From Pseudomonadota bacterium (GTDB taxonomy: Bacteria > Pseudomonadota > Gammaproteobacteria > Xanthomonadales > Xanthomonadaceae): DNA of 64,000 nt. Made by a program: the position numbers and the translations under genes. Location: assembly GCA_021821195.1 (NCBI GenBank), contig JAKACT010000001.1, positions 496,001 through 560,000 on the forward strand, written 5' to 3'. Below are positions 1-64,000 of this stretch, in pieces (position 1 is the first letter of the stretch; each line of letters starts with the position of its first letter). Below the pieces are notes generated by a model that did not search any database, was not told the DNA's origin, and worked only from the letters and a program-made list of their open reading frames with translations.

Positions 1-1
1 C

Positions 2-325
2 GATGCCGAGCGCATGCAGGTGCGCGCCGGCAGCCCGGTGGGCATGAAGTACGACACCCGCATCGACCGCGATTCCGCCGCCGAACTGCTGGCCCGGAAG
101 ACCGAGGCCAAGGCGGCGCAGGCGCAGGCCCCCGCCGCGAAGACGGCGGAGGCGGACGACGGCAACGGCTTCGGCCAGACGGTGAAGGACGCGCTGTTCG
201 GCACCAAGCGCCGCCAGGGCATGATCGAGACCATGGCCAAGCAGACCGCGCGCACGGTGGGCAGCCAAGTGGGCCGGCAGATCCTGCGCGGCCTGCTGGG
301 CGGCATCTTCGGCGGCAAGCGCTGA
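2..325 (+). CDS. HerA-like ATPase (DUF853/YjgR type), C-terminal fragment
   Basis: Only the last 107 codons are in the window; the frame is open from base 2, so the internal ATG at 14 is probably not the true start. The visible tail has the pattern [17 protein letters not shown], a hydrophilic Ala/Glu-rich linker, then [19 protein letters not shown] and a glycine-rich end. This resembles the C-terminus of DUF853 proteins, cytoplasmic HerA/FtsK-type P-loop ATPases of poorly known role. The ATPase core lies upstream of the window, so the family call rests on the tail alone. greB follows after 7 bases on the same strand. Confidence 0.7.
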
Positions 326-332
326 GCCGCGC

Positions 333-839
333 ATGGGCCGCTGGCGTCCCCCCGCCGAGAAGAGCACGGCGCTGATCACCCGCGAAGGCCACGACCGGCT
401 GAAGGCGGAGGTGGATGAGTTGTGGCGGGTGAAGCGCCCGGAAGTGGTTAGGGCGCTGGCAGCAGCAGCAGCCGAGGGCGACCGCTCCGAGAACGCGGAA
501 TACACCTACCGCAAGAAGCAGTTGGGCGAGATCGACCGCCGCGTGCGCTACCTCAGCAAGCGGCTGGAGGTGCTGAAGGTGGTGGACGCCGCGCCGTCCG
601 ACCGCGAGGCGGTGTTCTTCGGCGCCGAGGTGGAGCTGGAAAACATCGCCAGCGGCGAGCTGGTGCGCTACCGCATCGTTGGCCCGGATGAGACCGACGC
701 GAAGCTGGGCTGGGTCAGCATCGACGCACCGCTGGCGCGGGCGATGCTGAAGAAGCGCGTGGACGACGAATTCGAAGCACCGCTGCCGGGCGGCACGGTG
801 CGCTACGCCATCATCGAAGTGACCTACCCCTCCGCGTAG
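333..839 (+). CDS. greB: Transcription elongation factor GreB
   Basis: 168 residues, close to the usual GreB length. It has an N-terminal antiparallel coiled coil (about residues 15-90, with the tip region [11 protein letters not shown]) and a C-terminal FKBP-like domain (about 95-165, ending in [11 protein letters not shown]). GreB enters the secondary channel of RNA polymerase and stimulates cleavage of backtracked transcripts; the acidic tip residues match the family. GreB is preferred over GreA because of the basic N-terminal extension and the conserved [11 protein letters not shown] segment. It lies 7 bases after the HerA-like gene and is probably co-transcribed with it. ATG start. Confidence 0.9.
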
Positions 840-866
840 GCCACGGCGGCAGCGAACTCGCGCGCT

Positions 867-1214
867 TCAGCGGCGCTTGGCGCCGCCAGCACCCGACAGC
901 AGCACCAGCCCGCCCACCAGCCCCATGTTCTTCATGAACTGCTGCAGCTTGGTCCACTGCGCGGCGCCGGAAAACTCCCAGAACGGATGCGACACCACCG
1001 CGTCGGTCAGCAGCAGGGCCGCGGCCAGCAGCGCCACCGCGCGCAGCTGCCAACCAGCAGCCAGCAGCACGCCAATCAATACTTCGACGGTGCTCAACAG
1101 CAGGGCATCATTGCCGATGGGCACGCCGCGCAATGCCTGCCATAGGCGGAAACCGCCGGCGACGAGGAAGGCAGCGGCCAACAGCCACTGGGCAAAACGG
1201 ACTTCAAGCTTCAT
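867..1214 (-). CDS. DoxX-like membrane protein
   Basis: 115 residues when started at the ATG at 1214 (MKLEVRF). A longer frame reaches 1307, but its extra N-terminus is basic and not membrane-like. There are about four hydrophobic segments (near residues 7-23, 41-60, 65-83 and 95-110), the layout of DoxX/DoxD-like inner-membrane proteins. Family members have been linked to redox or thiol stress, but no specific role can be read here. It is a lone gene converging on greB from the other strand. Confidence 0.75.
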   Translation of the reverse strand: MKLEVRFAQWLLAAAFLVAGGFRLWQALRGVPIGNDALLLSTVEVLIGVLLAAGWQLRAVALLAAALLLTDAVVSHPFWEFSGAAQWTKLQQFMKNMGLVGGLVLLSGAGGAKRR

Positions 1215-1523
1215 GCGGAACCTGGCCTTGCGGGAAGCCGGAAGAGTGGCACGCCAACCTGAACGACGGAAGGGGCCAAGCGGCGCGATGGGGCTTTTCG
1301 CGTACAATGCCTGTTGTTCTGCGCACGGCTGATCTCCTTTCCCCAGCGAAAGGTGCGTTTTTCCTGATCGAGCCGGCCGCCCCTAGCGGCTTTCTTCCCG
1401 TACGCCTTTCGTCGCGCAGACACGGCCCGGATCACCGGCGTCGTGCCATCTGCCTGCGGCGCGGTTCAACAGGAACGCCCGGGCCGTCCCGTATTCCGTG
1501 CGGGGCACCAAAGGAGTTCCCCC

Positions 1524-2852
1524 ATGTCGTTCGAATCCCTGGGCCTTGCGCCCGCGTTGCTGCGCGCGCTTGCCGACAACAACTACACCACCCCCACCCC
1601 CATCCAGCAGCAGGCGATCCCGCTGGTGCTGGCCGGCCATGACGTGCTGGGCGGCGCCCAGACCGGCACCGGCAAGACCGCCGCGTTCGGCCTGCCGCTG
1701 CTGCAGAAGCTGGCCGAAATGCCCAAGCCCGAGGGCCTGCACCGCCCGCGCGTGCTGGTGCTCACCCCCACCCGCGAACTGGCCGTGCAGGTCAGCGAGA
1801 GCCTGCGCAGCTACGCCAAGCACCTGCGCATCAACGTCACCGCGCTGTTCGGCGGCGTCGGCATGCAGCCGCAGGTGGAAGCGTTCCGCCGCGGCGTGGA
1901 CGTGCTGGTGGCCTGCCCGGGCCGCCTGATCGACCACCTCGAGCGCGGCACCTGCAAGCTCGGCAACGTGCAGATGCTGGTGCTGGACGAAGCCGACCGC
2001 ATGCTCGACATGGGCTTCCTGCCGTCGATCAAGCGGGTCATGAAGCACGTGCCGGCGCAGCGCCAGACCCTGCTGTTCTCGGCCACCTTCGAGCCGCGCA
2101 TCAAGGCGCTGGCGTTGGAGTTCATGAAGGACCCACAGCAGGTGCAGGTGGCCGCGCAGAACACCGTGATCGAGACCATCAGCCACCACGCCCACCCGGT
2201 CGACGGATCGAAGAAGCGCGACCTGCTGATCGACATCCTGGCCCGCCGCCACACCGAGCAGGTGCTGGTGTTCGGCAAGACCAAGCACGGCTGCAACCGC
2301 CTGGCCGAGCAGCTGGAAAGTGCCGGGCTGCCGGCGCTGGCGATCCATGGCAACAAGAGCCAGGCCGCCCGCCAGAAGGCGCTGAACGAGTTCAAGTCGG
2401 GCAAGACCCGGATCCTGGTCGCCACCGACGTGGCCGCGCGCGGCCTCGACATCCCCGACCTGCCGCTGGTGATCAACCACGACCTGCCGATGGTGGCCGA
2501 GGACTACGTGCACCGCATCGGCCGCACCGGCCGCAACGGCGCGACCGGCGAAGCGATTTCGCTGGTGTCGCCGGACGAGGCCAACCTGCTGCGCCAGATC
2601 CAGAAGCTGCTGGGCCGAGAAATCGCGATGGAAGTCGTGCCGGGCTTCGAGCCCTCGCGTTCGATCCGCAGCGACGCCAAGCCGTTCGACAACGCCCCGC
2701 GCAGCCCGCGTCCCGCCCGCAACCGTCGCCCGCACGGCAAGCCGCGCAGCGCCGAGGCCCACGCGCATGCGCATACCGGCCCCAAGCAGCCGCGTGACGG
2801 CCGCCGCGGCAACGGTCCGGGCGCCGGCCGCCGCGATTCGCGCCAGGGCTGA
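1524..2852 (+). CDS. rhlE: DEAD-box ATP-dependent RNA helicase, RhlE-like
   Basis: 442 residues from the ATG at 1524, which has a good ribosome site (AAGGAG at 1511-1516); an in-frame ATG 81 bases upstream is less likely. Helicase motifs occur in order: Q-motif region PTPIQQQAI, motif I AQTGTGKT (residues 45-52), PTREL, CPGR (in place of the usual TPGR), DEAD followed by RMLDMGF, SAT, and HRIGRTGR in motif VI. The tail after about residue 375 is basic, rich in Arg, Pro and Gly and disordered, as in RhlE proteins that bind structured RNA during ribosome assembly or mRNA decay. It appears to be a single-gene unit. Confidence 0.92.
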   Translation: MSFESLGLAPALLRALADNNYTTPTPIQQQAIPLVLAGHDVLGGAQTGTGKTAAFGLPLLQKLAEMPKPEGLHRPRVLVLTPTRELAVQVSESLRSYAKHLRINVTALFGGVGMQPQVEAFRRGVDVLVACPGRLIDHLERGTCKLGNVQMLVLDEADRMLDMGFLPSIKRVMKHVPAQRQTLLFSATFEPRIKALALEFMKDPQQVQVAAQNTVIETISHHAHPVDGSKKRDLLIDILARRHTEQVLVFGKTKHGCNRLAEQLESAGLPALAIHGNKSQAARQKALNEFKSGKTRILVATDVAARGLDIPDLPLVINHDLPMVAEDYVHRIGRTGRNGATGEAISLVSPDEANLLRQIQKLLGREIAMEVVPGFEPSRSIRSDAKPFDNAPRSPRPARNRRPHGKPRSAEAHAHAHTGPKQPRDGRRGNGPGAGRRDSRQG

Positions 2853-2876
2853 TCCGGCGCCAGCGCAGCACCCTCA

Positions 2877-2905
2877 CCGCCGGCACGGCAAACGCCTGCC
2901 GGCGG
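2877..2905 (+). terminator. GC-rich hairpin after the RNA helicase gene
   Basis: Perfect 9-bp stem (CCGCCGGCA at 2877-2885 with TGCCGGCGG at 2897-2905) around an 11-base loop, 24 bases after the rhlE stop codon. There is no clear T-run after it, so termination or mRNA 3'-end protection is inferred from position. Confidence 0.4.
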
Positions 2906-2960
2906 GTTCCTGCGGGCGCGTCGCGGGTGTATGTTCGCCACTTCCCCTGGGGAGCCACGC

Positions 2961-3149
2961 ATGGACATCCACGACATCGCCCTGACCCTGTTCACCCAGC
3001 TGGTGGGCGCCCACCGCGGCGCCCCGCTGGATGCCGATGCGCGCATGGAGCTGGGCCGCGAAGCCTATCGCTGCGCCGAGGCGTTCATCGCCGCCAAGGA
3101 CCTGTACATCCGCGAACTGCCCGTGCCCGGCGGCGAGCAGATCTACTGA
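2961..3149 (+). CDS. Small conserved-looking hypothetical protein
   Basis: 62 residues from the ATG at 2961, preceded by a GGAG at 2951-2954; an earlier in-frame ATG at 2931 is less well placed. The protein is predicted to be helical and mildly acidic (MDIHDIALTL, then REAYRCAEAFIAAKDLYI). No signal peptide or membrane segment is visible and I do not recognise a family. It lies 52 bases ahead of a lipoprotein gene on the same strand. Confidence 0.5.
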   Translation: MDIHDIALTLFTQLVGAHRGAPLDADARMELGREAYRCAEAFIAAKDLYIRELPVPGGEQIY

Positions 3150-3201
3150 TGCCCGCGGTGCGCGCGGTTATGCTGCGGCCTTCGTCCAACGGAGCCCCCG
3201 C

Positions 3202-3672
3202 ATGATCCGCCGGCTTGCCTGTTTCGCCACCCTCGCCCTGCTGCTGGCCGGTTGCGGCAGCGGCCCGGTGCGGCGTATTTCCGAACCCGCGGCCAGCATC
3301 CAGCAGCTCACCGTGCGTGCCGACGGCCGCTGGGACGTGGCGCTGCGGCTCAACAACTTCAGCAGCGTGGCGATGCGTTTCGACAGCACCGCGCTGGAAA
3401 TCAGCTTCGACAATGGGGCTGCGGCGCGGCTGGACCTGCAGCCGAACCTGGAAGTGGCCCCGGAATCCGCCGACGTGCATAGCGCCGTCATCACCCCCAC
3501 GCCGGCCGGGCGCGCGCGCCTGGCCACCGCGCTGGCGGATGGCCGCGGGCTGTCCTACAGCCTGCGCGGCACCCTGCAGGCCAGTCCCCTGGACGGCAAG
3601 CCGCGCAGCTACGAGATCAAGCGCGAGAGCGCGCTGTCGCCGGTGCCCGGCCTGCCCGGCGCGCTGCGCTGA
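3202..3672 (+). CDS. LEA-like lipoprotein
   Basis: 156 residues from the ATG at 3202, preceded by GGAG. The N-terminus is a lipoprotein signal (MIRRLACFATLALLLAGC) with the lipobox cysteine at residue 18, so the product should be lipid-anchored in the cell envelope. The rest looks like a beta-sandwich: alternating segments such as RWDVALRLNNFSSVAMRFDSTA and a late TPAGRARLATAL recall LEA14/water-stress-type domains in bacterial lipoproteins. The specific role is unknown. Confidence 0.7.
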   Translation: MIRRLACFATLALLLAGCGSGPVRRISEPAASIQQLTVRADGRWDVALRLNNFSSVAMRFDSTALEISFDNGAAARLDLQPNLEVAPESADVHSAVITPTPAGRARLATALADGRGLSYSLRGTLQASPLDGKPRSYEIKRESALSPVPGLPGALR

Positions 3673-3770
3673 GCCTGCCCCGGCGGGCATTCCACCAAAA
3701 CCATACGCTGTAGTATGCTCAAGGTTCCCGCGGGCCGGATGGCGGCCCGCCCATGCCAGGAACCGCACGC

Positions 3771-5564
3771 ATGAGCACCTACAAGGCCCCCCTCGACGAC
3801 CTCCGCTTCGCCCTTTACGACGTGCTGGGCGCCGAAGCGCTGTTCGCCCGGCTTGGCCACGCCGACGCCAACCGCGAGCTGGTGGATGCGGTGCTGGATG
3901 AAGCCGCGCGCTTCAGCGAAACCGTGCTGGCCCCGCTCAACCGGATCGGCGACGAGATCGGCTGCAGCTACGACAAGGCCACCGGCAACGTCACCCCGCC
4001 GCCGGGCTTCAAGGACGCCTTCGACAAGTTCGTGGAAGGCGGCTGGACCGGCCTGACCAACGCGCCGGAGCACGGCGGCCAGGGCATGCCCGCGCTGCTG
4101 GGCGGCGTGCTCACCGAGATGGTGGACAGCGCCAACCTGGCCTGGGGCAACTTCCCGATGCTCAGCCACGGCGCGGTCAAGGCGCTGGAGACCTACGGCG
4201 AGGACTGGCAGAAGACGGTGTTCCTGGAGCCGCTGGTGGCCGGCAGCTGGACCGGCACCATGTGCCTGACCGAGCCGCACTGCGGCACCGACCTCGGCCT
4301 GCTCAAGACCCGCGCCGAGCCCATTGCCGACGACAAGTACGCGATCACCGGCACCAAGATCTTCATCACCGCCGGCGAACACGACCTCGTCCCGAACATC
4401 GTCCACCTGGTGCTGGCCAAGCTGCCGGACGCGCCGCCCGGCGCCAAGGGCATCTCGCTGTTCGTGGTGCCGAAGTTCAAGGTGGCGCGCGACGGCACCG
4501 TCGGCGAGCGCAACGCGGTGCGCTGCGGCGCGATCGAACACAAGATGGGCATCCACGGCTCCGCCACCTGCGTGATGAACTTCGACGGCGCCGAGGGTTA
4601 CCTGCTGGGCCAGCCGCACAAGGGCCTGCAGGCGATGTTCGTGATGATGAACTCGGCCCGTCTGGGCGTGGGCGTGCAGGGCCTGGGCCTGTCCGAGCGC
4701 GCTTACCAGAACGCGCTGCGCTATGCCCGCGAGCGCCTGCAGTCGCGTTCGCTGTCCGGCCCGAAGAACCCCGACAAGCCGGCCGACCCGCTGCTGGTGC
4801 ACCCCGACGTGCGCCGCATGCTGCTGACCCAGAAGGCGCTGGTCGAAGGCGGCCGCCTGCTGTCGATGCAGGCCTACGCCCTGCTGGACGAAGCCGAGAA
4901 AGCCGCCGATCCCGCCGAGCGCGAGCGCGCCGAGACCCTGGTCAGCTTCCTCACCCCGATCTCCAAGGCCTGCCTGACCGAATGGAGCATCGAGAACACC
5001 TACAACGCGCTGCAGTGCTTCGGCGGCCACGGCTACATCCATGAGCACGGCATGGAGCAGTACGCCCGCGATGCCCGCATCACCACGCTGTACGAAGGCA
5101 CCACCGGCATCCAGTCGCTCGACCTCATCGGCCGCAAGACCGCGGCCACGCAGGGCGCGGGGCTGAAGCTGTTCATCGCCGAGGTGGAAGCCTTCGCAAA
5201 GCAACACGAGGGCGACGCCGCGCTGGCCGAATTCATCGCACCGCTGCGCGCCAAGTGCGGCGAGTGGGGCAAGCTCACCATCGAGACGCTGACCCGCGCG
5301 GCCAGCAACCCGGAGGAACTGGGCGCGGCGAGCACCGACTACCTGTTCTATTCGGGCTACGTGGTGCTGGCCTACTGGTGGGCGCGCAGCGTCGCGGCCG
5401 CCAATGCGTCGGATCGTCCGCAGGCATTCAAGGACGCCAAGCGCGACACCGCGCGCTTCTACTTCGCTCGCATCCTGCCGCGCACGCTGGCGCACAAGGC
5501 CGCCATCGAGGCCGGCGCAGGCACGCTGATGGCGATGCCGGACGAAGGCTTCGGCGCCCACTGA
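3771..5564 (+). CDS. Acyl-CoA dehydrogenase, ~600-residue class
   Basis: 597 residues from the ATG at 3771; an ATG 18 bases upstream is possible but gives an atypical start. The enzyme uses FAD to oxidise acyl-CoA to enoyl-CoA in the cytoplasm. Visible marks are MCLTEPHCGTDLG in the flavin/substrate-binding middle domain, ITGTKIFITAGEHD, and the catalytic-base segment ARITTLYEGTTGIQ in the C-terminal helical domain. The length and extra C-terminal ~130 residues fit the long ACADs used in fatty or aromatic acyl-CoA degradation; the substrate cannot be told. Single gene; a 10-bp hairpin follows the stop. Confidence 0.92.
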   Translation: MSTYKAPLDDLRFALYDVLGAEALFARLGHADANRELVDAVLDEAARFSETVLAPLNRIGDEIGCSYDKATGNVTPPPGFKDAFDKFVEGGWTGLTNAPEHGGQGMPALLGGVLTEMVDSANLAWGNFPMLSHGAVKALETYGEDWQKTVFLEPLVAGSWTGTMCLTEPHCGTDLGLLKTRAEPIADDKYAITGTKIFITAGEHDLVPNIVHLVLAKLPDAPPGAKGISLFVVPKFKVARDGTVGERNAVRCGAIEHKMGIHGSATCVMNFDGAEGYLLGQPHKGLQAMFVMMNSARLGVGVQGLGLSERAYQNALRYARERLQSRSLSGPKNPDKPADPLLVHPDVRRMLLTQKALVEGGRLLSMQAYALLDEAEKAADPAERERAETLVSFLTPISKACLTEWSIENTYNALQCFGGHGYIHEHGMEQYARDARITTLYEGTTGIQSLDLIGRKTAATQGAGLKLFIAEVEAFAKQHEGDAALAEFIAPLRAKCGEWGKLTIETLTRAASNPEELGAASTDYLFYSGYVVLAYWWARSVAAANASDRPQAFKDAKRDTARFYFARILPRTLAHKAAIEAGAGTLMAMPDEGFGAH

Positions 5565-5573
5565 CCACCACCA

Positions 5574-5597
5574 CGCGCCCGGCACCCGCCGGGCGCG
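5574..5597 (+). terminator. Hairpin after the acyl-CoA dehydrogenase gene
   Basis: Perfect 10-bp stem (CGCGCCCGGC at 5574-5583 with GCCGGGCGCG at 5588-5597), ACCC loop, 9 bases after the stop codon. No U-tract follows, so this is a terminator-like structure rather than a textbook intrinsic terminator. Confidence 0.45.
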
Positions 5598-5653
5598 TCG
5601 CCTGCGCCGCCGGTACACAAACCGTCATCGAAGGCGTATAAGCTGGTTTCCCG

Positions 5654-6325
5654 ATGGAGACCGATACAGCGACATATCGCACGGCCCATACCGGCGACCC
5701 GACCGCTGCACTGCACGCGGACAGCTTCGTTTCCGCCGCCGCCACCGACTTCTTCCCCAATCTGCGCCTGCTCGGGCTGGATGCCCATGGCCGCCCACTG
5801 GACTGGATGAGCTGGCAGGACGCCACCTGCCTATACGCACGCGGCGCGGTGGCTTGGACGCTGGGTGAACCCTGCCTCAGCGTCCATGGCGGCATCAACC
5901 GCCGGAGCGGCGAGCGCAGCGTCCTGCGCCTGCACCCCATCATCGCCGCACGCGGGCACGTCCGCCCGGCGGCCATCGACCCTACCCCCACCCTGAACAA
6001 CCAGGCGCTGTTCGCCCGCGACCAGCAGCTATGCCTGTACTGCGGACGCCAATACCACCGCGGCACGCTCACCCGCGACCACGTGCAGCCGGTGTCCAAG
6101 AGCGGCCTCGACATCTGGGAGAACGTCGTCACCGCCTGCTTCCACTGCAATTCGCGCAAGGGCAACCGCACCCCGCAGCAGGCCGGCATGCCGCTGCTGG
6201 CCGTGCCTTACCGGCCTAGCTGGGTGGAACACCTGATCCTGTCCAACCGCAACATCCTTGCGGATCAAATGGCCTTCCTGAAGGCCCAGCTGCCCGCAAA
6301 GAAACCGAGCAGGCTTGCCATCTAA
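5654..6325 (+). CDS. HNH endonuclease family protein
   Basis: 223 residues. The C-terminal half holds a zinc-framed HNH motif: CLYCG (about residue 126), TRDHVQPVSKSG with the central His, and CFHCNSRKGNRTP. Together these supply four cysteines plus the His-Asn metal site. The N-terminal ~110 residues are a conserved extension seen in many free-standing proteobacterial HNH proteins whose physiological target is unknown. No restriction-modification or phage genes flank it, so a housekeeping or repair role is as likely as defence. Confidence 0.85.
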   Translation: METDTATYRTAHTGDPTAALHADSFVSAAATDFFPNLRLLGLDAHGRPLDWMSWQDATCLYARGAVAWTLGEPCLSVHGGINRRSGERSVLRLHPIIAARGHVRPAAIDPTPTLNNQALFARDQQLCLYCGRQYHRGTLTRDHVQPVSKSGLDIWENVVTACFHCNSRKGNRTPQQAGMPLLAVPYRPSWVEHLILSNRNILADQMAFLKAQLPAKKPSRLAI

Positions 6326-6369
6326 GCCTCTTGCATTGACGCGCGCCCCCCGCTTGGCAACACTCGACC

Positions 6370-7422
6370 GTGTTTACTGCCGTGGGGATGGCGATGGCGC
6401 TGACGTTGGGCACTACCGGGATGGATCGCGAGACCGAGGCGGAGGTGATTGCCGCGTTCAAGATCGCCGATGCCGAAACCGGTCACCGCTGGAGCTTCGT
6501 CGAAGGCGACGCGGCCGATTACGTGATCATCGACATGGACAGCCTGTACGGCCCGATGAGCTGGCTGCGCCTGCACGGCCTGGGCCGCAAGGTGATCGCG
6601 CTGACCTCGGCGGACCGCCAGCAGACCGACTACCGGCTGCCACGGCCGATCAGCGCCACCGACCTTGCGGTGCTGCTCAGCGAGATCGCGGGCGATGCGG
6701 CCGGTGCGGCGGCCAGCATCTCGCCCGCGCCGGAGCCCGAACCGGCAGCAGCACCAGAACCCGCGCCAGTGGTGGCGCAGATGCCGGAACCTGCGCCGGA
6801 GCCCCCGCGCATGTCGGAGCCGGCGCCTGCGCAGGAACCCGATCCACCGGCACCCGCCGCCGAACCTGCGCCGCCCGCGACGCGAACGCTGCAACAGTGG
6901 TTGGCACCCGGCGCCCTGCACCAGCGGGTCCGCCTGCAGCGCAACGGCGCACCGGCGCTGCTGATCGACCCACAGGCCGGCAGCTGGCATGGCCCGGCCA
7001 CGCTCAAGCCGCTGGCGCCCTGCTTCGCCGACGAACTGCTGGAAAGCGACTTCGCCACGCCCAACGCCGCGGAATGGGAGGCCGAAGCCGCCGCGCTGGG
7101 CCCCGCGCAGCCGCTGCCCCGCCTGCAGTGGCTGGGCGGCCTCCTCTCCGGTGCCGCCGTCGAAGGCCGCCACCTGCTGAAGAAGTGGCCGCAGACCGAG
7201 CGCGAATACCCCAAGCACTTCCGCATCGCCACGGTGATGATGAAAGGGCCGGCCGATGTCGCCGAGATCGCCGAGGCCAGCGGGGTAAGCCCGGCGGAGG
7301 TAGCCGATTTCATCAATGCCAACCTCGCCACGGGCTATGCCGAAGTGGCCGATGCCCCGGCGCCGCCGACCCCGCCGTCGCCGCGCACCACCGGGCTGTT
7401 CGGGCGCATCCGCGGAAACTGA
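6370..7422 (+). CDS. Receiver-like protein with Pro/Ala-rich linker and small HTH-like tail
   Basis: 350 residues with a GTG start at 6370 (an in-frame ATG at 6388 is an alternative). Residues ~1-110 look like a degenerate response-regulator receiver: the ADYVIIDMDS strand sits where the phosphoacceptor Asp would be, followed by KVIALTSADR. Residues ~115-180 are a low-complexity Pro/Glu/Ala linker. The last ~70 residues contain PADVAEIAEASGVSPAEVADFINANL, which reads as a helix-turn-helix. A regulatory or gliding/pilus-type function is possible but I do not recognise the protein. Confidence 0.6.
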   Translation: MFTAVGMAMALTLGTTGMDRETEAEVIAAFKIADAETGHRWSFVEGDAADYVIIDMDSLYGPMSWLRLHGLGRKVIALTSADRQQTDYRLPRPISATDLAVLLSEIAGDAAGAAASISPAPEPEPAAAPEPAPVVAQMPEPAPEPPRMSEPAPAQEPDPPAPAAEPAPPATRTLQQWLAPGALHQRVRLQRNGAPALLIDPQAGSWHGPATLKPLAPCFADELLESDFATPNAAEWEAEAAALGPAQPLPRLQWLGGLLSGAAVEGRHLLKKWPQTEREYPKHFRIATVMMKGPADVAEIAEASGVSPAEVADFINANLATGYAEVADAPAPPTPPSPRTTGLFGRIRGN

Positions 7423-7488
7423 TCCCGCCCCGGCTCATCGCCGCGCGCCAGCGCGTACCATTCGCAGACTCACTTCCCGGAGACTGCC

Positions 7489-8634
7489 GTGACCCTGCGC
7501 CTTGCCCCCCTTGCCTGCGCCGTGCTGCTGACCGCCTGCGGCGGCAAGCCCGATGCGACGGACGCTTCCGCCCAGCCGGCCGGCCCGGAAGAGAAGGTCC
7601 TCAACGTCTATAACTGGTCCGACTACGTGGCCGAGGACACCATCGCCAACTTCGAGAAGGCGACCGGCATCAAGGTCAACTACGACGTCTATTCCGAGAA
7701 CGAGACGCTTGAGACCAAGCTGACCGCCGGCAGCAGCGGCTACGACGTGGTGTTCCCCTCCGCGCGCCCGTTCGCGCAGCGGCAGGTCAAGGCCGGGCTG
7801 TACCTGCCGCTGGACAAGGCGAAGCTGCCGAACCTGTCGCACATCGACCCCGCGATCCTGCAGGGGCTGGCCGACATCGACCCGGGCAACGCCTACGTGG
7901 TGCCGTACATGTGGGGCACGACGGGCCTGGGCATCAACGTGGACAAGGTGAAGGCCGCGCTGGGCGAGGATGCGCCGATCGATTCGTGGAACCTGCTGTT
8001 CGACCCAGCCAACGCCGCCAAGCTGGCCAAGTGCGGCATCAGCGTGCTGGACGACGACCAGGAGGCGTTCGGCGCCGCGCTGATCTGGAAGGGCAAGGAC
8101 CCGAACGCCGGCGCCGCCGACGAGATCGACACGGTCAAGCAGGTGTATGCCGCGATCCGCCCGCACATCCGTACCTTCAACAACGCCGAATACAAGGACG
8201 CGCTGGCCAACGGCGACGTCTGCGTGGCGATGGGCTACTCCGGCGACATCCTCGGCGCCGCCGACGCCGCCGCCGAAGCGGCGGAAGCCACCGGCAAGCC
8301 GGCGCCCGACATCCGCTACGTGATCCCGAAGGAAGGCGCGATCCGCTGGGTGGACGTGATGGCGATCCCCAAGGACGCGAGGCACCCGGGCAACGCGCAG
8401 GCCTTCATCGACTACCTGCTGGACCCGAAGGTGTCCGCCGCGATCACCGACGCCGTGGGCTACGCCAACCCCAACAAGGACGCCACCGCACTGGTCGAGC
8501 CCGACATCGCGAACAACCCCGGCGTGTACCCGCCAGCGGAGGTGCGCGCCAAGCTGGTCGACCCGAAGTCGCTGCCGGAAACCGTGCAGCGCCAACGCGT
8601 GCGCGCCTGGACCGCGATCAAGAGCGGACGCTGA
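7489..8634 (+). CDS. potF: Polyamine ABC transporter substrate-binding protein
   Basis: 381 residues, GTG start. The N-terminus is a lipoprotein signal (CAVLLTAC, lipidated Cys at about residue 17), although classical PotF is soluble and periplasmic. The mature part begins VLNVYNWSDYVAEDTIANFEKATG, the hallmark of PotD/PotF spermidine/putrescine-binding proteins, and continues with the two-lobed fold (MWGTTGLGINVDKV; VMAIPKDARHPGNAQAFIDYLLDP). It should capture polyamine outside the inner membrane and deliver it to PotH/PotI. It is the first gene of a four-gene operon with 1-base or overlapping junctions. Confidence 0.92.
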   Translation: MTLRLAPLACAVLLTACGGKPDATDASAQPAGPEEKVLNVYNWSDYVAEDTIANFEKATGIKVNYDVYSENETLETKLTAGSSGYDVVFPSARPFAQRQVKAGLYLPLDKAKLPNLSHIDPAILQGLADIDPGNAYVVPYMWGTTGLGINVDKVKAALGEDAPIDSWNLLFDPANAAKLAKCGISVLDDDQEAFGAALIWKGKDPNAGAADEIDTVKQVYAAIRPHIRTFNNAEYKDALANGDVCVAMGYSGDILGAADAAAEAAEATGKPAPDIRYVIPKEGAIRWVDVMAIPKDARHPGNAQAFIDYLLDPKVSAAITDAVGYANPNKDATALVEPDIANNPGVYPPAEVRAKLVDPKSLPETVQRQRVRAWTAIKSGR

Positions 8635-8635
8635 G

Positions 8636-9784
8636 GTGGCGCTGGCCATCCGTTCCGCCGCGCCGCTGGAGCCGTGGAAGGACCCGGCGGCGCAGCCGTT
8701 CCTGCGGATCGAGGGCATCACCAAGACCTTCGGCAAGCTGTACGCCTGCGACGACATCTCGCTGGACGTGTACCGCGGCGAGTTCTTCGCGCTGCTGGGC
8801 GGATCGGGTTCCGGCAAGAGCACCCTGCTGCGCATCCTCGCCGGGCTGGAAACGCCCGACCGCGGCCGCGTGCTGATCGACGGCGTGGACGTCACCGCGC
8901 TGCCGCCGTACCAGCGGCCGGTCAACATGATGTTCCAGAGCTACGCGCTGTTCCCGCACATGAGCGTGGCGCAGAACATCGCCTTCGGCCTGAAGCAGGA
9001 CGGCCTGGGCGCGGGGGAGATCAGGGATCGCGTGCAGCAGATGCTGGAGCTGGTGCAGATGCCGCAGCTGGGCGCGCGCAGGCCGGCGCAGCTGTCCGGC
9101 GGCCAGCGCCAGCGCGTGGCGCTGGCGCGCGCGCTGGCCAAGCAGCCCAAGCTGCTGCTGCTGGACGAGCCGCTGGGCGCGCTGGACAAGCGCCTGCGAG
9201 AACGCACCCAGTTCGAGCTGGTCAACATCCAGGAGCGCGTGGGCACCACCTTCGTGATGGTCACCCACGACCAGGAAGAAGCGATGACCATGTCCAGCCG
9301 CATCGCGGTGATGGACGCGGGCCGCATCGTGCAGGTGTCCACGCCGGCCGCGCTGTACGAATACCCTTCCACCCGCTTCGTCGCCGAGTTCATCGGCGGC
9401 ATCAACCTGTTCGAAGGCCGCGTGCTGGCGCATGACGCCGACGCACGCGTGGCCCGCATCGCCTGCGACGCGGTGGACGGCGGCGCCCTGCTGGCCCGCC
9501 ACGCCGACCCGCTGCCGGAGGGCACCGCCGTCAGCGTCGCGGTGCGGCCGGAAAAAATCGACGTGCACGAGTCGCGCCCGCAGGCCGACAACGTGGCGGT
9601 GGGCAAGGTGCGCGACATCGCCTACCTCGGCGACGTCTCGATCTACCACGTCGAAACCGAATCCGGCGCGGTGATCCGGGTGCAGGAAACCCACGTCGAG
9701 CGCAGCTCCGAGCCGCATTACGACTGGGGCGAAACGCTGTGGCTGAGCTGGCCGGCCAGCGGCGCGGTGGTGCTGACCGCATGA
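8636..9784 (+). CDS. potG: Polyamine ABC transporter ATPase
   Basis: 382 residues, GTG start one base after potF. Walker A GGSGSGKST (around residue 59), signature LSGGQRQRVALARAL, Walker B LLLLDEPLGALD, switch HisTHD, then a C-terminal TOBE domain (~290-382) typical of spermidine/putrescine importers. It forms the cytoplasmic nucleotide-binding dimer that powers uptake. Its stop overlaps the potH start (ATGA), indicating translational coupling. Confidence 0.94.
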   Translation: MALAIRSAAPLEPWKDPAAQPFLRIEGITKTFGKLYACDDISLDVYRGEFFALLGGSGSGKSTLLRILAGLETPDRGRVLIDGVDVTALPPYQRPVNMMFQSYALFPHMSVAQNIAFGLKQDGLGAGEIRDRVQQMLELVQMPQLGARRPAQLSGGQRQRVALARALAKQPKLLLLDEPLGALDKRLRERTQFELVNIQERVGTTFVMVTHDQEEAMTMSSRIAVMDAGRIVQVSTPAALYEYPSTRFVAEFIGGINLFEGRVLAHDADARVARIACDAVDGGALLARHADPLPEGTAVSVAVRPEKIDVHESRPQADNVAVGKVRDIAYLGDVSIYHVETESGAVIRVQETHVERSSEPHYDWGETLWLSWPASGAVVLTA

Positions 9785-10770
9785 GCAGCGCCCCCAACGG
9801 CACGTGGACGCAGCTGTGGGCGGAGGTCGTGCGCAACCTGTTCGGCTGGTTCCGCGCGGTCGGCACCGAGTTCCGTACCCGCCGCGGGCGCTTCCTCGTC
9901 ACCATGCTGCCGATGCTGTGGCTGCTGCTGTTCTTCGCGGTGCCGTTCCTGATCGTGCTGAAGATCAGTTTCGCCGAAGCCGTGTTCGGGCAGTCGCCGC
10001 CGTACACGCCACTGGTGGAGCAGGCCGCCGATGGCGCCACCAGCCTGCGCCTGCACGCCGGCAGCTACGCGTTGCTGCTGCAGGATCCGCTGTACGTCGC
10101 CGCCTACCTGAAGTCGCTGCTGTTCGCCGGCGTGTCCACCCTGTTCTGCCTGCTGCTGGGCTACCCCATCGCCTACGGCATCGCACGTGCTAGGCCGACG
10201 TGGCGGATGCTGCTGCTGGTGCTGGTGATCCTGCCGTTCTGGACCAGTTCGCTGCTGCGCACCTACGCGATGATCGGCATGCTCAAGGCCAACGGCGTGC
10301 TGACCGGCGCGCTGGCCGCGATCGGGCTGGTCGAGCCGGGCACTGCGATCCTGCATACCGACCTCGCCGTGTACATCGGCATCGTCTACAACTACCTGCC
10401 CTTCATGATCCTGCCGCTGACCGCCACGCTGATGCGGCTGGACTTCGGCCTGCTGGAGGCCGCAACCGACCTCGGCGCGAAGCCGTGGCAGGCGTTCCTG
10501 CGGATCACCCTGCCGCTGTCGATGCCGGGCATCATCGCCGGCAGCCTGCTGGTGTTCATCCCGGCGGTGGGCGAGTTCGTGATCCCCGACATCCTCGGCG
10601 GCCCCGACGCGCTGACCATCGGCCGGGTGCTGTGGACCGAGTTCTTCACCAACCGCGACTGGCCGTTGGCCGCCGCGGTGGCGGTGGCGATGCTGCTGAT
10701 GCTGGTGATCCCCACGTTGCTGTTCGAGTACGTGGAAAACCGCCGCGAGCGCAGCGAGGCGCAGGCATGA
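9781..10770 (+). CDS. potH: Polyamine ABC transporter permease 1
   Basis: 329 residues from the ATG at 9781, which overlaps the potG stop. There are about six transmembrane segments, starting LPMLWLLLFFAVPFLIVLKISF. The EAA cytoplasmic loop reads EAATDLGAKPWQAFLRITLPLSMPG, the site that docks the ATPase. It forms the inner-membrane channel with PotI. Its stop overlaps the potI start. Confidence 0.92.
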   Translation: MSSAPNGTWTQLWAEVVRNLFGWFRAVGTEFRTRRGRFLVTMLPMLWLLLFFAVPFLIVLKISFAEAVFGQSPPYTPLVEQAADGATSLRLHAGSYALLLQDPLYVAAYLKSLLFAGVSTLFCLLLGYPIAYGIARARPTWRMLLLVLVILPFWTSSLLRTYAMIGMLKANGVLTGALAAIGLVEPGTAILHTDLAVYIGIVYNYLPFMILPLTATLMRLDFGLLEAATDLGAKPWQAFLRITLPLSMPGIIAGSLLVFIPAVGEFVIPDILGGPDALTIGRVLWTEFFTNRDWPLAAAVAVAMLLMLVIPTLLFEYVENRRERSEAQA

Positions 10771-11576
10771 AGCGGCGCAACTGGGGGTTGTGGGCAGCGA
10801 TGGCGGTGGGCTACGCCCTGCTGTACGTGCCCATCGTCTCGATGATCGTCTACTCGTTCAGCGCCTCGCGCATGGCCACGGTGTGGGCGGGCTTCTCCAC
10901 CCGCTGGTACGTGGCGCTGCTGTCCAACGAGCAGATCCTGCAGGCGCTGGCGCGCAGCCTGACCATTGCCGCGGTGGCCGCCAGCGCGGCCACCGTGCTG
11001 GGCACCGCCTGCGGGCTGGCGCTGTCGCGCTTCGGCCGTTTCCCCGGCCGCGGCCTGCTCAGCCTGATGAACTCGGCGCCGATGGTGATGCCCGACGTGA
11101 TGCTGGGGCTGTCCTCGCTGCTGCTGTTCGTCACCCTGCAGCAGGCGCTGGGCTGGCCGGAGCGCGGCATGGGCACGATCATGATCGCCCACATCACCCT
11201 GACCACCTGCTACGTGACGGTGGTGGTGCGCTCGCGCATGGGCGCGCTGGACGACAGCCTGGAGGAAGCGGCGATGGACCTCGGCGCCCGCCCATGGAGG
11301 GTGTTCTTCCGGATCACGCTGCCGCTGGTCGCCCCGGCCCTGCTGGCCGGCTGGCTGCTGGCCTTCACCCTGTCGCTGGATGACCTGGTGATCGCCAGCT
11401 TCACCTCCGGCCCCGGCGCCAGCACCCTGCCGATGCTGATCTACTCCAAGGTCAAGCTGGGCGTGACCCCGGAGATCAACGCGCTGGCCACCCTGATCGT
11501 CACCGCGGTGGGCATCGGGGTGATGGTGGCCGGCATCGTGATGCACCGGCGCGAGCGCAACGGCGCAGAGTCCTGA
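10767..11576 (+). CDS. potI: Polyamine ABC transporter permease 2
   Basis: 269 residues from the ATG at 10767 (ATGA overlap with potH). Multi-spanning protein with the EAA loop EEAAMDLGARPWRVFFRITLPL near residue 175. It is the PotI/PotC-type partner of PotH. It is the last gene of the operon; its stop codon abuts the convergent rlmKL stop with no spacer, so no room exists for a dedicated terminator. Confidence 0.92.
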   Translation: MKRRNWGLWAAMAVGYALLYVPIVSMIVYSFSASRMATVWAGFSTRWYVALLSNEQILQALARSLTIAAVAASAATVLGTACGLALSRFGRFPGRGLLSLMNSAPMVMPDVMLGLSSLLLFVTLQQALGWPERGMGTIMIAHITLTTCYVTVVVRSRMGALDDSLEEAAMDLGARPWRVFFRITLPLVAPALLAGWLLAFTLSLDDLVIASFTSGPGASTLPMLIYSKVKLGVTPEINALATLIVTAVGIGVMVAGIVMHRRERNGAES

Positions 11577-13712
11577 TCAGCCCCCAAGCGCCATGATCCG
11601 CCACGCGCGATGGATGCGCGCGTTGCGGGCGAAATCCGGCGGGATGGTGGAGGCGCTGATGTCTTCCACCTGCGCGAAGTCCGCCAGCGCTGCCTCGTCC
11701 AGCTTGAAGCGGCGGAAGTTGTTGCTGAAGTACAGCACGCCGCCGGGCGCCAGCCGCGCCACCGCCGCGCGCAGCAGGCGCACGTGGTCGCGCTGCACGT
11801 CGAAGTCGTCGGCGCGCTTGGAGTTGGAGAACGTGGGCGGGTCGCAGAACACCACGTCGTATTCGCCGGTGTCGGCTTCCAGCCACTTCAGCGCATCCGC
11901 CTGGGCGATGCGGTGGCGGGTGCCGCCGATCCCGTTGCCGCGCAGGTTGTCGGCCAGCCATTCCAGATAGGTGGCGGACAGGTCCACGCTGGTGGTCTGC
12001 GCGGCGCCCTGCACCGCCGCCTGCACGGTGGCCACGCCGGTGTAGCAGAACAGGTTGAGGAAGCGCTTGCCGCGCGCCTCCAGCGCCATCCGCGCGCGCA
12101 GCGGGCGGTGGTCGAGGAACAGCCCGGTGTCGAGGTAGTCGAACAAGTTGACCTGCAGTTTCGCCGCGCCCTCCTCCACCGTGAGGAACTGCCCGCGATG
12201 GTCGAAGTGGCCGTACTTGCTGCCGCCCTTGCCGGTGCTGCGGGTCTTCACGGCGACCCGCTCGCGCGGCAGGCCGAACACCTCGCGCACTGCCAGCAAC
12301 AGGTCGCCCAGGCGCTTGCGGGTGGTCGCTTCCGGGATTTCGGCCGGCGCGGCGTATTCCTGCACGTGCAGCCAGGTCTCGCCCTCGACGGTGGTGTACA
12401 CGTCCACCGCGCAGGCGTACTCGGGGATGTCAGCGTCGTAGGCGCGGAAGCAGCTGACCTGCTCCTGCTGCCGCCAGCGCGCGAGCTTGTCGAGGTTCTT
12501 GCGCAGGCGGTTCGCCACCATCTGCGCGCCTTCCGGCAGCGCGCGCTTCTCGATGCCTTCGCGCTGCGGCGGCGCGATCGGATCCACCGCGATCAGGCTG
12601 CATTCGATGGCGCCGTTGAACAGCTGGTAGCTCTTCTTCGCGCGCAGCCCGGTGGCGCGGGCCAGTTCGCCGTCGCCGCACAGCAGCGCCGCGCGCCACT
12701 GCGGCGCGACCCGCTTGAGCGCATCGCCCAGCGCGCGGTACAGCGCCGGGTCGGCGGCCAGGCGGGCGTCGTAGGGCGGATTGCAGGCGACCACGCCGCG
12801 CGAGTTTTCCATCGGCGCAAGCTCGGCGATGTCGCGGACGGAAAAACCGATGGCGTCGTCCACGCCCGCCGCCTGCGCGTTCTCGTGGGCGGCGCGGATG
12901 GCGTGCGGGTCCACGTCGCTGCCGTGGAAGCACGGCCGCAGCGTGGCGCGGCCGCGCGCTTCACGCGCGATGGCCTCCACCCTCAGGCCCGCCCAGGCTT
13001 CGCCGTCGAACCCCAGCCAGCGGCTCGGCGGCACGTCGCCGTGGCGGCGCAGCCCCGGCGCCACGTCCGCCGCCATCAGCGCGCCCTCGATCAACAGCGT
13101 GCCGCTGCCGCACATCGGGTCGAGCAGGTCGCCGCCTTCGGCATAGGCCTGCGCCCAGCCGGCCCGCGCCAGCACGGCCGCGGCCACGGTCTCCTTCAGC
13201 GGCGCCGCGCCCTGCACGCGCCGCCAGCCGCGCCGGTGCATCGGACCGCCGGACAGGTCGATGGACAGCGTGGCGCGGCCCTTGCGGACGACCAAGTTGA
13301 TGCGGACGTCCGGCGACTCCACGTCCACGTCCGGCCGCTGGCCGGTGCTGGCGCGCAGGGTGTCGACGACGGCGTCCTTCACCCGCTGCGCGGCGTAGCG
13401 CGCGTGGGTGATGGCACTGCCGGAGACGTGCGCGTCGATGGCGAAGGTGTGGCTGGGCGAGAGATGGTGCGTCCAGTCCACCGCGGCCGCACCGGCGTAC
13501 AGCGCATGCTCGTCGGCGCATTCGAACTCGGCGATGGGCCAGAGGATGCGGCTGGCCAGCCGCGACCACAGCACCGCGCGCTGGGCATCCAGCAGGCTGC
13601 CCTCGACGTTGGCACCGGCGATGGTGGCGGTGGCGCGCGCGCAGCCGAGCGCGACCAGCTCGTCGGCCAGCAGGTATTCCAGGCCCTTGCCGCAGGAAGC
13701 GAAGAATTTCAT
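11577..13712 (-). CDS. rlmL: Bifunctional 23S rRNA methyltransferase RlmKL (m2G2445 / m7G2069)
   Basis: 711 residues, the size of the fused enzyme. The N-terminal part has a THUMP domain (~45-155) and an RlmL methyltransferase ([17 protein letters not shown]; catalytic-type [12 protein letters not shown]). The C-terminal part is the RlmK methyltransferase ([36 protein letters not shown]). It methylates two guanines of 23S rRNA using S-adenosylmethionine. It starts 4 bases after the upstream hydrolase gene ends and is probably co-transcribed with it. Confidence 0.94.
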
Positions 13713-13716
13713 GGCG

Positions 13717-14241
13717 TCACAGCGCCGCCAGCAGCGCGGCGAAAGCTTCGGCGCTGGCCTGCACGTGCTCGGACAGGCGGTGGGAATCGTTCACCAGCAG
13801 CAGCCGCGCGTCGCGCGCCGCCGCCCATTCCACCACCTGCGCGGCGGGGATCAGCTCGTCGTGCCAGCCGTGGATGATCGAGGTGGGCACGCTGGCGGCC
13901 TGCATCGGCGGCGCGCCCTCCATGACCACCGGCGGCGCCATCAGGAACAGGCCGGCCACCGGCAGCTGCCGCGACACGTGCCCGCTGATGTAGGCGCCGA
14001 GGCTCGAGCCTGCCAGCACCAGCGGGCCGCGCGCGGCCGCCGCCTGCGCCAGCGCCTGCAGGCGGGCGATGCGGGCGGTCACGTCGCCCAGCGGCGTCAC
14101 CTCGCGGCGGGCGTCCAGGTCGGTGTAGTCGGGGCGTTCGTGGGTCCAGCCCAGGCGCTCGGCCACGTCGGCCAGCGCGGTCACTTTGGTCGCATCGGGG
14201 CCGCTTTCGAAGCCGTGCGACAGGATGCAATGTCCTCTCAT
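13717..14241 (-). CDS. Alpha/beta hydrolase, YqiA/YcfP-like
   Basis: 174 residues. It begins with the strand-turn [16 protein letters not shown]. The nucleophile elbow is GSSLGAY (Ser near residue 79), a later Asp-containing segment is [11 protein letters not shown], and the catalytic His lies in [10 protein letters not shown]. This is the compact alpha/beta-hydrolase type of UPF0227 proteins. The substrate is unknown. It is immediately upstream of rlmKL on the same strand and divergent from the amidase gene. Confidence 0.8.
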
Positions 14242-14263
14242 GGGTGAATGCTAGCATCGGCGC

Positions 14264-14821
14264 ATGCCCGCCCCGACGATCCACGCGCACCACCTGCCCT
14301 ATGCGGAGCTGCTGGCCGCACGTGCGCCGGACGCCGTCGACACCGTGGTCATCCACTGCACGGAGCTGCCCGACCTCGCCACCGCGCGCGCATACGGCGA
14401 GCGGGTCCTCTACGACTCCGGCACCGGCAACAGCGGGCATTACTACATCGACCGCGACGGCCGCATCGAGGAGTACGTGCCGCCCTCGCGCAGCGCCCAC
14501 CACACCCGCGGCTGGAACGCGCGCAGCATCGGCATCGAACTGGTCAATACCGGCCGATTCCCCGACTGGCTGGATTCCCGCCGGCAGGCGATGGACGAGC
14601 CGTACACGGACGCGCAGATCGCCGCGCTGACCGCCCTGCTGCAGCGGCTGTGCAGGGAAATCCCATCGCTGGCGCAGATCGCCGGCCACGAGGACCTGGA
14701 TCGCGACGAGGTCGAAGCCAGCGACGACCCCGCCCTGAAGGTGCGGCGCAAGCGCGACCCGGGGCCGCTGTTCCCGTGGCGGGCCGTGCTGGCTGCAGTG
14801 CCGCTGCGGCGGGTCGCATAG
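14264..14821 (+). CDS. N-acetylmuramoyl-L-alanine amidase, AmpD type
   Basis: 185 residues with an Amidase_2 fold. Zinc ligands are likely the His of VVIHCTEL (~residue 31) and a later His in IAGHEDLDRDEV, with the intervening segment HHTRGWNARSIGIELVNTGRFPDW typical of the family. It should cut the amide bond between muramic acid and the stem peptide of (anhydro)muropeptides. No signal peptide is visible, so a cytoplasmic recycling role like AmpD is more likely than wall lysis. It is divergent from the hydrolase gene, with only 22 bases between start codons. Confidence 0.82.
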   Translation: MPAPTIHAHHLPYAELLAARAPDAVDTVVIHCTELPDLATARAYGERVLYDSGTGNSGHYYIDRDGRIEEYVPPSRSAHHTRGWNARSIGIELVNTGRFPDWLDSRRQAMDEPYTDAQIAALTALLQRLCREIPSLAQIAGHEDLDRDEVEASDDPALKVRRKRDPGPLFPWRAVLAAVPLRRVA

Positions 14822-14879
14822 CGGCGCCCACCCTGCCCGCAAAGGGAAGCGTCATGGCCGCCCCGTATAATTCCAGCCC

Positions 14880-15743
14880 ATGAACGCCCCCGTCTCCGAA
14901 CTGATCGAACTGCTGTCGCTGGAACGTCTGGAAGACGACCTGTTCCGCGGCCAGAGCCGCGACATCGGCACCAAATACGTGTTCGGCGGGCAAGTGCTGG
15001 GACAGGCGCTGTCGGCGGCGCAGGCCACCATGACCGAGCCGCGCAACGCGCATTCGCTGCACGCCTATTTCCTGCGTGCCGGCAACATCGAGGCGCCGAT
15101 CGTCTACCACGTGGACCGCACCCGCGACGGCGGCAGCTTCTCGGTGCGGCGGGTCACCGCGATCCAGCACGGCAAGGTGATCTTCTTCTGCGCCGCCTCG
15201 TTCCAGGACGAGGAGCCGGGCGCCGAGCACCAGCTGTCGATGCCGGACGTGCCCAAGCCCGAGGACCTCGAACCGGCGCCGGCGATCTCGCCGGAGAAGC
15301 TGGCGCTGCTGCCAACCAAGGTGCAGCGCTGGCTGGATCGCGACGGCCCGTTCGAGTTCCGCCACGTCTATCCGCGCGACGAGCTGAACCCGCCGAAGCG
15401 CCCGCCGTTCCAGCAGGTGTGGTTCCGCCTGACCGAGAAGGTCGGCGACGCGCCGGAACTGCATCGCGCGTTGCTGGCCTACGCCAGCGACTTCCACCTG
15501 CTCGGCACCGCCACCTTCCCGCACGGCATCAGCTACTACCAGCCGAACGTGCAGATGGCCTCGCTGGACCACGCGCTGTGGTTCCACCGCAGCTTCCGCG
15601 CCGATGACTGGCTGCTGTATTCGATCGACAGCCCCAGCGCGCAGGGCGCGCGCGGGCTGGCGCGTGGGCAGGTGTTCGACCGCAGCGGGCGGCTGGTCGC
15701 CAGCACCGCGCAGGAAGGCATGATCCGAGTGCTGCCGGCGTGA
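14880..15743 (+). CDS. tesB: Acyl-CoA thioesterase II
   Basis: 287 residues, the usual TesB length. Double-hotdog fold: N-terminal repeat with VFGGQVLGQALSAAQATM and SLHAYFLRAGN, C-terminal repeat with LDHALWFHRSFRADDWLLYSIDSPSAQGARGLARGQVF. It hydrolyses medium/long-chain acyl-CoA to free fatty acid and CoA. The stop overlaps the GTG start of the next gene by 4 bases, so the two are translationally coupled. Confidence 0.92.
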   Translation: MNAPVSELIELLSLERLEDDLFRGQSRDIGTKYVFGGQVLGQALSAAQATMTEPRNAHSLHAYFLRAGNIEAPIVYHVDRTRDGGSFSVRRVTAIQHGKVIFFCAASFQDEEPGAEHQLSMPDVPKPEDLEPAPAISPEKLALLPTKVQRWLDRDGPFEFRHVYPRDELNPPKRPPFQQVWFRLTEKVGDAPELHRALLAYASDFHLLGTATFPHGISYYQPNVQMASLDHALWFHRSFRADDWLLYSIDSPSAQGARGLARGQVFDRSGRLVASTAQEGMIRVLPA

Positions 15744-16549
15744 GGAAGGTCTTTTCCAGCCAGCGCCTGGAAAACGTGGAAGCCGTGGCCGAGTTGCTGC
15801 GCGCCGAAGGCATCGCGGTCAAGATCACCAACGGCCGCTCCTATCGCAGCCGCCGGCGTGCAAGCTTCAGCTACGACAGCCGGCGTATCCCGGAAGACGT
15901 GCCATCGGTCTGGATCGTCCATTCCGAAGACCAGCCGCGCGGCCGCCAGCTGCTGCGCGAGATGGGCCTGCTGGAAAGCACCCGCGACCCGGGATCCAGC
16001 TACCTGCCCAGCGGCCGCCACGGCGAGGCGACCGGCAAGCCCGACTTCTTCAGCCCCAAGCGGGTCAAGCTGGGGCTGCTGTTGCTGATCGTCGGCGGCA
16101 TCGCGCTGATCGTGGTGGCCACGCGCCGGCAGGCGCCCGCCGTGGTCGCCACTGCGCCGGTCGCGGCCAATGCGCCGTCCCCCGCACCGCCGCCGCTGGT
16201 GCCCGAGGCAATCACCGAGGTGCAGGTCCACCGCATCGAGGTGCCCACCGCGCTGGCGCAGCTGCTGGTGACCGACACTCTGGAGCGGCGCAAGCCGGCG
16301 CAGGCCTGCATCGCGGTCGATGGCGGCGACCCGTCGGCGAAGCTGCTGCAGGCGCTGCCGACCAAGCCCGCCGCGCTGTTCCCGGCGTCGGCCTGCCCGG
16401 GCAAGGACGCGCTGGCCATCGCGGTGGACAACTACCTCACCGACGGCAGCGGCAGCGGCGAGGTGCAGCTGACGGTGGGGGGCGGCAAACCCCGCGTGCT
16501 CGAGGTGGAGCGCAACGGCACCGCTTGGCGCGTGCTGCGCCGGCGCTGA
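15740..16549 (+). CDS. Membrane-anchored protein with DUF2007-like N-terminus
   Basis: 269 residues, GTG start overlapping the tesB stop. The N-terminal ~80 residues (MRKVFSSQRLENVEAVAELLRAEGIAVKITNG) resemble the DUF2007 'putative signal transducing' fold. A single transmembrane segment (~residues 113-130, LGLLLLIVGGIALIVVA) follows, then a Pro/Ala linker and a C-terminal globular part. The topology suggests an N-terminal cytoplasmic domain. Function unknown. A strong bidirectional terminator hairpin follows. Confidence 0.7.
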   Translation: MRKVFSSQRLENVEAVAELLRAEGIAVKITNGRSYRSRRRASFSYDSRRIPEDVPSVWIVHSEDQPRGRQLLREMGLLESTRDPGSSYLPSGRHGEATGKPDFFSPKRVKLGLLLLIVGGIALIVVATRRQAPAVVATAPVAANAPSPAPPPLVPEAITEVQVHRIEVPTALAQLLVTDTLERRKPAQACIAVDGGDPSAKLLQALPTKPAALFPASACPGKDALAIAVDNYLTDGSGSGEVQLTVGGGKPRVLEVERNGTAWRVLRRR

Positions 16550-16575
16550 TACGCGCGGCATCCGCCAAAACGGGA

Positions 16576-16599
16576 ACGGCCCGCATCGCTGCGGGCCGT
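16576..16599 (+). terminator. Bidirectional intrinsic terminator
   Basis: Perfect 9-bp stem (ACGGCCCGC at 16576-16584 with GCGGGCCGT at 16591-16599), 6-base loop. It is followed by TCTTCATT on the plus strand and by a short T-rich run on the minus strand. It separates two convergent genes. Confidence 0.75.
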
Positions 16600-16621
16600 C
16601 TTCATTGCCGGTGTTGCGGAT

Positions 16622-17206
16622 TCAGCGCTTCGGCATCTGCGCCGGGTGGCCGGCGTGCGACATCCGCCCCGCTTTTCCGTCGCGGCCGTGGCCGCAGACC
16701 TCGCCCATCCTGTCGAACTCGGCGCGGCTGAGCTGGCCGTTCTTGTCGGCATCGGCCTTGCCGAAGCACTCCGTGCGCCGCTGGGCCATGCGCGCCTGAC
16801 GATCGGCCTTGTCGATGTAACCGTCCTTGTTCACGTCCATCTGCGCGAAGCGCTCGTCCATGCCGCTCTTGCCGGCCTGCATCTCGGCGCGGCTGATGCG
16901 GCCGTCGCCATCGGTGTCCAGCGCCCGCATGCCGCCGTGCTGGCCACGCATGCCACCCGCCTGCCCGCGCATGCCGGCGCGATGCATCGGCAGCTCCTCA
17001 CCGCTCAGCTTGCCGTCCTTGTCCTTGTCCAGCTGCGCGAACTTCTCCGCAAGGCGCGGGAACTTCGCGGCCTCTTCCTTGCTGATGACACCATCGGCGT
17101 TGGCGTCGGGCTTGGCCTGCATGCGCGGCGCGGCGGTCTGGGCGAACGCCAGGGTCGAGACCAGCGCGGCAGTGATGGCCAGGGTCAGGATGTGCAGCTT
17201 CTTCAT
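16622..17206 (-). CDS. Secreted EF-hand calcium-binding protein
   Basis: 194 residues from the ATG at 17206, which begins a Sec signal peptide ([22 protein letters not shown], cut after AFA). A longer frame exists upstream but would bury the signal. Five canonical EF loops follow: [48 protein letters not shown] and [12 protein letters not shown], with a Met/Gly-rich linker between the second and third. It is presumably a periplasmic or extracellular Ca2+ binder; no catalytic domain is present. Confidence 0.85.
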
Positions 17207-17317
17207 CGGTCTTCTCCTCCCGGCACCAGCCGGGCTTGCCATGGAAAACGCTCCGGTGCCACGGCGGTTGACCGCGCAACCCTGCCCGCCGCTGAACGGC
17301 GGCGCTATCCTGCGGCC

Positions 17318-18037
17318 ATGGGCAGCGACGACGACAACCTGCGACTGTTCCACAGCGCCCCGCATCCCTGCGGCTACTGGCCCGACCGCGAAGCCCGCGA
17401 CCTGGTCCTGGACCCGCGCGACGAGCGCCTGCCGAGGCTCTACCCGATGGCGCTGGCGTGGGGGTTCCGCCGCAGCGGCGACATCGTCTACCGCCCGGGC
17501 TGCAGCGGTTGCCGCGCCTGCGTGCCGGTGCGGGTGCCGGTGGCCGCCTTCACCCCCGACCGCAGCCAGCGGCGCTGCCTGGCCCGCAATGCGGATGTCG
17601 AGGCGCACGTGGTGGCACCGGCCTGCACCGACGAATACCTGGCCCTGTACCGGCGCTACCTGTGCGCCCGCCACCCCGGCGGCGGCATGGACGACCACGG
17701 CGCGCACGAGTTCGAGCAATTCCTGATCGGCGCATGGAACGACAGCCGCTTCCTGGAGCTGCGCGAACGCGGCAGCCACCGGCTGCTAGCGGTGGCGGTC
17801 ACCGACCTGGCGCCGGATGCGCTGTCGGCGGTCTACACCTTCTACGACCCAGGCGAAGCGGCGCGCGGGCTGGGCACGCTGGGCGTGCTGCGCCAGCTGG
17901 AATGGGCGCGTCGCGACGGCCGCGCCCACCTGTACCTGGGCTATTGGATCGCCGGCCACCCGAAGATGGACTACAAGCGCCGCTTCCGCCCGCTGGAAGG
18001 CTTCGACGGCCGCGGCTGGCGGCGGCTGGAAGCCTGA
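17318..18037 (+). CDS. bpt: Aspartate/glutamate leucyltransferase (Bpt; arginyltransferase family)
   Basis: 239 residues from the ATG at 17318. It transfers Leu from Leu-tRNA to N-terminal Asp/Glu, marking proteins for the ClpS/ClpAP N-degron pathway. Family marks: [16 protein letters not shown] near the N-terminus, the [14 protein letters not shown] cysteine cluster, and the GNAT-like C-terminal [22 protein letters not shown]. It converges on a small hypothetical gene that ends at the next base. Confidence 0.93.
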
Positions 18038-18382
18038 CTAGGGCTTGGCTGCGGGTTCCGTCGGCGACACCGGCGGCATGCCCGGTTCCAGCGTCACCGC
18101 GCCGGCGCGATTGCGGTCGTAAAAGCCGAATTCGGCATCGCTGCGCACGGACACGATCATCCGCACCATGTTGCCCGGCACCATCAGCTCCAGGTCCACC
18201 GCACGCCCGTCCGGGGCACGGCCTTCCAGCGTCATCTCGATGAAGGCGCCGCCAGTGTCGACCTCACGGCACTGCACGAACGGCCCGGCCGGCCCCTCCT
18301 GCAGGTAGGGCTTGATGGCATCGCCCAGCGCCTCCAGCGCCGGCGGAAAGAAGAACACGGCATATCCAGACCATTCGCCCAT
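18038..18382 (-). CDS. Hypothetical protein
   Basis: 114 residues from the ATG at 18382. A mixed alpha/beta protein without signal or membrane segments. The C-terminal half reads GGAFIEMTLEGRAPDGRAVDLELMVPGNMVRMIVSVRSD, then a Pro-rich tail. I do not recognise a family. Its stop abuts the bpt stop on the opposite strand. Confidence 0.6.
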   Translation of the reverse strand: MGEWSGYAVFFFPPALEALGDAIKPYLQEGPAGPFVQCREVDTGGAFIEMTLEGRAPDGRAVDLELMVPGNMVRMIVSVRSDAEFGFYDRNRAGAVTLEPGMPPVSPTEPAAKP

Positions 18383-18457
18383 GCCGACATCCTTGCACAC
18401 ATCCGGTGACGGCCGTTTGCACTTCGTCCCGCGCGCCGGCCATGCGATCCTGTGCGG

Positions 18458-19369
18458 ATGCCGATTTCGCCCCTCCTGCGGATCCCACTGGTGGCCGCGC
18501 TGTTGCTTGGGATCGCCGCCTGCTCCGCGCCGTCGCTGCCGTTCGCGCGCTTGGCCGGGCTGGTGACCAGCCGGCAGCTGGGCGAAATCAGCGGTTTGGC
18601 CGCTTCGCACGCCCACGATGGCGTGCTGTGGGCAATCAACGACGGCGGCAACCCGGCCCGCCTGTACGCCATCAGCCGCCGCGGCCGCCTGCTGGCCCGT
18701 TACGAGGTGGAAGGCGCCAGCAACCAGGACTGGGAAGACCTGTCCAGCTTCGAGCTGGGTGGCCGCCGCTACCTGCTGCTGGCCGATACCGGCGACAACG
18801 CCGGGCGCCGCCGCGGCTTTTCCCTGCATGTGTTCGAAGAACCGGCGAAGCTGGCCAACGGCAAGCTCAAGCCGGCGTGGACGATCCGCGCGCGCTGGCC
18901 CGACGGCCCGCGCGACTGCGAAGCGGTGGCGGTGGATGCCAGCGCCGGGCAGGTGCTGCTGGTGTCGAAGAAACGGGTGCCGCCGGAGCTGTTCTCGCTG
19001 CCGCTGGCCGACCCACGCGGCGCGGTGGTGGAAGCGCGCCGGATCGGCCGGCTGGCGGGCGTGCCGCAGGTGGGCGAGGAATTGCAGCGCAAGGATCCAA
19101 GGCTGGCCGCGCTGTTCTCGCAGGTGACCGCCGCCGACGTCGCCCCCGACCGCCGCAGCTTGGCGGTGCTCACTTACGGCAGCGTGCTGTTCTACCACCG
19201 CGGCGAAGGCGAGGACTGGGCCGAGGCCACCGCCCGCGCGCCGGAAACGCACGACATCCCGCCGATCCCGCAGGCCGAGGCGCTGGCCTGGAGCGCAGGC
19301 GGCGGTGGGCTGTACGCGACCGGCGAGTTCAGCCCGGCGCCCATCTTCTACCTCGTTCCCCAGCAGTAA
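18458..19369 (+). CDS. Lipoprotein with predicted beta-propeller-type domain
   Basis: 303 residues from the ATG at 18458 (a GTG two codons earlier is possible). Lipoprotein signal ending LLLGIAACS. The mature part contains SGLAASHAHDGVLWAINDGGNPARLYAI and DWEDLSSFELGGRRYLLLADTGDN, a pattern seen in envelope proteins related to SdiA-regulated or phytase-like propellers. There is a single open frame with no stop. It probably sits in the periplasm; the ligand is unknown. The gene ends 39 bases before the AT-rich palindrome. Confidence 0.7.
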   Translation: MPISPLLRIPLVAALLLGIAACSAPSLPFARLAGLVTSRQLGEISGLAASHAHDGVLWAINDGGNPARLYAISRRGRLLARYEVEGASNQDWEDLSSFELGGRRYLLLADTGDNAGRRRGFSLHVFEEPAKLANGKLKPAWTIRARWPDGPRDCEAVAVDASAGQVLLVSKKRVPPELFSLPLADPRGAVVEARRIGRLAGVPQVGEELQRKDPRLAALFSQVTAADVAPDRRSLAVLTYGSVLFYHRGEGEDWAEATARAPETHDIPPIPQAEALAWSAGGGGLYATGEFSPAPIFYLVPQQ

Positions 19370-19408
19370 TCCAGGCAGGGCACTGACCGCTCGTCGGGAG
19401 GCCCTTGC

Positions 19409-19439
19409 CTTAATTGATATCAATTTGATATCAATTAAG
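19409..19439. promoter_or_regulatory. 31-bp AT-rich palindromic operator upstream of the SPFH operon
   Basis: A perfect 15-bp inverted repeat around a single central T, made of two copies of ATTGATATCAAT-like elements. It is strikingly AT-rich against the GC-rich background. It lies 24 bases before the SPFH start codon, where RNA polymerase or a repressor would sit. The bound regulator is unknown; the Arc-like protein encoded in the operon is one candidate for autoregulation. Confidence 0.6.
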
Positions 19440-19462
19440 CACACGAATCCTGGGGCCCCACC

Positions 19463-20347
19463 ATGAAAGAGAATCCCGTTTCCTCGCTGCCCGGCATCCC
19501 GTTCCTGCTGGCGGTGCTGGCCACCGCGGCCGTTTCGGCCTGGCTGGTGGCCACCGGCATCGGCCCGGACCCCGACAACCTCGGCGTCGCCTCCGGCGCC
19601 AGCATCCTCGGCGGACTGCTGCTGGGCGCGCTGGCCTTCTTCAGCCTGGTCGGCCTGTACAAGGTCGAGCCCAACCAGGCGGCGGTGCTGAGCCTGTTCG
19701 GCCGCTACGTCGGCACGGTCAAGACCGACGGCCTGCGCTGGAACAACCCGTTCTTCAGCAAGAAGAAGATCTCGCTGCGGGTGCGCAACTTCGAGTCCGG
19801 CAAGCTCAAGGTCAACGAACTCGACGGCAGTCCCATCGAGATCGCCGCGGTCATCGTCTGGCAGGTGCAGGACAGCGCCGAAGCCGTCTACAACGTGGAC
19901 GACTACGAAAGCTTCGTGCACATCCAGTCCGAATCGGCGCTGCGCGCGATGGCCACCAGCTATCCCTACGACCAGCACGAGGAAGGGCAGCTGTCGCTGC
20001 GCAGCCATGCCGCCGAAATCAGCCAGCACCTGCTGAATGAACTGCAGGAGCGGCTGGCCGATGCCGGCGTACAGGTGCTGGATGCGCGCATCAGCCACCT
20101 CGCCTATGCGCCGGAAATCGCGCAGGCCATGCTGCAGCGCCAGCAGGCCAACGCGATCATCGCCGCGCGCACGCGCATCGTCGCCGGCGCGGTGGGCATG
20201 GTCGAGATGGCGCTGGCCGAACTGCAGAAGAACGGCGTGGTGCAGCTGGACGAGGAGCGCAAGGCGGCGATGGTCAGCAACCTGCTGGTGGTGCTGTGCG
20301 GCGAACGCAGCACCCAGCCCATCGTCAACGCCGGCACGCTGTACTGA
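19463..20347 (+). CDS. SPFH/band-7 domain membrane protein
   Basis: 294 residues. Two N-terminal hydrophobic segments (~8-28 and 42-62) are followed by the SPFH/band-7 domain: [34 protein letters not shown] and, later, [25 protein letters not shown]. The C-terminal part is a long helix. Such proteins form membrane oligomers and often guard proteases or transporters. It heads a tight operon (3 bases to the Arc-like gene) downstream of the palindromic operator. Confidence 0.88.
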
Positions 20348-20350
20348 GCC

Positions 20351-20530
20351 ATGTCCGAAAAAAAGGCCTATCCGCTGCGCATCAACGCCGAGGTACTGGC
20401 GGCGGCACAGCGCTGGGCGGACGACGAACTCCGCAGCCTCAACGCGCAGATCGAATACGTGTTGCGCGACGCGCTGCGCAAGGCCGGGCGGCTGCCCGCG
20501 CCCAAGACGAAACCGGAGGATGAAGCGTGA
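20351..20530 (+). CDS. Arc-like ribbon-helix-helix protein
   Basis: 59 residues. The sequence [40 protein letters not shown] has the strand-helix-helix pattern of Arc/MetJ DNA-binding proteins, with a short Lys/Pro-rich tail. It sits between the SPFH gene (3-base gap) and a DUF4177 gene (4-base overlap). This arrangement suggests it regulates the operon, perhaps through the palindrome at 19409-19439. Confidence 0.75.
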
Positions 20531-20697
20531 GCAAGCGTTGGCTTTACAAGGTGGTCATGGTCAAGCCGCAGTTCCTCGGGCTGAAGCCGGAGCAGATCGA
20601 AACCACCCTGGCATCGCTGGGCCAGCAGGGCTGGGAGCTGGTGTCGGTGGTCCAGAACGGCATGAACGTCAATCTGTACCTCAAGAAGGAAGCCTGA
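20527..20697 (+). CDS. DUF4177 small protein
   Basis: 56 residues, GTG start overlapping the Arc-like stop (GTGA). The sequence WLYKVVMVK, then [15 protein letters not shown] and LYLKKEA, is the signature of DUF4177, a small single-domain cytoplasmic protein of unknown role. Third gene of the SPFH operon; the next gene begins 1 base after its stop. Confidence 0.75.
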
Positions 20698-20698
20698 G

Positions 20699-22012
20699 AT
20701 GCGTCGCACCCTCCTTTCCCTCGCCTTCGCCAGCGCACTCGTGTTGGCCTCGGCCGCCAATGCGCAGGCCATCGATCCCACCGCGATTGCCAGGCAGGCG
20801 CTGGACCGCCTCGATGCCGGCGACTATGCGCAGGTCGAACAATCGTTCGGCGAAAAGATGGCCGCGGCAGTGCCGGCGGACAAGCTGAAGGCCGTGTGGG
20901 AATCGCTGCCCGCGCAGCTGGGCAAGGCCACCGGGCGCGGCGAACCCGCCGTGTCCGTGCAGGGCGGCGCGACGCTGGTGAAGATCCCGCTGCACTTTGA
21001 AAAGGCCGAGTTGGTGGCGACCTTCGCCATCGACGGCGAGGGCAAGATCGCCGGCTTCGTGGTGCAGCCGGCGCAGGCCGCCGCGCCCGCGCCGGCAGTC
21101 GCCGACGATGCCGCCTTCCTCGAACGCGAGCTGATGGTCGGCGATGGCGAGCGCGCCCTGCCCGCCACGCTGGCGCTGCCGAAGGGCAGCGGCCCCTTCC
21201 CGGCCATCGTGCTGGTGCACGGCTCCGGCCCGCACGACCGCGACGAGACCATCGGCCCGAACAAGCCCTTCCTCGACATCGCCCGCGGCCTGGCCGCGCA
21301 AGGCATCGCCGTGCTGCGCTACGACAAGCGCACCAAGGCGCGCCCACGGGACTTCACCAGCGGCATCTTCGGCGTGGATGAAGAAACCACCTTCGATGCG
21401 GTGCTGGCGGTGGACGCGCTGCGCAAGGCCGAAGGCATCGATCCCAAGCGCGTGTTCGTGCTCGGCCACAGCCAGGGCGGGATGATGGCGCCGCGCATCG
21501 CCGCGATGTCTGGCCACGTTGCCGGACTGGTGCTGCTGGCCGCGCCGGCGCGGCCGCTGCTGGACATCCTGGTCGAACAGAACCGCCGCCTCGCCGTGCT
21601 CGACGACGGCAACACCAGCGATGCCGAGCGCGATGCGATCAACGCGCTGATCCAGCAGGTACGCAGTACCCGCGACGTGGCCACCGATGCGGCGTCGAAG
21701 GGGCCGATGGGCCTGCCCGTCGGCTACTGGCGCAGCATCGACGGCGTGGACGCAGTGGCCGAGGCCCGGCAGGTGGCGCTGCCGATGCTGGTGCTGCAGG
21801 GCGCGCGCGACATCCAGGTAGTGGACGCCGACTGGCAAAACTGGAAGAGCGCCTTCGACCGCGATCCCAAGGTCGCGTTCAAGCTGTACGACAAGCTCAA
21901 CCACCTTGGCATCGCTGGCGAAGGCGAAGGCTCGCTGGCCGAATACCAGCAGCCGGGGCATGTCGATCCGCAGCTGGTCGACGACGTGGCTCGCTGGCTG
22001 CAGGCGCACTGA
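20699..22012 (+). CDS. Secreted alpha/beta hydrolase with DUF3887-like N-domain
   Basis: 437 residues. Sec signal peptide (MRRTLLSLAFASALVLASAANAQA), then a ~100-residue DUF3887-like domain (GDYAQVEQSFGEKMAAAVPADKLKAVWESL), then an alpha/beta-hydrolase domain with VLVHGSGPHDRDETIG, nucleophile elbow GHSQGG, a late Asp in LQGARDIQV and catalytic His in LNHLG. Likely a periplasmic esterase or peptidase. It starts 1 base after the DUF4177 stop and is therefore in the SPFH operon. Confidence 0.85.
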   Translation: MRRTLLSLAFASALVLASAANAQAIDPTAIARQALDRLDAGDYAQVEQSFGEKMAAAVPADKLKAVWESLPAQLGKATGRGEPAVSVQGGATLVKIPLHFEKAELVATFAIDGEGKIAGFVVQPAQAAAPAPAVADDAAFLERELMVGDGERALPATLALPKGSGPFPAIVLVHGSGPHDRDETIGPNKPFLDIARGLAAQGIAVLRYDKRTKARPRDFTSGIFGVDEETTFDAVLAVDALRKAEGIDPKRVFVLGHSQGGMMAPRIAAMSGHVAGLVLLAAPARPLLDILVEQNRRLAVLDDGNTSDAERDAINALIQQVRSTRDVATDAASKGPMGLPVGYWRSIDGVDAVAEARQVALPMLVLQGARDIQVVDADWQNWKSAFDRDPKVAFKLYDKLNHLGIAGEGEGSLAEYQQPGHVDPQLVDDVARWLQAH

Positions 22013-22014
22013 GG

Positions 22015-22560
22015 ATGGCGACGGCATTGCCGCAACGCTTCGAAGTCAGCGCCCCCACCCTGTGGGCACCGCTGTCGATGATCTTGCTTGCGGGGGTCTT
22101 GCCGCTGGCCGGGATCGGATACGCGATGTGGCAGGGCACGGCGCAAGGGGAAATAGCGCGCTGGGGATTGGCATTCCCAGCCGGCTTCGTCATCGTCCTG
22201 CTCATCGCCCTGCTCCTGCTGATGCGCAGGCGCGCGGTGGAATGGCAAAACGGCGTGCTCTGCATTCGCGCCGCGCTGTACACGAAGCGCGTCGCCGCGT
22301 CGGAGCTGGACCTGGAACGCGCGCGGGTGGTGGACCTGGAGGAGCGCACCGAGCTGCGCCCGGGGCTGAAAAGCAACGGCTACGCCACCATTGGCTTCAG
22401 CGCCGGCCATTTCCGCATGCGCAACGGGCTGGGCAACGCCTTCTGCCTGTTGACCCAGCGCCAACGGGTGCTATGGCTACCGCAGCGCGATGGCAAGCAC
22501 CACATCCTGCTCAGCCTGGAACGGCCGCAGGCGCTGCTGGACGCGCTGCGCAAGGCATAG
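22015..22560 (+). CDS. Membrane protein with PH-like domain
   Basis: 181 residues. Two transmembrane helices (~residues 18-40 and 52-74) are followed by a cytoplasmic domain that reads like a bacterial PH fold (VEWQNGVLCIRAALYTKRVAASELDL and a closing helix LERPQALLDALRKA). It starts 2 bases after the hydrolase stop and is likely the last gene of the SPFH operon. Function unknown. Confidence 0.65.
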   Translation: MATALPQRFEVSAPTLWAPLSMILLAGVLPLAGIGYAMWQGTAQGEIARWGLAFPAGFVIVLLIALLLLMRRRAVEWQNGVLCIRAALYTKRVAASELDLERARVVDLEERTELRPGLKSNGYATIGFSAGHFRMRNGLGNAFCLLTQRQRVLWLPQRDGKHHILLSLERPQALLDALRKA

Positions 22561-22663
22561 CGAAGGCCTTGCAGGCGCGGGATTGGTGGCGATGCGACGC
22601 GCGCACGCGAATCGGACTGCGTGATTCGCAGCCGGCTGCGTCCCGCCGGTCTATGCTTGCGGC

Positions 22664-23497
22664 ATGTCGCGAACGCCCCCGCTCCCGCTGCGTGCCGTGC
22701 TGCTCAACACGGCGGATATCGAACTATGGCCGGCCGGCCTGCTGCGCGCGCGCGGCAATGGCCATGCCCGCCTGCTCGCCCGCGCCCGCCGCGTGCTGCG
22801 GCGCAAGCGCGACGGCGCGTGGCTGGCCGTGGAGCTGGAGGATGGCCTGCACCTGCTGCGACCCGGCCTGCAGCGCGAACCCGGCATGGCGGCGGCGACG
22901 CGCGCGCTGGATGCGCATCCCGCGCACCGTCGCAACGGGCTGGAACGCGTCGATGCGCTGCCGCTGCATCGCCTGCACGAGCGGCTGGAGGCACTCGGCC
23001 TGGATGCCGACGCCTACGCCACGCGCACCGGTCTGGCGCCCACCCATGAACCGGCTTGGCTGGCGCTAGCGGATCTCGACCGCTGGCAGCGCCCGCTGTG
23101 GCTGCGCATCGACGCCGCCCGCGCCTGGCGGCACCTGCGCGATGCCGCGCTGGCCGACGGCATCGTGCTAGAAGCGATCTCCGGTTATCGCAGCCACGCC
23201 TACCAGCTGGGCATCTTCGCGAGGAAGCTGGCGCGCGGGCTGACCGTCGAAGGGATCCTCGCGGTGAACGCAGCACCGGGCTTTTCCGAGCATCACTCCG
23301 GGCTGGCGCTGGACATCGGCACCGTGGACGAGCCGCCGGCGGAGGAATCGTTCGAGCTTACGCCGGCATTCGGCTGGCTGCGCGACAACGCAGGCGGCTA
23401 CGGGTTTTCGATGAGCTATCCGCGCGACAACCCGCACGGCATCGTCTACGAGCCTTGGCACTGGCGGTTCGACGCAGGCTCGACGCCTGCCGCGTAG
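22664..23497 (+). CDS. D-alanyl-D-alanine carboxypeptidase family protein (M15/VanY type)
   Basis: 277 residues. The C-terminal half is an M15B peptidase: SGYRSHAYQ (~residue 173), zinc-site SEHHSGLALDIG (His and Asp ligands), and EPWHWRF with the third His. It trims the terminal D-Ala of peptidoglycan stem peptides. The N-terminal ~120 residues are Arg-rich and not a recognisable signal peptide, so the route to the periplasm is unclear and the protein could be cytoplasmic. Confidence 0.82.
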   Translation: MSRTPPLPLRAVLLNTADIELWPAGLLRARGNGHARLLARARRVLRRKRDGAWLAVELEDGLHLLRPGLQREPGMAAATRALDAHPAHRRNGLERVDALPLHRLHERLEALGLDADAYATRTGLAPTHEPAWLALADLDRWQRPLWLRIDAARAWRHLRDAALADGIVLEAISGYRSHAYQLGIFARKLARGLTVEGILAVNAAPGFSEHHSGLALDIGTVDEPPAEESFELTPAFGWLRDNAGGYGFSMSYPRDNPHGIVYEPWHWRFDAGSTPAA

Positions 23498-23512
23498 ACG
23501 CCGGATGCCGAT

Positions 23513-24409
23513 CTACGGCGCGCAGCCCGCGGCGAGCTCTTCGATCACCGCATGCAGTCCGCCACGCCATTCCGGCGCGGCGATGCCGAAATCCCGGCGC
23601 AGGCGGGTGGTGTCGAGGACGGAATAAGCGGGGCGGCGCGCAGGGGTCGGATAGTCCGCCGTGGTGATCGGCAACACGCGTGGCCTGCGCGCCAGCAGCC
23701 CGGCCGCCAGCGCCTCGTCCATGATCGCCTCGGCAAATCCGTGCCAACTGGTTTCACCTGCGGCGACCAGATGCCAAGTGCCCGATGCCGGCACGCCGTG
23801 CGCCACGATCCGCGCGCTGGCATCGGCAATCCATGCTGCCGGGGTCGGCGCACCGACCTGGTCGCCGACCACGCGCAGTTCGTCGCGCGCGCGCGCCAGC
23901 CGCAGCATGGTGTGCAGGAAGTTCTTGCCGTGCGCGGCGTACACCCACGCCGTGCGCAGGATCGCGTGGCGCGCGCCGCTGGCGCGGATCGCCTCTTCGC
24001 CGGCCAGTTTGCTGGCGCCGTAGACGCCCAGCGGCGCGGTGGCATCGTCCTCGCGATACGGGCGCGAAGCACTGCCGTCGAACACGTAGTCGGTGGAGTA
24101 ATGCAGCAGCAGCGCGCCGGTCGCGGCGCAGGCCTGGGCAATTGCCGCGGGTGCCAGCGCGTTGACCCGGAACGCGGCGTCCGGCTCGCTTTCGGCGCGG
24201 TCCACCGCGGTGTAGGCAACGGCGTTGACCACCACGTCCGGGGCAATGCGCCGCACCAGTTCGCCAACGCTGTCGGGCGCGTCGAAATCGGCGGCAAGCT
24301 CGCCCTCTGCGCCTGCGCGCGTGGCCACCACCACTTCGCCCAGCGCCGGCAGCGCGCGCCGCAGCTCGCGTCCGACCTGACCGTTGCCGCCCAGCAGCAG
24401 CAGCTTCAT
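23513..24409 (-). CDS. rfbD: dTDP-4-dehydrorhamnose reductase
   Basis: 298 residues. Rossmann start [21 protein letters not shown] binds NADPH. The extended SDR features TDYVFDGSASRPYREDD and YGASKLAGE (Tyr-x3-Lys catalytic pair) are present. Last step of dTDP-L-rhamnose synthesis. Fourth gene of the rmlBACD operon; its start overlaps the rmlC stop by 4 bases. Confidence 0.94.
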   Translation of the reverse strand: MKLLLLGGNGQVGRELRRALPALGEVVVATRAGAEGELAADFDAPDSVGELVRRIAPDVVVNAVAYTAVDRAESEPDAAFRVNALAPAAIAQACAATGALLLHYSTDYVFDGSASRPYREDDATAPLGVYGASKLAGEEAIRASGARHAILRTAWVYAAHGKNFLHTMLRLARARDELRVVGDQVGAPTPAAWIADASARIVAHGVPASGTWHLVAAGETSWHGFAEAIMDEALAAGLLARRPRVLPITTADYPTPARRPAYSVLDTTRLRRDFGIAAPEWRGGLHAVIEELAAGCAP

Positions 24410-24966
24410 GCGAGGTACTGCGGCAGGCGTTCCGGCGCGATGTCCGCCAGCAGCGGCGCGGCCGCATCCTTGGCCGACAGCGACACCTCCGCCAGCGGCC
24501 AGTCGATGGCCAGCGCGGGGTCGTCCCAGCGCAGCGAGTTGTCGCTGGCGCGGTCGTAGGGCGCGGTGCACAGATAAGTGAACAGGGCCGTCTCGCTGAG
24601 CACCAGAAAGCCGTGGGCGAAGCCTTCCGGAATCCAGAAATGCCCCTTGTTGTCGGCGCTGAGGATCGCTGCTGCATGCCGGCCGAAAGTCGGCGAACCG
24701 CGGCGGATGTCCACGGCGACGTCGTACACCTCGCCCTCCAGCACGCTGACCAGCTTGCCCTGCACGTTATGCGGCCACTGGTAGTGCAGGCCGCGCAGCA
24801 CGCCCTTCTGCGAGCGGCTGACGTTGTGCTGCACGAACGAAGTGGGCAGCCCGTGCTGGGCGAAGCGCTGCGCGTTCCAGCCCTCGTAGAAGAAACCGCG
24901 CTCGTCGCCGTGCACCGCCGGCTCGACCACCACGCAGCCGGGCAGGTTGGTTTCGAGGATCTTCAT
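24406..24966 (-). CDS. rfbC: dTDP-4-dehydrorhamnose 3,5-epimerase
   Basis: 186 residues, cupin fold. Family marks: [35 protein letters not shown] (catalytic His in LRGLHYQ) and the later [14 protein letters not shown]. It epimerises the keto-sugar before reduction by RmlD. Overlaps both neighbours by 4 bases. Confidence 0.95.
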
Positions 24967-25862
24967 GCGACGCGTCCCTGCTCCGCCAGCCCCAGCAAAT
25001 ATCGGCCGTAGCCGTTCTTGGCCAGCGGCTCGGCCAGTTCGCGCAGGCGCGCGGCATCGATCCAGCCGTTGAAGAAGGCGATTTCCTCCGGGCAGCACAC
25101 CCGCAGGCCCTGCCGCGCCTCGATGGTTTCGATGAAGGTCGAGGCCTCCACCAGCGATTCGTGGGTGCCGGTGTCGAGCCAGGCGTAACCTCGCCCCATC
25201 TTCTCCAGATGCAGGCTGCCGTCGTCGAGGTAGCACTTGTTGAGGTCGGTGATCTCCAGTTCGCCGCGCGGCGACGGTGCAAGCTGAGCGGCGTAATCGC
25301 AGGCCCGGCCGTCATAGAAATACAGGCCGGTGACGGCGTAGCTGGACTTCGGCTTCGCCGGCTTCTCCTCCAGCCCAACCACCTTGCCGCCGGCATCGAA
25401 CTCCGCCACGCCGTAGCGCTGCGGATCGCGCACCCAGTAGCCGAACACGGTGGCGCCGTGTTCGCGCGCATCGGCGCGCTGGAGCAGGTCGGTCAGGCCG
25501 TGGCCGTGGAAGATGTTGTCGCCCAGCACCAGGCAGGACGGGCCGCCGGCGAGGAACTCGCGACCGATCAGGAACGCCTGCGCCAGCCCGTCCGGGCTCG
25601 GCTGCACCGCGTATTCGATGCGCATGCCCCACTGCGAGCCGTCGCCCAGCAGGCGCTGGAACAGGGCCTGCTCGTGTGGGGTGTTGATGATCAGCACCTC
25701 GCGGATGCCCGCCAGCATCAGCACGCTGAGCGGGTAGTAGATCATCGGCTTGTCGTATACCGGCAGCAGCTGCTTGCTGATGGCTTGGGTGATCGGATAC
25801 AGCCGGGTGCCGCTGCCACCGGCCAGGATGATCCCCTTGCGGCCACTGCGCAGCGGGCTCAT
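24963..25862 (-). CDS. rfbA: Glucose-1-phosphate thymidylyltransferase
   Basis: 299 residues. Nucleotidyltransferase signature [38 protein letters not shown], with [10 protein letters not shown] and [11 protein letters not shown] further on. It makes dTDP-glucose from dTTP and glucose-1-phosphate. Second gene of the rhamnose operon. Confidence 0.95.
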
Positions 25863-26914
25863 GCCGCCACCCCGATCCGCTCAAGGCGATAAGACCCGTC
25901 GAGCACGCGATTCACCCAGTCCTGGTGGGCCAGGTACCAATCCACCGTCTCGGCGATACCCTGCTCGAAGCTGTACCTCGGTTGCCAGCCCAGCTCATCG
26001 CGCAACTTGCTGGCATCGATGGCGTAGCGGCGGTCGTGGCCGGGGCGGTCGGCGACATAGGTGATCTGCGAGGCGCGCGGCTGGCCATCCTCGCGCGGGC
26101 GACGCTGGTCCAGCAGCGCGCAGATCGCCTTCACCACCTCGATGTTCTGTTTCTCGGCGTTGCCGCCGACGTTGTAGGTCTCGCCCACCCGGCCCTTGGC
26201 CAGCACGGTGCGGATGGCCTCGCAATGGTCGGCCACGAACAGCCAGTCGCGCACCTGTTTGCCATCGCCGTACACCGGCAGCGGCTCGCCGGCCAGCGCC
26301 TTGGCGATCACCAGCGGGATCAACTTTTCCGGGAAGTGGTACGGGCCGTAGTTGTTGCTGCAGTTGGTGGTCAGCACCGGCAGCCCGTAGGTGTGGTGGA
26401 ACGCGCGCACCAGATGGTCGGACGCGGCCTTGGACGCCGAATACGGCGAGTTCGGCGCGTACGGCGTCGTCTCGGTGAACAGGCCGGTTTCGCCCAGCGT
26501 GCCGTAGACCTCGTCGGTGGATACGTGCAGGAAGCGGAAGCTATCCCGCGCCGCACCCTGCAGCCCCTTCCAGTAATCGCGCACCGCTTCCAGCAGCGCC
26601 AGCGTGCCGACCACGTTGGTCTGGATGAACGCCGCCGGGCCATCGATGGAGCGGTCGACGTGGCTCTCGGCGGCGAAGTTCACCACTGCGTCGGGCCGGT
26701 GTTCGGCCAGCAAGGCGGTGACCAGCGCGCGGTCGCCGATGTCGCCGTGCACGAATACGTGGTTCGGGTCGCCTTCGATCGACGCCAGGGTGTCGCGGTT
26801 GCCGGCGTAGGTCAGCGCGTCCAGGTTCACCACCTTCACGCCGCGCGCCACGGCCTCCAGCACGAAATTGCCACCGATGAACCCGGCGCCGCCGGTAACC
26901 AGCCATGTCGTCAT
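25859..26914 (-). CDS. rfbB: dTDP-glucose 4,6-dehydratase
   Basis: 351 residues from the ATG at 26914 ([17 protein letters not shown]); a 14-codon upstream extension is possible but lacks the family start. NAD-binding [25 protein letters not shown], and the catalytic [12 protein letters not shown] are all present. First gene of the operon rmlB-rmlA-rmlC-rmlD, all four joined by ATGA overlaps. The product dTDP-L-rhamnose feeds O-antigen or exopolysaccharide synthesis. Confidence 0.95.
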
Positions 26915-26962
26915 GCGTGAACGATCCCTGTGATGCAGCTTGCAAGTATCGCCCAAACGCGA

Positions 26963-26987
26963 AAACCCCGCCTGAAAGGCGGGGTTT
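26963..26987 (-). terminator. Intrinsic terminator downstream of tRNA-Pro
   Basis: 10-bp stem (AAACCCCGCC / GGCGGGGTTT) with a TGAAA loop, followed by TTTTCG when read on the minus strand. It lies 33 bases past the tRNA-Pro 3' end and just upstream of rmlB. Confidence 0.8.
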
Positions 26988-27020
26988 CGTGGGCGTTCCT
27001 GCAGATGCGGAACGTCGTAT

Positions 27021-27097
27021 TGGTCGGGGTAGCCGGATTTGAACCGACGACCACTTGTCCCCCAGACAAGTGCGCTACCAGGCTGCGCTATACCCCG
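27021..27097 (-). tRNA. tRNA-Pro (anticodon GGG)
   Basis: 77 bases including an encoded CCA. Acceptor stem CGGGGTA pairs with TACCCCG. The anticodon loop is CTGGGGG with GGG in the anticodon position, and the T-arm is GTTCAAATCC. It reads proline codons, mainly CCC and CCU. It lies 51 bases after the MerR-like gene on the same strand, the usual gammaproteobacterial order. Confidence 0.95.
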
Positions 27098-27148
27098 AAG
27101 ATTGGCCGGCGATTATACCCGAGCCCGCCCGCTTTCGGCGAAACGGGA

Positions 27149-27505
27149 TCAGCGACGCAGGATCTGCAGCACTTCCTCCAGCTCGGCGCGCACCTGGCGG
27201 ACGATCTGGTTGCTCAACGCCGATTCCTGCTTGCCGTCCTCGCCCTCCAGGCGCAGGCGGGCACCGCCGATGGTGTAGCCCTGTTCGTACAGCAGGCTGC
27301 GGATCTGCCGCACCATCAGCACGTCGTGCCGCTGGTAGTAGCGGCGGTTGCCGCGGCGCTTGGACGGCTCCAGGCTGGGGAACTCGGTTTCCCAGTAGCG
27401 CAGCACGTGCGGCTTGACCTCGCACAGCTCGCTGACTTCGCCGATGGTGAAGTAGCGCTTGGCCGGGATCGGCGGGAGCTCGCGATTGCTGCCGGGATCA
27501 AGCAT
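27149..27505 (-). CDS. MerR-family regulator downstream of ihfA
   Basis: 118 residues. N-terminal MerR helix-turn-helix: [30 protein letters not shown], then [31 protein letters not shown] short coiled coil forms the rest; there is no effector domain and no cysteine metal site. This short MerR-like protein is conserved beside ihfA in gammaproteobacteria, with unknown signal. Its start overlaps the ihfA stop by 8 bases. Confidence 0.88.
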
Positions 27506-27800
27506 GGACGCCCCCGACGAAGGCTTCCACGCGTTCCTTCAGCTTCTGGCCGGGACGGAAGGTGACCACGGTGCGGGCGGAAATCGGGATTTCCTCGCCG
27601 GTCTTGGGGTTGCGGCCCGGGCGCGGGTTCTTGCGTCGCAGATCGAAGTTGCCGAAGCCGGACAGCTTGATCTGCCGCCCCTGCTCCAGCGCCTCGCGCA
27701 GCGCGTCGAAGAACGCATCCACGAATTCCTTGGCCTCGCGCTTGTTCAGGCCGACTTCCTCGTACAGCTTCTCGGCCATTTCCGCCTTGGTCAACGCCAT
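27498..27800 (-). CDS. ihfA: Integration host factor subunit alpha
   Basis: 100 residues, HU/IHF fold. [38 protein letters not shown] forms the helical body; [37 protein letters not shown] is the DNA-bending arm with the proline tip. It pairs with IhfB to bend DNA in recombination and transcription. It follows pheT by 12 bases, the conserved pheST-ihfA arrangement. Confidence 0.96.
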
Positions 27801-27812
27801 TACCGCCCCCTG

Positions 27813-30197
27813 TCAGCGCCTGATGGCCGCACTGTGTTCCTTGTCCAGCGCGGCTACCACGGCTGCCACCACCGCATCCACGTCACGATCCTCCAGCGTG
27901 CGCGATTCATCCTGCAAAATCAAGCCGATGGCGAGACTCTTGAAACCCGATTCGATGCCCTTGCCGGCATAGCGGTCGAACAGCCGCAGCTCGCGCAGGA
28001 TCGGGCCCGCGGCGGCTTCCGCGGTCGCCTTCATGGCCGCCCACGCCACCGCTTCCGGGACGACGAACGCGAGATCCCGGCGGACGGACGGATACTTCGA
28101 CAGCGCCTTGGCGCGCGGCAGCGGGCGCGCCAGCAGCGCGTCCAGCGCCAGTTCGAAGCCGTAGACATCCACGTCCAGGCCCAGCGCCTGCTGCAGGCGC
28201 GGATGCAGCTGGCCGATCCAGCCGATGCACGCACCTTCGCCCGCTTCATCGATGCGATACACGTCCGCGCTGCGACCCGGATGGGCGAACGGCTGCGCCG
28301 AGGCGCGGTACTCCAGCACGGCGCCGGACAGCGCGGCCAGGCTGTCCAGATCACCCTTCAGGTCGTGGAAGTCGAGCGCGCGCTCGGCCACGCCCCACTG
28401 CTCGGCGGCGGCCTTGCCGCAGGCAACGGCGGCGACACGGCGCGTCTCCTGCGGCGCGTCTTCGCTCGCCGCGAACGTGCGGCCCAGCTCGAACAGGCGC
28501 ACGCGCGGCTGCTGGCGCGCCACGTTGCGCGCCAGCGCCGCCGCCAGCCCTGGCAGCAGGCGGGTGCGCATCACGCCAAGCTCGGCGCTGAGTGGATTGG
28601 CCAGCGCGACGCCGCCGGCGTCCAGCTGCCACGCGTCCAGCAGATCGGCATCGACGAAGGCGAAATTGATCGCCTCCAGATAGTCGCGCGCCACCAGCTG
28701 GCGACGCAGGTCGTGTTCGCTGCTGCGGCTTTCGCTGGGCACGATCAACCGGGTGGAGCCGCCCGGCAGGGTGGCGGGAATCGCGTCGTAGCCGTGGATG
28801 CGGGCGATTTCCTCGATCAGGTCTTCCTCGATGGCGAGGTCGAAGCGGCGCGCCGGCGGCGTCACCTGCCAGCCCTCGGCGACCGCCTGCACCGCCAAGC
28901 CGAGCGCGGTGAGGATGCGCGCCACCTCCGCATCGGCCACCTGCGTGCCCAGCACGCGTGCCAGTCGCGCGCGGCGCAGGATGACCGGCTGCGGTTGCGG
29001 CAGGTGCTGGGCCAGCACCGCTTCCTGCACCGGACCCGGCTTGCCGCCGGCGATGTCCAGGATCAGGCGGGTGGCGCATTCGATGGCGATCCGCGGCAGC
29101 TCCGGATCCACGCCACGCTCGAAACGGTGCGCGGCATCGGTATGCAGGCCCAGCTTGCGGCTGCGGCCGATGATCGCCGCCGGCGCGAAATGCGCGGCCT
29201 CCAGCAGCACGTTGCGGGTCGCCTCGCCCACCTTGGTGTCGTTGCCGCCCATGATGCCGGCCAGTCCGACCACCCGGTCGGCGTCGGTGATGACGAGGAA
29301 ACCCTCATCCAGCTTCGCTTCGTCGCCGTTGAGCAGCGTCAGGGCTTCGCCAGCGCGCGCATGACGCACGCCGACCGGGCCCTTGAGCAGGTCGCGGTCG
29401 TAGGCGTGCATCGGCTGGCCGAGCTCCAGCATCAGGTACTGGGTGACGTCGACAAGGAAGCTGACCGGGCGCACGCCGCTGCGCACCAGCCGCTGCGCCA
29501 TCCACACCGGCGTCTTCGCCGCCGGGTCCACGCCCTCGATCACGCGGGCGACGAAGCGGGGCGCATCGCTGCCCGCGTTCAATTCCACCGCCATCGCGCT
29601 GTCGCTGACCGCCGCCACCGGCTCGGCCTGCAGCGGTTCCACCTCGCAGCCGGTCGCCGCCGCCACGTCGAAGGCGATGCCGCGCACGCCGAAGCAGTCG
29701 GCGCGGTTGGGGGTGAGCTTGAGTTCGATGGCCGCGTCCGGCAGGCCCAGGTAATCGGCCAGCGGCGTGCCCACCGGCGCGTCGTCCGGCAGCTCCAGCA
29801 GGCCCGAGGCATCGGCATCGATGCCCAGCTCCTTCGCCGAGCACAGCATGCCGTTGGAATCCACGCCGCGCAGCTTGGCGGCCTTGATGGTCAGCGTGCC
29901 CACCGTGGTACCGATGGTGGCCAGCGGCGCCACCAGCCCCGCACGCGCATTGGGCGCACCACAGACGATCTGCAGCGGCGCATCCAAGCCGGCGTCCACC
30001 TGGCAGACCTGCAGCTTGTCGGCCTGCGGATGCTTTTCGGCGGACAGGATCCTCGCCACCACCACGCCGTCCAGCGCCTCGCCAAGCGGAGTGAGTTCTT
30101 CCACTTCCAAGCCGATGGCGGTCAGGGTGGCGGCCAGCTCTTCCCGCGTCGCCGTGGTCTTGACGTGCTGGCGCAGCCAGTTTTCGGAGAATTTCAT
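27813..30197 (-). CDS. pheT: Phenylalanine-tRNA ligase beta subunit
   Basis: 794 residues, normal length. Domains in order: N-terminal tRNA-binding EMAP-like domain (VVVARILSAEKHPQADKLQVCQVD, ~48-70), B3/B4 editing region (~200-400), B5 domains (~400-475), catalytic-like core, and a C-terminal FDX-ACB anticodon-binding domain (YPSVRRDLAFVVPE onward). It forms an alpha2-beta2 enzyme with PheS and edits mischarged Tyr-tRNA(Phe). Starts 9 bases after pheS. Confidence 0.96.
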   Translation of the reverse strand: MKFSENWLRQHVKTTATREELAATLTAIGLEVEELTPLGEALDGVVVARILSAEKHPQADKLQVCQVDAGLDAPLQIVCGAPNARAGLVAPLATIGTTVGTLTIKAAKLRGVDSNGMLCSAKELGIDADASGLLELPDDAPVGTPLADYLGLPDAAIELKLTPNRADCFGVRGIAFDVAAATGCEVEPLQAEPVAAVSDSAMAVELNAGSDAPRFVARVIEGVDPAAKTPVWMAQRLVRSGVRPVSFLVDVTQYLMLELGQPMHAYDRDLLKGPVGVRHARAGEALTLLNGDEAKLDEGFLVITDADRVVGLAGIMGGNDTKVGEATRNVLLEAAHFAPAAIIGRSRKLGLHTDAAHRFERGVDPELPRIAIECATRLILDIAGGKPGPVQEAVLAQHLPQPQPVILRRARLARVLGTQVADAEVARILTALGLAVQAVAEGWQVTPPARRFDLAIEEDLIEEIARIHGYDAIPATLPGGSTRLIVPSESRSSEHDLRRQLVARDYLEAINFAFVDADLLDAWQLDAGGVALANPLSAELGVMRTRLLPGLAAALARNVARQQPRVRLFELGRTFAASEDAPQETRRVAAVACGKAAAEQWGVAERALDFHDLKGDLDSLAALSGAVLEYRASAQPFAHPGRSADVYRIDEAGEGACIGWIGQLHPRLQQALGLDVDVYGFELALDALLARPLPRAKALSKYPSVRRDLAFVVPEAVAWAAMKATAEAAAGPILRELRLFDRYAGKGIESGFKSLAIGLILQDESRTLEDRDVDAVVAAVVAALDKEHSAAIRR

Positions 30198-30206
30198 CGC
30201 ACTACC

Positions 30207-31290
<1,084 letters not shown>

Positions 31291-31303
<13 letters not shown>

Positions 31304-31328
31304 GGGGAAGGACTTGCGCCCTTCCCCA
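31291..31328 (-). terminator. Intrinsic terminator/attenuator between rplT and pheS
   Basis: 9-bp stem (CCTTCCCCA / TGGGGAAGG), 8-base loop, followed on the minus strand by TGTTTGTTTTTG. It lies 48 bases after the rplT stop and 73 bases before pheS. It may end the infC-rpmI-rplT transcript and/or act as an attenuator for pheST. Confidence 0.75.
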
Positions 31329-31375
31329 CGTGATGGCGACCGAGGCCGCCGCTACAACTGCTGTGGAGTGACGGC

Positions 31376-31735
31376 TTACGCCGCCAAAGCGCCCTTGGCC
31401 TTTTCGGTCAGGGCGGTAAAGCCCGCCGCATCGTGCACGGCGATGTCCGCCAGCACCTTGCGGTCCAGGGTGATCCCGGCCTTCAGCAGGCCGTTCATGA
31501 AGCGGCTGTAGCTCATGCCGTTGGCGCGCGCAGCAGCATTGATACGCGCAATCCACAGGGTGCGGAAATGGCGCTTCTTCTGCTTGCGGCCGATGTAGGC
31601 GTACTGCAGGGCCTTGGTGACGGCCTGCTTGGCGACGCGGAAGACCTTGCGACGGGCGTGGTAGTAGCCCTTGGCAGCCTTCAGAACCTTCTTGTGGCGC
31701 GCGCGCGCCGTAACACCACGTTTGACTCGTGCCAT
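31376..31735 (-). CDS. rplT: 50S ribosomal protein L20
   Basis: 119 residues, standard length. Family start [39 protein letters not shown] and the later [20 protein letters not shown]. It binds 23S rRNA early in large-subunit assembly and in many bacteria represses its own operon. It follows rpmI by 11 bases. Confidence 0.97.
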
Positions 31736-31746
31736 GTCTTATCTCC

Positions 31747-31944
31747 TCACAAATACGGCAGCATGCGGTCCAGACGGCCCGCGTCCTCGGCACGAACATG
31801 GTTCGTCTGCCGCAGGTTGCGCTTCCGCTTGGTCGCCTTCTTGGTGAGGATGTGGCTCTTGTTGGCGTGGCCGCACTTGTACTTGCCGGAAGCGGTCTTC
31901 CGGAAGCGCTTGGCCGCCGCCCGATTGGTCTTGATCTTGGGCAT
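31747..31944 (-). CDS. rpmI: 50S ribosomal protein L35
   Basis: 65 residues. [42 protein letters not shown] is typical. Second gene of the infC-rpmI-rplT set. A 365-base untranslated gap with a very long hairpin separates it from infC. Confidence 0.97.
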
Positions 31945-32157
31945 TGGGAATCCTTGCGAAATCTAGAACTGGCCTGGGCGGCGGTGTTGCCTTGCGGCGC
32001 GACCACGCTTTCCATCCTGCCCGACCGGTGGGTAAGCCCTTGATCCGAAGCGAATCATGGGCGGGTCCATGAGTACAACTGACTGCAAACCCGGCGAACC
32101 GGGCCGCGCATTATGGCGGATTTCCGGGGAACTCTCAAATCGCCAACCGGCTACGGG

Positions 32158-32236
32158 CGAAGCGGCCTCCGGCCGGGTCCGCCAACCAAGCGAGTATCGG
32201 GGAGCGACTTGGCGGACCCGGCCGGAGGCCGCTTCG
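32158..32236. repeat. 28-bp perfect inverted repeat in the infC-rpmI gap
   Basis: Arms at 32158-32185 and 32209-32236 are perfect reverse complements of 28 bases around a 23-base loop; the core is GCGGCCTCCGGCCGG. It sits alone in the 365-base infC-rpmI intergenic region. In other bacteria L20 represses rpmI-rplT through RNA structure in this gap, so a regulatory RNA element or an inserted palindromic repeat are both possible. I see no coding frame in the gap. Confidence 0.8.
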
Positions 32237-32276
32237 CGGCTTGAACACTCCCGGAACCGTGCCCGCTCGCCATCGC

Positions 32277-32301
32277 GCCGGTCGCCCTGCGGGCGACCGG
32301 C
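32277..32301 (-). terminator. Hairpin immediately after infC
   Basis: 10-bp stem (GCCGGTCGCC at 32277-32286 with GGCGACCGGC at 32292-32301), 5-base loop, 8 bases past the infC stop on the minus strand. No T-run follows, so it may protect the infC mRNA end or terminate only partially. Confidence 0.45.
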
Positions 32302-32309
32302 CGCGCGCC

Positions 32310-32849
32310 TTACTTCTTCTTCGGCGCGATCATCATCACCATCTGCCGCCCTTCCAGGCGCGGACGCGATTCGATGACGATGTCCTCGCCCAGGTCGGCC
32401 TCGATCCGCGCCGCCATCTCGCGGCCCAGCTCCTGATGGCTCATCTCGCGGCCACGGAAGCGGATGTTGACCTTGATCTTGTCGCCTTCGACCAGGAATT
32501 CGCGCATCTTGCGCAGCTTGATCTGGTAGTCGCCCTCGTCCGTGACCGGACGGAACTTCACTTCCTTGATCTCGACCTGCTTGGTCTTCTTCTTGGCTTC
32601 GTTGGCCTTCTTCTGCAGTTCGAACTTGAACTTGCCGAAGTCCATGATCTTGCAGACCGGCGGATCCGCGTTGGGCTGGATCTCGACGAGGTCGAGTTCC
32701 TCGTCCTCGGCCATGCGCAGCGCTTCGTCGCGCGAGAGCACGCCGATCATTTCGCCGTCGCTGCCGATGACGCGCACGCGCGGGACGCGGATTTCATTGT
32801 TCCGCCGGTTCTGCTTGTTGTCAGGGATGCTGATTGTGGCTGTCTCCAA
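32310..32849 (-). CDS. infC: Translation initiation factor IF-3
   Basis: 179 residues. N-domain RRNNEIRVPRVRVIGSDGEMIGVLSRDEAL, linker rich in Lys (ELQKKANEAKKKTKQVEIKE), C-domain IKVNIRFRGREMSHQELGREMAARI. It binds the 30S subunit and checks start codons. There is no in-frame ATG at the right place: the best start is TTG at 32849, or an ATC a few codons in. A rare start codon is expected, because IF-3 represses its own mRNA through it. It follows thrS on the same strand (75-base gap). Confidence 0.95.
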   Translation of the reverse strand: METATISIPDNKQNRRNNEIRVPRVRVIGSDGEMIGVLSRDEALRMAEDEELDLVEIQPNADPPVCKIMDFGKFKFELQKKANEAKKKTKQVEIKEVKFRPVTDEGDYQIKLRKMREFLVEGDKIKVNIRFRGREMSHQELGREMAARIEADLGEDIVIESRPRLEGRQMVMMIAPKKK

Positions 32850-32924
32850 GGGTTGGCCCCTGCGGGCCGGTTCGCCCGCCGGTTCCGGAACCGGTGGGCG
32901 GGTTTGCGCGAAGCGGCGGGGCGG

Positions 32925-34826
32925 TCAGCCGGCGCCTTCTTCCCGCAGTCGGGCGGCGAAGGCGTCAACGGACATGCTGCCAAGGTCTTCCCCACCCCGC
33001 GTGCGCACCGAGAGCATGCCATTTTCCTTCTCGCGGTCCCCGACCACCAGCAGGTACGGCACGCGCTGCAGCGTGTGCTCGCGGATTTTATAGCCGATTT
33101 TTTCGTTCCGCAAATCGGAAACCACCCGGAATCCTTGATTCGCAAGGGTTTTCCTTGCCTCCTCGACGGCATCGGCCTGGGCATCGGTGATATTCATCAC
33201 AACCGCCTGCACCGGGGCCAGCCAGGCCGGGAACTGGCCAGCGTGGTGTTCGATCAGGATGCCTATGAAACGCTCCATCGAGCCGACGATGGCGCGGTGC
33301 AGCATCACCGGGTGGCGGCGCTGGCTGTGCTCATCCACGTATTCCGCGCCCAGCCGGCCCGGCATCATGAAGTCCACCTGCATGGTGCCCAACTGCCAGG
33401 TGCGGCCGATGGCGTCCTTGAGGTGGTACTCGATCTTCGGGCCATAGAACGCACCCTCGCCCGGCAGTTCCTCCCATTCCACCCCGGAGGCGCGCAAGGC
33501 GTTGCGCAGCGCATCCTCGGCCTTGTCCCAGGTGGCGTCGTCGCCTAGCCGCGAATCCGGGCGCAGGGCGATCTTGATCTGGATGTCGCTGAAGCCGAAG
33601 TCGGAATACACCTTCAGCGCCTGCGCGTGGAAGGCGCGCACCTCGGACTCGATCTGCTCCTCGGTGCAGAAGATGTGGCCGTCGTCCTGGGTGAAGCCGC
33701 GCACGCGCAGGATGCCGTGCAGCGCGCCGGAGGGCTCGTTGCGGTGGCAGGCGCCGAACTCGCCGTAGCGGATCGGCAGGTCGCGGTAGCTGTGCAGGCC
33801 CTGGTTGAAGACCTGCACGTGGCCCGGGCAGTTCATCGGCTTCACCGCATAGGTCCGCTTCTCGGACTCGGTGAAGAACATGTTGTCCTTGTAGTTGTCC
33901 CAGTGGCCGGACTTCTTCCACAGCTCGACGTCGAGGATCTGCGGGCAGCGGACCTCGCCGTAGCCGGTCTCGCGGTAGACCTTGCGCATGTACTGCTCGA
34001 CGGTCTGCCAGATGCTCCAGCCCTTGGGATGCCAGAACACCAGGCCGGGACCCTCCTCCTGCAGGTGGAACAGGTCCTGCACCTTCGCGATCTTGCGGTG
34101 GTCGCGCTTCTCGGCCTCCTCCAGCTGGTGCAGGTAGGCCTTGAGGTCCTTGTCGTTCAGCCAGGCAGTGCCGTAGATGCGGCTGAGCATCTGGTTGTTG
34201 TGGTCGCCACGCCAGTAGGCACCGGCCACCTTCATCAGCTTGAACGCGCGCAGCTTGTCGGTGCCCGGCACGTGCGGGCCGCGGCAGAGGTCGGTGAACT
34301 CGCCCTGCGAATACAGCGACAGATCCTCGTTGGCCGGGATCGACTCGATGATCTCGGCCTTGTAGGCCTCGCCGATGCCCTTGAAGAAGGCGATCGCGTC
34401 GTCGCGCGACTTCACGCTGCGGCTGACTGGCAGCGCCTCCTTGACGATCTTCTGCATCTCCGCCTCGATCGCCGGCAGGTCTTCCGGCGTGAACGGGCGC
34501 TCGAAGGCGAAGTCGTAATAGAAGCCGTTGTCGATCACCGGACCGATGGTGACCTGCGCACCCGGGAACAGGCGCTGCACGGCCTGCGCCAGCAGGTGGG
34601 CGGTGGAGTGGCGCAGGATGTCGAGCGCCTCCGGCGACTTGTCGGTGACGATGGACAGCTCGGCGTCACGGTCGATGACGTGGCTGGCATCGACCAGCCG
34701 GCCGTCGACCTTGCCGGCCAGGGTGGCCTTGGCCAGGCCCGCGCCGATGGAGGCGGCGACGTCCTGCACGGACACGGGGGCATCGAACTGGCGCTGGGAG
34801 CCGTCGGGGAGCGTGATCGAGATCAT
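32925..34826 (-). CDS. thrS: Threonine-tRNA ligase
   Basis: 633 residues, full length. Domains in order: TGS (~1-60), the second additional editing domain with [16 protein letters not shown] (~73) and later [16 protein letters not shown], class II core with motif 2 [29 protein letters not shown] segment and motif 3 [17 protein letters not shown], and the C-terminal anticodon-binding domain (~535-633). It charges tRNA-Thr and removes Ser. Head of the thrS-infC-rpmI-rplT block. Confidence 0.96.
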
Positions 34827-34883
34827 GGGATTGGCTCTTCTGGAGCGTCCGGCCCGGATGGGCGGACGTGATGTTCAGGACGA

Positions 34884-34918
34884 ACGAACAAAACGAAAAA
34901 AGGCGCCGAGGCGCCTTT
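34884..34918 (-). terminator. Intrinsic terminator of tRNA-Val, upstream of thrS
   Basis: 8-bp stem AAAGGCGC / GCGCCTTT with a 4-base loop (34899-34918), followed on the minus strand by TTTTTTCGTTTTGTTCG. Strong intrinsic terminator separating the tRNA from thrS. Confidence 0.85.
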
Positions 34919-35054
34919 CGATCATCCACATTGAATGGAGCGCGAGTGCGTCGGCAGGAATCAGCGGTGGGCGCCGGTAGTGTCCATGTCGCACGCTCGG
35001 CCGGCGTTTCCGCGGGCCACCTCTCTCCGTTTCGTTGCCACGCCGTTTGCAGCG

Positions 35055-35129
35055 TGGTGGGCGGTACAGGGTTCGAACCTGTGACCCCTACCATGTCAAG
35101 GTAGTGCTCTACCGCTGAGCTAACCGCCC
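35055..35129 (-). tRNA. tRNA-Val (anticodon GAC)
   Basis: 75 bases with encoded CCA. Acceptor stem GGGCGGT / ACCGCCC, D-arm AGCTCAGCGGTAGAGC, anticodon loop TTGACAT with GAC, T-arm GGTTCGAACC. It reads GUC/GUU valine codons. It ends 135 bases before its terminator hairpin. Confidence 0.95.
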
Positions 35130-35185
35130 GAAGGGGCGCGAATTGTAGCCTGACAAATCGGGCGCAGACAAGCGGAAAGAAGGGG

Positions 35186-35237
35186 AAAGGGGGTCGGAGT
35201 GGCTTTTCGCTGGCGAAAAGCCACTCCGACCCCCTTT
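35186..35237. terminator. 24-bp perfect stem-loop after uvrB
   Basis: Arms at 35186-35209 and 35214-35237 are perfect reverse complements; the loop is CTGG. Read on the minus strand it starts 6 bases after the uvrB stop and ends in a purine/pyrimidine-rich tail. The core (GGGTCGGAGTGGC) is long for a simple terminator and looks like a member of a dispersed palindromic repeat family. It could end uvrB and tRNA-side transcripts in both directions. Confidence 0.65.
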
Positions 35238-35243
35238 TCTTCC

Positions 35244-37292
<2,049 letters not shown>

Positions 37293-37464
37293 CTGGCAGC
37301 GCGCAACAAGGCAACCCGTGAGTTTACGCCGCCGCCATGACGCCGTCCGTCACGGAAAAACCCACGGTCCGGCCGGGAACTTTTCCGACCCGTCCACCCG
37401 CCACCCGCCGATGCCGCCGCCGGCGCGGCCAGCCCAGGCTGTGTCCACCTGCCGGAGCACCGCC

Positions 37465-37995
37465 ATGCCCAAACGCCCTGCCGGATTCACCCTGATCGAG
37501 CTGCTGGCCACCACCTCCATCCTGGCCATCGTCGCCGGCATCGCGCTGTCACCGATGAGCGCGCTGCTCGAGCGCCACCGCGCTTCCGCCGCCGCGTCCA
37601 CCCTGGTCGCCCACATGCAGCTCGCCCGCATGGCGGCCGTCAACCACCGCCGCCGCGTGGTGCTCTGCCCGAGCAGCGACGGAGCAGGCTGCGACGCCGG
37701 CACCGACTGGAGTCCCGGCTGGCTGCTGTTCGTGGACAAGGACGGCAACCGGCAAGCCGACGCCACCGACGAGATTCTCCGAGCCGACCAGCAGCCCACC
37801 AGCCGCCACCTCCGCATCGTCGGCAGCGCCGGGCGCCAGCAGCTGCGCTACCTGCCCGACGGCACCAGCGGCGGCAGCAACCTGACGCTCTCCATCTGCA
37901 GCCAGCGCGGCGAACTGCTGGCCCGGGTCATCGTCAACAACGTGGGCCGTCCGCGCAGCGAGCGGCCGTCGACGGCGCTTCCCTGCCCCCACTGA
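37465..37995 (+). CDS. Type IV pilin-like minor pseudopilin (GspH/FimT family)
   Basis: 176 residues from the ATG at 37465. Short basic leader and prepilin peptidase site MPKRPAG|FTLIELL (cleavage after Gly7), followed by the hydrophobic N-terminal helix TTSILAIVAGIAL. The C-terminal GspH/FimT domain contains the paired cysteines of LCPSSDGAGCDAG. It would be a minor subunit priming a type IV pilus or type II secretion pseudopilus; no other pilus genes are nearby. Confidence 0.88.
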   Translation: MPKRPAGFTLIELLATTSILAIVAGIALSPMSALLERHRASAAASTLVAHMQLARMAAVNHRRRVVLCPSSDGAGCDAGTDWSPGWLLFVDKDGNRQADATDEILRADQQPTSRHLRIVGSAGRQQLRYLPDGTSGGSNLTLSICSQRGELLARVIVNNVGRPRSERPSTALPCPH

Positions 37996-38109
37996 AGTCC
38001 GAGGACGGCGGACTGCGGCGTCCTCCATCGCGATCGCGCGCATCCTGCGCAGGATTTCGCGCGCAACCGCTTGCCCAACCGCAATGAGCCGAATACAATG
38101 CGCGACCTC

Positions 38110-38186
38110 GCCCGAATAGCTCAGCCGGTTAGAGCACTTGACTGTTAATCAGGGGGTCGTTGGTTCGAGTCCAACTTCGGGCGCCA
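38110..38186 (+). tRNA. tRNA-Asn (anticodon GTT); island attachment site
   Basis: 77 bases including CCA. Acceptor GCCCGAA / TTCGGGC, anticodon loop CTGTTAA with GTT, T-arm GGTTCGAGTCC. An integrase gene starts 263 bases downstream in the same orientation, the usual layout when an island has integrated at a tRNA 3' end, so the 3' part of this tRNA (about 38160-38186) is the likely attL core. The matching attR is not in the window. Confidence 0.93.
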
Positions 38187-38264
38187 CTCTGATATCTCCC
38201 GTCGTCCACGGATGACCGGGACGGGATCGAAAGATCCGCAGAAACAATCAGTTACACCACATCC

Positions 38265-38300
38265 GATGCCCACGAACGTCCACCGACGTCCGTGGGCATC
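38265..38300. repeat. Imperfect 16-bp stem hairpin between tRNA-Asn and the integrase
   Basis: Outer arms GATGCCCACG (38265-38274) and CGTGGGCATC (38291-38300) enclose an inner ACGTC/GACGT stem with a CACC loop; one A-C mismatch interrupts the 16-position stem. It probably terminates tRNA-Asn transcription, but could also be an integrase or excisionase arm site. The rest of 38187-38449 holds no gene that I can see. Confidence 0.55.
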
Positions 38301-38449
38301 TTCGTATGGTGTGAGTAGATTTGTGAGTAGAAATCGGCGCCCCGCCCCGGGTTGCCGAGGCCGCATCTCTACACGCGCGGCGAGCTCCCACGCCCTCCAC
38401 GGCGCTTGTCCACTGTTGCCATGCTCCACGCAGCGGTAGAAGGTCAGAG

Positions 38450-39637
38450 ATGTCCCTCTCCGACCTCCGAATCCGGTCACTGAAGCCGCGGCCCAAGCTC
38501 TATCGGGTCGCAGATCGGGATGGCTTGGCGCTGGAAGTCACACCATCCGGCACCAAGCATTGGCGCTATCGCTTCAGGTGGGCGGGACGAGCCACGATGA
38601 TCTCCCTTGGGCCCTACCCCGCCATCGGGCTCGCGCAGGCGCGCCAGAAGGCCCTGGAGGCCCGCGGACAGCTCTCGACGGGGATCGACCCCCGAGGATC
38701 CCGCCGACGCGCAGCCGAGCTGCAGGCCGCTGCCGAGGCGATGCAGTTCGAAACAGTCGCTAACGCCTGGCGAGTGGAGAAGCATGAAGGCTTGGCCCCG
38801 AAAACCGTCGCCAAGATCGATGCGCTACTGGACGGCGATCTGATCCCCCTCCTGGGAAACACCGAGATCGGAACTCTCGGCACGCCCCAAGCCGCGGCGG
38901 CGATCGAGAAAATCGCCGGCCGCGCCCCACACATGGCCCAGAAGGCCAAGAGCTATCTCAACCAGATCATCGACTTCGCGATCCGAAAAGGGCTGCGTGA
39001 AGACGGCCGCAAACTCACGCTGAAGGGCACGGTTCGACTGCCCAAGGCCAACAGCGTGCCTGCCGCCGTGGACGAAGACGCGCTCAAGATCGTGATGCAA
39101 GTGGTGTCCAGCTACCCGGACAAGATGGTGCGTTCAGCCCTCCGGCTGGCGGCCTATACAGCGCTCCGTCCCAGCAACGTCGTCACGGCTCGCTGGGCCG
39201 CGATCGATCTCGAGCGCGGAATCTGGAAGATCCCGGGCAGCGAGATGAAGACAGGCATCGACCACGAGGTTCCGCTGCCACGTCAGGCCATCGAACTCCT
39301 GCGGTACGCGATGACATGGCGCCGGGGCGGCAACAAGAAGGACTGGGTGTTCCCGGCCATCTCCGAGCGCGACTCACCGCACATGTGCCGGGATACGCTC
39401 AGCAAGGCACTGCGTGACAGCGGCCTGCGTGGAAAGCATGTCCCCCATGGATTCCGCGCCAGCTTCCGGACCAGGGCCAGGGAGGAATTCGATGTCGATA
39501 TCGACGCTCTCGAGGCCCAGCTCGCGCACAGCGTAGGGGATGCGACCCAGAAGGCCTACAACCGCGGCAAGCTCCTGAAGAAGCGCATCGAGATCATGCA
39601 GCAGTGGGCGGATTACCTTGACGCACTCGTGGGCTGA
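38450..39637 (+). CDS. int: Tyrosine recombinase (island integrase, DUF4102 N-domain)
   Basis: 395 residues. N-terminal DUF4102 arm-binding domain (KLYRVADRDGLALEVTPSGTKHWRYRFRW), core-binding domain (~100-190), catalytic domain with Arg240 (TALRPSN), His333/Arg336 (HGFRASF), His360 and nucleophile Tyr370 (KAYNRG). It catalyses site-specific integration and excision, here at tRNA-Asn. All catalytic residues are present, so the gene looks functional. Confidence 0.93.
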   Translation: MSLSDLRIRSLKPRPKLYRVADRDGLALEVTPSGTKHWRYRFRWAGRATMISLGPYPAIGLAQARQKALEARGQLSTGIDPRGSRRRAAELQAAAEAMQFETVANAWRVEKHEGLAPKTVAKIDALLDGDLIPLLGNTEIGTLGTPQAAAAIEKIAGRAPHMAQKAKSYLNQIIDFAIRKGLREDGRKLTLKGTVRLPKANSVPAAVDEDALKIVMQVVSSYPDKMVRSALRLAAYTALRPSNVVTARWAAIDLERGIWKIPGSEMKTGIDHEVPLPRQAIELLRYAMTWRRGGNKKDWVFPAISERDSPHMCRDTLSKALRDSGLRGKHVPHGFRASFRTRAREEFDVDIDALEAQLAHSVGDATQKAYNRGKLLKKRIEIMQQWADYLDALVG

Positions 39638-39828
39638 AGCACGCCCGACATGGGGGTCCAGGCTCCACCGCAGCCATAGGCTCCCCGATCCGTCTCAGGC
39701 CAAACCCAGGAATGCCAAGCCCGCGGCCCCTTGTCCCATGCCACTACGGGGACAGCCAATCGCGCCTGCCGTCCCGCTCCCTCCGTCAGCCGATACGCCG
39801 CAACCAGACGGGTCCAGACGATCGGATC

Positions 39829-39872
39829 CGCAAGATTGCAAAGAGTGGAACAACGACCTGATCGCTGAAACT
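39829..39872 (+). promoter_or_regulatory. Island promoter, site 1 (palindrome + -10)
   Basis: Palindrome CGCAAGATTGCA at 39829-39840, then exactly 26 bases, then the -10-like hexamer GAAACT at 39867-39872. The predicted start of transcription is near 39879, 31 bases before a 26-codon frame. It lies in the 523-base stretch 39638-40160, which otherwise holds only small frames and two more copies of this element. Confidence 0.6.
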
Positions 39873-39909
39873 GACGCTGACGAATTCAACTTCGCACGAC
39901 GGCGGGACC

Positions 39910-39990
39910 ATGCTGTTCAACAACTACGGAAGCGCTCTCGGCACATGGATGTGCCCTTGCTCCAGCGCGGTAATTCGCCGACAGCGCTGA
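39910..39990 (+). CDS. Possible 26-residue small protein
   Basis: Frame MLFNNYGSALGTWMCPCSS and onwards, 26 residues, with two cysteines (CPC) and a basic tail. The only support is that its ATG lies 75 bases from the centre of promoter site 1, the same spacing as for two other island genes. The ribosome site is weak (GGGA). The transcript could instead be non-coding. Confidence 0.25.
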   Translation: MLFNNYGSALGTWMCPCSSAVIRRQR

Positions 39991-39998
39991 CCACTCCG

Positions 39999-40042
39999 CG
40001 CAAAGTTGCAAACCGTTCCTGCGCCATTCAACTCCGCATGCT
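39999..40042 (+). promoter_or_regulatory. Island promoter, site 2
   Basis: Palindrome CGCAAAGTTGCA at 39999-40010, 26 bases, then CATGCT at 40037-40042. Second of three tandem copies ahead of the glycine-zipper gene. Confidence 0.55.
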
Positions 40043-40065
40043 GTCCGGCCTGAATCACCCGGCCC

Positions 40066-40164
40066 ATGCGCGGCCCACACCGCAAGTTTGCGAGTCGCGG
40101 CTCGCCGCTTTTGCTGCCGAAAATAACCGCACACATTCGATCCCAGACGAGGAACACACCATGA
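40066..40164 (+). CDS. Possible 32-residue leader frame
   Basis: A basic 32-residue frame that ends by overlapping the next start codon (ATGA at 40161-40164), which would couple translation. It spans promoter site 3. There is no recognisable homology and it may be a chance frame. Confidence 0.18.
   Translation: MRGPHRKFASRGSPLLLPKITAHIRSQTRNTP
40081..40124 (+). promoter_or_regulatory. Island promoter, site 3, for the glycine-zipper gene
   Basis: Palindrome CGCAAGTTTGCG at 40081-40092, 26 bases, then GAAAAT at 40119-40124. Transcription would begin near 40131, 30 bases before the ATG at 40161. Confidence 0.65.
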
Positions 40165-40487
40165 GCAAGCAGATCAAGAATTCCACCGTGGCCGGCGGCG
40201 TGGGCGCTGTAGCCACCACCGGCACTGCGATGGCCACCGCCTCTGCCGTTTCCGGCGCCTCGGCGGCCGGGATCATGTCGGCAACTGCCGGCAGCACCGG
40301 TGCCGCGCTCGCAAGCCTGGCCGGTGCATCCGGAACCGCCGGTGGTGCGGCCGTTGCCTCGGGCATGGCCACCATCGGATCCGCCGTGGGGGGTGGCATG
40401 GCCGCCGGCGCCATTATCACCGCCGCTGCGCCCGTGGCAGCTTTGGCGGCGATCGGCTGGGGGCTGTTCAAGTTTTTCGAGGATTGA
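40161..40487 (+). CDS. Ala/Gly-rich glycine-zipper membrane protein
   Basis: 108 residues from the ATG at 40161 with GAGGA upstream. Almost the whole protein is small residues (Ala, Gly, Ser, Thr) in GxxxG/GxxxA repeats (GGVGAVATTG, GTAGGAAVASG, VGGGMAAGAI). It ends with a hydrophobic helix PVAALAAIGWGLFKFFED. No signal peptide is visible. Such composition is typical of oligomerising membrane peptides, bacteriocin-like peptides and some holins. First of three small genes in a row; all functions unknown. Confidence 0.7.
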   Translation: MSKQIKNSTVAGGVGAVATTGTAMATASAVSGASAAGIMSATAGSTGAALASLAGASGTAGGAAVASGMATIGSAVGGGMAAGAIITAAAPVAALAAIGWGLFKFFED

Positions 40488-40570
40488 GGTAACGCTCCGA
40501 TATCGGATGCACAACCAGCCGAGGTCAGTTCTCTTTCTGCCCCCTCCTCTTCGTTCACAAGGAAAACTCC

Positions 40571-40903
40571 ATGAGCCGCCAACACAACAAGCGCAACCGC
40601 AATCTGGAACCGGTCATCTTTGAGTCGACCCACGAAGCGCTGGACACGGAGCAGGGCGAACTGCTGCTGACGCAACTGCGGGAGCGCCTGCTCCGGGAAC
40701 CCGTGGTGTCCGAGCGCGCGGAGGAATGGATCTACTCCCGCGAGGCCAGCGCCGACCTGCGGCAGTACCATTCCGGCGAACAAATCGGCTACTACCGAGG
40801 GCACGAAGCCGGCTTCGCCAAGGGTGCCGCCGTCACTGCACTGGCAACGCTGGGTACAGTGTTGCTCGGCGGCTTGACGTTGTACTTCAAGTACAAGGAC
40901 TGA
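40571..40903 (+). CDS. Small tail-anchored protein
   Basis: 110 residues, AAGGAAAA upstream of the ATG. A charged, helical cytoplasmic part (residues 1-78; EQGELLLTQLRERLLREP, YHSGEQIGYYRGHEAGF) is followed by one C-terminal transmembrane helix (AAVTALATLGTVLLGGLTLYF) and KYKD, so the protein is probably C-tail-anchored in the inner membrane. It lies between the glycine-zipper gene and a zinc-ribbon gene. I do not recognise it. Confidence 0.6.
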   Translation: MSRQHNKRNRNLEPVIFESTHEALDTEQGELLLTQLRERLLREPVVSERAEEWIYSREASADLRQYHSGEQIGYYRGHEAGFAKGAAVTALATLGTVLLGGLTLYFKYKD

Positions 40904-40908
40904 TCGTC

Positions 40909-41076
40909 ATGTCCAAGCGCCCGCGCCCGTCGATCACGGGTTTTCGCCCCGGCCCGCCCTGGTTCTTCCGCTGCAGGAAATGCGGCCAGACCCACGCCCG
41001 GCGGATCAATCTGTCCCTGCGGTGCCCGCACTGTGGTGCATTCGACGTCGTCCGGGATCCATTCCCATTGAAGTAG
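40909..41076 (+). CDS. Small zinc-ribbon protein
   Basis: 55 residues. Two cysteine knuckles, CRKCG and CPHCG, with basic residues around them form a likely zinc ribbon, which could bind nucleic acid. It starts 5 bases after the preceding stop and is probably in the same three-gene unit. It converges on the Csx16-Can2 fusion gene. Confidence 0.55.
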   Translation: MSKRPRPSITGFRPGPPWFFRCRKCGQTHARRINLSLRCPHCGAFDVVRDPFPLK

Positions 41077-41103
41077 CAATGCCATGCCCCCATTCAAGCG
41101 CGC

Positions 41104-42900
41104 TCAGTGTTTGTTCCGCGCCTTGATGAAAGCGTTGGCCATTTGATCGCCGCACGCCGCACGCTTGGCATCTCCAGACTTGCCCGAAGCCCGGGAACCA
41201 GTCGGTCTGGGAGGATCGAAGTGCGAGGGCGCAAAACCTTCCGACTCCGGCAACCTGCAGTTCTCAACCCATTTCCTGATCGCGTCGTGCACGCTCGCGG
41301 TGAACTTCGGGTCGCTCTGGCCTTCGAAAACCCGGATGCGATGGTTCTTACTAGCGCGATCAGCGTCCTTGGAATCCAGCCCACGCAGGGTGACCAGCCA
41401 GCGGTCGTTGAAGTAGTGCCCGAGCTTCTCGGCCAATGCGTCGAGCTTGTAGACAGCTTCAGCCGCACGAGTGTCCTGCTTGCCATCCCGGTTCAGGCCG
41501 CCGGTTTTCGCCTCGACCACCAGCAGGCGATTGCCGCAGGCGACGACCAGATCGAATTCATTCTTCACATCGGCCCGTGAGACCTCGACGCCTTGCGCCC
41601 AGTCGTCAACCCCCGCATCGGCGAACTGTTTAGCCAGCCACACCTCCAGCCAGCCACCGGCAGCAAACGCCAGCTCATCCCGGGCAGTCAAATCGAATTT
41701 AAGTTGCAGTCTGTCTCCAGTGTCGGACAACTGCACCTGAGCCACTCCGCAACGCAGCAACGCAGCGCCGAAGGAACCGCTCAGGGCTCGCCGCAAACCT
41801 GACCAATTCTGCTTACCCGCTCCCAAGATGGAAATCTCGAAGCTGGGTTGCTTGCGTGAGCCCATCCATTCGATGGAGGCGAATTCGTTGCTCGCCAGGC
41901 GCTTGCCCTTCCTGTTCTTCCTTTCGTCCAGCAGCCAGCCCGCCAGATCCAACAGCGAATACCACGCAGGTAGCCAATCTCTGGCGCCCCGGTCCAGCAA
42001 CAGGTCGAACAGAGAGGCGCGCGCTAGCCAGTCCCCATATTTCGGCGCCGCACTTTGCGCGCTGGCGACCTTGAACCCCTGCAACGCCAGCATGTCGGCG
42101 ATGTTCAGCACCCCCTGCATTGGCAACGTAGGGCGATGCGGTGACAGCAGATCCTCCAGCTGCCGGTGCTCGGTGTCGACGTAAAGCCCGCGCAGGGCAC
42201 TGCCAAACGCCTCCGCGCGCTTGCCGAACGCACGCTGCAGCGCCATCGACATGGGCTTGGTACCACCGGTCAGATTGACAACCACCTGCGGGCGCAGGCC
42301 CATCGCCAGCTCGCCGACCAGGTCCTCGACCTGCTCCAGCAAGACGGCGTAGCTGCTGTCATCCCACTCCACGACTACGACCTTCGGTGGATTTTCCCGA
42401 CTGGAAAACCATTGCTTCAGGGCGCTTGCCTGTTTTTTCATGGCCGGACTCGCCAGCAGACACACCTGGTCGGTACGCATCTGCAGCCAACCGATCGCCG
42501 CGGGGGCCAGCTGGGCGCTGACGGGGATCAGGCTGATGGACGGCTGCGGACTGGCGGCCTTGCGCGCGCGGCCGGCCGGAACTTCCTCCGCTTCCTTCTG
42601 CCGGACCTCATAACGGGCAAAGCGTCCGCCGTAGCGGTACACCTGCACACCTGTCAGCTCCTTGCCGCGCTGCGCTGGCGGCGTTTCGATATCCAGCGAC
42701 CAGAACTTCACGCCCATGGTCTGCAGCGTGGCGATCATGCGTATCGGCAGGGTCCCGACCACCACGTCGCCCTTTTTCAGGATTGACAGATCCAGATGAT
42801 CAAGCATCCGATCGATGGCGAAAGGCAGCTGGCCGTGCTTGGCCTTGGCATCCACCCAGATACGGGTGCCCTCGTGCCGGGTGACTAGGTATGTAGTCAA
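41104..42900 (-). CDS. Csx16 domain fused to a Can2/Card1-type CARF nuclease
   Basis: 598 residues, three parts. Residues 1-85 are a Csx16 (VVA1548-type) domain: TRHEG (7-11), DHLD (34-37), GDVVVGTLP (44-52), RGKELT (78-83), matching the stand-alone Csx16 at 63282. Residues ~120-270 are a CARF Rossmann domain with VCLLASP and the ligand-loop NLTGGTKPM (209-217). Residues ~290-545 carry a PD-(D/E)xK nuclease: Glu419, Asp450 in NEFD, Glu463 and Lys465 in VVEAK, the arrangement of DUF1887/Can2/Card1 proteins. Can2-type enzymes are DNases/RNases switched on by cyclic tetra-adenylate from Cas10. Csx16 is believed to be a ring nuclease that removes such signals. The fusion is inferred from one uninterrupted frame. 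No copy of the island palindrome is clear upstream. Confidence 0.85.
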   Translation of the reverse strand: MTTYLVTRHEGTRIWVDAKAKHGQLPFAIDRMLDHLDLSILKKGDVVVGTLPIRMIATLQTMGVKFWSLDIETPPAQRGKELTGVQVYRYGGRFARYEVRQKEAEEVPAGRARKAASPQPSISLIPVSAQLAPAAIGWLQMRTDQVCLLASPAMKKQASALKQWFSSRENPPKVVVVEWDDSSYAVLLEQVEDLVGELAMGLRPQVVVNLTGGTKPMSMALQRAFGKRAEAFGSALRGLYVDTEHRQLEDLLSPHRPTLPMQGVLNIADMLALQGFKVASAQSAAPKYGDWLARASLFDLLLDRGARDWLPAWYSLLDLAGWLLDERKNRKGKRLASNEFASIEWMGSRKQPSFEISILGAGKQNWSGLRRALSGSFGAALLRCGVAQVQLSDTGDRLQLKFDLTARDELAFAAGGWLEVWLAKQFADAGVDDWAQGVEVSRADVKNEFDLVVACGNRLLVVEAKTGGLNRDGKQDTRAAEAVYKLDALAEKLGHYFNDRWLVTLRGLDSKDADRASKNHRIRVFEGQSDPKFTASVHDAIRKWVENCRLPESEGFAPSHFDPPRPTGSRASGKSGDAKRAACGDQMANAFIKARNKH

Positions 42901-43009
42901 AACGGTTCCCCCGCGAGCTGAATACGACTTCCGGGAATGCTAGCAGTCACGTTTGCTGGTCTGCGGCCCTGCATCGGCATCCGACGCACATTGCCAATTC
43001 GTTCGCCAC

Positions 43010-43031
43010 CTCGCCGGCCCGAACCGGCGAG
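43010..43031 (-). terminator. Hairpin after the autotransporter gene
   Basis: 8-bp stem CTCGCCGG / CCGGCGAG with a 6-base loop, 11 bases beyond the autotransporter stop on the minus strand. There is no T-run; partial termination would allow read-through into the fusion gene. Confidence 0.35.
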
Positions 43032-43042
43032 CGGCCGCGTGT

Positions 43043-45820
43043 TCAGAACCCGACCTTGACGCCTGCGGTGGCGTAGGCATTGCTGCGCTGGCCGGTGCCG
43101 CGCTCGGTGCCTGCGGTGACGTACACGATCCAACCCTGCGCGGTGCGGTAGAAGGCATGGCCGCCGACGCGGAAGCTGTCATTGCCCAGCGGCTGGCCCA
43201 TCACGTCGAACGACGCACCCGGAGCGCCGGCGAAGGCGGCGGTGAAGCCGGTATCCGCGCCACCCAGCAGACGACGGGCCGACACGTCGCCGCCGATTAC
43301 CCACTGGCCGATGCTGCGGTCGAAGCGCAGGCCCAGCTCCGCGAAGGTCGCGGTCAGGCTGTCCTTGCCAGCGGTCAGGCCGAAGCCCTCGCCGCCCGCC
43401 TCGGAGAAGCCGCCCTGCGAGTGGCGCAGCGCGGTCACGGCAGCGTAGGGGGACAGGCCGCTCGCCAGCTCCCAGCCGGCCTCGATACGCGCCTGCACGG
43501 CGGTATCGGTGCGCTTGCCGGTCACATCGCTGGCGCTGGCGCCAACCACCACGATGCGGTTCACATCCACGCTGTTGCGGTCGATGGACACGTTGCCGGC
43601 GACATAGCCCGCATCGCCCGTCTGCGCGCGGCCGTAAGCGGCCAGCGTGGTGCCGGTGCCCTCGAAACGACCGCCCAGCCCGTCCAGGTTCGCGCGGTTG
43701 CGGGTGCCGCCGATGGCAGCGCCCACGACCACGCCGCTGTCCAGCACGGCATCAACGCCGACCATCGCGCCGGTGCTGCTGTAGCGCGCCGCGCTGTAGC
43801 CGTCACGGCGCAGCTTGCCGGTGCTGTCCGACGCCTGCACCCACACGTCTGCGTCACCGAACGCGCCCAGGCTGCGGGTGCGATCCGCCAGCAGCTTGCC
43901 GGCGTTGAGCGCCTGCTGGACAGCCACGGTGCGCGCGGTGCCGTGGACTTCGCCGGTCAGGCTCGCCAGCGAAGCGGACGCCGCCTCCACGGTCGGAGCC
44001 GATGCCAGCTTTCCGGCCATCGCCTTCTCCTGCGCCGTGGCGGTGCCGGCCTGCGCCTTGCCGTCCACGTTGCCGAGGAACACATCAGCCTGCGCGCCGC
44101 CGTTGACCGCCGCCAGCGAAGCGCCAGCAGAGGCAGCGGATGCCGCCACCGAGGCGCGGGTCAGCGCCGCATTGACCTGGGTATCGGTGTAGGCCAGCGC
44201 CGCCGTCCAGAAGAAGCCCGAGCCGTAGGTGACCTTGTTGAACGTGCCGGTGACCTTGCCCGCCGTCAGCAGGGTTTCGGTCGGCTTGGCGGTGTAGTCG
44301 CTGTTCTCCGGCAGCAGTTGCAGGGAGCCGGCGAGCCTGGCGTTGCCGGTGATGGACAGCCCGGTGCCCAGCTGGATCGCCGTGGTGCCCGCGCCGTCCC
44401 AATCCACGGTGTAGTCGCCGGTGATCTTGCCGCCCTTCGAGCCGAAGGTGCCGCCGTTGACGACGACCGAGGAAGCGAGCGAGCCGGTCAGCATCAGGGT
44501 GCCCGCCTCGACGCGGGTGCCGCCGCTGTAGGTGTTGCCGCCCGTCAGGGTCAGCGTGCCGCTGCCGCGCTTGACCAGGCTGCCGGTGCCGGTGATCGCG
44601 TTGGAGAAGGTGCCATTGCCGACGACATTGGCATCGAAGGTGCCGACCAGCTGGCCGGGGCCATGCACGGCCTTCGCGGCATTCAGCAGGCCCCAGCCGA
44701 ACACGGCATCCACGCCGGCATCACCCAGATCGGTAGCGGTGGTCAGGATCGTCTGCTGCACGTTCGACGCGCTCATCCACGGGAACGCCTGCCAGACCAG
44801 CGCAGCCGCGCCGGTGGCGTTGGGCGCAGCGAAGGACGTGCCCTGCCCGCCGCCGCCGCTGAAAGCGGAGTCCGGCACGCCGGGGAAGTAAACGAGGCCC
44901 GGAGCAGCGAGGCACCACGATGCAGCGTTGCCGCAGGCATTGGCGTAGTCGGCCTTGCCGGTGACGTTGCCCTTCGCGTCCAGCGCCACCGCGGTGACGG
45001 CCAGCCAGTTGTTCTTAAAGCTGGCGTCGTAGTGGGGGGCGACGGCGGTGCCGCCCGCTTCGGCGGCGGACTCGTTGCCGGTGGACGCCACGACCAGCGC
45101 GTTGCCGGCGACGGCCTTGCTGCCGACCCAATAGCCGAACGCGCGAGCATTCGCCTCGTTGTCCGAGGTAAAGCCGCCCAGGGAGAAGTTGAACAGGCGC
45201 ACGCCCTGCGCCAGCATCCCGCTCACGGCAAGCCCGGCCTGCCCGTAGTCGCACGAGTCGTTGTAGCAGATGCGGCCCCAATACAGGCTCGCCTCGGGAG
45301 CAACGCCACCCTTGAAGTCACCGCTCGCCTTGCCGGCCAGCACCGTACCGACGACGTTGCCGTGGCCGTCCTTCTTGCTGGGGTCTTTCTCGCCGGCGTG
45401 GCCGGTGTAGTCGATGTACGACGTCACCTGCCCTTCCAGCGGCGCGTATCCGGTGTGCCAGGCGTCATCCAGCAGGCCGACCTTCACGCCCTTGCCGGTG
45501 TAGCCCTCGCTGTGCGCGATGTCGGCATTGGTCGGCACCAGGATGTTGTCGTGCTTGCCGTTGTAGCGGAACAGGCAAGGCAACGCACCGCCGTAGTTGG
45601 TCGCGCCCTTGTCCTCGCACTTCGGCGCCGGATAGGTACAGGGCAGCGGGCCACCGTAGTTCGTCGCCTTGCTGTCCTGACAGGTCTGCGGGGCAGTCGG
45701 CGAAGGCGTCGGTGGGTTGGACGGGCGGACATTGCCGCCGCCACCGCCACCGCAGGCGGACAGGCCGATGGTGGTGGCGATGGCGATGGCGAGCTGGGAA
45801 AGGGGGAGGCGATAGAACAT
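43043..45820 (-). CDS. Serine-protease autotransporter (subtilisin S8 passenger), lipoprotein-type signal
   Basis: 925 residues from the ATG at 45820. Signal ends in a lipobox (LSAC, Cys23), followed by a Gly run and a Pro/Cys-rich linker. The S8 protease domain has Asp118 or 119 (VKVGLLDDAW), His153 (DGHGNVVGTV) and the Ser motif GTSFAAPNATG near residue 350. Then come autotransporter repeat strands (GSLVKRGSGTLTLTGGNTYSGGTRV), and a ~270-residue C-terminal beta-barrel ending AYATAGVKVGF with the terminal Phe needed for BAM insertion. It should display or release a protease at the cell surface. It is read in the same direction as the M50-like gene upstream and sits between CRISPR genes under island promoter site 4. 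Confidence 0.9.
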   Translation of the reverse strand: MFYRLPLSQLAIAIATTIGLSACGGGGGGNVRPSNPPTPSPTAPQTCQDSKATNYGGPLPCTYPAPKCEDKGATNYGGALPCLFRYNGKHDNILVPTNADIAHSEGYTGKGVKVGLLDDAWHTGYAPLEGQVTSYIDYTGHAGEKDPSKKDGHGNVVGTVLAGKASGDFKGGVAPEASLYWGRICYNDSCDYGQAGLAVSGMLAQGVRLFNFSLGGFTSDNEANARAFGYWVGSKAVAGNALVVASTGNESAAEAGGTAVAPHYDASFKNNWLAVTAVALDAKGNVTGKADYANACGNAASWCLAAPGLVYFPGVPDSAFSGGGGQGTSFAAPNATGAAALVWQAFPWMSASNVQQTILTTATDLGDAGVDAVFGWGLLNAAKAVHGPGQLVGTFDANVVGNGTFSNAITGTGSLVKRGSGTLTLTGGNTYSGGTRVEAGTLMLTGSLASSVVVNGGTFGSKGGKITGDYTVDWDGAGTTAIQLGTGLSITGNARLAGSLQLLPENSDYTAKPTETLLTAGKVTGTFNKVTYGSGFFWTAALAYTDTQVNAALTRASVAASAASAGASLAAVNGGAQADVFLGNVDGKAQAGTATAQEKAMAGKLASAPTVEAASASLASLTGEVHGTARTVAVQQALNAGKLLADRTRSLGAFGDADVWVQASDSTGKLRRDGYSAARYSSTGAMVGVDAVLDSGVVVGAAIGGTRNRANLDGLGGRFEGTGTTLAAYGRAQTGDAGYVAGNVSIDRNSVDVNRIVVVGASASDVTGKRTDTAVQARIEAGWELASGLSPYAAVTALRHSQGGFSEAGGEGFGLTAGKDSLTATFAELGLRFDRSIGQWVIGGDVSARRLLGGADTGFTAAFAGAPGASFDVMGQPLGNDSFRVGGHAFYRTAQGWIVYVTAGTERGTGQRSNAYATAGVKVGF

Positions 45821-45903
45821 GTCGGATCGTCCTTGAAGTAGAAAAATATGGCTTCCTCGGATGGGTACCTTCGACCGTCCGATCCATGCCGATGTGTTGC
45901 GAA

Positions 45904-45947
45904 ATGTTGGCTGATGCCGGTGTCTTTGAGGCCGTTGCAAACTTGCA
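45904..45947 (-). promoter_or_regulatory. Island promoter, site 4, for the autotransporter
   Basis: Palindrome TGCAAACTTGCA at 45936-45947. On the minus strand, 26 bases later, is CAACAT (45909-45904). Transcription would start near 45897, 77 bases before the autotransporter ATG. Confidence 0.62.
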
Positions 45948-45984
45948 GCGCGGTGATACAGGTCATTGCATCGAAAGATCCCCT

Positions 45985-46533
45985 TCATCTGCCGAGCAGA
46001 ATCTCTACGCCCGCCGCCAGGTATGCAATTGGCGTGAGCGCAATCTGCAGCGCACAGGTGGAGACAAAGAACTTGCCCAGGAATCCGGTCCCGCGCCAAT
46101 CGCTGGCGGAGTACATGCTGGCGCCCAGCAGGCACCACAGGAGAGCGACCAACCAGCCAAGCCCCTCCAGCACCGGCTGCGGCTCCCCCAGCTTCAGATG
46201 AGCAATGAAGGCGGCCGCGACAAACAGCAGTAGCGGGGCAGTACTGACCAGCGTCTGGCCGATTTGCCCCAGCCCTACGCCCTTGTAGGACACCATCCCG
46301 TAGGTCTGGTTGCCGTGGGAATCCTGCCCCAGGCCCAGCTGCATCTCCGCCCTGCCGCCGAGCAGGAGCACAGCGACGAAGTGGCAGGTTTCGTGCAGTA
46401 GCAGCGCCGGAAGGTGCAACCACCAACGCACGCGCAGCGACACCCGCGGCAGCAGGACAAACAGCCAGACGGCCACGGTGGTGAGAGACACAACCAGGTA
46501 AACCGGGGAGTACGGGGCGAGGGTGATGTTCAT
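45985..46533 (-). CDS. M50-like membrane metalloprotease
   Basis: 182 residues with about five transmembrane segments. A zinc-protease motif HETCH (residues 47-51) lies within a membrane helix. A later SMYSASDWRG segment (about residue 139-148) could give the third ligand, as in site-2-protease-type M50B proteins. The substrate is unknown, although M50 proteases commonly cut membrane anti-sigma factors or signal peptides. Promoter site 5 places its -10 six bases before the ATG, suggesting a leaderless mRNA. It lies upstream of the autotransporter on the same strand. Confidence 0.72.
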   Translation of the reverse strand: MNITLAPYSPVYLVVSLTTVAVWLFVLLPRVSLRVRWWLHLPALLLHETCHFVAVLLLGGRAEMQLGLGQDSHGNQTYGMVSYKGVGLGQIGQTLVSTAPLLLFVAAAFIAHLKLGEPQPVLEGLGWLVALLWCLLGASMYSASDWRGTGFLGKFFVSTCALQIALTPIAYLAAGVEILLGR

Positions 46534-46539
46534 GTGGCC

Positions 46540-46583
46540 AGTATCCGGCCGCGTTCGTAGCGGACGCCTCTTGCAAGTTTGCA
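46540..46583. promoter_or_regulatory. Island promoter, site 5 (divergent: M50-like gene and cmr side)
   Basis: Palindrome TGCAAGTTTGCA at 46572-46583. On the minus strand GATACT (46545-46540) follows after exactly 26 bases. On the plus strand TAGCCT (46611-46616) follows after 27. It separates the M50-like gene from the small gene at 46672, which precedes cmr1. Confidence 0.65.
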
Positions 46584-46671
46584 GACGAAGGCCGCCCCGA
46601 GCGTCCGCGTAGCCTGTGCTTCCACCGCATCGTCAACGAATCGCGGCACGACCCAAACCACAGGAAATCAC

Positions 46672-46833
46672 ATGTCCAACCCAGCCGACCCGTTCTTCAC
46701 CCGCCAATGGCACAAGCCATACATCAAGTTCCTGCTGTTGAGTGGCGCCCTGCTGATTCTGCTGGTGCCGCCTGCGCACAACCTGACCACAAAAGGGGTA
46801 ACAACCGCTGCCAGCGCGCGATCGACGAACTGA
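46672..46833 (+). CDS. Small single-span membrane protein
   Basis: 53 residues, AGGA upstream of the ATG. One transmembrane helix (about residues 18-35, FLLLSGALLILLVPPAH) between short polar tails. It has no recognisable family. It is the first gene on the plus strand after promoter site 5. Confidence 0.5.
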   Translation: MSNPADPFFTRQWHKPYIKFLLLSGALLILLVPPAHNLTTKGVTTAASARSTN

Positions 46834-46878
46834 ACGCTGCGCGCCCGCCTCGCTCCCGACAGCAAAAAGAGAGACCCC

Positions 46879-47052
46879 ATGTCCGATCTGCAGCTCGTCA
46901 TCACCGCCGACGCCCCTCCGGACTTGAGTAGCACGGGAATTCTTCTGAATTTGCGCAGTCCATCAACAATTTTTCTGGGTCAAGACAAATTCACTGGAAG
47001 TTCATTTAGGATCGGGCCGGGGACCGCCCTAAGTTCGGCTATGGAGATGTGA
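46879..47052 (+). CDS. Possible 57-residue protein or gene remnant
   Basis: A 57-residue frame starting MSDLQLVITADAPPDLSSTG. The C-terminal two-thirds uses AT-rich, locally atypical codons, and the stretch 46930-47050 stands out as AT-richer than the surroundings. It may be the beginning of a truncated gene fused to an inserted segment. There is a weak ribosome site. Confidence 0.3.
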   Translation: MSDLQLVITADAPPDLSSTGILLNLRSPSTIFLGQDKFTGSSFRIGPGTALSSAMEM

Positions 47053-47203
47053 GGTTGAAGGATCACACCCGTTTGCAGCATTGCTTTTCCTCTTTTTTCA
47101 CTCCCCAGCACCTCCCTGCTTCGCATGCCGCCTCGGATGCGCGCGAAGCTTTGCCTGCATCAGTACCTCCCAACCCTGCCAACGATCATGGAGACGTCTA
47201 GTC

Positions 47204-48790
47204 ATGAGTATCCGCAAGACCCGGCCGGCGCCGGATTTCAACGGCATCGGGGAGGCCGCCGCCGCGATCACACACCGCGAAGGCGACACACTGACCTATG
47301 ACTGCACCCTCGTAACACCGATGTATGGCGGGGGTGTGAAAGCGGGCGAAGTGGATACCCTCATGCCGATCCGCGCTACCGCCATCCGCGGCCAGCTGCG
47401 CTTCTGGTGGCGGTTGCTCAATCGCAAGCGGTTTGCGAACAGCCATGGCCTGTTCGAGGCCGAACGGGCGATCTGGGGTGGGCTCGGCGATGAGACGTCG
47501 CTCGCCAAGAGCAAGGTCCGTGTCAGCGCCGCCGTCAATCCAGGCCAGCAACGAAATCTGCAACCCGCCGCCACCTACACCCAGCGCGACGGGAAGGTGC
47601 GTGGACCAGACTTTGGAAGCTACCCCGGATATGCGCTGTTCCCCGCGCAGGGCAAGAGTGAGCGAGGCCAGATAACCGAAGACCCAAAGCTCCTGCTGAA
47701 AGAAGGCGTGACCTTCAGCCTGAAGCTCCATCTGGATCCGGGACTGGATCCCGACCAGCACGCACAAGTCCTGACCGCTCTGCGATGGTGGGCAAGCTTT
47801 GGCGGCGTGGGCGCACGCACGCGGCGCGGCTGCGGCGCGGTGCAGGTCCTGGATGCAAAGAAACAACTCATCGGGGTCGGCGAACAGGATGTCGCAGCGC
47901 AAGGCTGGCGCCTAGTGCTTTCCGGATCAAACGTCAGTGCAACTGAAGCTTGGGGAAACGCCATCGGGCACTTGCGGGATTTCCGCCAAAAACCCGGCAT
48001 CGCCCGGAACCACGGACAAGGACCGCGCCCCGGCCGCAGTCGCTGGCCGGAGCCGGATGCCATTCGCAGGATCACCGGCGACGCCGCGGAAAACCATCCG
48101 CCCGCGCATCCTGCCGGCAACGTGTTTCCTCGTGCTGCTTTCGGCTTGCCGATCATTACCCACTTCAAACAGGAAAAAGAGTGGCGCCAGAAAGACCCGC
48201 AGGACACAACGCTTAAGCCCATCGCAAAGGGCAGCGACAAGCCGTCGGAGCGCATGGCATCGCCGCTGATCCTGCGCCCTTACTTCGACGGCAAGACTTG
48301 GCGCCCGGCCGTCCTGTGTCTGGACCTGGATCACATCAGGGACATGGGCCTGTCGCTGGAAGGCAAGTTCCGCCGCGCACCGCACATGATCAACGCTGGC
48401 CAATGGCAAGTCGGACCAAAGGCGGACCAGGTCGAGCCGATGCAGGGACGTGGCGAGGATGCCATCGAGGCCTTTCTTTCCTATTTCTCCGACCAAAAAA
48501 AATCAGCCGGTGCCACCGCCAGCAACCCCGCGAAACATCAGGCGCAAACGCGACCCACGGGGGCAACTGGGGTAGCCAACGTGAAACTTCAACTCAATCT
48601 CAAAAACGGCTCGCTGGAAGCCAAGCACATCAAATCCAACAAGTCCTATTACGCGAGAGGCGCTGATGTGGAGCCTTTGATTTCCAGCCTTCCTGGCGCA
48701 ATGCAGAAGGAGTTGCGCGATGGCCGATACGTCTTTTGCGATATCGAAGTCGCCGGCTACGACCTCATTGCAGTGAGGGAAAAAGCATGA
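47204..48790 (+). CDS. cmr1: Type III-B CRISPR protein Cmr1
   Basis: 528 residues from the ATG at 47204. RAMP protein at the top of the Cmr effector. Family signature TYDCTLVTPMYGGG (about 28-41) and PIRATAIRGQLRFWWRLL (about 50-67), which hold the first RAMP fold; a second RAMP-like part lies later (FGGVGARTRRGCGAVQ is the Gly-rich loop). It binds the 3' end of the crRNA:target. It is longer than archaeal Cmr1 by an extra C-terminal half. First of six genes with overlapping junctions (ATGA into cmr2). Confidence 0.93.
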   Translation: MSIRKTRPAPDFNGIGEAAAAITHREGDTLTYDCTLVTPMYGGGVKAGEVDTLMPIRATAIRGQLRFWWRLLNRKRFANSHGLFEAERAIWGGLGDETSLAKSKVRVSAAVNPGQQRNLQPAATYTQRDGKVRGPDFGSYPGYALFPAQGKSERGQITEDPKLLLKEGVTFSLKLHLDPGLDPDQHAQVLTALRWWASFGGVGARTRRGCGAVQVLDAKKQLIGVGEQDVAAQGWRLVLSGSNVSATEAWGNAIGHLRDFRQKPGIARNHGQGPRPGRSRWPEPDAIRRITGDAAENHPPAHPAGNVFPRAAFGLPIITHFKQEKEWRQKDPQDTTLKPIAKGSDKPSERMASPLILRPYFDGKTWRPAVLCLDLDHIRDMGLSLEGKFRRAPHMINAGQWQVGPKADQVEPMQGRGEDAIEAFLSYFSDQKKSAGATASNPAKHQAQTRPTGATGVANVKLQLNLKNGSLEAKHIKSNKSYYARGADVEPLISSLPGAMQKELRDGRYVFCDIEVAGYDLIAVREKA

Positions 48791-50601
48791 CCACCCATCT
48801 CATCGAACTTTCCCTCGGGCCGGTGCAGGGCTTCATTGCCGCTGCCCGCCGCAGCCGCGACCTGTGGGCCGGCAGCCACCTGCTGTCAGAGTGTGCCCGC
48901 GCTGCCGGCAAGGCATTGAAGGACGGAGGCGCTGCCTTGATCTACCCGGTCGAAGACCGCGTTCTCAACGTGAACGACGACGAGAACAGCAACCTGTCCA
49001 ACGTGCTGCTGGCCCGTCTGGAGGGCGATGCCACTGCCGCGCAGGCATTGGCAGCCCACGCCATTGCCGCAGCGCGCACCTATCTTCGCCAGGCTGCCAA
49101 GGACGCGCTACGCGACTGGCAGCAGGCGGGCGTCCAGCTGCGCGACGACCTTTGGGCGCGTCAAGTGGACGATGCGCTGGAGGCCTTCGCCGCCTGGAGC
49201 GTGGTGGAAGACGACTACCGTCGCGCCTACGACAACACCAAGGCCGCGCTAGGTGCACGCAAGAACACCCGCAACTTTGCGCCGATGTTCGAACCCGGCC
49301 ACGATCTGGGCTTCGGCGTCCCCAAGTCCTCACTGGACGGCGTGCGCGAATCTGTACTGCCGAAAAACCGCAAGCGCTTTCCACCAAAGTTCGGAGTTGC
49401 GCCGGGCGAACAGCTCGATGCGTTGGGCTGCATCAAGCGGGTGGTGGGCCGGGGCGAACGTTTCACTGCGCTAACCCGGCTGGCGGCCGATGGCTGGTTG
49501 CAGAACCTGTCTAAGGACGATCCGCAAGCACTTGCCAGCCTGCGAGACGCCTATGCACCGCTGGTGGGCGAAGGCCATGCCACCCGCAGCGAGGGCAACG
49601 CTGGCTGCTACGGGGATTTTCCATTCGATGCAGGCATGCTCTATCCGGAGCGCCTGGAAGCGGCGATCAGCGAAGCCCGGGAAGAAGGTGCCCCAGAGGC
49701 CTTGCAGGCGCTGGATGCGCTGCGGGTGACGTTGCGTCCGCTGTGGAAACAACACGGGGAACCCTGCCCCTACGCGGCCATCGTGGTGGCCGATGGCGAC
49801 CGGATGGGCCGCTTCATCGACAAGGCAAGTACCGCCGAACAGCATTCCGCCGTCTCCCGCGCTATCGCTGCATTTGCCGACAAGGTGCCTGCCATCGCCC
49901 GAGAACACCGCGGCCACTGCGTCTTCAATGGGGGCGAGGATTTGCTGGTGCTGTTCCCGCTGGCTGGCGTGGTTGCAGGTGGCCGCGCCTTGGCAGCAGC
50001 CTTCGACGCGGCCATGGCGGATGTCGTACGCACTCTTCTCGGCGACAACCCCCACCCCGACGACCTGCCCAGCCTGCGGGTGGGCGCGGCCATCTGCCAT
50101 GTACAGGAACCACTGGGGCTGATCCGCCAGTACGGCGATGCGGCGGAAAAATTCGCCAAGGGGCAGGCTGGAAGCAACGGCCAGGGCAATGCGCTGGGCA
50201 TCCAGCTGTACGTGCGCGCCGGCCACGTGGTTCCGTGGCGTGCCCGCTTCGACGCCCCCGAGGACTTCACCCGCCTGCAGGCATGGTGCAGCCGCTACGC
50301 CGACGGATCACTGCCCGGCAAGCTGGCGTACGCCATCCGTCAGGCGTGGCTGACAGGTCTGGCGCAGGGACTGGATGCCGAGATTGTTGCTTTGGAAGTC
50401 AAACGTGCGATCGAACACGCCAGTCAGCGCGGGGGCGCCGACGGCATCGATGCATCGGTGGTGGCGCAACTGCTGGAACGCGGCAAGCGTTGGCAAACCG
50501 AATCCGATCCCACGGGATACGGCGCACTGGTTGACGAACTGGTGCTGGCCCGCTGGCTGTCGGCACGCAGCAGCAAGGACCTGGGTCGCGAGGACGCATG
50601 A
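48787..50601 (+). CDS. cmr2: Cas10/Cmr2, cyclase-type signal synthetase lacking an HD domain
   Basis: 604 residues, clearly shorter than typical Cmr2 (~850-1000). The first palm begins at once (LSLGPVQGFIAAARRSRDLWAGS, residues 8-30), so the usual N-terminal HD DNase domain is missing. The second palm has DGDRMG (336-341) and the metal motif reads GGED (382-385) instead of GGDD; Glu at the first acidic position is the same change found in active GGEEF cyclases, so cyclic oligoadenylate synthesis is likely retained. Large effector subunit; produces the messenger for the CARF/HEPN proteins in this locus. Confidence 0.93.
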   Translation: MTTHLIELSLGPVQGFIAAARRSRDLWAGSHLLSECARAAGKALKDGGAALIYPVEDRVLNVNDDENSNLSNVLLARLEGDATAAQALAAHAIAAARTYLRQAAKDALRDWQQAGVQLRDDLWARQVDDALEAFAAWSVVEDDYRRAYDNTKAALGARKNTRNFAPMFEPGHDLGFGVPKSSLDGVRESVLPKNRKRFPPKFGVAPGEQLDALGCIKRVVGRGERFTALTRLAADGWLQNLSKDDPQALASLRDAYAPLVGEGHATRSEGNAGCYGDFPFDAGMLYPERLEAAISEAREEGAPEALQALDALRVTLRPLWKQHGEPCPYAAIVVADGDRMGRFIDKASTAEQHSAVSRAIAAFADKVPAIAREHRGHCVFNGGEDLLVLFPLAGVVAGGRALAAAFDAAMADVVRTLLGDNPHPDDLPSLRVGAAICHVQEPLGLIRQYGDAAEKFAKGQAGSNGQGNALGIQLYVRAGHVVPWRARFDAPEDFTRLQAWCSRYADGSLPGKLAYAIRQAWLTGLAQGLDAEIVALEVKRAIEHASQRGGADGIDASVVAQLLERGKRWQTESDPTGYGALVDELVLARWLSARSSKDLGREDA

Positions 50602-51767
50602 TCATGAATCAAACCTGGTATCTGATCGAACCGCAGGCACCGCTGGTGTTCCGCTCCGGCAAGCCGTTTGGTGCGGGCAGCCGCGACGGCGCGAACTTCC
50701 CCTGGCCGTCCGCTCTGGCTGGCCTGCTGCGCACCCAGATCATGGACTCACGCGGTCTGCAGCCGTGGAGCAACACCGCACACCGCGAGGAACTGCAGGC
50801 GCTGTCCGCCGCAGGCCCTTTCCCGGTCGAATGCGAACGCGGGCAGCCCGTCGAGGTCTGGCTGCCCAAGCCCGCCGATGCGGTGCTGCTGCATGACGAA
50901 GGCACCGAAACCACGTCCTACGTGCGGCTGTCGCCCGGCCGGTTTGCCGACGGTGCAGGCAGTGACTTGCCTGCGGGTCTTGCACCGGTGGTGTTCGAAA
51001 ACAAGTCCAAAGGCAAACCACAGCCCGGCCCTGCCTGGTGGCCAACGTCCGCACTGCTGGACTGGGCGCAAGGCAAGCCGGTGGATGTGGAAGCCATCGC
51101 GCAGCGCTGCTCCGCCCAGCCGTGGCAGGTGGAGCGCCGCACCCATGTCGGGATCGACCGCGCCACCTTCGCCAGCGAGACCGGGCGCCTGTTCCAGACC
51201 GAAGGGCTGGATTTCGGCGCGGCACGACAAGAGGAAGGTGGCTGGCAGGATCGCCATTTCGCCCTCATGGCACGCGGTCCGGCCGGCATTGCGGCGGGAA
51301 GCGTCACCTTCGGCGGCGAGCGTCGGATGTCCTGGTTGGCGCCGCATGCGGGCGAGACCTTGTCGCAGCCCGCCGGCTGGGCCAAGCGGCTGATGACGGG
51401 ATTCGCCATCACTTTGGCCACACCGGCGCTGTTCGCCGACGGCTGGAAACCCGGCTGGCTGGATGCCGATCTGTGCGGTGAGGTGCCCGGCATCCCCGGC
51501 CTGCGGGTGAAGCTGCGCGCCGCCGCACTGGAGCGCTGGCAAGGCATATCCGGCTGGGATCTGGCCGCGCAGAAACCCCGCGCCACCCGCAAGGCGGTCG
51601 CCGCCGGCGCCACCTACTGGTTCGACGTGCTGGCGGGCACGCCTGACCAACTGGAACAACTGTGGCTTGCCAGCCTTAGCGACAACGCACAGGACCGCCG
51701 CGACGGGTTCGGCATCGCGCTGACCCGTCCGTGGCAATCGACCCTTTCTGGAGACCAGATCCCGTGA
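50598..51767 (+). CDS. cmr3: Type III-B CRISPR protein Cmr3
   Basis: 389 residues from the ATG that overlaps the cmr2 stop; a second ATG two codons in is equally good. Start WYLIEPQAPLVFRSGKPFGAGSRDGANFPWPSALAGLLRTQIM is the Cmr3 hallmark (RAMP fold). It grips the 5' tag of crRNA beside Cmr2. The stop overlaps the GTG start of cmr4. Confidence 0.93.
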   Translation: MIMNQTWYLIEPQAPLVFRSGKPFGAGSRDGANFPWPSALAGLLRTQIMDSRGLQPWSNTAHREELQALSAAGPFPVECERGQPVEVWLPKPADAVLLHDEGTETTSYVRLSPGRFADGAGSDLPAGLAPVVFENKSKGKPQPGPAWWPTSALLDWAQGKPVDVEAIAQRCSAQPWQVERRTHVGIDRATFASETGRLFQTEGLDFGAARQEEGGWQDRHFALMARGPAGIAAGSVTFGGERRMSWLAPHAGETLSQPAGWAKRLMTGFAITLATPALFADGWKPGWLDADLCGEVPGIPGLRVKLRAAALERWQGISGWDLAAQKPRATRKAVAAGATYWFDVLAGTPDQLEQLWLASLSDNAQDRRDGFGIALTRPWQSTLSGDQIP

Positions 51768-52648
51768 AAACCGAACTCTTCCATCTGCATGCCCTGTCTG
51801 CCCTGCACGTGGGTACCGGCCAGGCCGTCGGCACCGTGGATCTGCCGATTGCGCGCGCGAAGGCCACCAACCTGCCGCTGGTGCCGGGTTCGGCGCTGAA
51901 GGGCGTGCTACGCGACGAATTCGCTGGCAATGCCGACCAGGCCCTGCTGTTCGGCCCCGAGCGCATCAACGATGCCGACAGCGCGCACGCAGGCGCGGTC
52001 GCTTTCGGCGACGCCCACCTGCTGCTGCTGCCGGTGCGTTCGCTGGCCGGGGTGATGGCCTGGGCCACCTGCCCGTTCGTGCTCGGTCGCTACGCCGCCG
52101 ATGCGCGCCGCGCGGGCAAGGCCGGCTTGCCGCCCGTTCCTCCCACCGTCAGGCCCGGTACGGTGGCGGTGGCGACCAGCAGCGAGCTCATCCTGCACAG
52201 CGGCAAGGTGGTATTTGACGATCTTGACCTCGATGCCGACACCGGCGCCGCGGATGCCTGGGCGCAACACTTCGCAACGGCGCTGTTCGCGGACGACGCG
52301 GATTCCGCCAACCAATTCCCGGCCCACTTCGCCTTGCTTTCCGACGCTGACTTCGGCTTCCTGGCCGATACCGGCACGGAGATCCGCGCCCGCATCCGCA
52401 TCAACGACGAGACAGGTACGGTGGCGAAGGGCGCACTGTGGTGGGAAGAGAACCTGCCGGCCGAAAGCGTGCTGTGGGGCGTGCTGGGCATCGGCCCCGG
52501 CCGCGTGCGCAATGCGCCCTGCAGCGAAGCGCAGACCGCCGACAAGCTGCGCGCCGGGGTGGGCCACGGCAAGCTGCTGCAGATCGGCGGCAAGGCCACC
52601 GTGGGTCGCGGGCTGGTGCGCTTCCTGACCGCAGGGGGTGCCCGATGA
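51764..52648 (+). CDS. cmr4: Type III-B CRISPR protein Cmr4 (backbone RNase)
   Basis: 294 residues, GTG start (GTGA overlap with cmr3). RAMP fold: LHALSALHVGTGQAVGTVDLPIARAKATNLPLVPGSALKGVLRDEF, with the Asp of VDLPIAR the likely catalytic residue for cutting target RNA at 6-base steps. The Gly-rich loop is LQIGGKATVGRGLVRF at the C-terminus. Several copies polymerise along crRNA. Confidence 0.94.
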   Translation: MKTELFHLHALSALHVGTGQAVGTVDLPIARAKATNLPLVPGSALKGVLRDEFAGNADQALLFGPERINDADSAHAGAVAFGDAHLLLLPVRSLAGVMAWATCPFVLGRYAADARRAGKAGLPPVPPTVRPGTVAVATSSELILHSGKVVFDDLDLDADTGAADAWAQHFATALFADDADSANQFPAHFALLSDADFGFLADTGTEIRARIRINDETGTVAKGALWWEENLPAESVLWGVLGIGPGRVRNAPCSEAQTADKLRAGVGHGKLLQIGGKATVGRGLVRFLTAGGAR

Positions 52649-53034
52649 GCGACCGCCAATCCCGTGCCCAGCGGATGGCGAAGCCGGCGCTGGCCTGCGT
52701 GAAGTCCGCCGCCGCGAGCAATCTGGCGAAGGACTACAAGCCGCGCGCCATGGCCTTTCCCACCATGGTGCTGCAGTCCGGACTTGCCCAAGCCGTGGGC
52801 TTCCTCGCCGCCAAAAGCGGCAAGGATGGCAAGGGCAAGGCCTATCAGCAGTACTTCGATGACCTGGCCAAGGTAGCCGGTCTTCCGAACAGCGAGGCGC
52901 TGCTGCAGGATGCATTGAGAGCCGACCTCCCCCGCTACCGCCTGCTGACGCGGGACGTGCTGGATGCCGCCTCCTGGCTCAAACGCTTCTGCCAGAGCCT
53001 GATCAACGACGAGGGCAGCAGAAATGGCGATTGA
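52645..53034 (+). CDS. cmr5: Type III-B CRISPR protein Cmr5
   Basis: 129 residues, small helical subunit. Typical segments QSRAQRMAKPALACVKS and FPTMVLQSGLAQAVGFLAAKSG. It forms the minor filament against Cmr4. It overlaps cmr4 by 4 bases and cmr6 by 11 bases. Confidence 0.9.
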   Translation: MSDRQSRAQRMAKPALACVKSAAASNLAKDYKPRAMAFPTMVLQSGLAQAVGFLAAKSGKDGKGKAYQQYFDDLAKVAGLPNSEALLQDALRADLPRYRLLTRDVLDAASWLKRFCQSLINDEGSRNGD

Positions 53035-53839
53035 ACTCTATCGGGAAGCGCTCAAGCGGGCACAGGGGATTGCAAACGGCACCAAGTTCATCAAGCAACC
53101 CACCGCCAACGCAGGACTGCTGCTGCGTCGTGGACTGACGGTTTACGAGACGGGCAAGACAGAGGGTGACGCCGGCAAGGGCGGTGGCCCCAAGCAGCAG
53201 CTGATCCTGGAAATCGCCAAGACCACGCCATCGGGGATCTACAAGGCTGCCTTCCAGCGCTGGAAGACCGCCACCGCCGGCAATAGCGCGCGCTTCATCC
53301 AGTTCCAGGCCCCGCTGATCGGCCGCCTGTACATCGGCCTGAGCCGGGAGACGGCGCTGGAAACCGGCATCACCGTGCACCACGCCTACGGCATGCCCAT
53401 GATCCCCGGTTCCGCGCTGAAGGGCCTGGCGCGCAGCGTGGCCCGCAACCGGCTTGCCCAACGCCGCGATGCGCTCACCTGGATCTTCGGCAACGAGCAC
53501 GACGTGGAGACGCCCGATGCGCAGGAAACCGGCGCGGTGATCTTCCACGACGCCTGGTGGGTGCCCGAAGGCGATGCCAAGCCCTTCGTCGAGGAGATCG
53601 TCACTCCGCACCATGGTGACTACTACGTCAGCGAAGGCAAGCAGGACGCCACCGACTTCGACAGCCCCATCCCGGCCCCGCAGATCGCCGCGCAAGGCAG
53701 TTTCCTGTTCGTGCTGGAAGGCGATCCCGCCTGGTGCGAGATCGCCCGCACCCTGCTGATGCATGGCCTTTCCGAACGCGGCATCGGCGGGAAAACCACC
53801 TCGGGTTACGGACTGTTCAAGGCCGCCGGCAACAGCTAG
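53024..53839 (+). CDS. cmr6: Type III-B CRISPR protein Cmr6
   Basis: 271 residues, RAMP fold. GMPMIPGSALKGLARSVARN (about residues 122-141) and Gly-rich loop GIGGKTTSGYGLF near the end. It caps the Cmr4 filament with Cmr1. Last gene of the cmr operon. Confidence 0.93.
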   Translation: MAIELYREALKRAQGIANGTKFIKQPTANAGLLLRRGLTVYETGKTEGDAGKGGGPKQQLILEIAKTTPSGIYKAAFQRWKTATAGNSARFIQFQAPLIGRLYIGLSRETALETGITVHHAYGMPMIPGSALKGLARSVARNRLAQRRDALTWIFGNEHDVETPDAQETGAVIFHDAWWVPEGDAKPFVEEIVTPHHGDYYVSEGKQDATDFDSPIPAPQIAAQGSFLFVLEGDPAWCEIARTLLMHGLSERGIGGKTTSGYGLFKAAGNS

Positions 53840-53972
53840 CTGTGTAAACCCACCACGTTGTTCAGTTGGATGCGGGCAATGGGCGCCGGACGGGCCGCGG
53901 TGGCCAGATCGCCGCGCCCGCCCTGCGGTTTGCCGCCCAAGGCAACCGTTCGGCCCTCCATCGTGGGATCCC

Positions 53973-54206
53973 ATGCGCCTGTTGATCTTCCTCATCCAGC
54001 TATCCGTCTTCGTTCCCGTGCTGCTGGGCATCGACAGCCTGTTCCATTGGCTGCTGGGGCCCACCCTCTGGGGCGGCATGCCGATGGCATGGGTGCTGGT
54101 CATCGGCGGAGCAATGGCGCTGCTGGTCAGCCTGCTGACCGAACTGGACCTGCGCAAGCAGGCCAGGCGCGACGCCCTGCGCGCGGGCAGCCTGCTTCGC
54201 ATGTAA
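53973..54206 (+). CDS. Small two-span membrane protein
   Basis: 77 residues, two hydrophobic helices (residues 2-22 and 37-57) and a basic C-terminus. The ribosome site is poor (GGGATCCC). No recognised family. It follows cmr6 after 133 bases that contain no visible gene. It could be the tail of the cmr transcript. Confidence 0.5.
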   Translation: MRLLIFLIQLSVFVPVLLGIDSLFHWLLGPTLWGGMPMAWVLVIGGAMALLVSLLTELDLRKQARRDALRAGSLLRM

Positions 54207-54242
54207 GCCCGCGCCCTGCTGCCTTCGGCCGGCCGCGGCCGC

Positions 54243-54286
54243 TGCAAATTTGCACGGCAGGTCATGCGCGGGCTGTTGAGGACAAT
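54243..54286 (+). promoter_or_regulatory. Island promoter, site 6
   Basis: Palindrome TGCAAATTTGCA at 54243-54254 (fully symmetric), 26 bases, then GACAAT at 54281-54286. The gene at 54334 begins 47 bases later. The minus strand has no -10 at the matching distance. Confidence 0.65.
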
Positions 54287-54333
54287 GTCGACGATCCCTC
54301 CTCTCGCCTGCCATTCCGCACCCGGAGACCCGC

Positions 54334-54681
54334 ATGAAAACGCTCGCCGATCTTCCATTCACGCCGGAACAGCTGGCGCGCCTGCGAGAACACGCCGGCA
54401 CTGCGTTGCCGCTGGCCTACGGTTCCCTGCTGCAAGCCTTTGTCCATGCCTGCGCCAGCCTGAGCCCGCATGCCGCCGCGCTGGCGCAGGCCTCCAGCGA
54501 GCAGGCCGCGCTGCTGCCCGGCATCCTGGCGGCCGGCCTGATCCCGGACCAGACCGACGAGCAGGCCGCGCGGGCGTATCTGGACGCGCACATCGAGCGG
54601 ATGCCGGTCTCGCATCCGCTGCTTGCCCGCTACGCGGCGCTGCACGCCATGCGCCTGCAGTTCCTGCCCGCGCGCCATTGA
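54334..54681 (+). CDS. Hypothetical helical protein
   Basis: 115 residues, entirely helical and Ala/Leu-rich (FTPEQLARLREHAGTALPLAYGSLLQAF; AHIERMPVSHPLLARYAALHAMRLQF). No signal peptide, membrane span or known motif. Driven by promoter site 6. Function unknown; its place in the CRISPR regulon is the only clue. Confidence 0.6.
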   Translation: MKTLADLPFTPEQLARLREHAGTALPLAYGSLLQAFVHACASLSPHAAALAQASSEQAALLPGILAAGLIPDQTDEQAARAYLDAHIERMPVSHPLLARYAALHAMRLQFLPARH

Positions 54682-54771
54682 ACGCCCGGCCAACCCGGCC
54701 AGCGCCCCAACACCGTCACCCTCCGCTGCGCCCGCACCTGCGCGCATAGCCGCCGCCTGCCGGATGGCGAT

Positions 54772-54791
54772 TGGCCCCGGTTGCGGGGCCA
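54772..54791 (+). terminator. Hairpin after the 54334 gene
   Basis: 7-bp stem TGGCCCC / GGGGCCA around a 6-base loop, no T-run. The 228 bases between 54682 and 54909 contain no gene that I can support. Confidence 0.35.
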
Positions 54792-54909
54792 TGCAACCGT
54801 GCCGACGCCCCCGTCGCCTCGCTTCCTCCGCGCCCGTTCGGCTGCATTCCGGTTTTGTTCCGTTCGGCTGCCCGGCTAACGTGGTTCCAGTACAGACAAG
54901 AGGTGGCAC

Positions 54910-55257
54910 ATGGGCAAGGTGATCTATCTGCACGGCGCGGACCGCCGCTGCGCGGACTGCGGCAGCATCAAGGCCGTGTGCGGCGGCGTCGCCCGCACGT
55001 TCGCTGCGTCGATCTTCATCCCCACGGCCACCTGCGGGCACTGTGGTGACGAAGTGGAAACCGCCATCGAGGGGGAGGCGACAAATATTCAAGACGCCTG
55101 CGACGACTGTGGCCAGCCCGATGAAGACGGGCTGGTCTCCGGCACGGTGCACCTGCCGTACGGGCTGGGCCGCTGCCAGGTCTCGCTGTGCGGGCCCTGT
55201 CTGGAGCGCCGCGACAGCATCGCCCTGGGGTTGTACACCCCAGATCAAGACAATTGA
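54910..55257 (+). CDS. Small protein with several zinc-type cysteine pairs
   Basis: 115 residues with five cysteine clusters, four of them CxxC: CADCG, CGG, CGHCG, CDDCG and CGPC. These can hold two or more zinc ions in a rubredoxin/zinc-ribbon arrangement. It has no known catalytic motif. Its stop is 83 bases before the first (degenerate) CRISPR repeat. Function unknown; nucleic-acid binding is a guess. Confidence 0.6.
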   Translation: MGKVIYLHGADRRCADCGSIKAVCGGVARTFAASIFIPTATCGHCGDEVETAIEGEATNIQDACDDCGQPDEDGLVSGTVHLPYGLGRCQVSLCGPCLERRDSIALGLYTPDQDN

Positions 55258-55340
55258 TTTTCGGCGCAGCACGCAGCCGATGGAAGTTGCAGGGTGAGCG
55301 GTCGAAAACTCCCCCGCCTCACCCTTGCCTGAGCGTGCCG

Positions 55341-57612
55341 GCTTTGATCCCCGATATGCGGGGCAAGCGTTCGACCTTGAGGCGGGCGGCATTCTGGGCC
55401 GCCTGGGCCGGTCTTAATCCCCGATATGCAGGGCAAGCGTTCGAACAGAGCGTCACCTCGCAGGCTGACCGCAGCGGCGGGTCTTAATCCCCGATATGCG
55501 GGGCAAGCGTTCGAACCAAGATCGCAGAGCAACTACGCGGCATTGCGGTCGTCTTAATCCCCGATATGCGGGGAAAGCGTTCGAACAAGGCCCGATCATC
55601 AATCCGCACACGGGCAAGGGTCTTAATCCCCGATATGCGGGGCAAGCGTTCGAACCTCACGCGGGCAACAATTACCCGCAGGGGTACTACGTCTTAATCC
55701 CCGATATGCGGGGCAAGCGTTCGAACGTCACGGGCGAGCGTTGGATCGTATGCGAAACGGTGTCTTAATCCCCGATATGCGGGGCAAGCGTTCGAACAAC
55801 TACAGCAGCTCGCCCTGGACCGAGGCATTCGTCTTAATCCCCGATATGCGGGGCAAGCGTTCGAACCCGACGCGGAATTCGACTTCGACAAGTACTCCAA
55901 GTCTTAATCCCCGATATGCGGGGCAAGCGTTCGAACCCCTTGGTATCGCTGCATCACCGCCTCATTCAGGTCTTAATCCCCGATATGCGGGGCAAGCGTT
56001 CGAACCGCGCAAGGAAAGCGAGAAAGTCGCAACGGTCGGGTCTTAATCCCCGATATGCGGGGCAAGCGTTCGAACGCGGTATTTTCCGCTATTACGTTTT
56101 AAAGGAAATATCTTAATCCCCGATATGCGGGGCAAGCGTTCGAACGAGCGTGGCGGAGCGGGTGGCGCAGTTCCTGTCGGTCTTAATCCCCGATATGCGG
56201 GGCAAGCGTTCGAACTGCTGGGCAACGACGGCAGCTCCACCACCGTCGAGTCTTAATCCCCGATATGCGGGGCAAGCGTTCGAACCCGCCGCCGCTGCCT
56301 GACGGGGTGGCGCCCCCAGTCTTAATCCCCGATATGCGGGGCAAGCGTTCGAACAGTTGAGCCAATCGGGATCGCGCGGCGTGGCGTTGTCTTAATCCCC
56401 GATATGCGGGGCAAGCGTTCGAACGGCGGCTATGAACGGCGCTCGCGCCAACACACTGTCTTAATCCCCGATATGCGGGGCAAGCGTTCGAACCTTTGGA
56501 TTGATGCGAAACACAACAATCACGTCTTGTCTTAATCCCCGATATGCGGGGCAAGCGTCCGAACTTATCAACTTCGTCCTACGCGACGTGGAGGGCTGTC
56601 TTAATCCCCGATATGCGGGGCAAGCGTTCGAACGCTAAGTCTCTGCCGGGATGCGTGCATCTCTGATGTCTTAATCCCCGATATGCGGGGCAAGCGTTCG
56701 AACCATGGAGAGCGTCGTGTTCAATTCGATCAAGAGGTCTTAATCCCCGATATGCGGGGCAAGCGTTCGAACAATACATCCCCGATCCGATGGGTGACAA
56801 CTGATCGTCTTAATCCCCGATATGCGGGGCAAGCGTTCGAACCCCGTGGGACGCCAACAACAACAACCACCGGGTGTCTTAATCCCCGATATGCGGGGCA
56901 AGCGTTCGAACGGCACCAAACAACTCAACCCGCTCACGCGGGAGGTCTTAATCCCCGATATGCGGTGCAAGCGTTCGAACCTTGACGCGATACGAGCTTT
57001 GAGAGCACGAACCGGTCTTAATCCCCGATATGCGGGGCAAGCGTTCGAACCAAGACCAACACTACCCCTCTCAGGGGAAAGGAAGTCTTAATCCCCGATA
57101 TGCGGGGCAAGCGTTCGAACACGCTGTTCCCCAACCAAGCCACTACCCCTATCAGGGGTCTTAATCCCCGATATGCGGGGCAAGCGTTCGAACGGACGTC
57201 GAGACGTGGCTCGAAGAGATGCGCGAGGTCTTAATCCCCGATATGCGGGGCAAGCGTTCGAACCAGTTCTACTATACGCCAGACCCGGACTCTCTGGTCT
57301 TAATCCCCGATATGCGGGGCAAGCGTTCGAACTCCAAGGAGCAGAGATATGAGCATTGCGGTAGTTGTCTTAATCCCCGATATGCGGGGCAAGCGTTAGA
57401 ACAGGATCGGGATGGGAACCCGGTGGGCCGCCAGACCGTCTTAATCCCCGATATGCGGGGCAAGCGTTAGAACGCACGCGGTATCTTTGGATTCTGCGCC
57501 CATGAATAGTCTTAATCCCCGATATGCGGGGCAAGCGTTAGAACCGGAACACCGGCTACTCCGAGCGGTATGCCGCGTCTTAATCCCCGATATGCGGGGC
57601 AAGCGTTAGAAC
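55341..57612 (-). CRISPR. CRISPR array, 33 repeats / 32 spacers, transcribed on the minus strand
   Basis: 36-base repeats spaced by 33-37-base spacers. On the transcribed (minus) strand the repeat runs from GTTCGAACGC through a small hairpin (CCCCG-CATAT-CGGGG) to ATTAAGAC, an 8-base tail like the 5' handle of Cas6-cut crRNA; this fixes the orientation. The left end is old: repeats 1 and 2 (55341, 55411) are degenerate. The right end is new: the last four repeats (57367, 57438, 57509, 57577) share one base change that breaks the GTTCGAAC palindrome. Single variants occur at 55551, 56110, 56529 and 56945. The last repeat ends 2 bases from the cas2 stop codon, leaving no separate leader. Confidence 0.96.
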
Positions 57613-57614
57613 TG

Positions 57615-57992
57615 CTAGGGGTTGGATTCTAGCGGCGAATCAAGCAGTTGCAAGGCCCCTTGCGGTGAATCCGGCACGCCGTAGGTGCCATCGGGTTGCG
57701 GCTGCAACAGGGCGGTCCAGCCGGTCCATGTTTCCGGGCAGCGCGGCTTGCCCAGCGCCACCACGCTGCCGGTTTCGCCGATGGGATAGGCGCGCAGGTC
57801 GTCCACCGGCGCAATCCAGCCGCGGTCCAGCTCGTCCATCAGGTGGGTCATCTCGTCGGTGGTGGCATGCAGCAGGAACAGCGAGTATTGCACCGGCGCG
57901 GCAATCCGCAGCAGACGCCGGTGCAGGCGGGCCAACCGGCGCGGGCACCGCACGTCGTAGGCCAGCAGCCAGGGCAGCCGTCGCTGGCTCAT
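57615..57992 (-). CDS. cas2: Cas2 (array-proximal copy)
   Basis: 125 residues. Ferredoxin-like Cas2: LPWLLAYDVRCPRRLARLHRRLLRIAAPVQYSLFLLHATTDEMTHLMDELDRGW with the conserved YDV Asp, then a ~40-residue extra C-terminus. It forms the Cas1-Cas2 spacer integrase. Its start overlaps the cas1 stop by 4 bases; its stop lies 2 bases from the newest CRISPR repeat, so cas2 and the array must share a transcript unless a promoter lies in the gene. Confidence 0.85.
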   Translation of the reverse strand: MSQRRLPWLLAYDVRCPRRLARLHRRLLRIAAPVQYSLFLLHATTDEMTHLMDELDRGWIAPVDDLRAYPIGETGSVVALGKPRCPETWTGWTALLQPQPDGTYGVPDSPQGALQLLDSPLESNP

Positions 57993-58927
57993 GCCGGCAG
58001 TTCCGGCAGTTGCGCCAGCAACCGGGCGATGCGCTGAGCCAAGCGGCCGTCGGCGCGGCGCAAGACCGGTTCCAGCTGGCCGAAGAACGGGCCGCGGCCC
58101 GCCTTCCCCAGCAGGCAGGCCTGCCCGGTGCGGCCGAAATGGTGCGCCTCCAGCGCGCGGCTGCGGAACAGCTGCACCACCAGCCGCTCCACTGCCGCGC
58201 GTTCGGCCTCCATCAGGTCGCAGGCCAGGCTGGCCCGGCCATGGGCGAGCTCGTGCAGGGCGCCGATGCAGGCATCCAGCCCCGCGCGGTGGGCGGCCTC
58301 CAGCGCGCGCCCGTGCAGCATCGTGAAGCCCAGCGACAGCGCGGCGTTGACGGGGTCGGTGGGCGGCCGCCGGCGGCGGCCGTCAAAGCCCAGTGCGGGT
58401 GCCAGCAGCAGGCGCATGGCGGAGAAATACACGCGCCCGGCCACGCCTTCCAGGCCACGCAGCGAGGGCAGTGCTGGCGCGTCCTGGATGCGCGAGTGCA
58501 GGCGGCGCAGCGCACGCGCGGCGCGCAACAGCGGGTAGCGGAGCGCGGGCGCTTCGCCGGCCCAGCCACGCAAGTTGCGGATCTGCGATCGCAGGCGCAG
58601 CCGCACCACGTGCCGGGCGAAGTCCAGCCGCAGGTCCGCATCCAGCCAGGCGCGGGTCTGGCGCAGGCGGCGACGCGCATCGCCGGCCACCGGTGCCAGC
58701 AATGCGGCGCTGGCGCGGCTGCGGCCCCGGGCGATCACCAGCGGAATGCCGGCGGCAGCCAGCTGGCGCACCAGCTGGACCGACAGCAGCGCGTCGTTTT
58801 CCACGATGACGCGGGCCAACTGCGTCAGCGGCACGCGCTGCAGCACGCCGCCGCCATCGCGCACGCACAAGGCGCCCGCCTCATGGGCCAGGGTGACGCC
58901 CTGGTGGTCAACCAGCAGGGTGTGCAC
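57989..58927 (-). CDS. cas1: Cas1 integrase
   Basis: 312 residues from the GTG at 58927 (VHTLLVDHQGVTLAHEAG). The catalytic metal triad is Glu160 (GLEGVAGRVYF), His225 (GALHELAHG) and Asp237 (LACDLMEAERA), all present. It inserts new spacers with Cas2. Starts 1 base after the stop of the other cas2. Confidence 0.93.
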   Translation of the reverse strand: MHTLLVDHQGVTLAHEAGALCVRDGGGVLQRVPLTQLARVIVENDALLSVQLVRQLAAAGIPLVIARGRSRASAALLAPVAGDARRRLRQTRAWLDADLRLDFARHVVRLRLRSQIRNLRGWAGEAPALRYPLLRAARALRRLHSRIQDAPALPSLRGLEGVAGRVYFSAMRLLLAPALGFDGRRRRPPTDPVNAALSLGFTMLHGRALEAAHRAGLDACIGALHELAHGRASLACDLMEAERAAVERLVVQLFRSRALEAHHFGRTGQACLLGKAGRGPFFGQLEPVLRRADGRLAQRIARLLAQLPELPA

Positions 58928-58928
58928 G

Positions 58929-59210
58929 TCAGCGCACCTGCAGCAGGCCGCCGGCAGCCAGGGCGCGGCCCATGCCGCGGAACATCGGCGGGCGTTGCGG
59001 GTCCATCCGCGCCAGCAGCACGCGGTCGCAGCGCGTATCCACCAGCTGGTCGTAGGTAGCAAGCAGCTGGCCGCGTTCGGACTCGCTCATCCAGCATTCG
59101 TGCACGGACTTCTGCCCGCCGGTGGCATGCCGCCGCGCCAGCCACAGCGCGGCGCGCAGGCGCCTGTGGTCGGCGATGTCATAGCTGGCAACACTCAGGA
59201 TGCGTTGCAT
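58929..59210 (-). CDS. cas2: Second Cas2-like protein (promoter-proximal copy)
   Basis: 93 residues. MQRILSVASYDIADHRRLRAALWLARRHATGGQKSVHECWMSES has the Cas2 pattern (YDI Asp, the Arg-rich first helix, QKSVHEC for the usual QxSVFE strand). It differs widely from the other Cas2, so this is not a recent duplication. It heads the cas2-cas1-cas2-array unit, downstream of promoter site 7. Confidence 0.8.
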   Translation of the reverse strand: MQRILSVASYDIADHRRLRAALWLARRHATGGQKSVHECWMSESERGQLLATYDQLVDTRCDRVLLARMDPQRPPMFRGMGRALAAGGLLQVR

Positions 59211-59274
59211 GGGCACGGCTCCCGCGGCAGTGGGTCCGCCATCCGTGGCGGGGGTTGCAGTCCATGCGGGACGC

Positions 59275-59318
59275 AGCTTGCCTGCGCATTCGCCCGCCCG
59301 CCGATCCGCAAGTTTGCA
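59275..59318. promoter_or_regulatory. Island promoter, site 7 (divergent cas2-cas1-cas2-array / csx2-cas6)
   Basis: Palindrome CGCAAGTTTGCA at 59307-59318. On the minus strand CAAGCT (59280-59275) follows after 26 bases, 65 bases before the cas2 ATG. On the plus strand the match at 26 bases is poor (GGCCAT), so csx2 may use another -10 such as the TTAAAA-containing stretch near 59354. Confidence 0.6.
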
Positions 59319-59388
59319 GGCTGTTTTGCGCTTGCCGGCCGCGGGGCCATCGCTTAAAACGGAACATCGATTTCCGTCTGGATTTGTC

Positions 59389-60600
59389 TTGCACACGCTT
59401 ATCAGCTTCCTGGGAAGTTCGCGCTTCGACCCCGCCACCGGCTACCGCAAGGCGCGCTACCGCTTTCCCGACGGCCACGTGGCCGAAACCCCGTTCATCA
59501 GCCTGGCGCTTGCCCAGCAGCTGCAGCCGGACCGCGTGTTGATCCTGGGCACGCGCGGCAGCATGTGGCCGGCCCTGATCGAGCATGGGTTGCAGGGCAG
59601 CCCCGCCGCCGAAGACCTGCGGCTTCGCCTGATGGAAGCCAGCGAGCAGCAGGCCGTGACCCAGGCCGATCTGGACGCACTGGCGCAAGTGGCACGGGAC
59701 GCGCTGGGGCGTGAGGTCTCGCTGCATCTGATCCCCTACGCGGACAGCGCCGACGGCCAGCGCGAGATCCTGGACTTGATCGCCCGGGAAGTGACGCGGG
59801 GCCGGGTGAGCTTCGATGTCACCCACGGGTTCCGCCACCTGGCGATGCTAGGGATGCTCTCGGCGTTCATGCTCAGCCATGCGCGAAATTTGGAAGTTGA
59901 GGGGCTGTGGTACGGCGCGCTGGACATGACCGACCGCGACAGCGGCCTGACCCCGGTGGTGCGGTTGGACGGCATGCTGGCCACCAAACGCTGGCTGTCG
60001 GCGCTGGTGCGCTTGGATGCCAGCGGCGACTTCTCCGTGTTCGCACCACTATTAAAAGCCGATGGCCTGGAGGCGAATGAGGCGAACCGCCTGACCCGCG
60101 CCTGGGGCCTGCTGATGCAGAACAACGTCGCCGATGCGGTGCGAGAGCTGCAGCCGCTGCAACGCCGTCTGCAAACGCCGCTCGGCGGCACCTCTGAGCT
60201 GTTCCGCGAGACCCTGCGCAAGCGCCTGCGCTGGTGCGAGGCGCGCGATCTGGGTGAGCAGCAGCGCCTGCTGGCCCTGCAGGCCCTGAAACGTGGCGAC
60301 CTGCTTCGCGCCAGCCTGTTGGGGTTCGAGGCCTTCCTGTCCCGTCAGGTGCTGGATCAGGGCGGTAATCCCGCCGTCCACGAAGACAAGGAGCGCGCCC
60401 AAAAAGCGTTCCGCGAGGAATTGCACGCCGGCGACCATGCCGACTGGAAGAAAGACGCCTTCCATCTGTTGAACAACGTGCGCAACGCCTGCGCCCACGG
60501 CACCAGACCGAAGAACCCAAAGCACCAGAAACTCCTGAAGAATCCGGATTTGCTGGCGGATTCGTTGCAGACGGCGTTGGGGCGCTTGAACACGCCGTGA
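59389..60600 (+). CDS. csx2: Csx2/Csx1-type CARF-HEPN ribonuclease (TM1812 family)
   Basis: 403 residues from a TTG at 59389, chosen because the family begins LISFLG at this point; no ATG or GTG lies at a suitable distance from the promoter. The CARF part (~1-205) has SFLGSSRFD, LILGTRGSMW and FDVTHGFRHLAML. The HEPN part ends with the R-x4-H catalytic motif RNACAH (Arg365, His370). Such proteins are nonspecific RNases activated by cyclic oligoadenylate made by Cas10. The stop overlaps the cas6 start (GTGA). Confidence 0.88.
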   Translation: MHTLISFLGSSRFDPATGYRKARYRFPDGHVAETPFISLALAQQLQPDRVLILGTRGSMWPALIEHGLQGSPAAEDLRLRLMEASEQQAVTQADLDALAQVARDALGREVSLHLIPYADSADGQREILDLIAREVTRGRVSFDVTHGFRHLAMLGMLSAFMLSHARNLEVEGLWYGALDMTDRDSGLTPVVRLDGMLATKRWLSALVRLDASGDFSVFAPLLKADGLEANEANRLTRAWGLLMQNNVADAVRELQPLQRRLQTPLGGTSELFRETLRKRLRWCEARDLGEQQRLLALQALKRGDLLRASLLGFEAFLSRQVLDQGGNPAVHEDKERAQKAFREELHAGDHADWKKDAFHLLNNVRNACAHGTRPKNPKHQKLLKNPDLLADSLQTALGRLNTP

Positions 60601-61574
60601 ACTGGTCAGAGCCAGCGCAGGCCAAGCCGGACGCACCGACGCCCGCCGGCGGTGGCCTGCAATTGCATCGCTATCGGCTGCGCTTTGAGGCCAAATCGCC
60701 TGCGAAGGCACCGCTGCCAATGGCGGTGGTGCGGGGCAGCTGGGGCGCTGCGCTGCGACGGATGGCCTGCAGTACGCAGGCGCCAGACTGCGAGAGCTGC
60801 GCGCTGGCCCCGCACTGCGGCTTTCGCGCGGTGTTCGACCCGCTTCCGCCCATCGGGCACGCGCTGGGTGCGCTCTCTTCGGTACCACCGCCGTATGTGC
60901 TGTCGGAACTCGTGCCGGAGGGACGCGGGGGCTGGCTGCATCTGGTCCTGCTGGGTCCGGCGCAGGAGCGTCTGGGGCTGGCCCTGCTGGCCATGGAGCA
61001 GGCCTGCAAGCAGGGCCTGGGGCGCGAGCGCACGCCGTACCGTGTGGTGGTGGCCCAGCACTGGACGTGCGCCGGCTGGCAGCCCCTGCGCAACGATCGT
61101 CCGCCAGCGCCCAGCGTGCAGCTGCTGCCCCGCCCTGCAGACAAGACACAGGCCGCGCCTGCCATGCAGGCCTTGCACATTGCCCTGCACAGCCCGGTCC
61201 GGCTGCAGGACCAGGGCCGGATCATCCGTCCGGAGGATTTCACCCCGCGCCGCTGGTTGATGGCGCTGGTGCGGCGCATCGGCCTGATGGCCGATCTCTA
61301 CGGGCAGCCACTGGAGCTGGACTACCGCGGATTGGCTGAGATGGCCGCGCAGGTGCAGATGTCGCAAGCCAGCCTGGCCTGGGAAGACGATGCGCGCTGG
61401 TCCGGCCGCCAGCAGAAAACTCATCCGATGGGTGGCGTCACCGGTAGCTTCCGCATGGAAGGACCGCTGGCCGCGTTCCAACCCTTGCTGGGCGCTGGCC
61501 AGTGGCTGCACGTGGGCAAGCACGCCGCCTTCGGGCAGGGCCGCTACCGGATCCTGGAATCGACCGCGCAGTGA
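60597..61574 (+). CDS. cas6: Cas6 pre-crRNA endoribonuclease
   Basis: 325 residues, GTG start. RAMP-like Cas6 (PF10040 type): N-terminal LQLHRYRLRFEAKSPAKAP, a cysteine cluster CSTQAPDCESCALAPHCGF common in this branch, middle IALHSPVRLQDQGRII, and the C-terminal Gly-rich loop GQWLHVGKHAAFGQGRYRIL. It should cut the repeat at the base of its hairpin to leave the 8-base ATTAAGAC handle. Confidence 0.85.
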   Translation: MNWSEPAQAKPDAPTPAGGGLQLHRYRLRFEAKSPAKAPLPMAVVRGSWGAALRRMACSTQAPDCESCALAPHCGFRAVFDPLPPIGHALGALSSVPPPYVLSELVPEGRGGWLHLVLLGPAQERLGLALLAMEQACKQGLGRERTPYRVVVAQHWTCAGWQPLRNDRPPAPSVQLLPRPADKTQAAPAMQALHIALHSPVRLQDQGRIIRPEDFTPRRWLMALVRRIGLMADLYGQPLELDYRGLAEMAAQVQMSQASLAWEDDARWSGRQQKTHPMGGVTGSFRMEGPLAAFQPLLGAGQWLHVGKHAAFGQGRYRILESTAQ

Positions 61575-61585
61575 GGTGTGGCGGC

Positions 61586-61629
61586 TGCAAACTTGCAAGC
61601 GCGGCGTTCCTGCAAGAGCCGTCCAGAAT
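61586..61629 (+). promoter_or_regulatory. Island promoter, site 8, for DUF1232-CARF-csx16
   Basis: Palindrome TGCAAACTTGCA at 61586-61597, 26 bases, then CAGAAT at 61624-61629. The ATG at 61667 lies 75 bases from the palindrome centre. Confidence 0.68.
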
Positions 61630-61666
61630 GTCGCCATCCCATCGTTCGCGACCGAAGGAACCCGAC

Positions 61667-62011
61667 ATGACCATGCACGCCACCCGCTTTAGCAACGCCT
61701 ACTCCGACAACGGCTTCTGGAAGAAGGCCGGGCGCTTCGCTGGCAGCGCCGGCAAGAAGGTGATGGAGACGGCATTGAAGCTGTACTACGCCGCGCAGGA
61801 TGCCGACACCCCCGCCTGGGCCAAGGCCACCATCTTCGCCGCGCTGGGGTACTTCATCTCGCCGGTCGATGCGATCCCAGACATCGTGCCCGCGGCCGGC
61901 TTCAGCGACGACCTGTCCGTGCTGGCCGCGGCGTTGGCCGCCACCGCCATGCACATCAAGGACGCCCACGTCGCCAAGGCCAAACAGACACTGGCAAGGT
62001 GGTTCGGTTGA
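61667..62011 (+). CDS. DUF1232 (YkvA-like) membrane-associated protein
   Basis: 114 residues. Core AKATIFAALGYFISPVDAIPDIVPAAGFSDDLSVLAAALAAT is the DUF1232 signature, with a short hydrophobic hairpin that may insert in the membrane. Biological role unknown. First gene of the operon with the NE0113-type CARF protein and csx16 under promoter site 8, so a link to cyclic-oligonucleotide defence is possible. Confidence 0.78.
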   Translation: MTMHATRFSNAYSDNGFWKKAGRFAGSAGKKVMETALKLYYAAQDADTPAWAKATIFAALGYFISPVDAIPDIVPAAGFSDDLSVLAAALAATAMHIKDAHVAKAKQTLARWFG

Positions 62012-62074
62012 GGCCATTTCCCGCCAACCATTCCGCGCCTGACCCATCCCGCGATCTTTAGGAGACACCTGGAC

Positions 62075-63277
62075 ATGCAGCCCCACGAGTATTCCCGCCG
62101 CATCCTGCTCTGCGTCAGCGGCAACAGCCCGCAGATCATCACCGAGACGCTGTACGCGCTGGCGGTGGAACCGGGTGACCGTCCGTCCTTCGTGCCCACC
62201 GAAATCCGCGTACTGACCACGTCGCGCGGGGCCGAGCAGACCCGTCTGTCGCTGCTGGCGGCGGACCGCGCCAAGCTGCGCGAGCTTTGCCAGGACTACG
62301 GCCTGACCGGCATCCATTTCGACGAGCAGTGCATCGAGGTGTTCAAGCGCACCGACGGCAGCCCGCTGGAGGACATCATCACGCCCGACGACAACCGCGA
62401 CGCCGCCGACCACATCACCCGTTTGGTGGCCGAGCTGACCAGTGACGCGCAAACCGCGATCCACGCCTCCATCGCTGGGGGCCGCAAGACCATGGGCTTC
62501 TACTTGGGTTATGCGATGAGCCTGTTCGGCCGCGAGCAGGACCGGGTCTCGCACGTACTGGTGTCACCAGGCTTCACCGATCACCGCGACTTTTTCTTCA
62601 AGCCCAAGCATCCGATCACATTGCGCAATGCCCAAGGTTGGGAAATGAGTACCGACGACGCCCGCATCCATCTGGCCGAAATCCCGATCGTGCGCCTGCG
62701 CAGCACCGAGTTCAGCGTGGTCAGCGACCGCAAGATGGGATTTGCCGATGCGGTGGCGCGGGCCAATCTGTTGGCGGCCGGAACGGAATTCCGGCTGAAA
62801 GTGGATCGTTCATCTGGCCGGAATGCGGGCCGCGGCATCGTCACGCTGAACGGCATGGATTTGAAGCTTCAGCCCAGCAGCGTCGCACTCGTGCACTGGA
62901 TGGCACGACGTCGTCTGGCTGAAGCGAAGGAGGGCGGCGACGGCTCCGTCAGCCGCAATGCGTTCGGCTACGACCGCAAGAACCCGAAAGGCCTTGGCTA
63001 TGTCAACGAGATCCTGAACTTGGCCACCGATGTGTACGGCGAATACTCGGACGTCACGATCAACGTGAAGCAAAGCATCACCGGCGAGGACGGCCGCAGC
63101 GTCGGCGTCGATCCGTCGAAATGGCTGGATGGCGCCATCGGCAACATCCGCCGCCAAATCGAAAGGGATTTCGGCCCGGAAGGTGTCCAGCGCTACGGCA
63201 TCGTCAGCGAGGGCAAACGCGGCGACACCAAATACCGCCTCGCCATCGCCCCCGAACACATCCACCTGGAGGAATGA
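62075..63277 (+). CDS. NE0113-type CARF protein with winged-helix-like C-terminus
   Basis: 400 residues. N-terminal CARF (~1-220) with SGNSPQIITETLYAL (15-29) and the ligand loop SIAGGRKTMGFYLG (132-145); this family is sometimes annotated as a Csm6-like ring nuclease. The C-terminal ~150 residues (from IVTLNGMDLKLQPSSVALVHWMARR to GNIRRQIERDF and GDTKYRLAI) follow the order of an OmpR-type winged helix. No HEPN R-x4-6-H motif is present, so RNase activity is unlikely. It may be a transcription regulator sensing, or an enzyme removing, the Cas10 signal. It is followed 4 bases later by csx16. Confidence 0.78.
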   Translation: MQPHEYSRRILLCVSGNSPQIITETLYALAVEPGDRPSFVPTEIRVLTTSRGAEQTRLSLLAADRAKLRELCQDYGLTGIHFDEQCIEVFKRTDGSPLEDIITPDDNRDAADHITRLVAELTSDAQTAIHASIAGGRKTMGFYLGYAMSLFGREQDRVSHVLVSPGFTDHRDFFFKPKHPITLRNAQGWEMSTDDARIHLAEIPIVRLRSTEFSVVSDRKMGFADAVARANLLAAGTEFRLKVDRSSGRNAGRGIVTLNGMDLKLQPSSVALVHWMARRRLAEAKEGGDGSVSRNAFGYDRKNPKGLGYVNEILNLATDVYGEYSDVTINVKQSITGEDGRSVGVDPSKWLDGAIGNIRRQIERDFGPEGVQRYGIVSEGKRGDTKYRLAIAPEHIHLEE

Positions 63278-63281
63278 ACGC

Positions 63282-63569
63282 ATGAATCGCTGGCTGGTCA
63301 CCCGTCACCCCGGCGCGCAGGCGTGGCTGCGCCAACGCGGCATCGACGCTGCGGCAACGCCGCACCTGGACGTGGCGCAGGTGGCGGCTGGCGACGAGAT
63401 CTACGGCACCCTCCCCCTCCACCTGGCTGCCGAGGTCTGCATGCGCGGCGCGCGGCTGTTCCATCTGGCCATCGACCTGCCGCCAGCCCTGCGCGGGCAG
63501 GAAATTCCGGCCGAGGATATGGGCCGGTTGAACGCCCGGCTGGAGGAATACCGGGTGCAACGGGTGTAG
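63282..63569 (+). CDS. csx16: Stand-alone Csx16
   Basis: 95 residues, the whole protein is one Csx16 (VVA1548-type) domain: TRHPGAQAW (7-15), HLD (28-30), GTLPLHLAAEVCMRGARLFHLAIDLPPALRGQEIPAEDM. The family is tied to type III systems and is believed to destroy cyclic oligoadenylate. It is the second copy in this island; the other is fused to Can2. Fewer than 5 bases separate it from the CARF gene. Confidence 0.9.
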   Translation: MNRWLVTRHPGAQAWLRQRGIDAAATPHLDVAQVAAGDEIYGTLPLHLAAEVCMRGARLFHLAIDLPPALRGQEIPAEDMGRLNARLEEYRVQRV

Positions 63570-63673
63570 CCGCCCCCTTTGCACCCATCGGTCCGGATTT
63601 TCGTCGACCGATGGATCGCTTGCTTCGTGTCGACGGCGACAGACTTGGGGCAACCCAACCACGCACCCTCGCC

Positions 63674-63865
63674 ATGGCCCTCGAAACCTACCTTCGGATG
63701 CCCGAACTTACCCGCCGGCTCGGCATCGCCAGATCGACGATTTACAAGCTGATGCAGCAGGACGGCTTCCCAAAGCCCCTGAAAATCACTCCCAGGGCAG
63801 TTGCGTGGAGCCAGCAGGACATCGAGGACTACCTGCGCCGCAAAACCGCGCACGGGAGCGATTGA
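63674..63865 (+). CDS. AlpA-family regulatory protein
   Basis: 63 residues. LRMPELTRRLGIARSTIYKLMQQDGFPKPLKITPRAVAWSQQDIEDYLRRK is a complete AlpA/MerR-like helix-turn-helix, as found next to integrase or excisionase functions in prophages and islands. It suggests another mobile module begins here. The remaining 135 bases of the window (63866-64000) contain nothing I can assign. Confidence 0.88.
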   Translation: MALETYLRMPELTRRLGIARSTIYKLMQQDGFPKPLKITPRAVAWSQQDIEDYLRRKTAHGSD

Positions 63866-64000
63866 TCGCCCCACCTGCGGCATCCCTCACGACGCGCCGG
63901 ACAGCGCCCATGCCCGCTTGGGCCCGGCGCGCAGATCTCTCACGCCGTGCGCAAGGACGCCATCGGGCGTATGCAGCCGGCTTGCGCCGGGTGGCGATGT

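Follow-up and report, generated by a model that had tools for sequence, protein, structure and literature searches.

A palindromic box 26 bases from -10-like hexamers in a type III-B CRISPR island is a probable operator of an NE0113-family CARF protein

Two groups of CARF proteins, Csa3 and NE0113, have been predicted to regulate transcription directly (available passages of PMC4012209). In the available text of PMC8844856, specific DNA binding by Saccharolobus Csa3 in vitro is unchanged by cA4, and a tenfold rise in binding with a cA4 analogue is cited for Csa3b. Csa3, an archaeal CARF-wHTH protein, belongs to another family than the protein considered here, which is TIGR02584, and it serves archaeal transcription machinery, whereas the promoters described below have a bacterial -10; neither their box nor their layout was encountered in the parts of the Csa3 literature available. 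BrxR is similar in combining a ligand-type domain with a DNA-binding domain, in its inverted-repeat operators, and in its control of defense genes (available text of PMC9122601). However, BrxR has a WYL domain where NE0113 has CARF, it is a repressor whose R-BOX1 lies immediately downstream of its promoter, and no tie to cyclic oligoadenylate was found in the same text. OmpR/PhoB-type regulators share the winged-helix type of NE0113, as judged from a profile comparison over 38 columns, but carry a receiver domain in place of CARF. PhoB and like members substitute for the -35 element as activators, and the sites of this group are direct repeats, in contrast to the palindrome in the island. NCBIfam names TIGR02584 "ring nuclease Csm6," a name that implies a putative ring-nuclease activity. 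Among the matches listed from the open-licence PMC literature, in the text available, there was no binding site, regulon, or ligand for NE0113 and no description of the present box.

The original prediction held that one palindrome, YGCAANNTTGCR, controls eight intergenic promoters of a type III-B island through a fixed distance to the -10 hexamer. In the window (the whole 64-kb stretch of DNA analyzed), YGCAANNTTGCR occurs nine times against 0.60 expected by chance, and all nine copies fall within the island. The 2,924,910-bp genome holds 17 sites in total, 9 of them clustered within 21.8 kb (binomial 1.6e-15, for an interval delimited by the sites themselves), and the pattern read backwards, as a control, has 11 sites across the whole genome. 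This count shows local enrichment, rather than the general genomic frequency that the original prediction had named as evidence against itself. All eight palindromes and their hexamers at N26 lie where they were claimed; left out of that list was a ninth exact copy, at 49270. Boxes, hexamers, and likely targets are as follows, in window positions.

39829..39872, plus strand: box CGCAAGATTGCA, N26, GAAACT; a small ORF at 39910 follows
39999..40042, plus strand: box CGCAAAGTTGCA, N26, CATGCT; own gene start unclear, perhaps in tandem with the 40081 box
40081..40124, plus strand: box CGCAAGTTTGCG, N26, GAAAAT; ATG of the 40161 gene 36 nt on
40161..40487, plus strand: likely target, 108-aa Gly/Ala-rich protein with no NCBIfam or Pfam match
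43043..45820, minus strand: likely target, subtilase (S8) autotransporter, 925 aa
45904..45947, minus strand: box TGCAAGTTTGCA, N26, CAACAT; precedes the autotransporter gene and is kept in G019 with CAGCAT
45985..46533, minus strand: likely target, protein of 182 aa weakly similar to zincin peptidases (DUF3267, under the Pfam cut-off)
46540..46583, minus strand: box TGCAAACTTGCA, N26, GATACT
46572..46615, plus strand: the same TGCAAACTTGCA box in the divergent direction, N26, TAGCCT; faces small ORFs and the cmr operon
46672..46833, plus strand: possible target on the divergent side, small ORF of 53 aa preceding cmr1
47081..53839, plus strand: type III-B effector operon (cmr1, cas10/cmr2, cmr3, cmr4, further RAMP genes)
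49270..49281, plus strand: palindrome inside the cas10/cmr2 frame, off the spacing rule, probably incidental
54243..54286, plus strand: box TGCAAATTTGCA, N26, GACAAT
54334..54681, plus strand: likely target, 115-aa protein with only a sub-threshold Pfam match
55342..57615, no strand assigned: CRISPR array, 32 repeats
57989..59062, minus strand: likely target, Cas1, same operon as the Cas2-like protein
58929..59210, minus strand: likely target, Cas2-like protein (PF09827, 2.7e-6, 27.9 bits, cut-off 23.8), followed by cas1
59275..59318, minus strand: box TGCAAACTTGCG, N26, CAAGCT; 64 nt ahead of the cas2-like gene
61586..61629, plus strand: box TGCAAACTTGCA, N26, CAGAAT; likely promoter of the NE0113 operon
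61667..62011, plus strand: DUF1232 protein, first gene of the NE0113 operon
62075..63277, plus strand: proposed regulator, NE0113-family CARF protein (TIGR02584/PF09623) with a probable C-terminal OmpR-like winged helix
63282..63569, plus strand: Csx16 (ring nuclease family), directly after the NE0113 gene

Six of the eight palindromes each face a gene of at least 90 codons; those at 39829 and 39999 reach tiny ORFs only, and the pair may act as tandem promoters for the 40161 gene. The 45936 box also has AAAGAT on the plus strand. The minus-strand hexamer claimed for the 46572 palindrome, GATACT, is present and ends at 46540, 6 bases short of the ATG at 46533, so that the transcript would be leaderless if this promoter is used. 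Because TAGCCT stands at N26 on the plus strand and is kept in the related genome G019, the box is probably divergent, and the type III-B effector operon is possibly reached from it. The CAANNTTG core is absent between 54245 and 59309, the stretch containing the CRISPR array. No repeat copy of the tRNA-Asn 3' end was found within the 84 kb scanned, and the island's distal boundary was therefore not located.

The distance from box to hexamer is the most regular property of these sites. SANNMT lies exactly 26 bases from the box at all eight intergenic sites, compared to none of the eight palindromes outside the island on either strand, where the looser pattern.A...T is found at N26 on 1 of 16 strands. 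Across offsets 0 to 69 within the island,.A...T occurs in 8/8 intergenic sites at 26 and in fewer than three at any other. The chance of 8/8 at one offset, allowing for both strands and 60 offsets, is ~7e-13 for SANNMT and ~3e-9 for.A...T, the second figure being the fairer since the hexamer class was derived from the same eight sites. The layout resembles that of sigma-70 class II promoters, where the regulator's site stands a constant number of bases ahead of the -10, about where a -35 would lie. The top -35 match slightly exceeds that of shuffled sequence (2.68/6 versus 2.28/6), and a -35 element may be present, though weak. From the position of the box at -50 to -39 and the weak -35 and -10 elements, we infer that these promoters depend on an activator. 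Sigma-54 and ECF promoters were rejected, as judged by eye only.

An alternative hypothesis is that the boxes, which are locally dense, belong to a small repeated element or to a nucleoid, partition, or uptake-type sequence with no role in transcription. We regard this as very improbable, given the hexamer at a fixed distance, the flanks that vary from box to box, and the retention of the layout in other genera; a dispersed repeat was likewise rejected on account of the unrelated flanks. In a second species, 40/40 core letters are conserved, compared to 102/130 spacer letters. Enrichment, spacing, conservation, and recurrence in other genera together uphold the original proposal that adaptation, membrane, and protease genes and the NE0113 operon have one site and one layout in common.

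To the original prediction we add a probable identity for the regulator: comparison indicates NE0113, the island's own CARF protein with a probable winged helix. The protein at 62075-63277 matches TIGR02584 (225 bits, cut-off 80.65, E 8.4e-67) and PF09623 (148 bits, cut-off 23), the latter its sole match above cut-off, and falls outside the Csa3_N family. It has the CARF fold. A Csx1-like protein at 59389 has a weak Csa3_N match below cut-off (19 versus 27 bits). Similarity of the NE0113 fold extends to both cA4 and cA6 binders. Its C-terminal part is probably an OmpR-like winged helix, judging from remote similarity. In hhalign, this part scored 46 against the OmpR-type winged helix over 38 columns only, compared to at most 15.8 for 50 controls, from an alignment of the five rows that could be placed among 12 matches, and its predicted secondary structure agrees with a winged helix. 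BaeR aligned along both NE0113 domains, but with an rmsd of 14. Pfam gave no family for the C-terminal part, a Trans_reg_C match appeared in one of 50 NE0113 members (E 0.14), and a sequence search against solved structures gave a single, unrelated match (E 0.55). A single-sequence structure model of the C-terminal part alone was poor (pLDDT 37).

The box recurs at NE0113-family genes in other bacteria. A core CAARYTTG with a -10-like hexamer 28-30 bases on lies upstream of these genes in 23/39 loci, compared to 61/917 other ORFs. The hexamer is present at 22/24 core sites of this first set, with a box-hexamer spacing of 26-28, so the fixed 26-base spacing of the original prediction holds at the eight island sites and is relaxed elsewhere. 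In 5/22 of the NE0113 promoters, an in-frame start codon lies 4-9 nt past the hexamer, compared to 7% of background positions. Because the class-level NE0113 loci were themselves the source from which the core was recognized, only a second set provides a clean test; there, the core was found at 10/25 loci and the hexamer at 9/11 sites, with two of the ten positive loci (G744 and G667) identical in sequence. Linkage of the core to NE0113 genes spans 22 genera of the class plus a further 7 in the phylum set; the core is absent within 300 nt from 16/39 loci of the first set and 15/25 of the second. A scan of genome contigs with a single NE0113 protein returned one locus. Two genes follow boxes at locus L096, one for a single-strand binding protein and one whose match to an outer-membrane protein is weak.

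This layout bears on the direction of control. NE0113 might instead bind the box as a repressor, and cyclic oligoadenylate would release it, with the regulon derepressed upon infection. Many repressors are autoregulated, which would favor this role. BrxR, a WYL regulator of defense islands, represses from inverted repeats (available text of PMC9122601). However, the 12-mer box (-50 to -39) sits ahead of the proposed core promoter and does not overlap it, its distance to the hexamer is nearly fixed at 26-28 in many genera, and the hexamers are weak with a near-random -35 region. A box so placed before weak elements therefore occupies an activator's place, and we consider repression unlikely; NE0113 would activate rather than repress.

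A control on cmr loci failed to separate genomes in which an NE0113 gene was detected from those in which none was. Ten stretches from eight genomes of the second kind (156 kb) held 18 cores, 8 with a hexamer, and 6 reversed cores, 1 with a hexamer; ten stretches from genomes with NE0113 (118 kb) held 12 cores, 9 with a hexamer, and 4 reversed cores, none with a hexamer. In each group, one of ten cmr4 genes had a core within 400 nt. The boxes near cmr4 were rejected as regulon members, as they fall within the cmr3 gene itself, at a Lys-Leu pair encoded by AAG CTT; the coding-frame check covered 29 cmr3 loci, several with a misassigned frame, and a strict motif search for the cmr3 peptide gave three matches only.

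These similar core numbers could mean that a protein other than NE0113, whether chromosomal or a second island regulator, reads the box and that NE0113 is one target among others. Box and hexamer do occur in G156, G336, and, weakly, G418, all three draft assemblies in which NE0113 was not found. In contrast, among the other cmr genomes in which NE0113 was not detected, three (G193, G458, and G379) show one core or two, in no case with a hexamer, a fourth (G412) has a single doubtful match, and in G221, where the NE0113 gene is internally deleted, two cores remain and no hexamer. The core is also tied to NE0113 genes across the genera counted above, and scans of the island, with small ORFs covered in part, gave AlpA as the only other DNA-binding regulator and, with Pfam, no WYL domain. 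Another reader of the box is thus quite improbable in our judgment.

We therefore favor NE0113 and consider it likely that the palindrome is the site of this CARF protein, acting as a winged-helix dimer that activates weak--35 promoters with cyclic oligoadenylate. The dimer would bind the box at about -50 to -39 through its C-terminal winged helix, and would activate once bound to ligand supplied by the type III complex. Cyclic oligoadenylate may thereby set NE0113 activity; the ligand is probably cA4, because the Csx16 gene follows NE0113 and a Card1/Can2-like protein is encoded in the same island. NE0113 would also regulate itself, here via the box at 61586 that heads its operon and elsewhere via the promoter of its own gene. 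When Cmr detects foreign RNA, transcription would then change at eight, perhaps nine, likely box promoters, those of cas2-cas1, the subtilase autotransporter, the peptidase-like protein, small proteins, and the NE0113-Csx16 operon among them.

More broadly, type III systems of the phylum may have a transcriptional arm, which we hold to be evenly balanced between true and false: the Cas10 alarm nucleotide would switch on NE0113 at boxes of the CAAGCTTG type, placed 26-28 bases ahead of the -10, giving a self-amplifying regulon that here would cover a secreted protease, small proteins, and spacer-acquisition genes. If so, infection would be met by new gene expression besides nucleases. NE0113 proteins are CARF proteins with no published output among the matches listed from the open-licence PMC literature, in the text available, and the box offers a candidate operator and regulon for the transcriptional role predicted for them in 2014. 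Should the box be under the control of the alarm nucleotide, bacterial type III immunity would include a phase of gene expression, coupled to spacer acquisition and to secreted and membrane proteins as yet unstudied, and scanning for the box would be a route to new type III accessory genes.

Nine sites in the window match the palindrome YGCAANNTTGCR, every one within 39829-61597, against 0.60 expected by chance in 64 kb. The original prediction had taken eight of these as promoters of one CRISPR-island regulon, each with a -10-like hexamer 26 bases away, and all eight do carry SANNMT after exactly 26 bases (N26); the ninth, at 49270 inside cas10/cmr2, was missing from that count and breaks the rule. 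Enrichment was borne out genome-wide, as the island holds 9 of the 17 sites in the 2.92-Mb genome, in which the pattern read backwards occurs 11 times. No palindromes with one mismatch were found within the island, and the window's only two sit outside it. An alignment of the eight sites anchored at the palindrome shows the hexamer's A and T in every one (8/8), and no offset between 0 and 69 other than 26 gets as high as three for '.A...T'. Of the genome's eight remaining palindromes, none fits SANNMT, and the looser '.A...T' is found on 1 of 16 strands. Allowing for both strands and 60 offsets, the chance of 8/8 at one offset is ~7e-13 for SANNMT and ~3e-9 for '.A...T', the latter being fairer because the hexamer class was derived from the same eight sites. 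A wider form of the box, the core CAARYTTG, occurs six times in the 84 kb examined around the island, each time as an island box. The palindrome and its spacing are real.

The type III-B island and its border comprise the following features:
38110-38186, tRNA-Asn, adjoining the island
38450-39637, integrase, at the tRNA-Asn side
41104-42900, minus strand, Csx16 (ring nuclease family, N-terminal part) fused to a Card1/Can2-like CARF nuclease; the fusion may be a self-limiting effector
43043-45820, minus strand, subtilase autotransporter
45985-46533, minus strand, peptidase-like protein (similarity under the Pfam cut-off)
In the island, cmr operon
CRISPR array of 32 repeats
In the island, cas1, between the two Cas2-like ORFs that follow
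57615-57992, minus strand, Cas2-like ORF (Pfam CRISPR_Cas2, E 5e-8)
58929-59210, minus strand, Cas2-like ORF (Pfam CRISPR_Cas2, E 2.7e-6)
59389-60600, Csx1-type protein
60597-61574, Cas6
61667-62011, DUF1232 protein
62075-63277, NE0113-family protein
63282-63569, second Csx16, not fused
63674-63865, AlpA

G019, a second species of the genus, carries a related island; identity over the largest aligned block is 89%, and the island holds 6 of the 13 palindromes of the G019 genome. Five of these are intergenic and obey the N26 rule; the one in cmr2 does not. Across the five promoters common to both islands, core letters are kept in 40/40 cells versus 102/130 in the spacer, and at the autotransporter promoter only 9/26 spacer letters are alike with spacer length unchanged. 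The other strand of the 46572 box (46572-46615, plus) carries TAGCCT at N26, also kept in G019; a divergent promoter facing cmr is probable here. Three boxes lie within 300 bp at 39829-40124, ahead of a gene for a small Gly/Ala-rich protein, a stretch with no counterpart in the G019 island.

The NE0113-family protein is predicted, with good but not final confidence, to be the regulator that reads the box. It matches TIGR02584 at 225 bits (cut-off, 80.65), and its AlphaFold model, built from an alignment of 50 of 120 listed homologues, has a mean pLDDT of 89. In its CARF part the model matches Cad1, Crn1-type ring nucleases and Csa3, and the element order of the remainder is that of an OmpR-type winged helix. 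Compared with five OmpR-type domains encoded by the host genome, the 50-member profile gave a probability of 94 and a score of 46 over 38 columns (50 column-shuffled controls, ≤15.8); against a structure bank, ArlR and MtrA were matched at E 0.2-1.4. In PMC4012209, direct regulation of transcription by Csa3 and NE0113 is predicted.

Counting the host itself, NE0113 genes were found in 8/148 relatives and 34/369 genomes of the class, 30 of them above the cut-off. The pattern originally described occurs at 11 sites in 38 other NE0113 loci; six lie 113-186 nt ahead of the NE0113 match, two of them with strict N26 SANNMT facing the gene. Inspection of these loci revealed the wider core, mostly as CAAGCTTG. 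With the window and G019 left out, it lies ≤300 nt upstream of the NE0113 gene in 23/39 loci from 22 genera (one upstream region being just 98 nt), versus 61/917 other mechanical ORFs of ≥150 codons (Fisher, 3e-16). '.A...T' follows 28-30 nt past the core (N26-28 past the 12-mer) at 22/24 of these sites, against a mean of 2.4 and a maximum of 8 in other three-offset windows. Because the core was first seen in these loci themselves, a later draw across the phylum served as the test: 24/398 genomes had a match, and the 25 matches above the cut-off outside the host genome were used, weaker fragments being left out. The core was present in 10/25 loci, with the hexamer at 9/11 sites (shuffle control, mean 0.48, maximum 4). 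The ten positives span seven genera, and two of these loci (G744 and G667) show one and the same sequence; the four loci from the window's own class all lack the core.

Several results weigh against this link. The core is missing ≤300 nt upstream in 16/39 and 15/25 NE0113 loci of the first and phylum sets, respectively. Ten cmr stretches (156 kb) from eight genomes without an NE0113 gene found by TIGR02584 hold 18 cores, 8 with the hexamer (reversed core, 6 and 1), and ten further stretches from genomes with NE0113 (118 kb) hold 12, 9 with the hexamer (reversed, 4 and 0). A core lies within 400 nt of cmr4 in 1/10 of each group, and core density in cmr stretches does not separate genomes with and without NE0113. 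Where NE0113 was not detected, G193, G458 and G379 have cores, none with the hexamer, and G412 has one doubtful match. In G221 the NE0113 gene has an internal deletion (locus L131, ~3797-4483), its CARF and C-terminal pieces sharing one frame, and lies on the same stretch as a cmr locus; two cores are present, neither with the hexamer. Boxes in G156, G336 and, weakly, G418, in which the family profile finds no NE0113, are a real exception, although absence is uncertain because all these genomes are drafts. G156 and G418 belong to a single genus, and the cmr3 coding type accounts for three of the boxes in these two.

Cores across the 39 loci number 102, and 78 strand-instances have the hexamer at 28-30 (reversed, 24 and 3). 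Sorted by place with the looser '.A...T', NE0113 genes themselves account for 22 instances, mechanical ORFs of ≥150 codons contain another 30, and 22 (13 loci) fall outside such ORFs (reversed, 2 inside and 1 outside). Among 20 of the 49 listed downstream ORFs (G019 left out), NCBIfam matched Csm3, Cmr1, Cmr4 (four), Csx1 and a single-strand binding protein, with a Cas10 end below cut-off; nine had no match at 0.01 and two had weak sub-threshold names alone. A Pfam search of 10 of these ORFs additionally found a RAMP match and, below threshold, one to an outer-membrane protein. The Cmr4 boxes, located within cmr3 coding sequence, and the Csm3, Cmr1 and Cas10 boxes, likewise within ORFs, were set aside as regulon members, leaving as named ORFs with boxes outside long ORFs only Csx1 (L097) and the single-strand binding and outer-membrane-like proteins (L096). 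At the cmr3 end in L070, L084, L135, L142 and L108, Lys-Leu is encoded as AAG CTT, giving a box-like core before cmr4. L096 (2182-13407), an AT-rich locus (30% G+C), contains five GACAARCTTGTC boxes, all of them with a good -10 (TAAAAT, GATAAT or TATAAT) at 28-29; the ORFs behind them include the single-strand binding protein and the weak outer-membrane match.

The 12-mer would occupy -50 to -39, the -35 is near-random (2.68/6 matches versus 2.28 shuffled) and the -10 weak, an arrangement like that of activator-dependent promoters. An in-frame start codon lies 4-9 nt past the hexamer at 5/22 NE0113 promoters, versus 7% of background positions, and also at window promoter 46540, which would fit leaderless transcripts. 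A CARF dimer would suit a palindromic site. We infer cA4 as the ligand because the ring nuclease Csx16 is specific for cA4, which also activates Can2/Card1 (PMC12409355 and PMC9704534). For Saccharolobus Csa3, PMC8844856 gives specific binding unchanged by cA4, and cites a tenfold increase for Csa3b with an analogue of cA4. Csa3 is already known as a CARF winged-helix regulator, the kind proposed here for NE0113; the bacterial box, its layout and the regulon are, as far as searches of titles and abstracts in the open-licence literature show, new.
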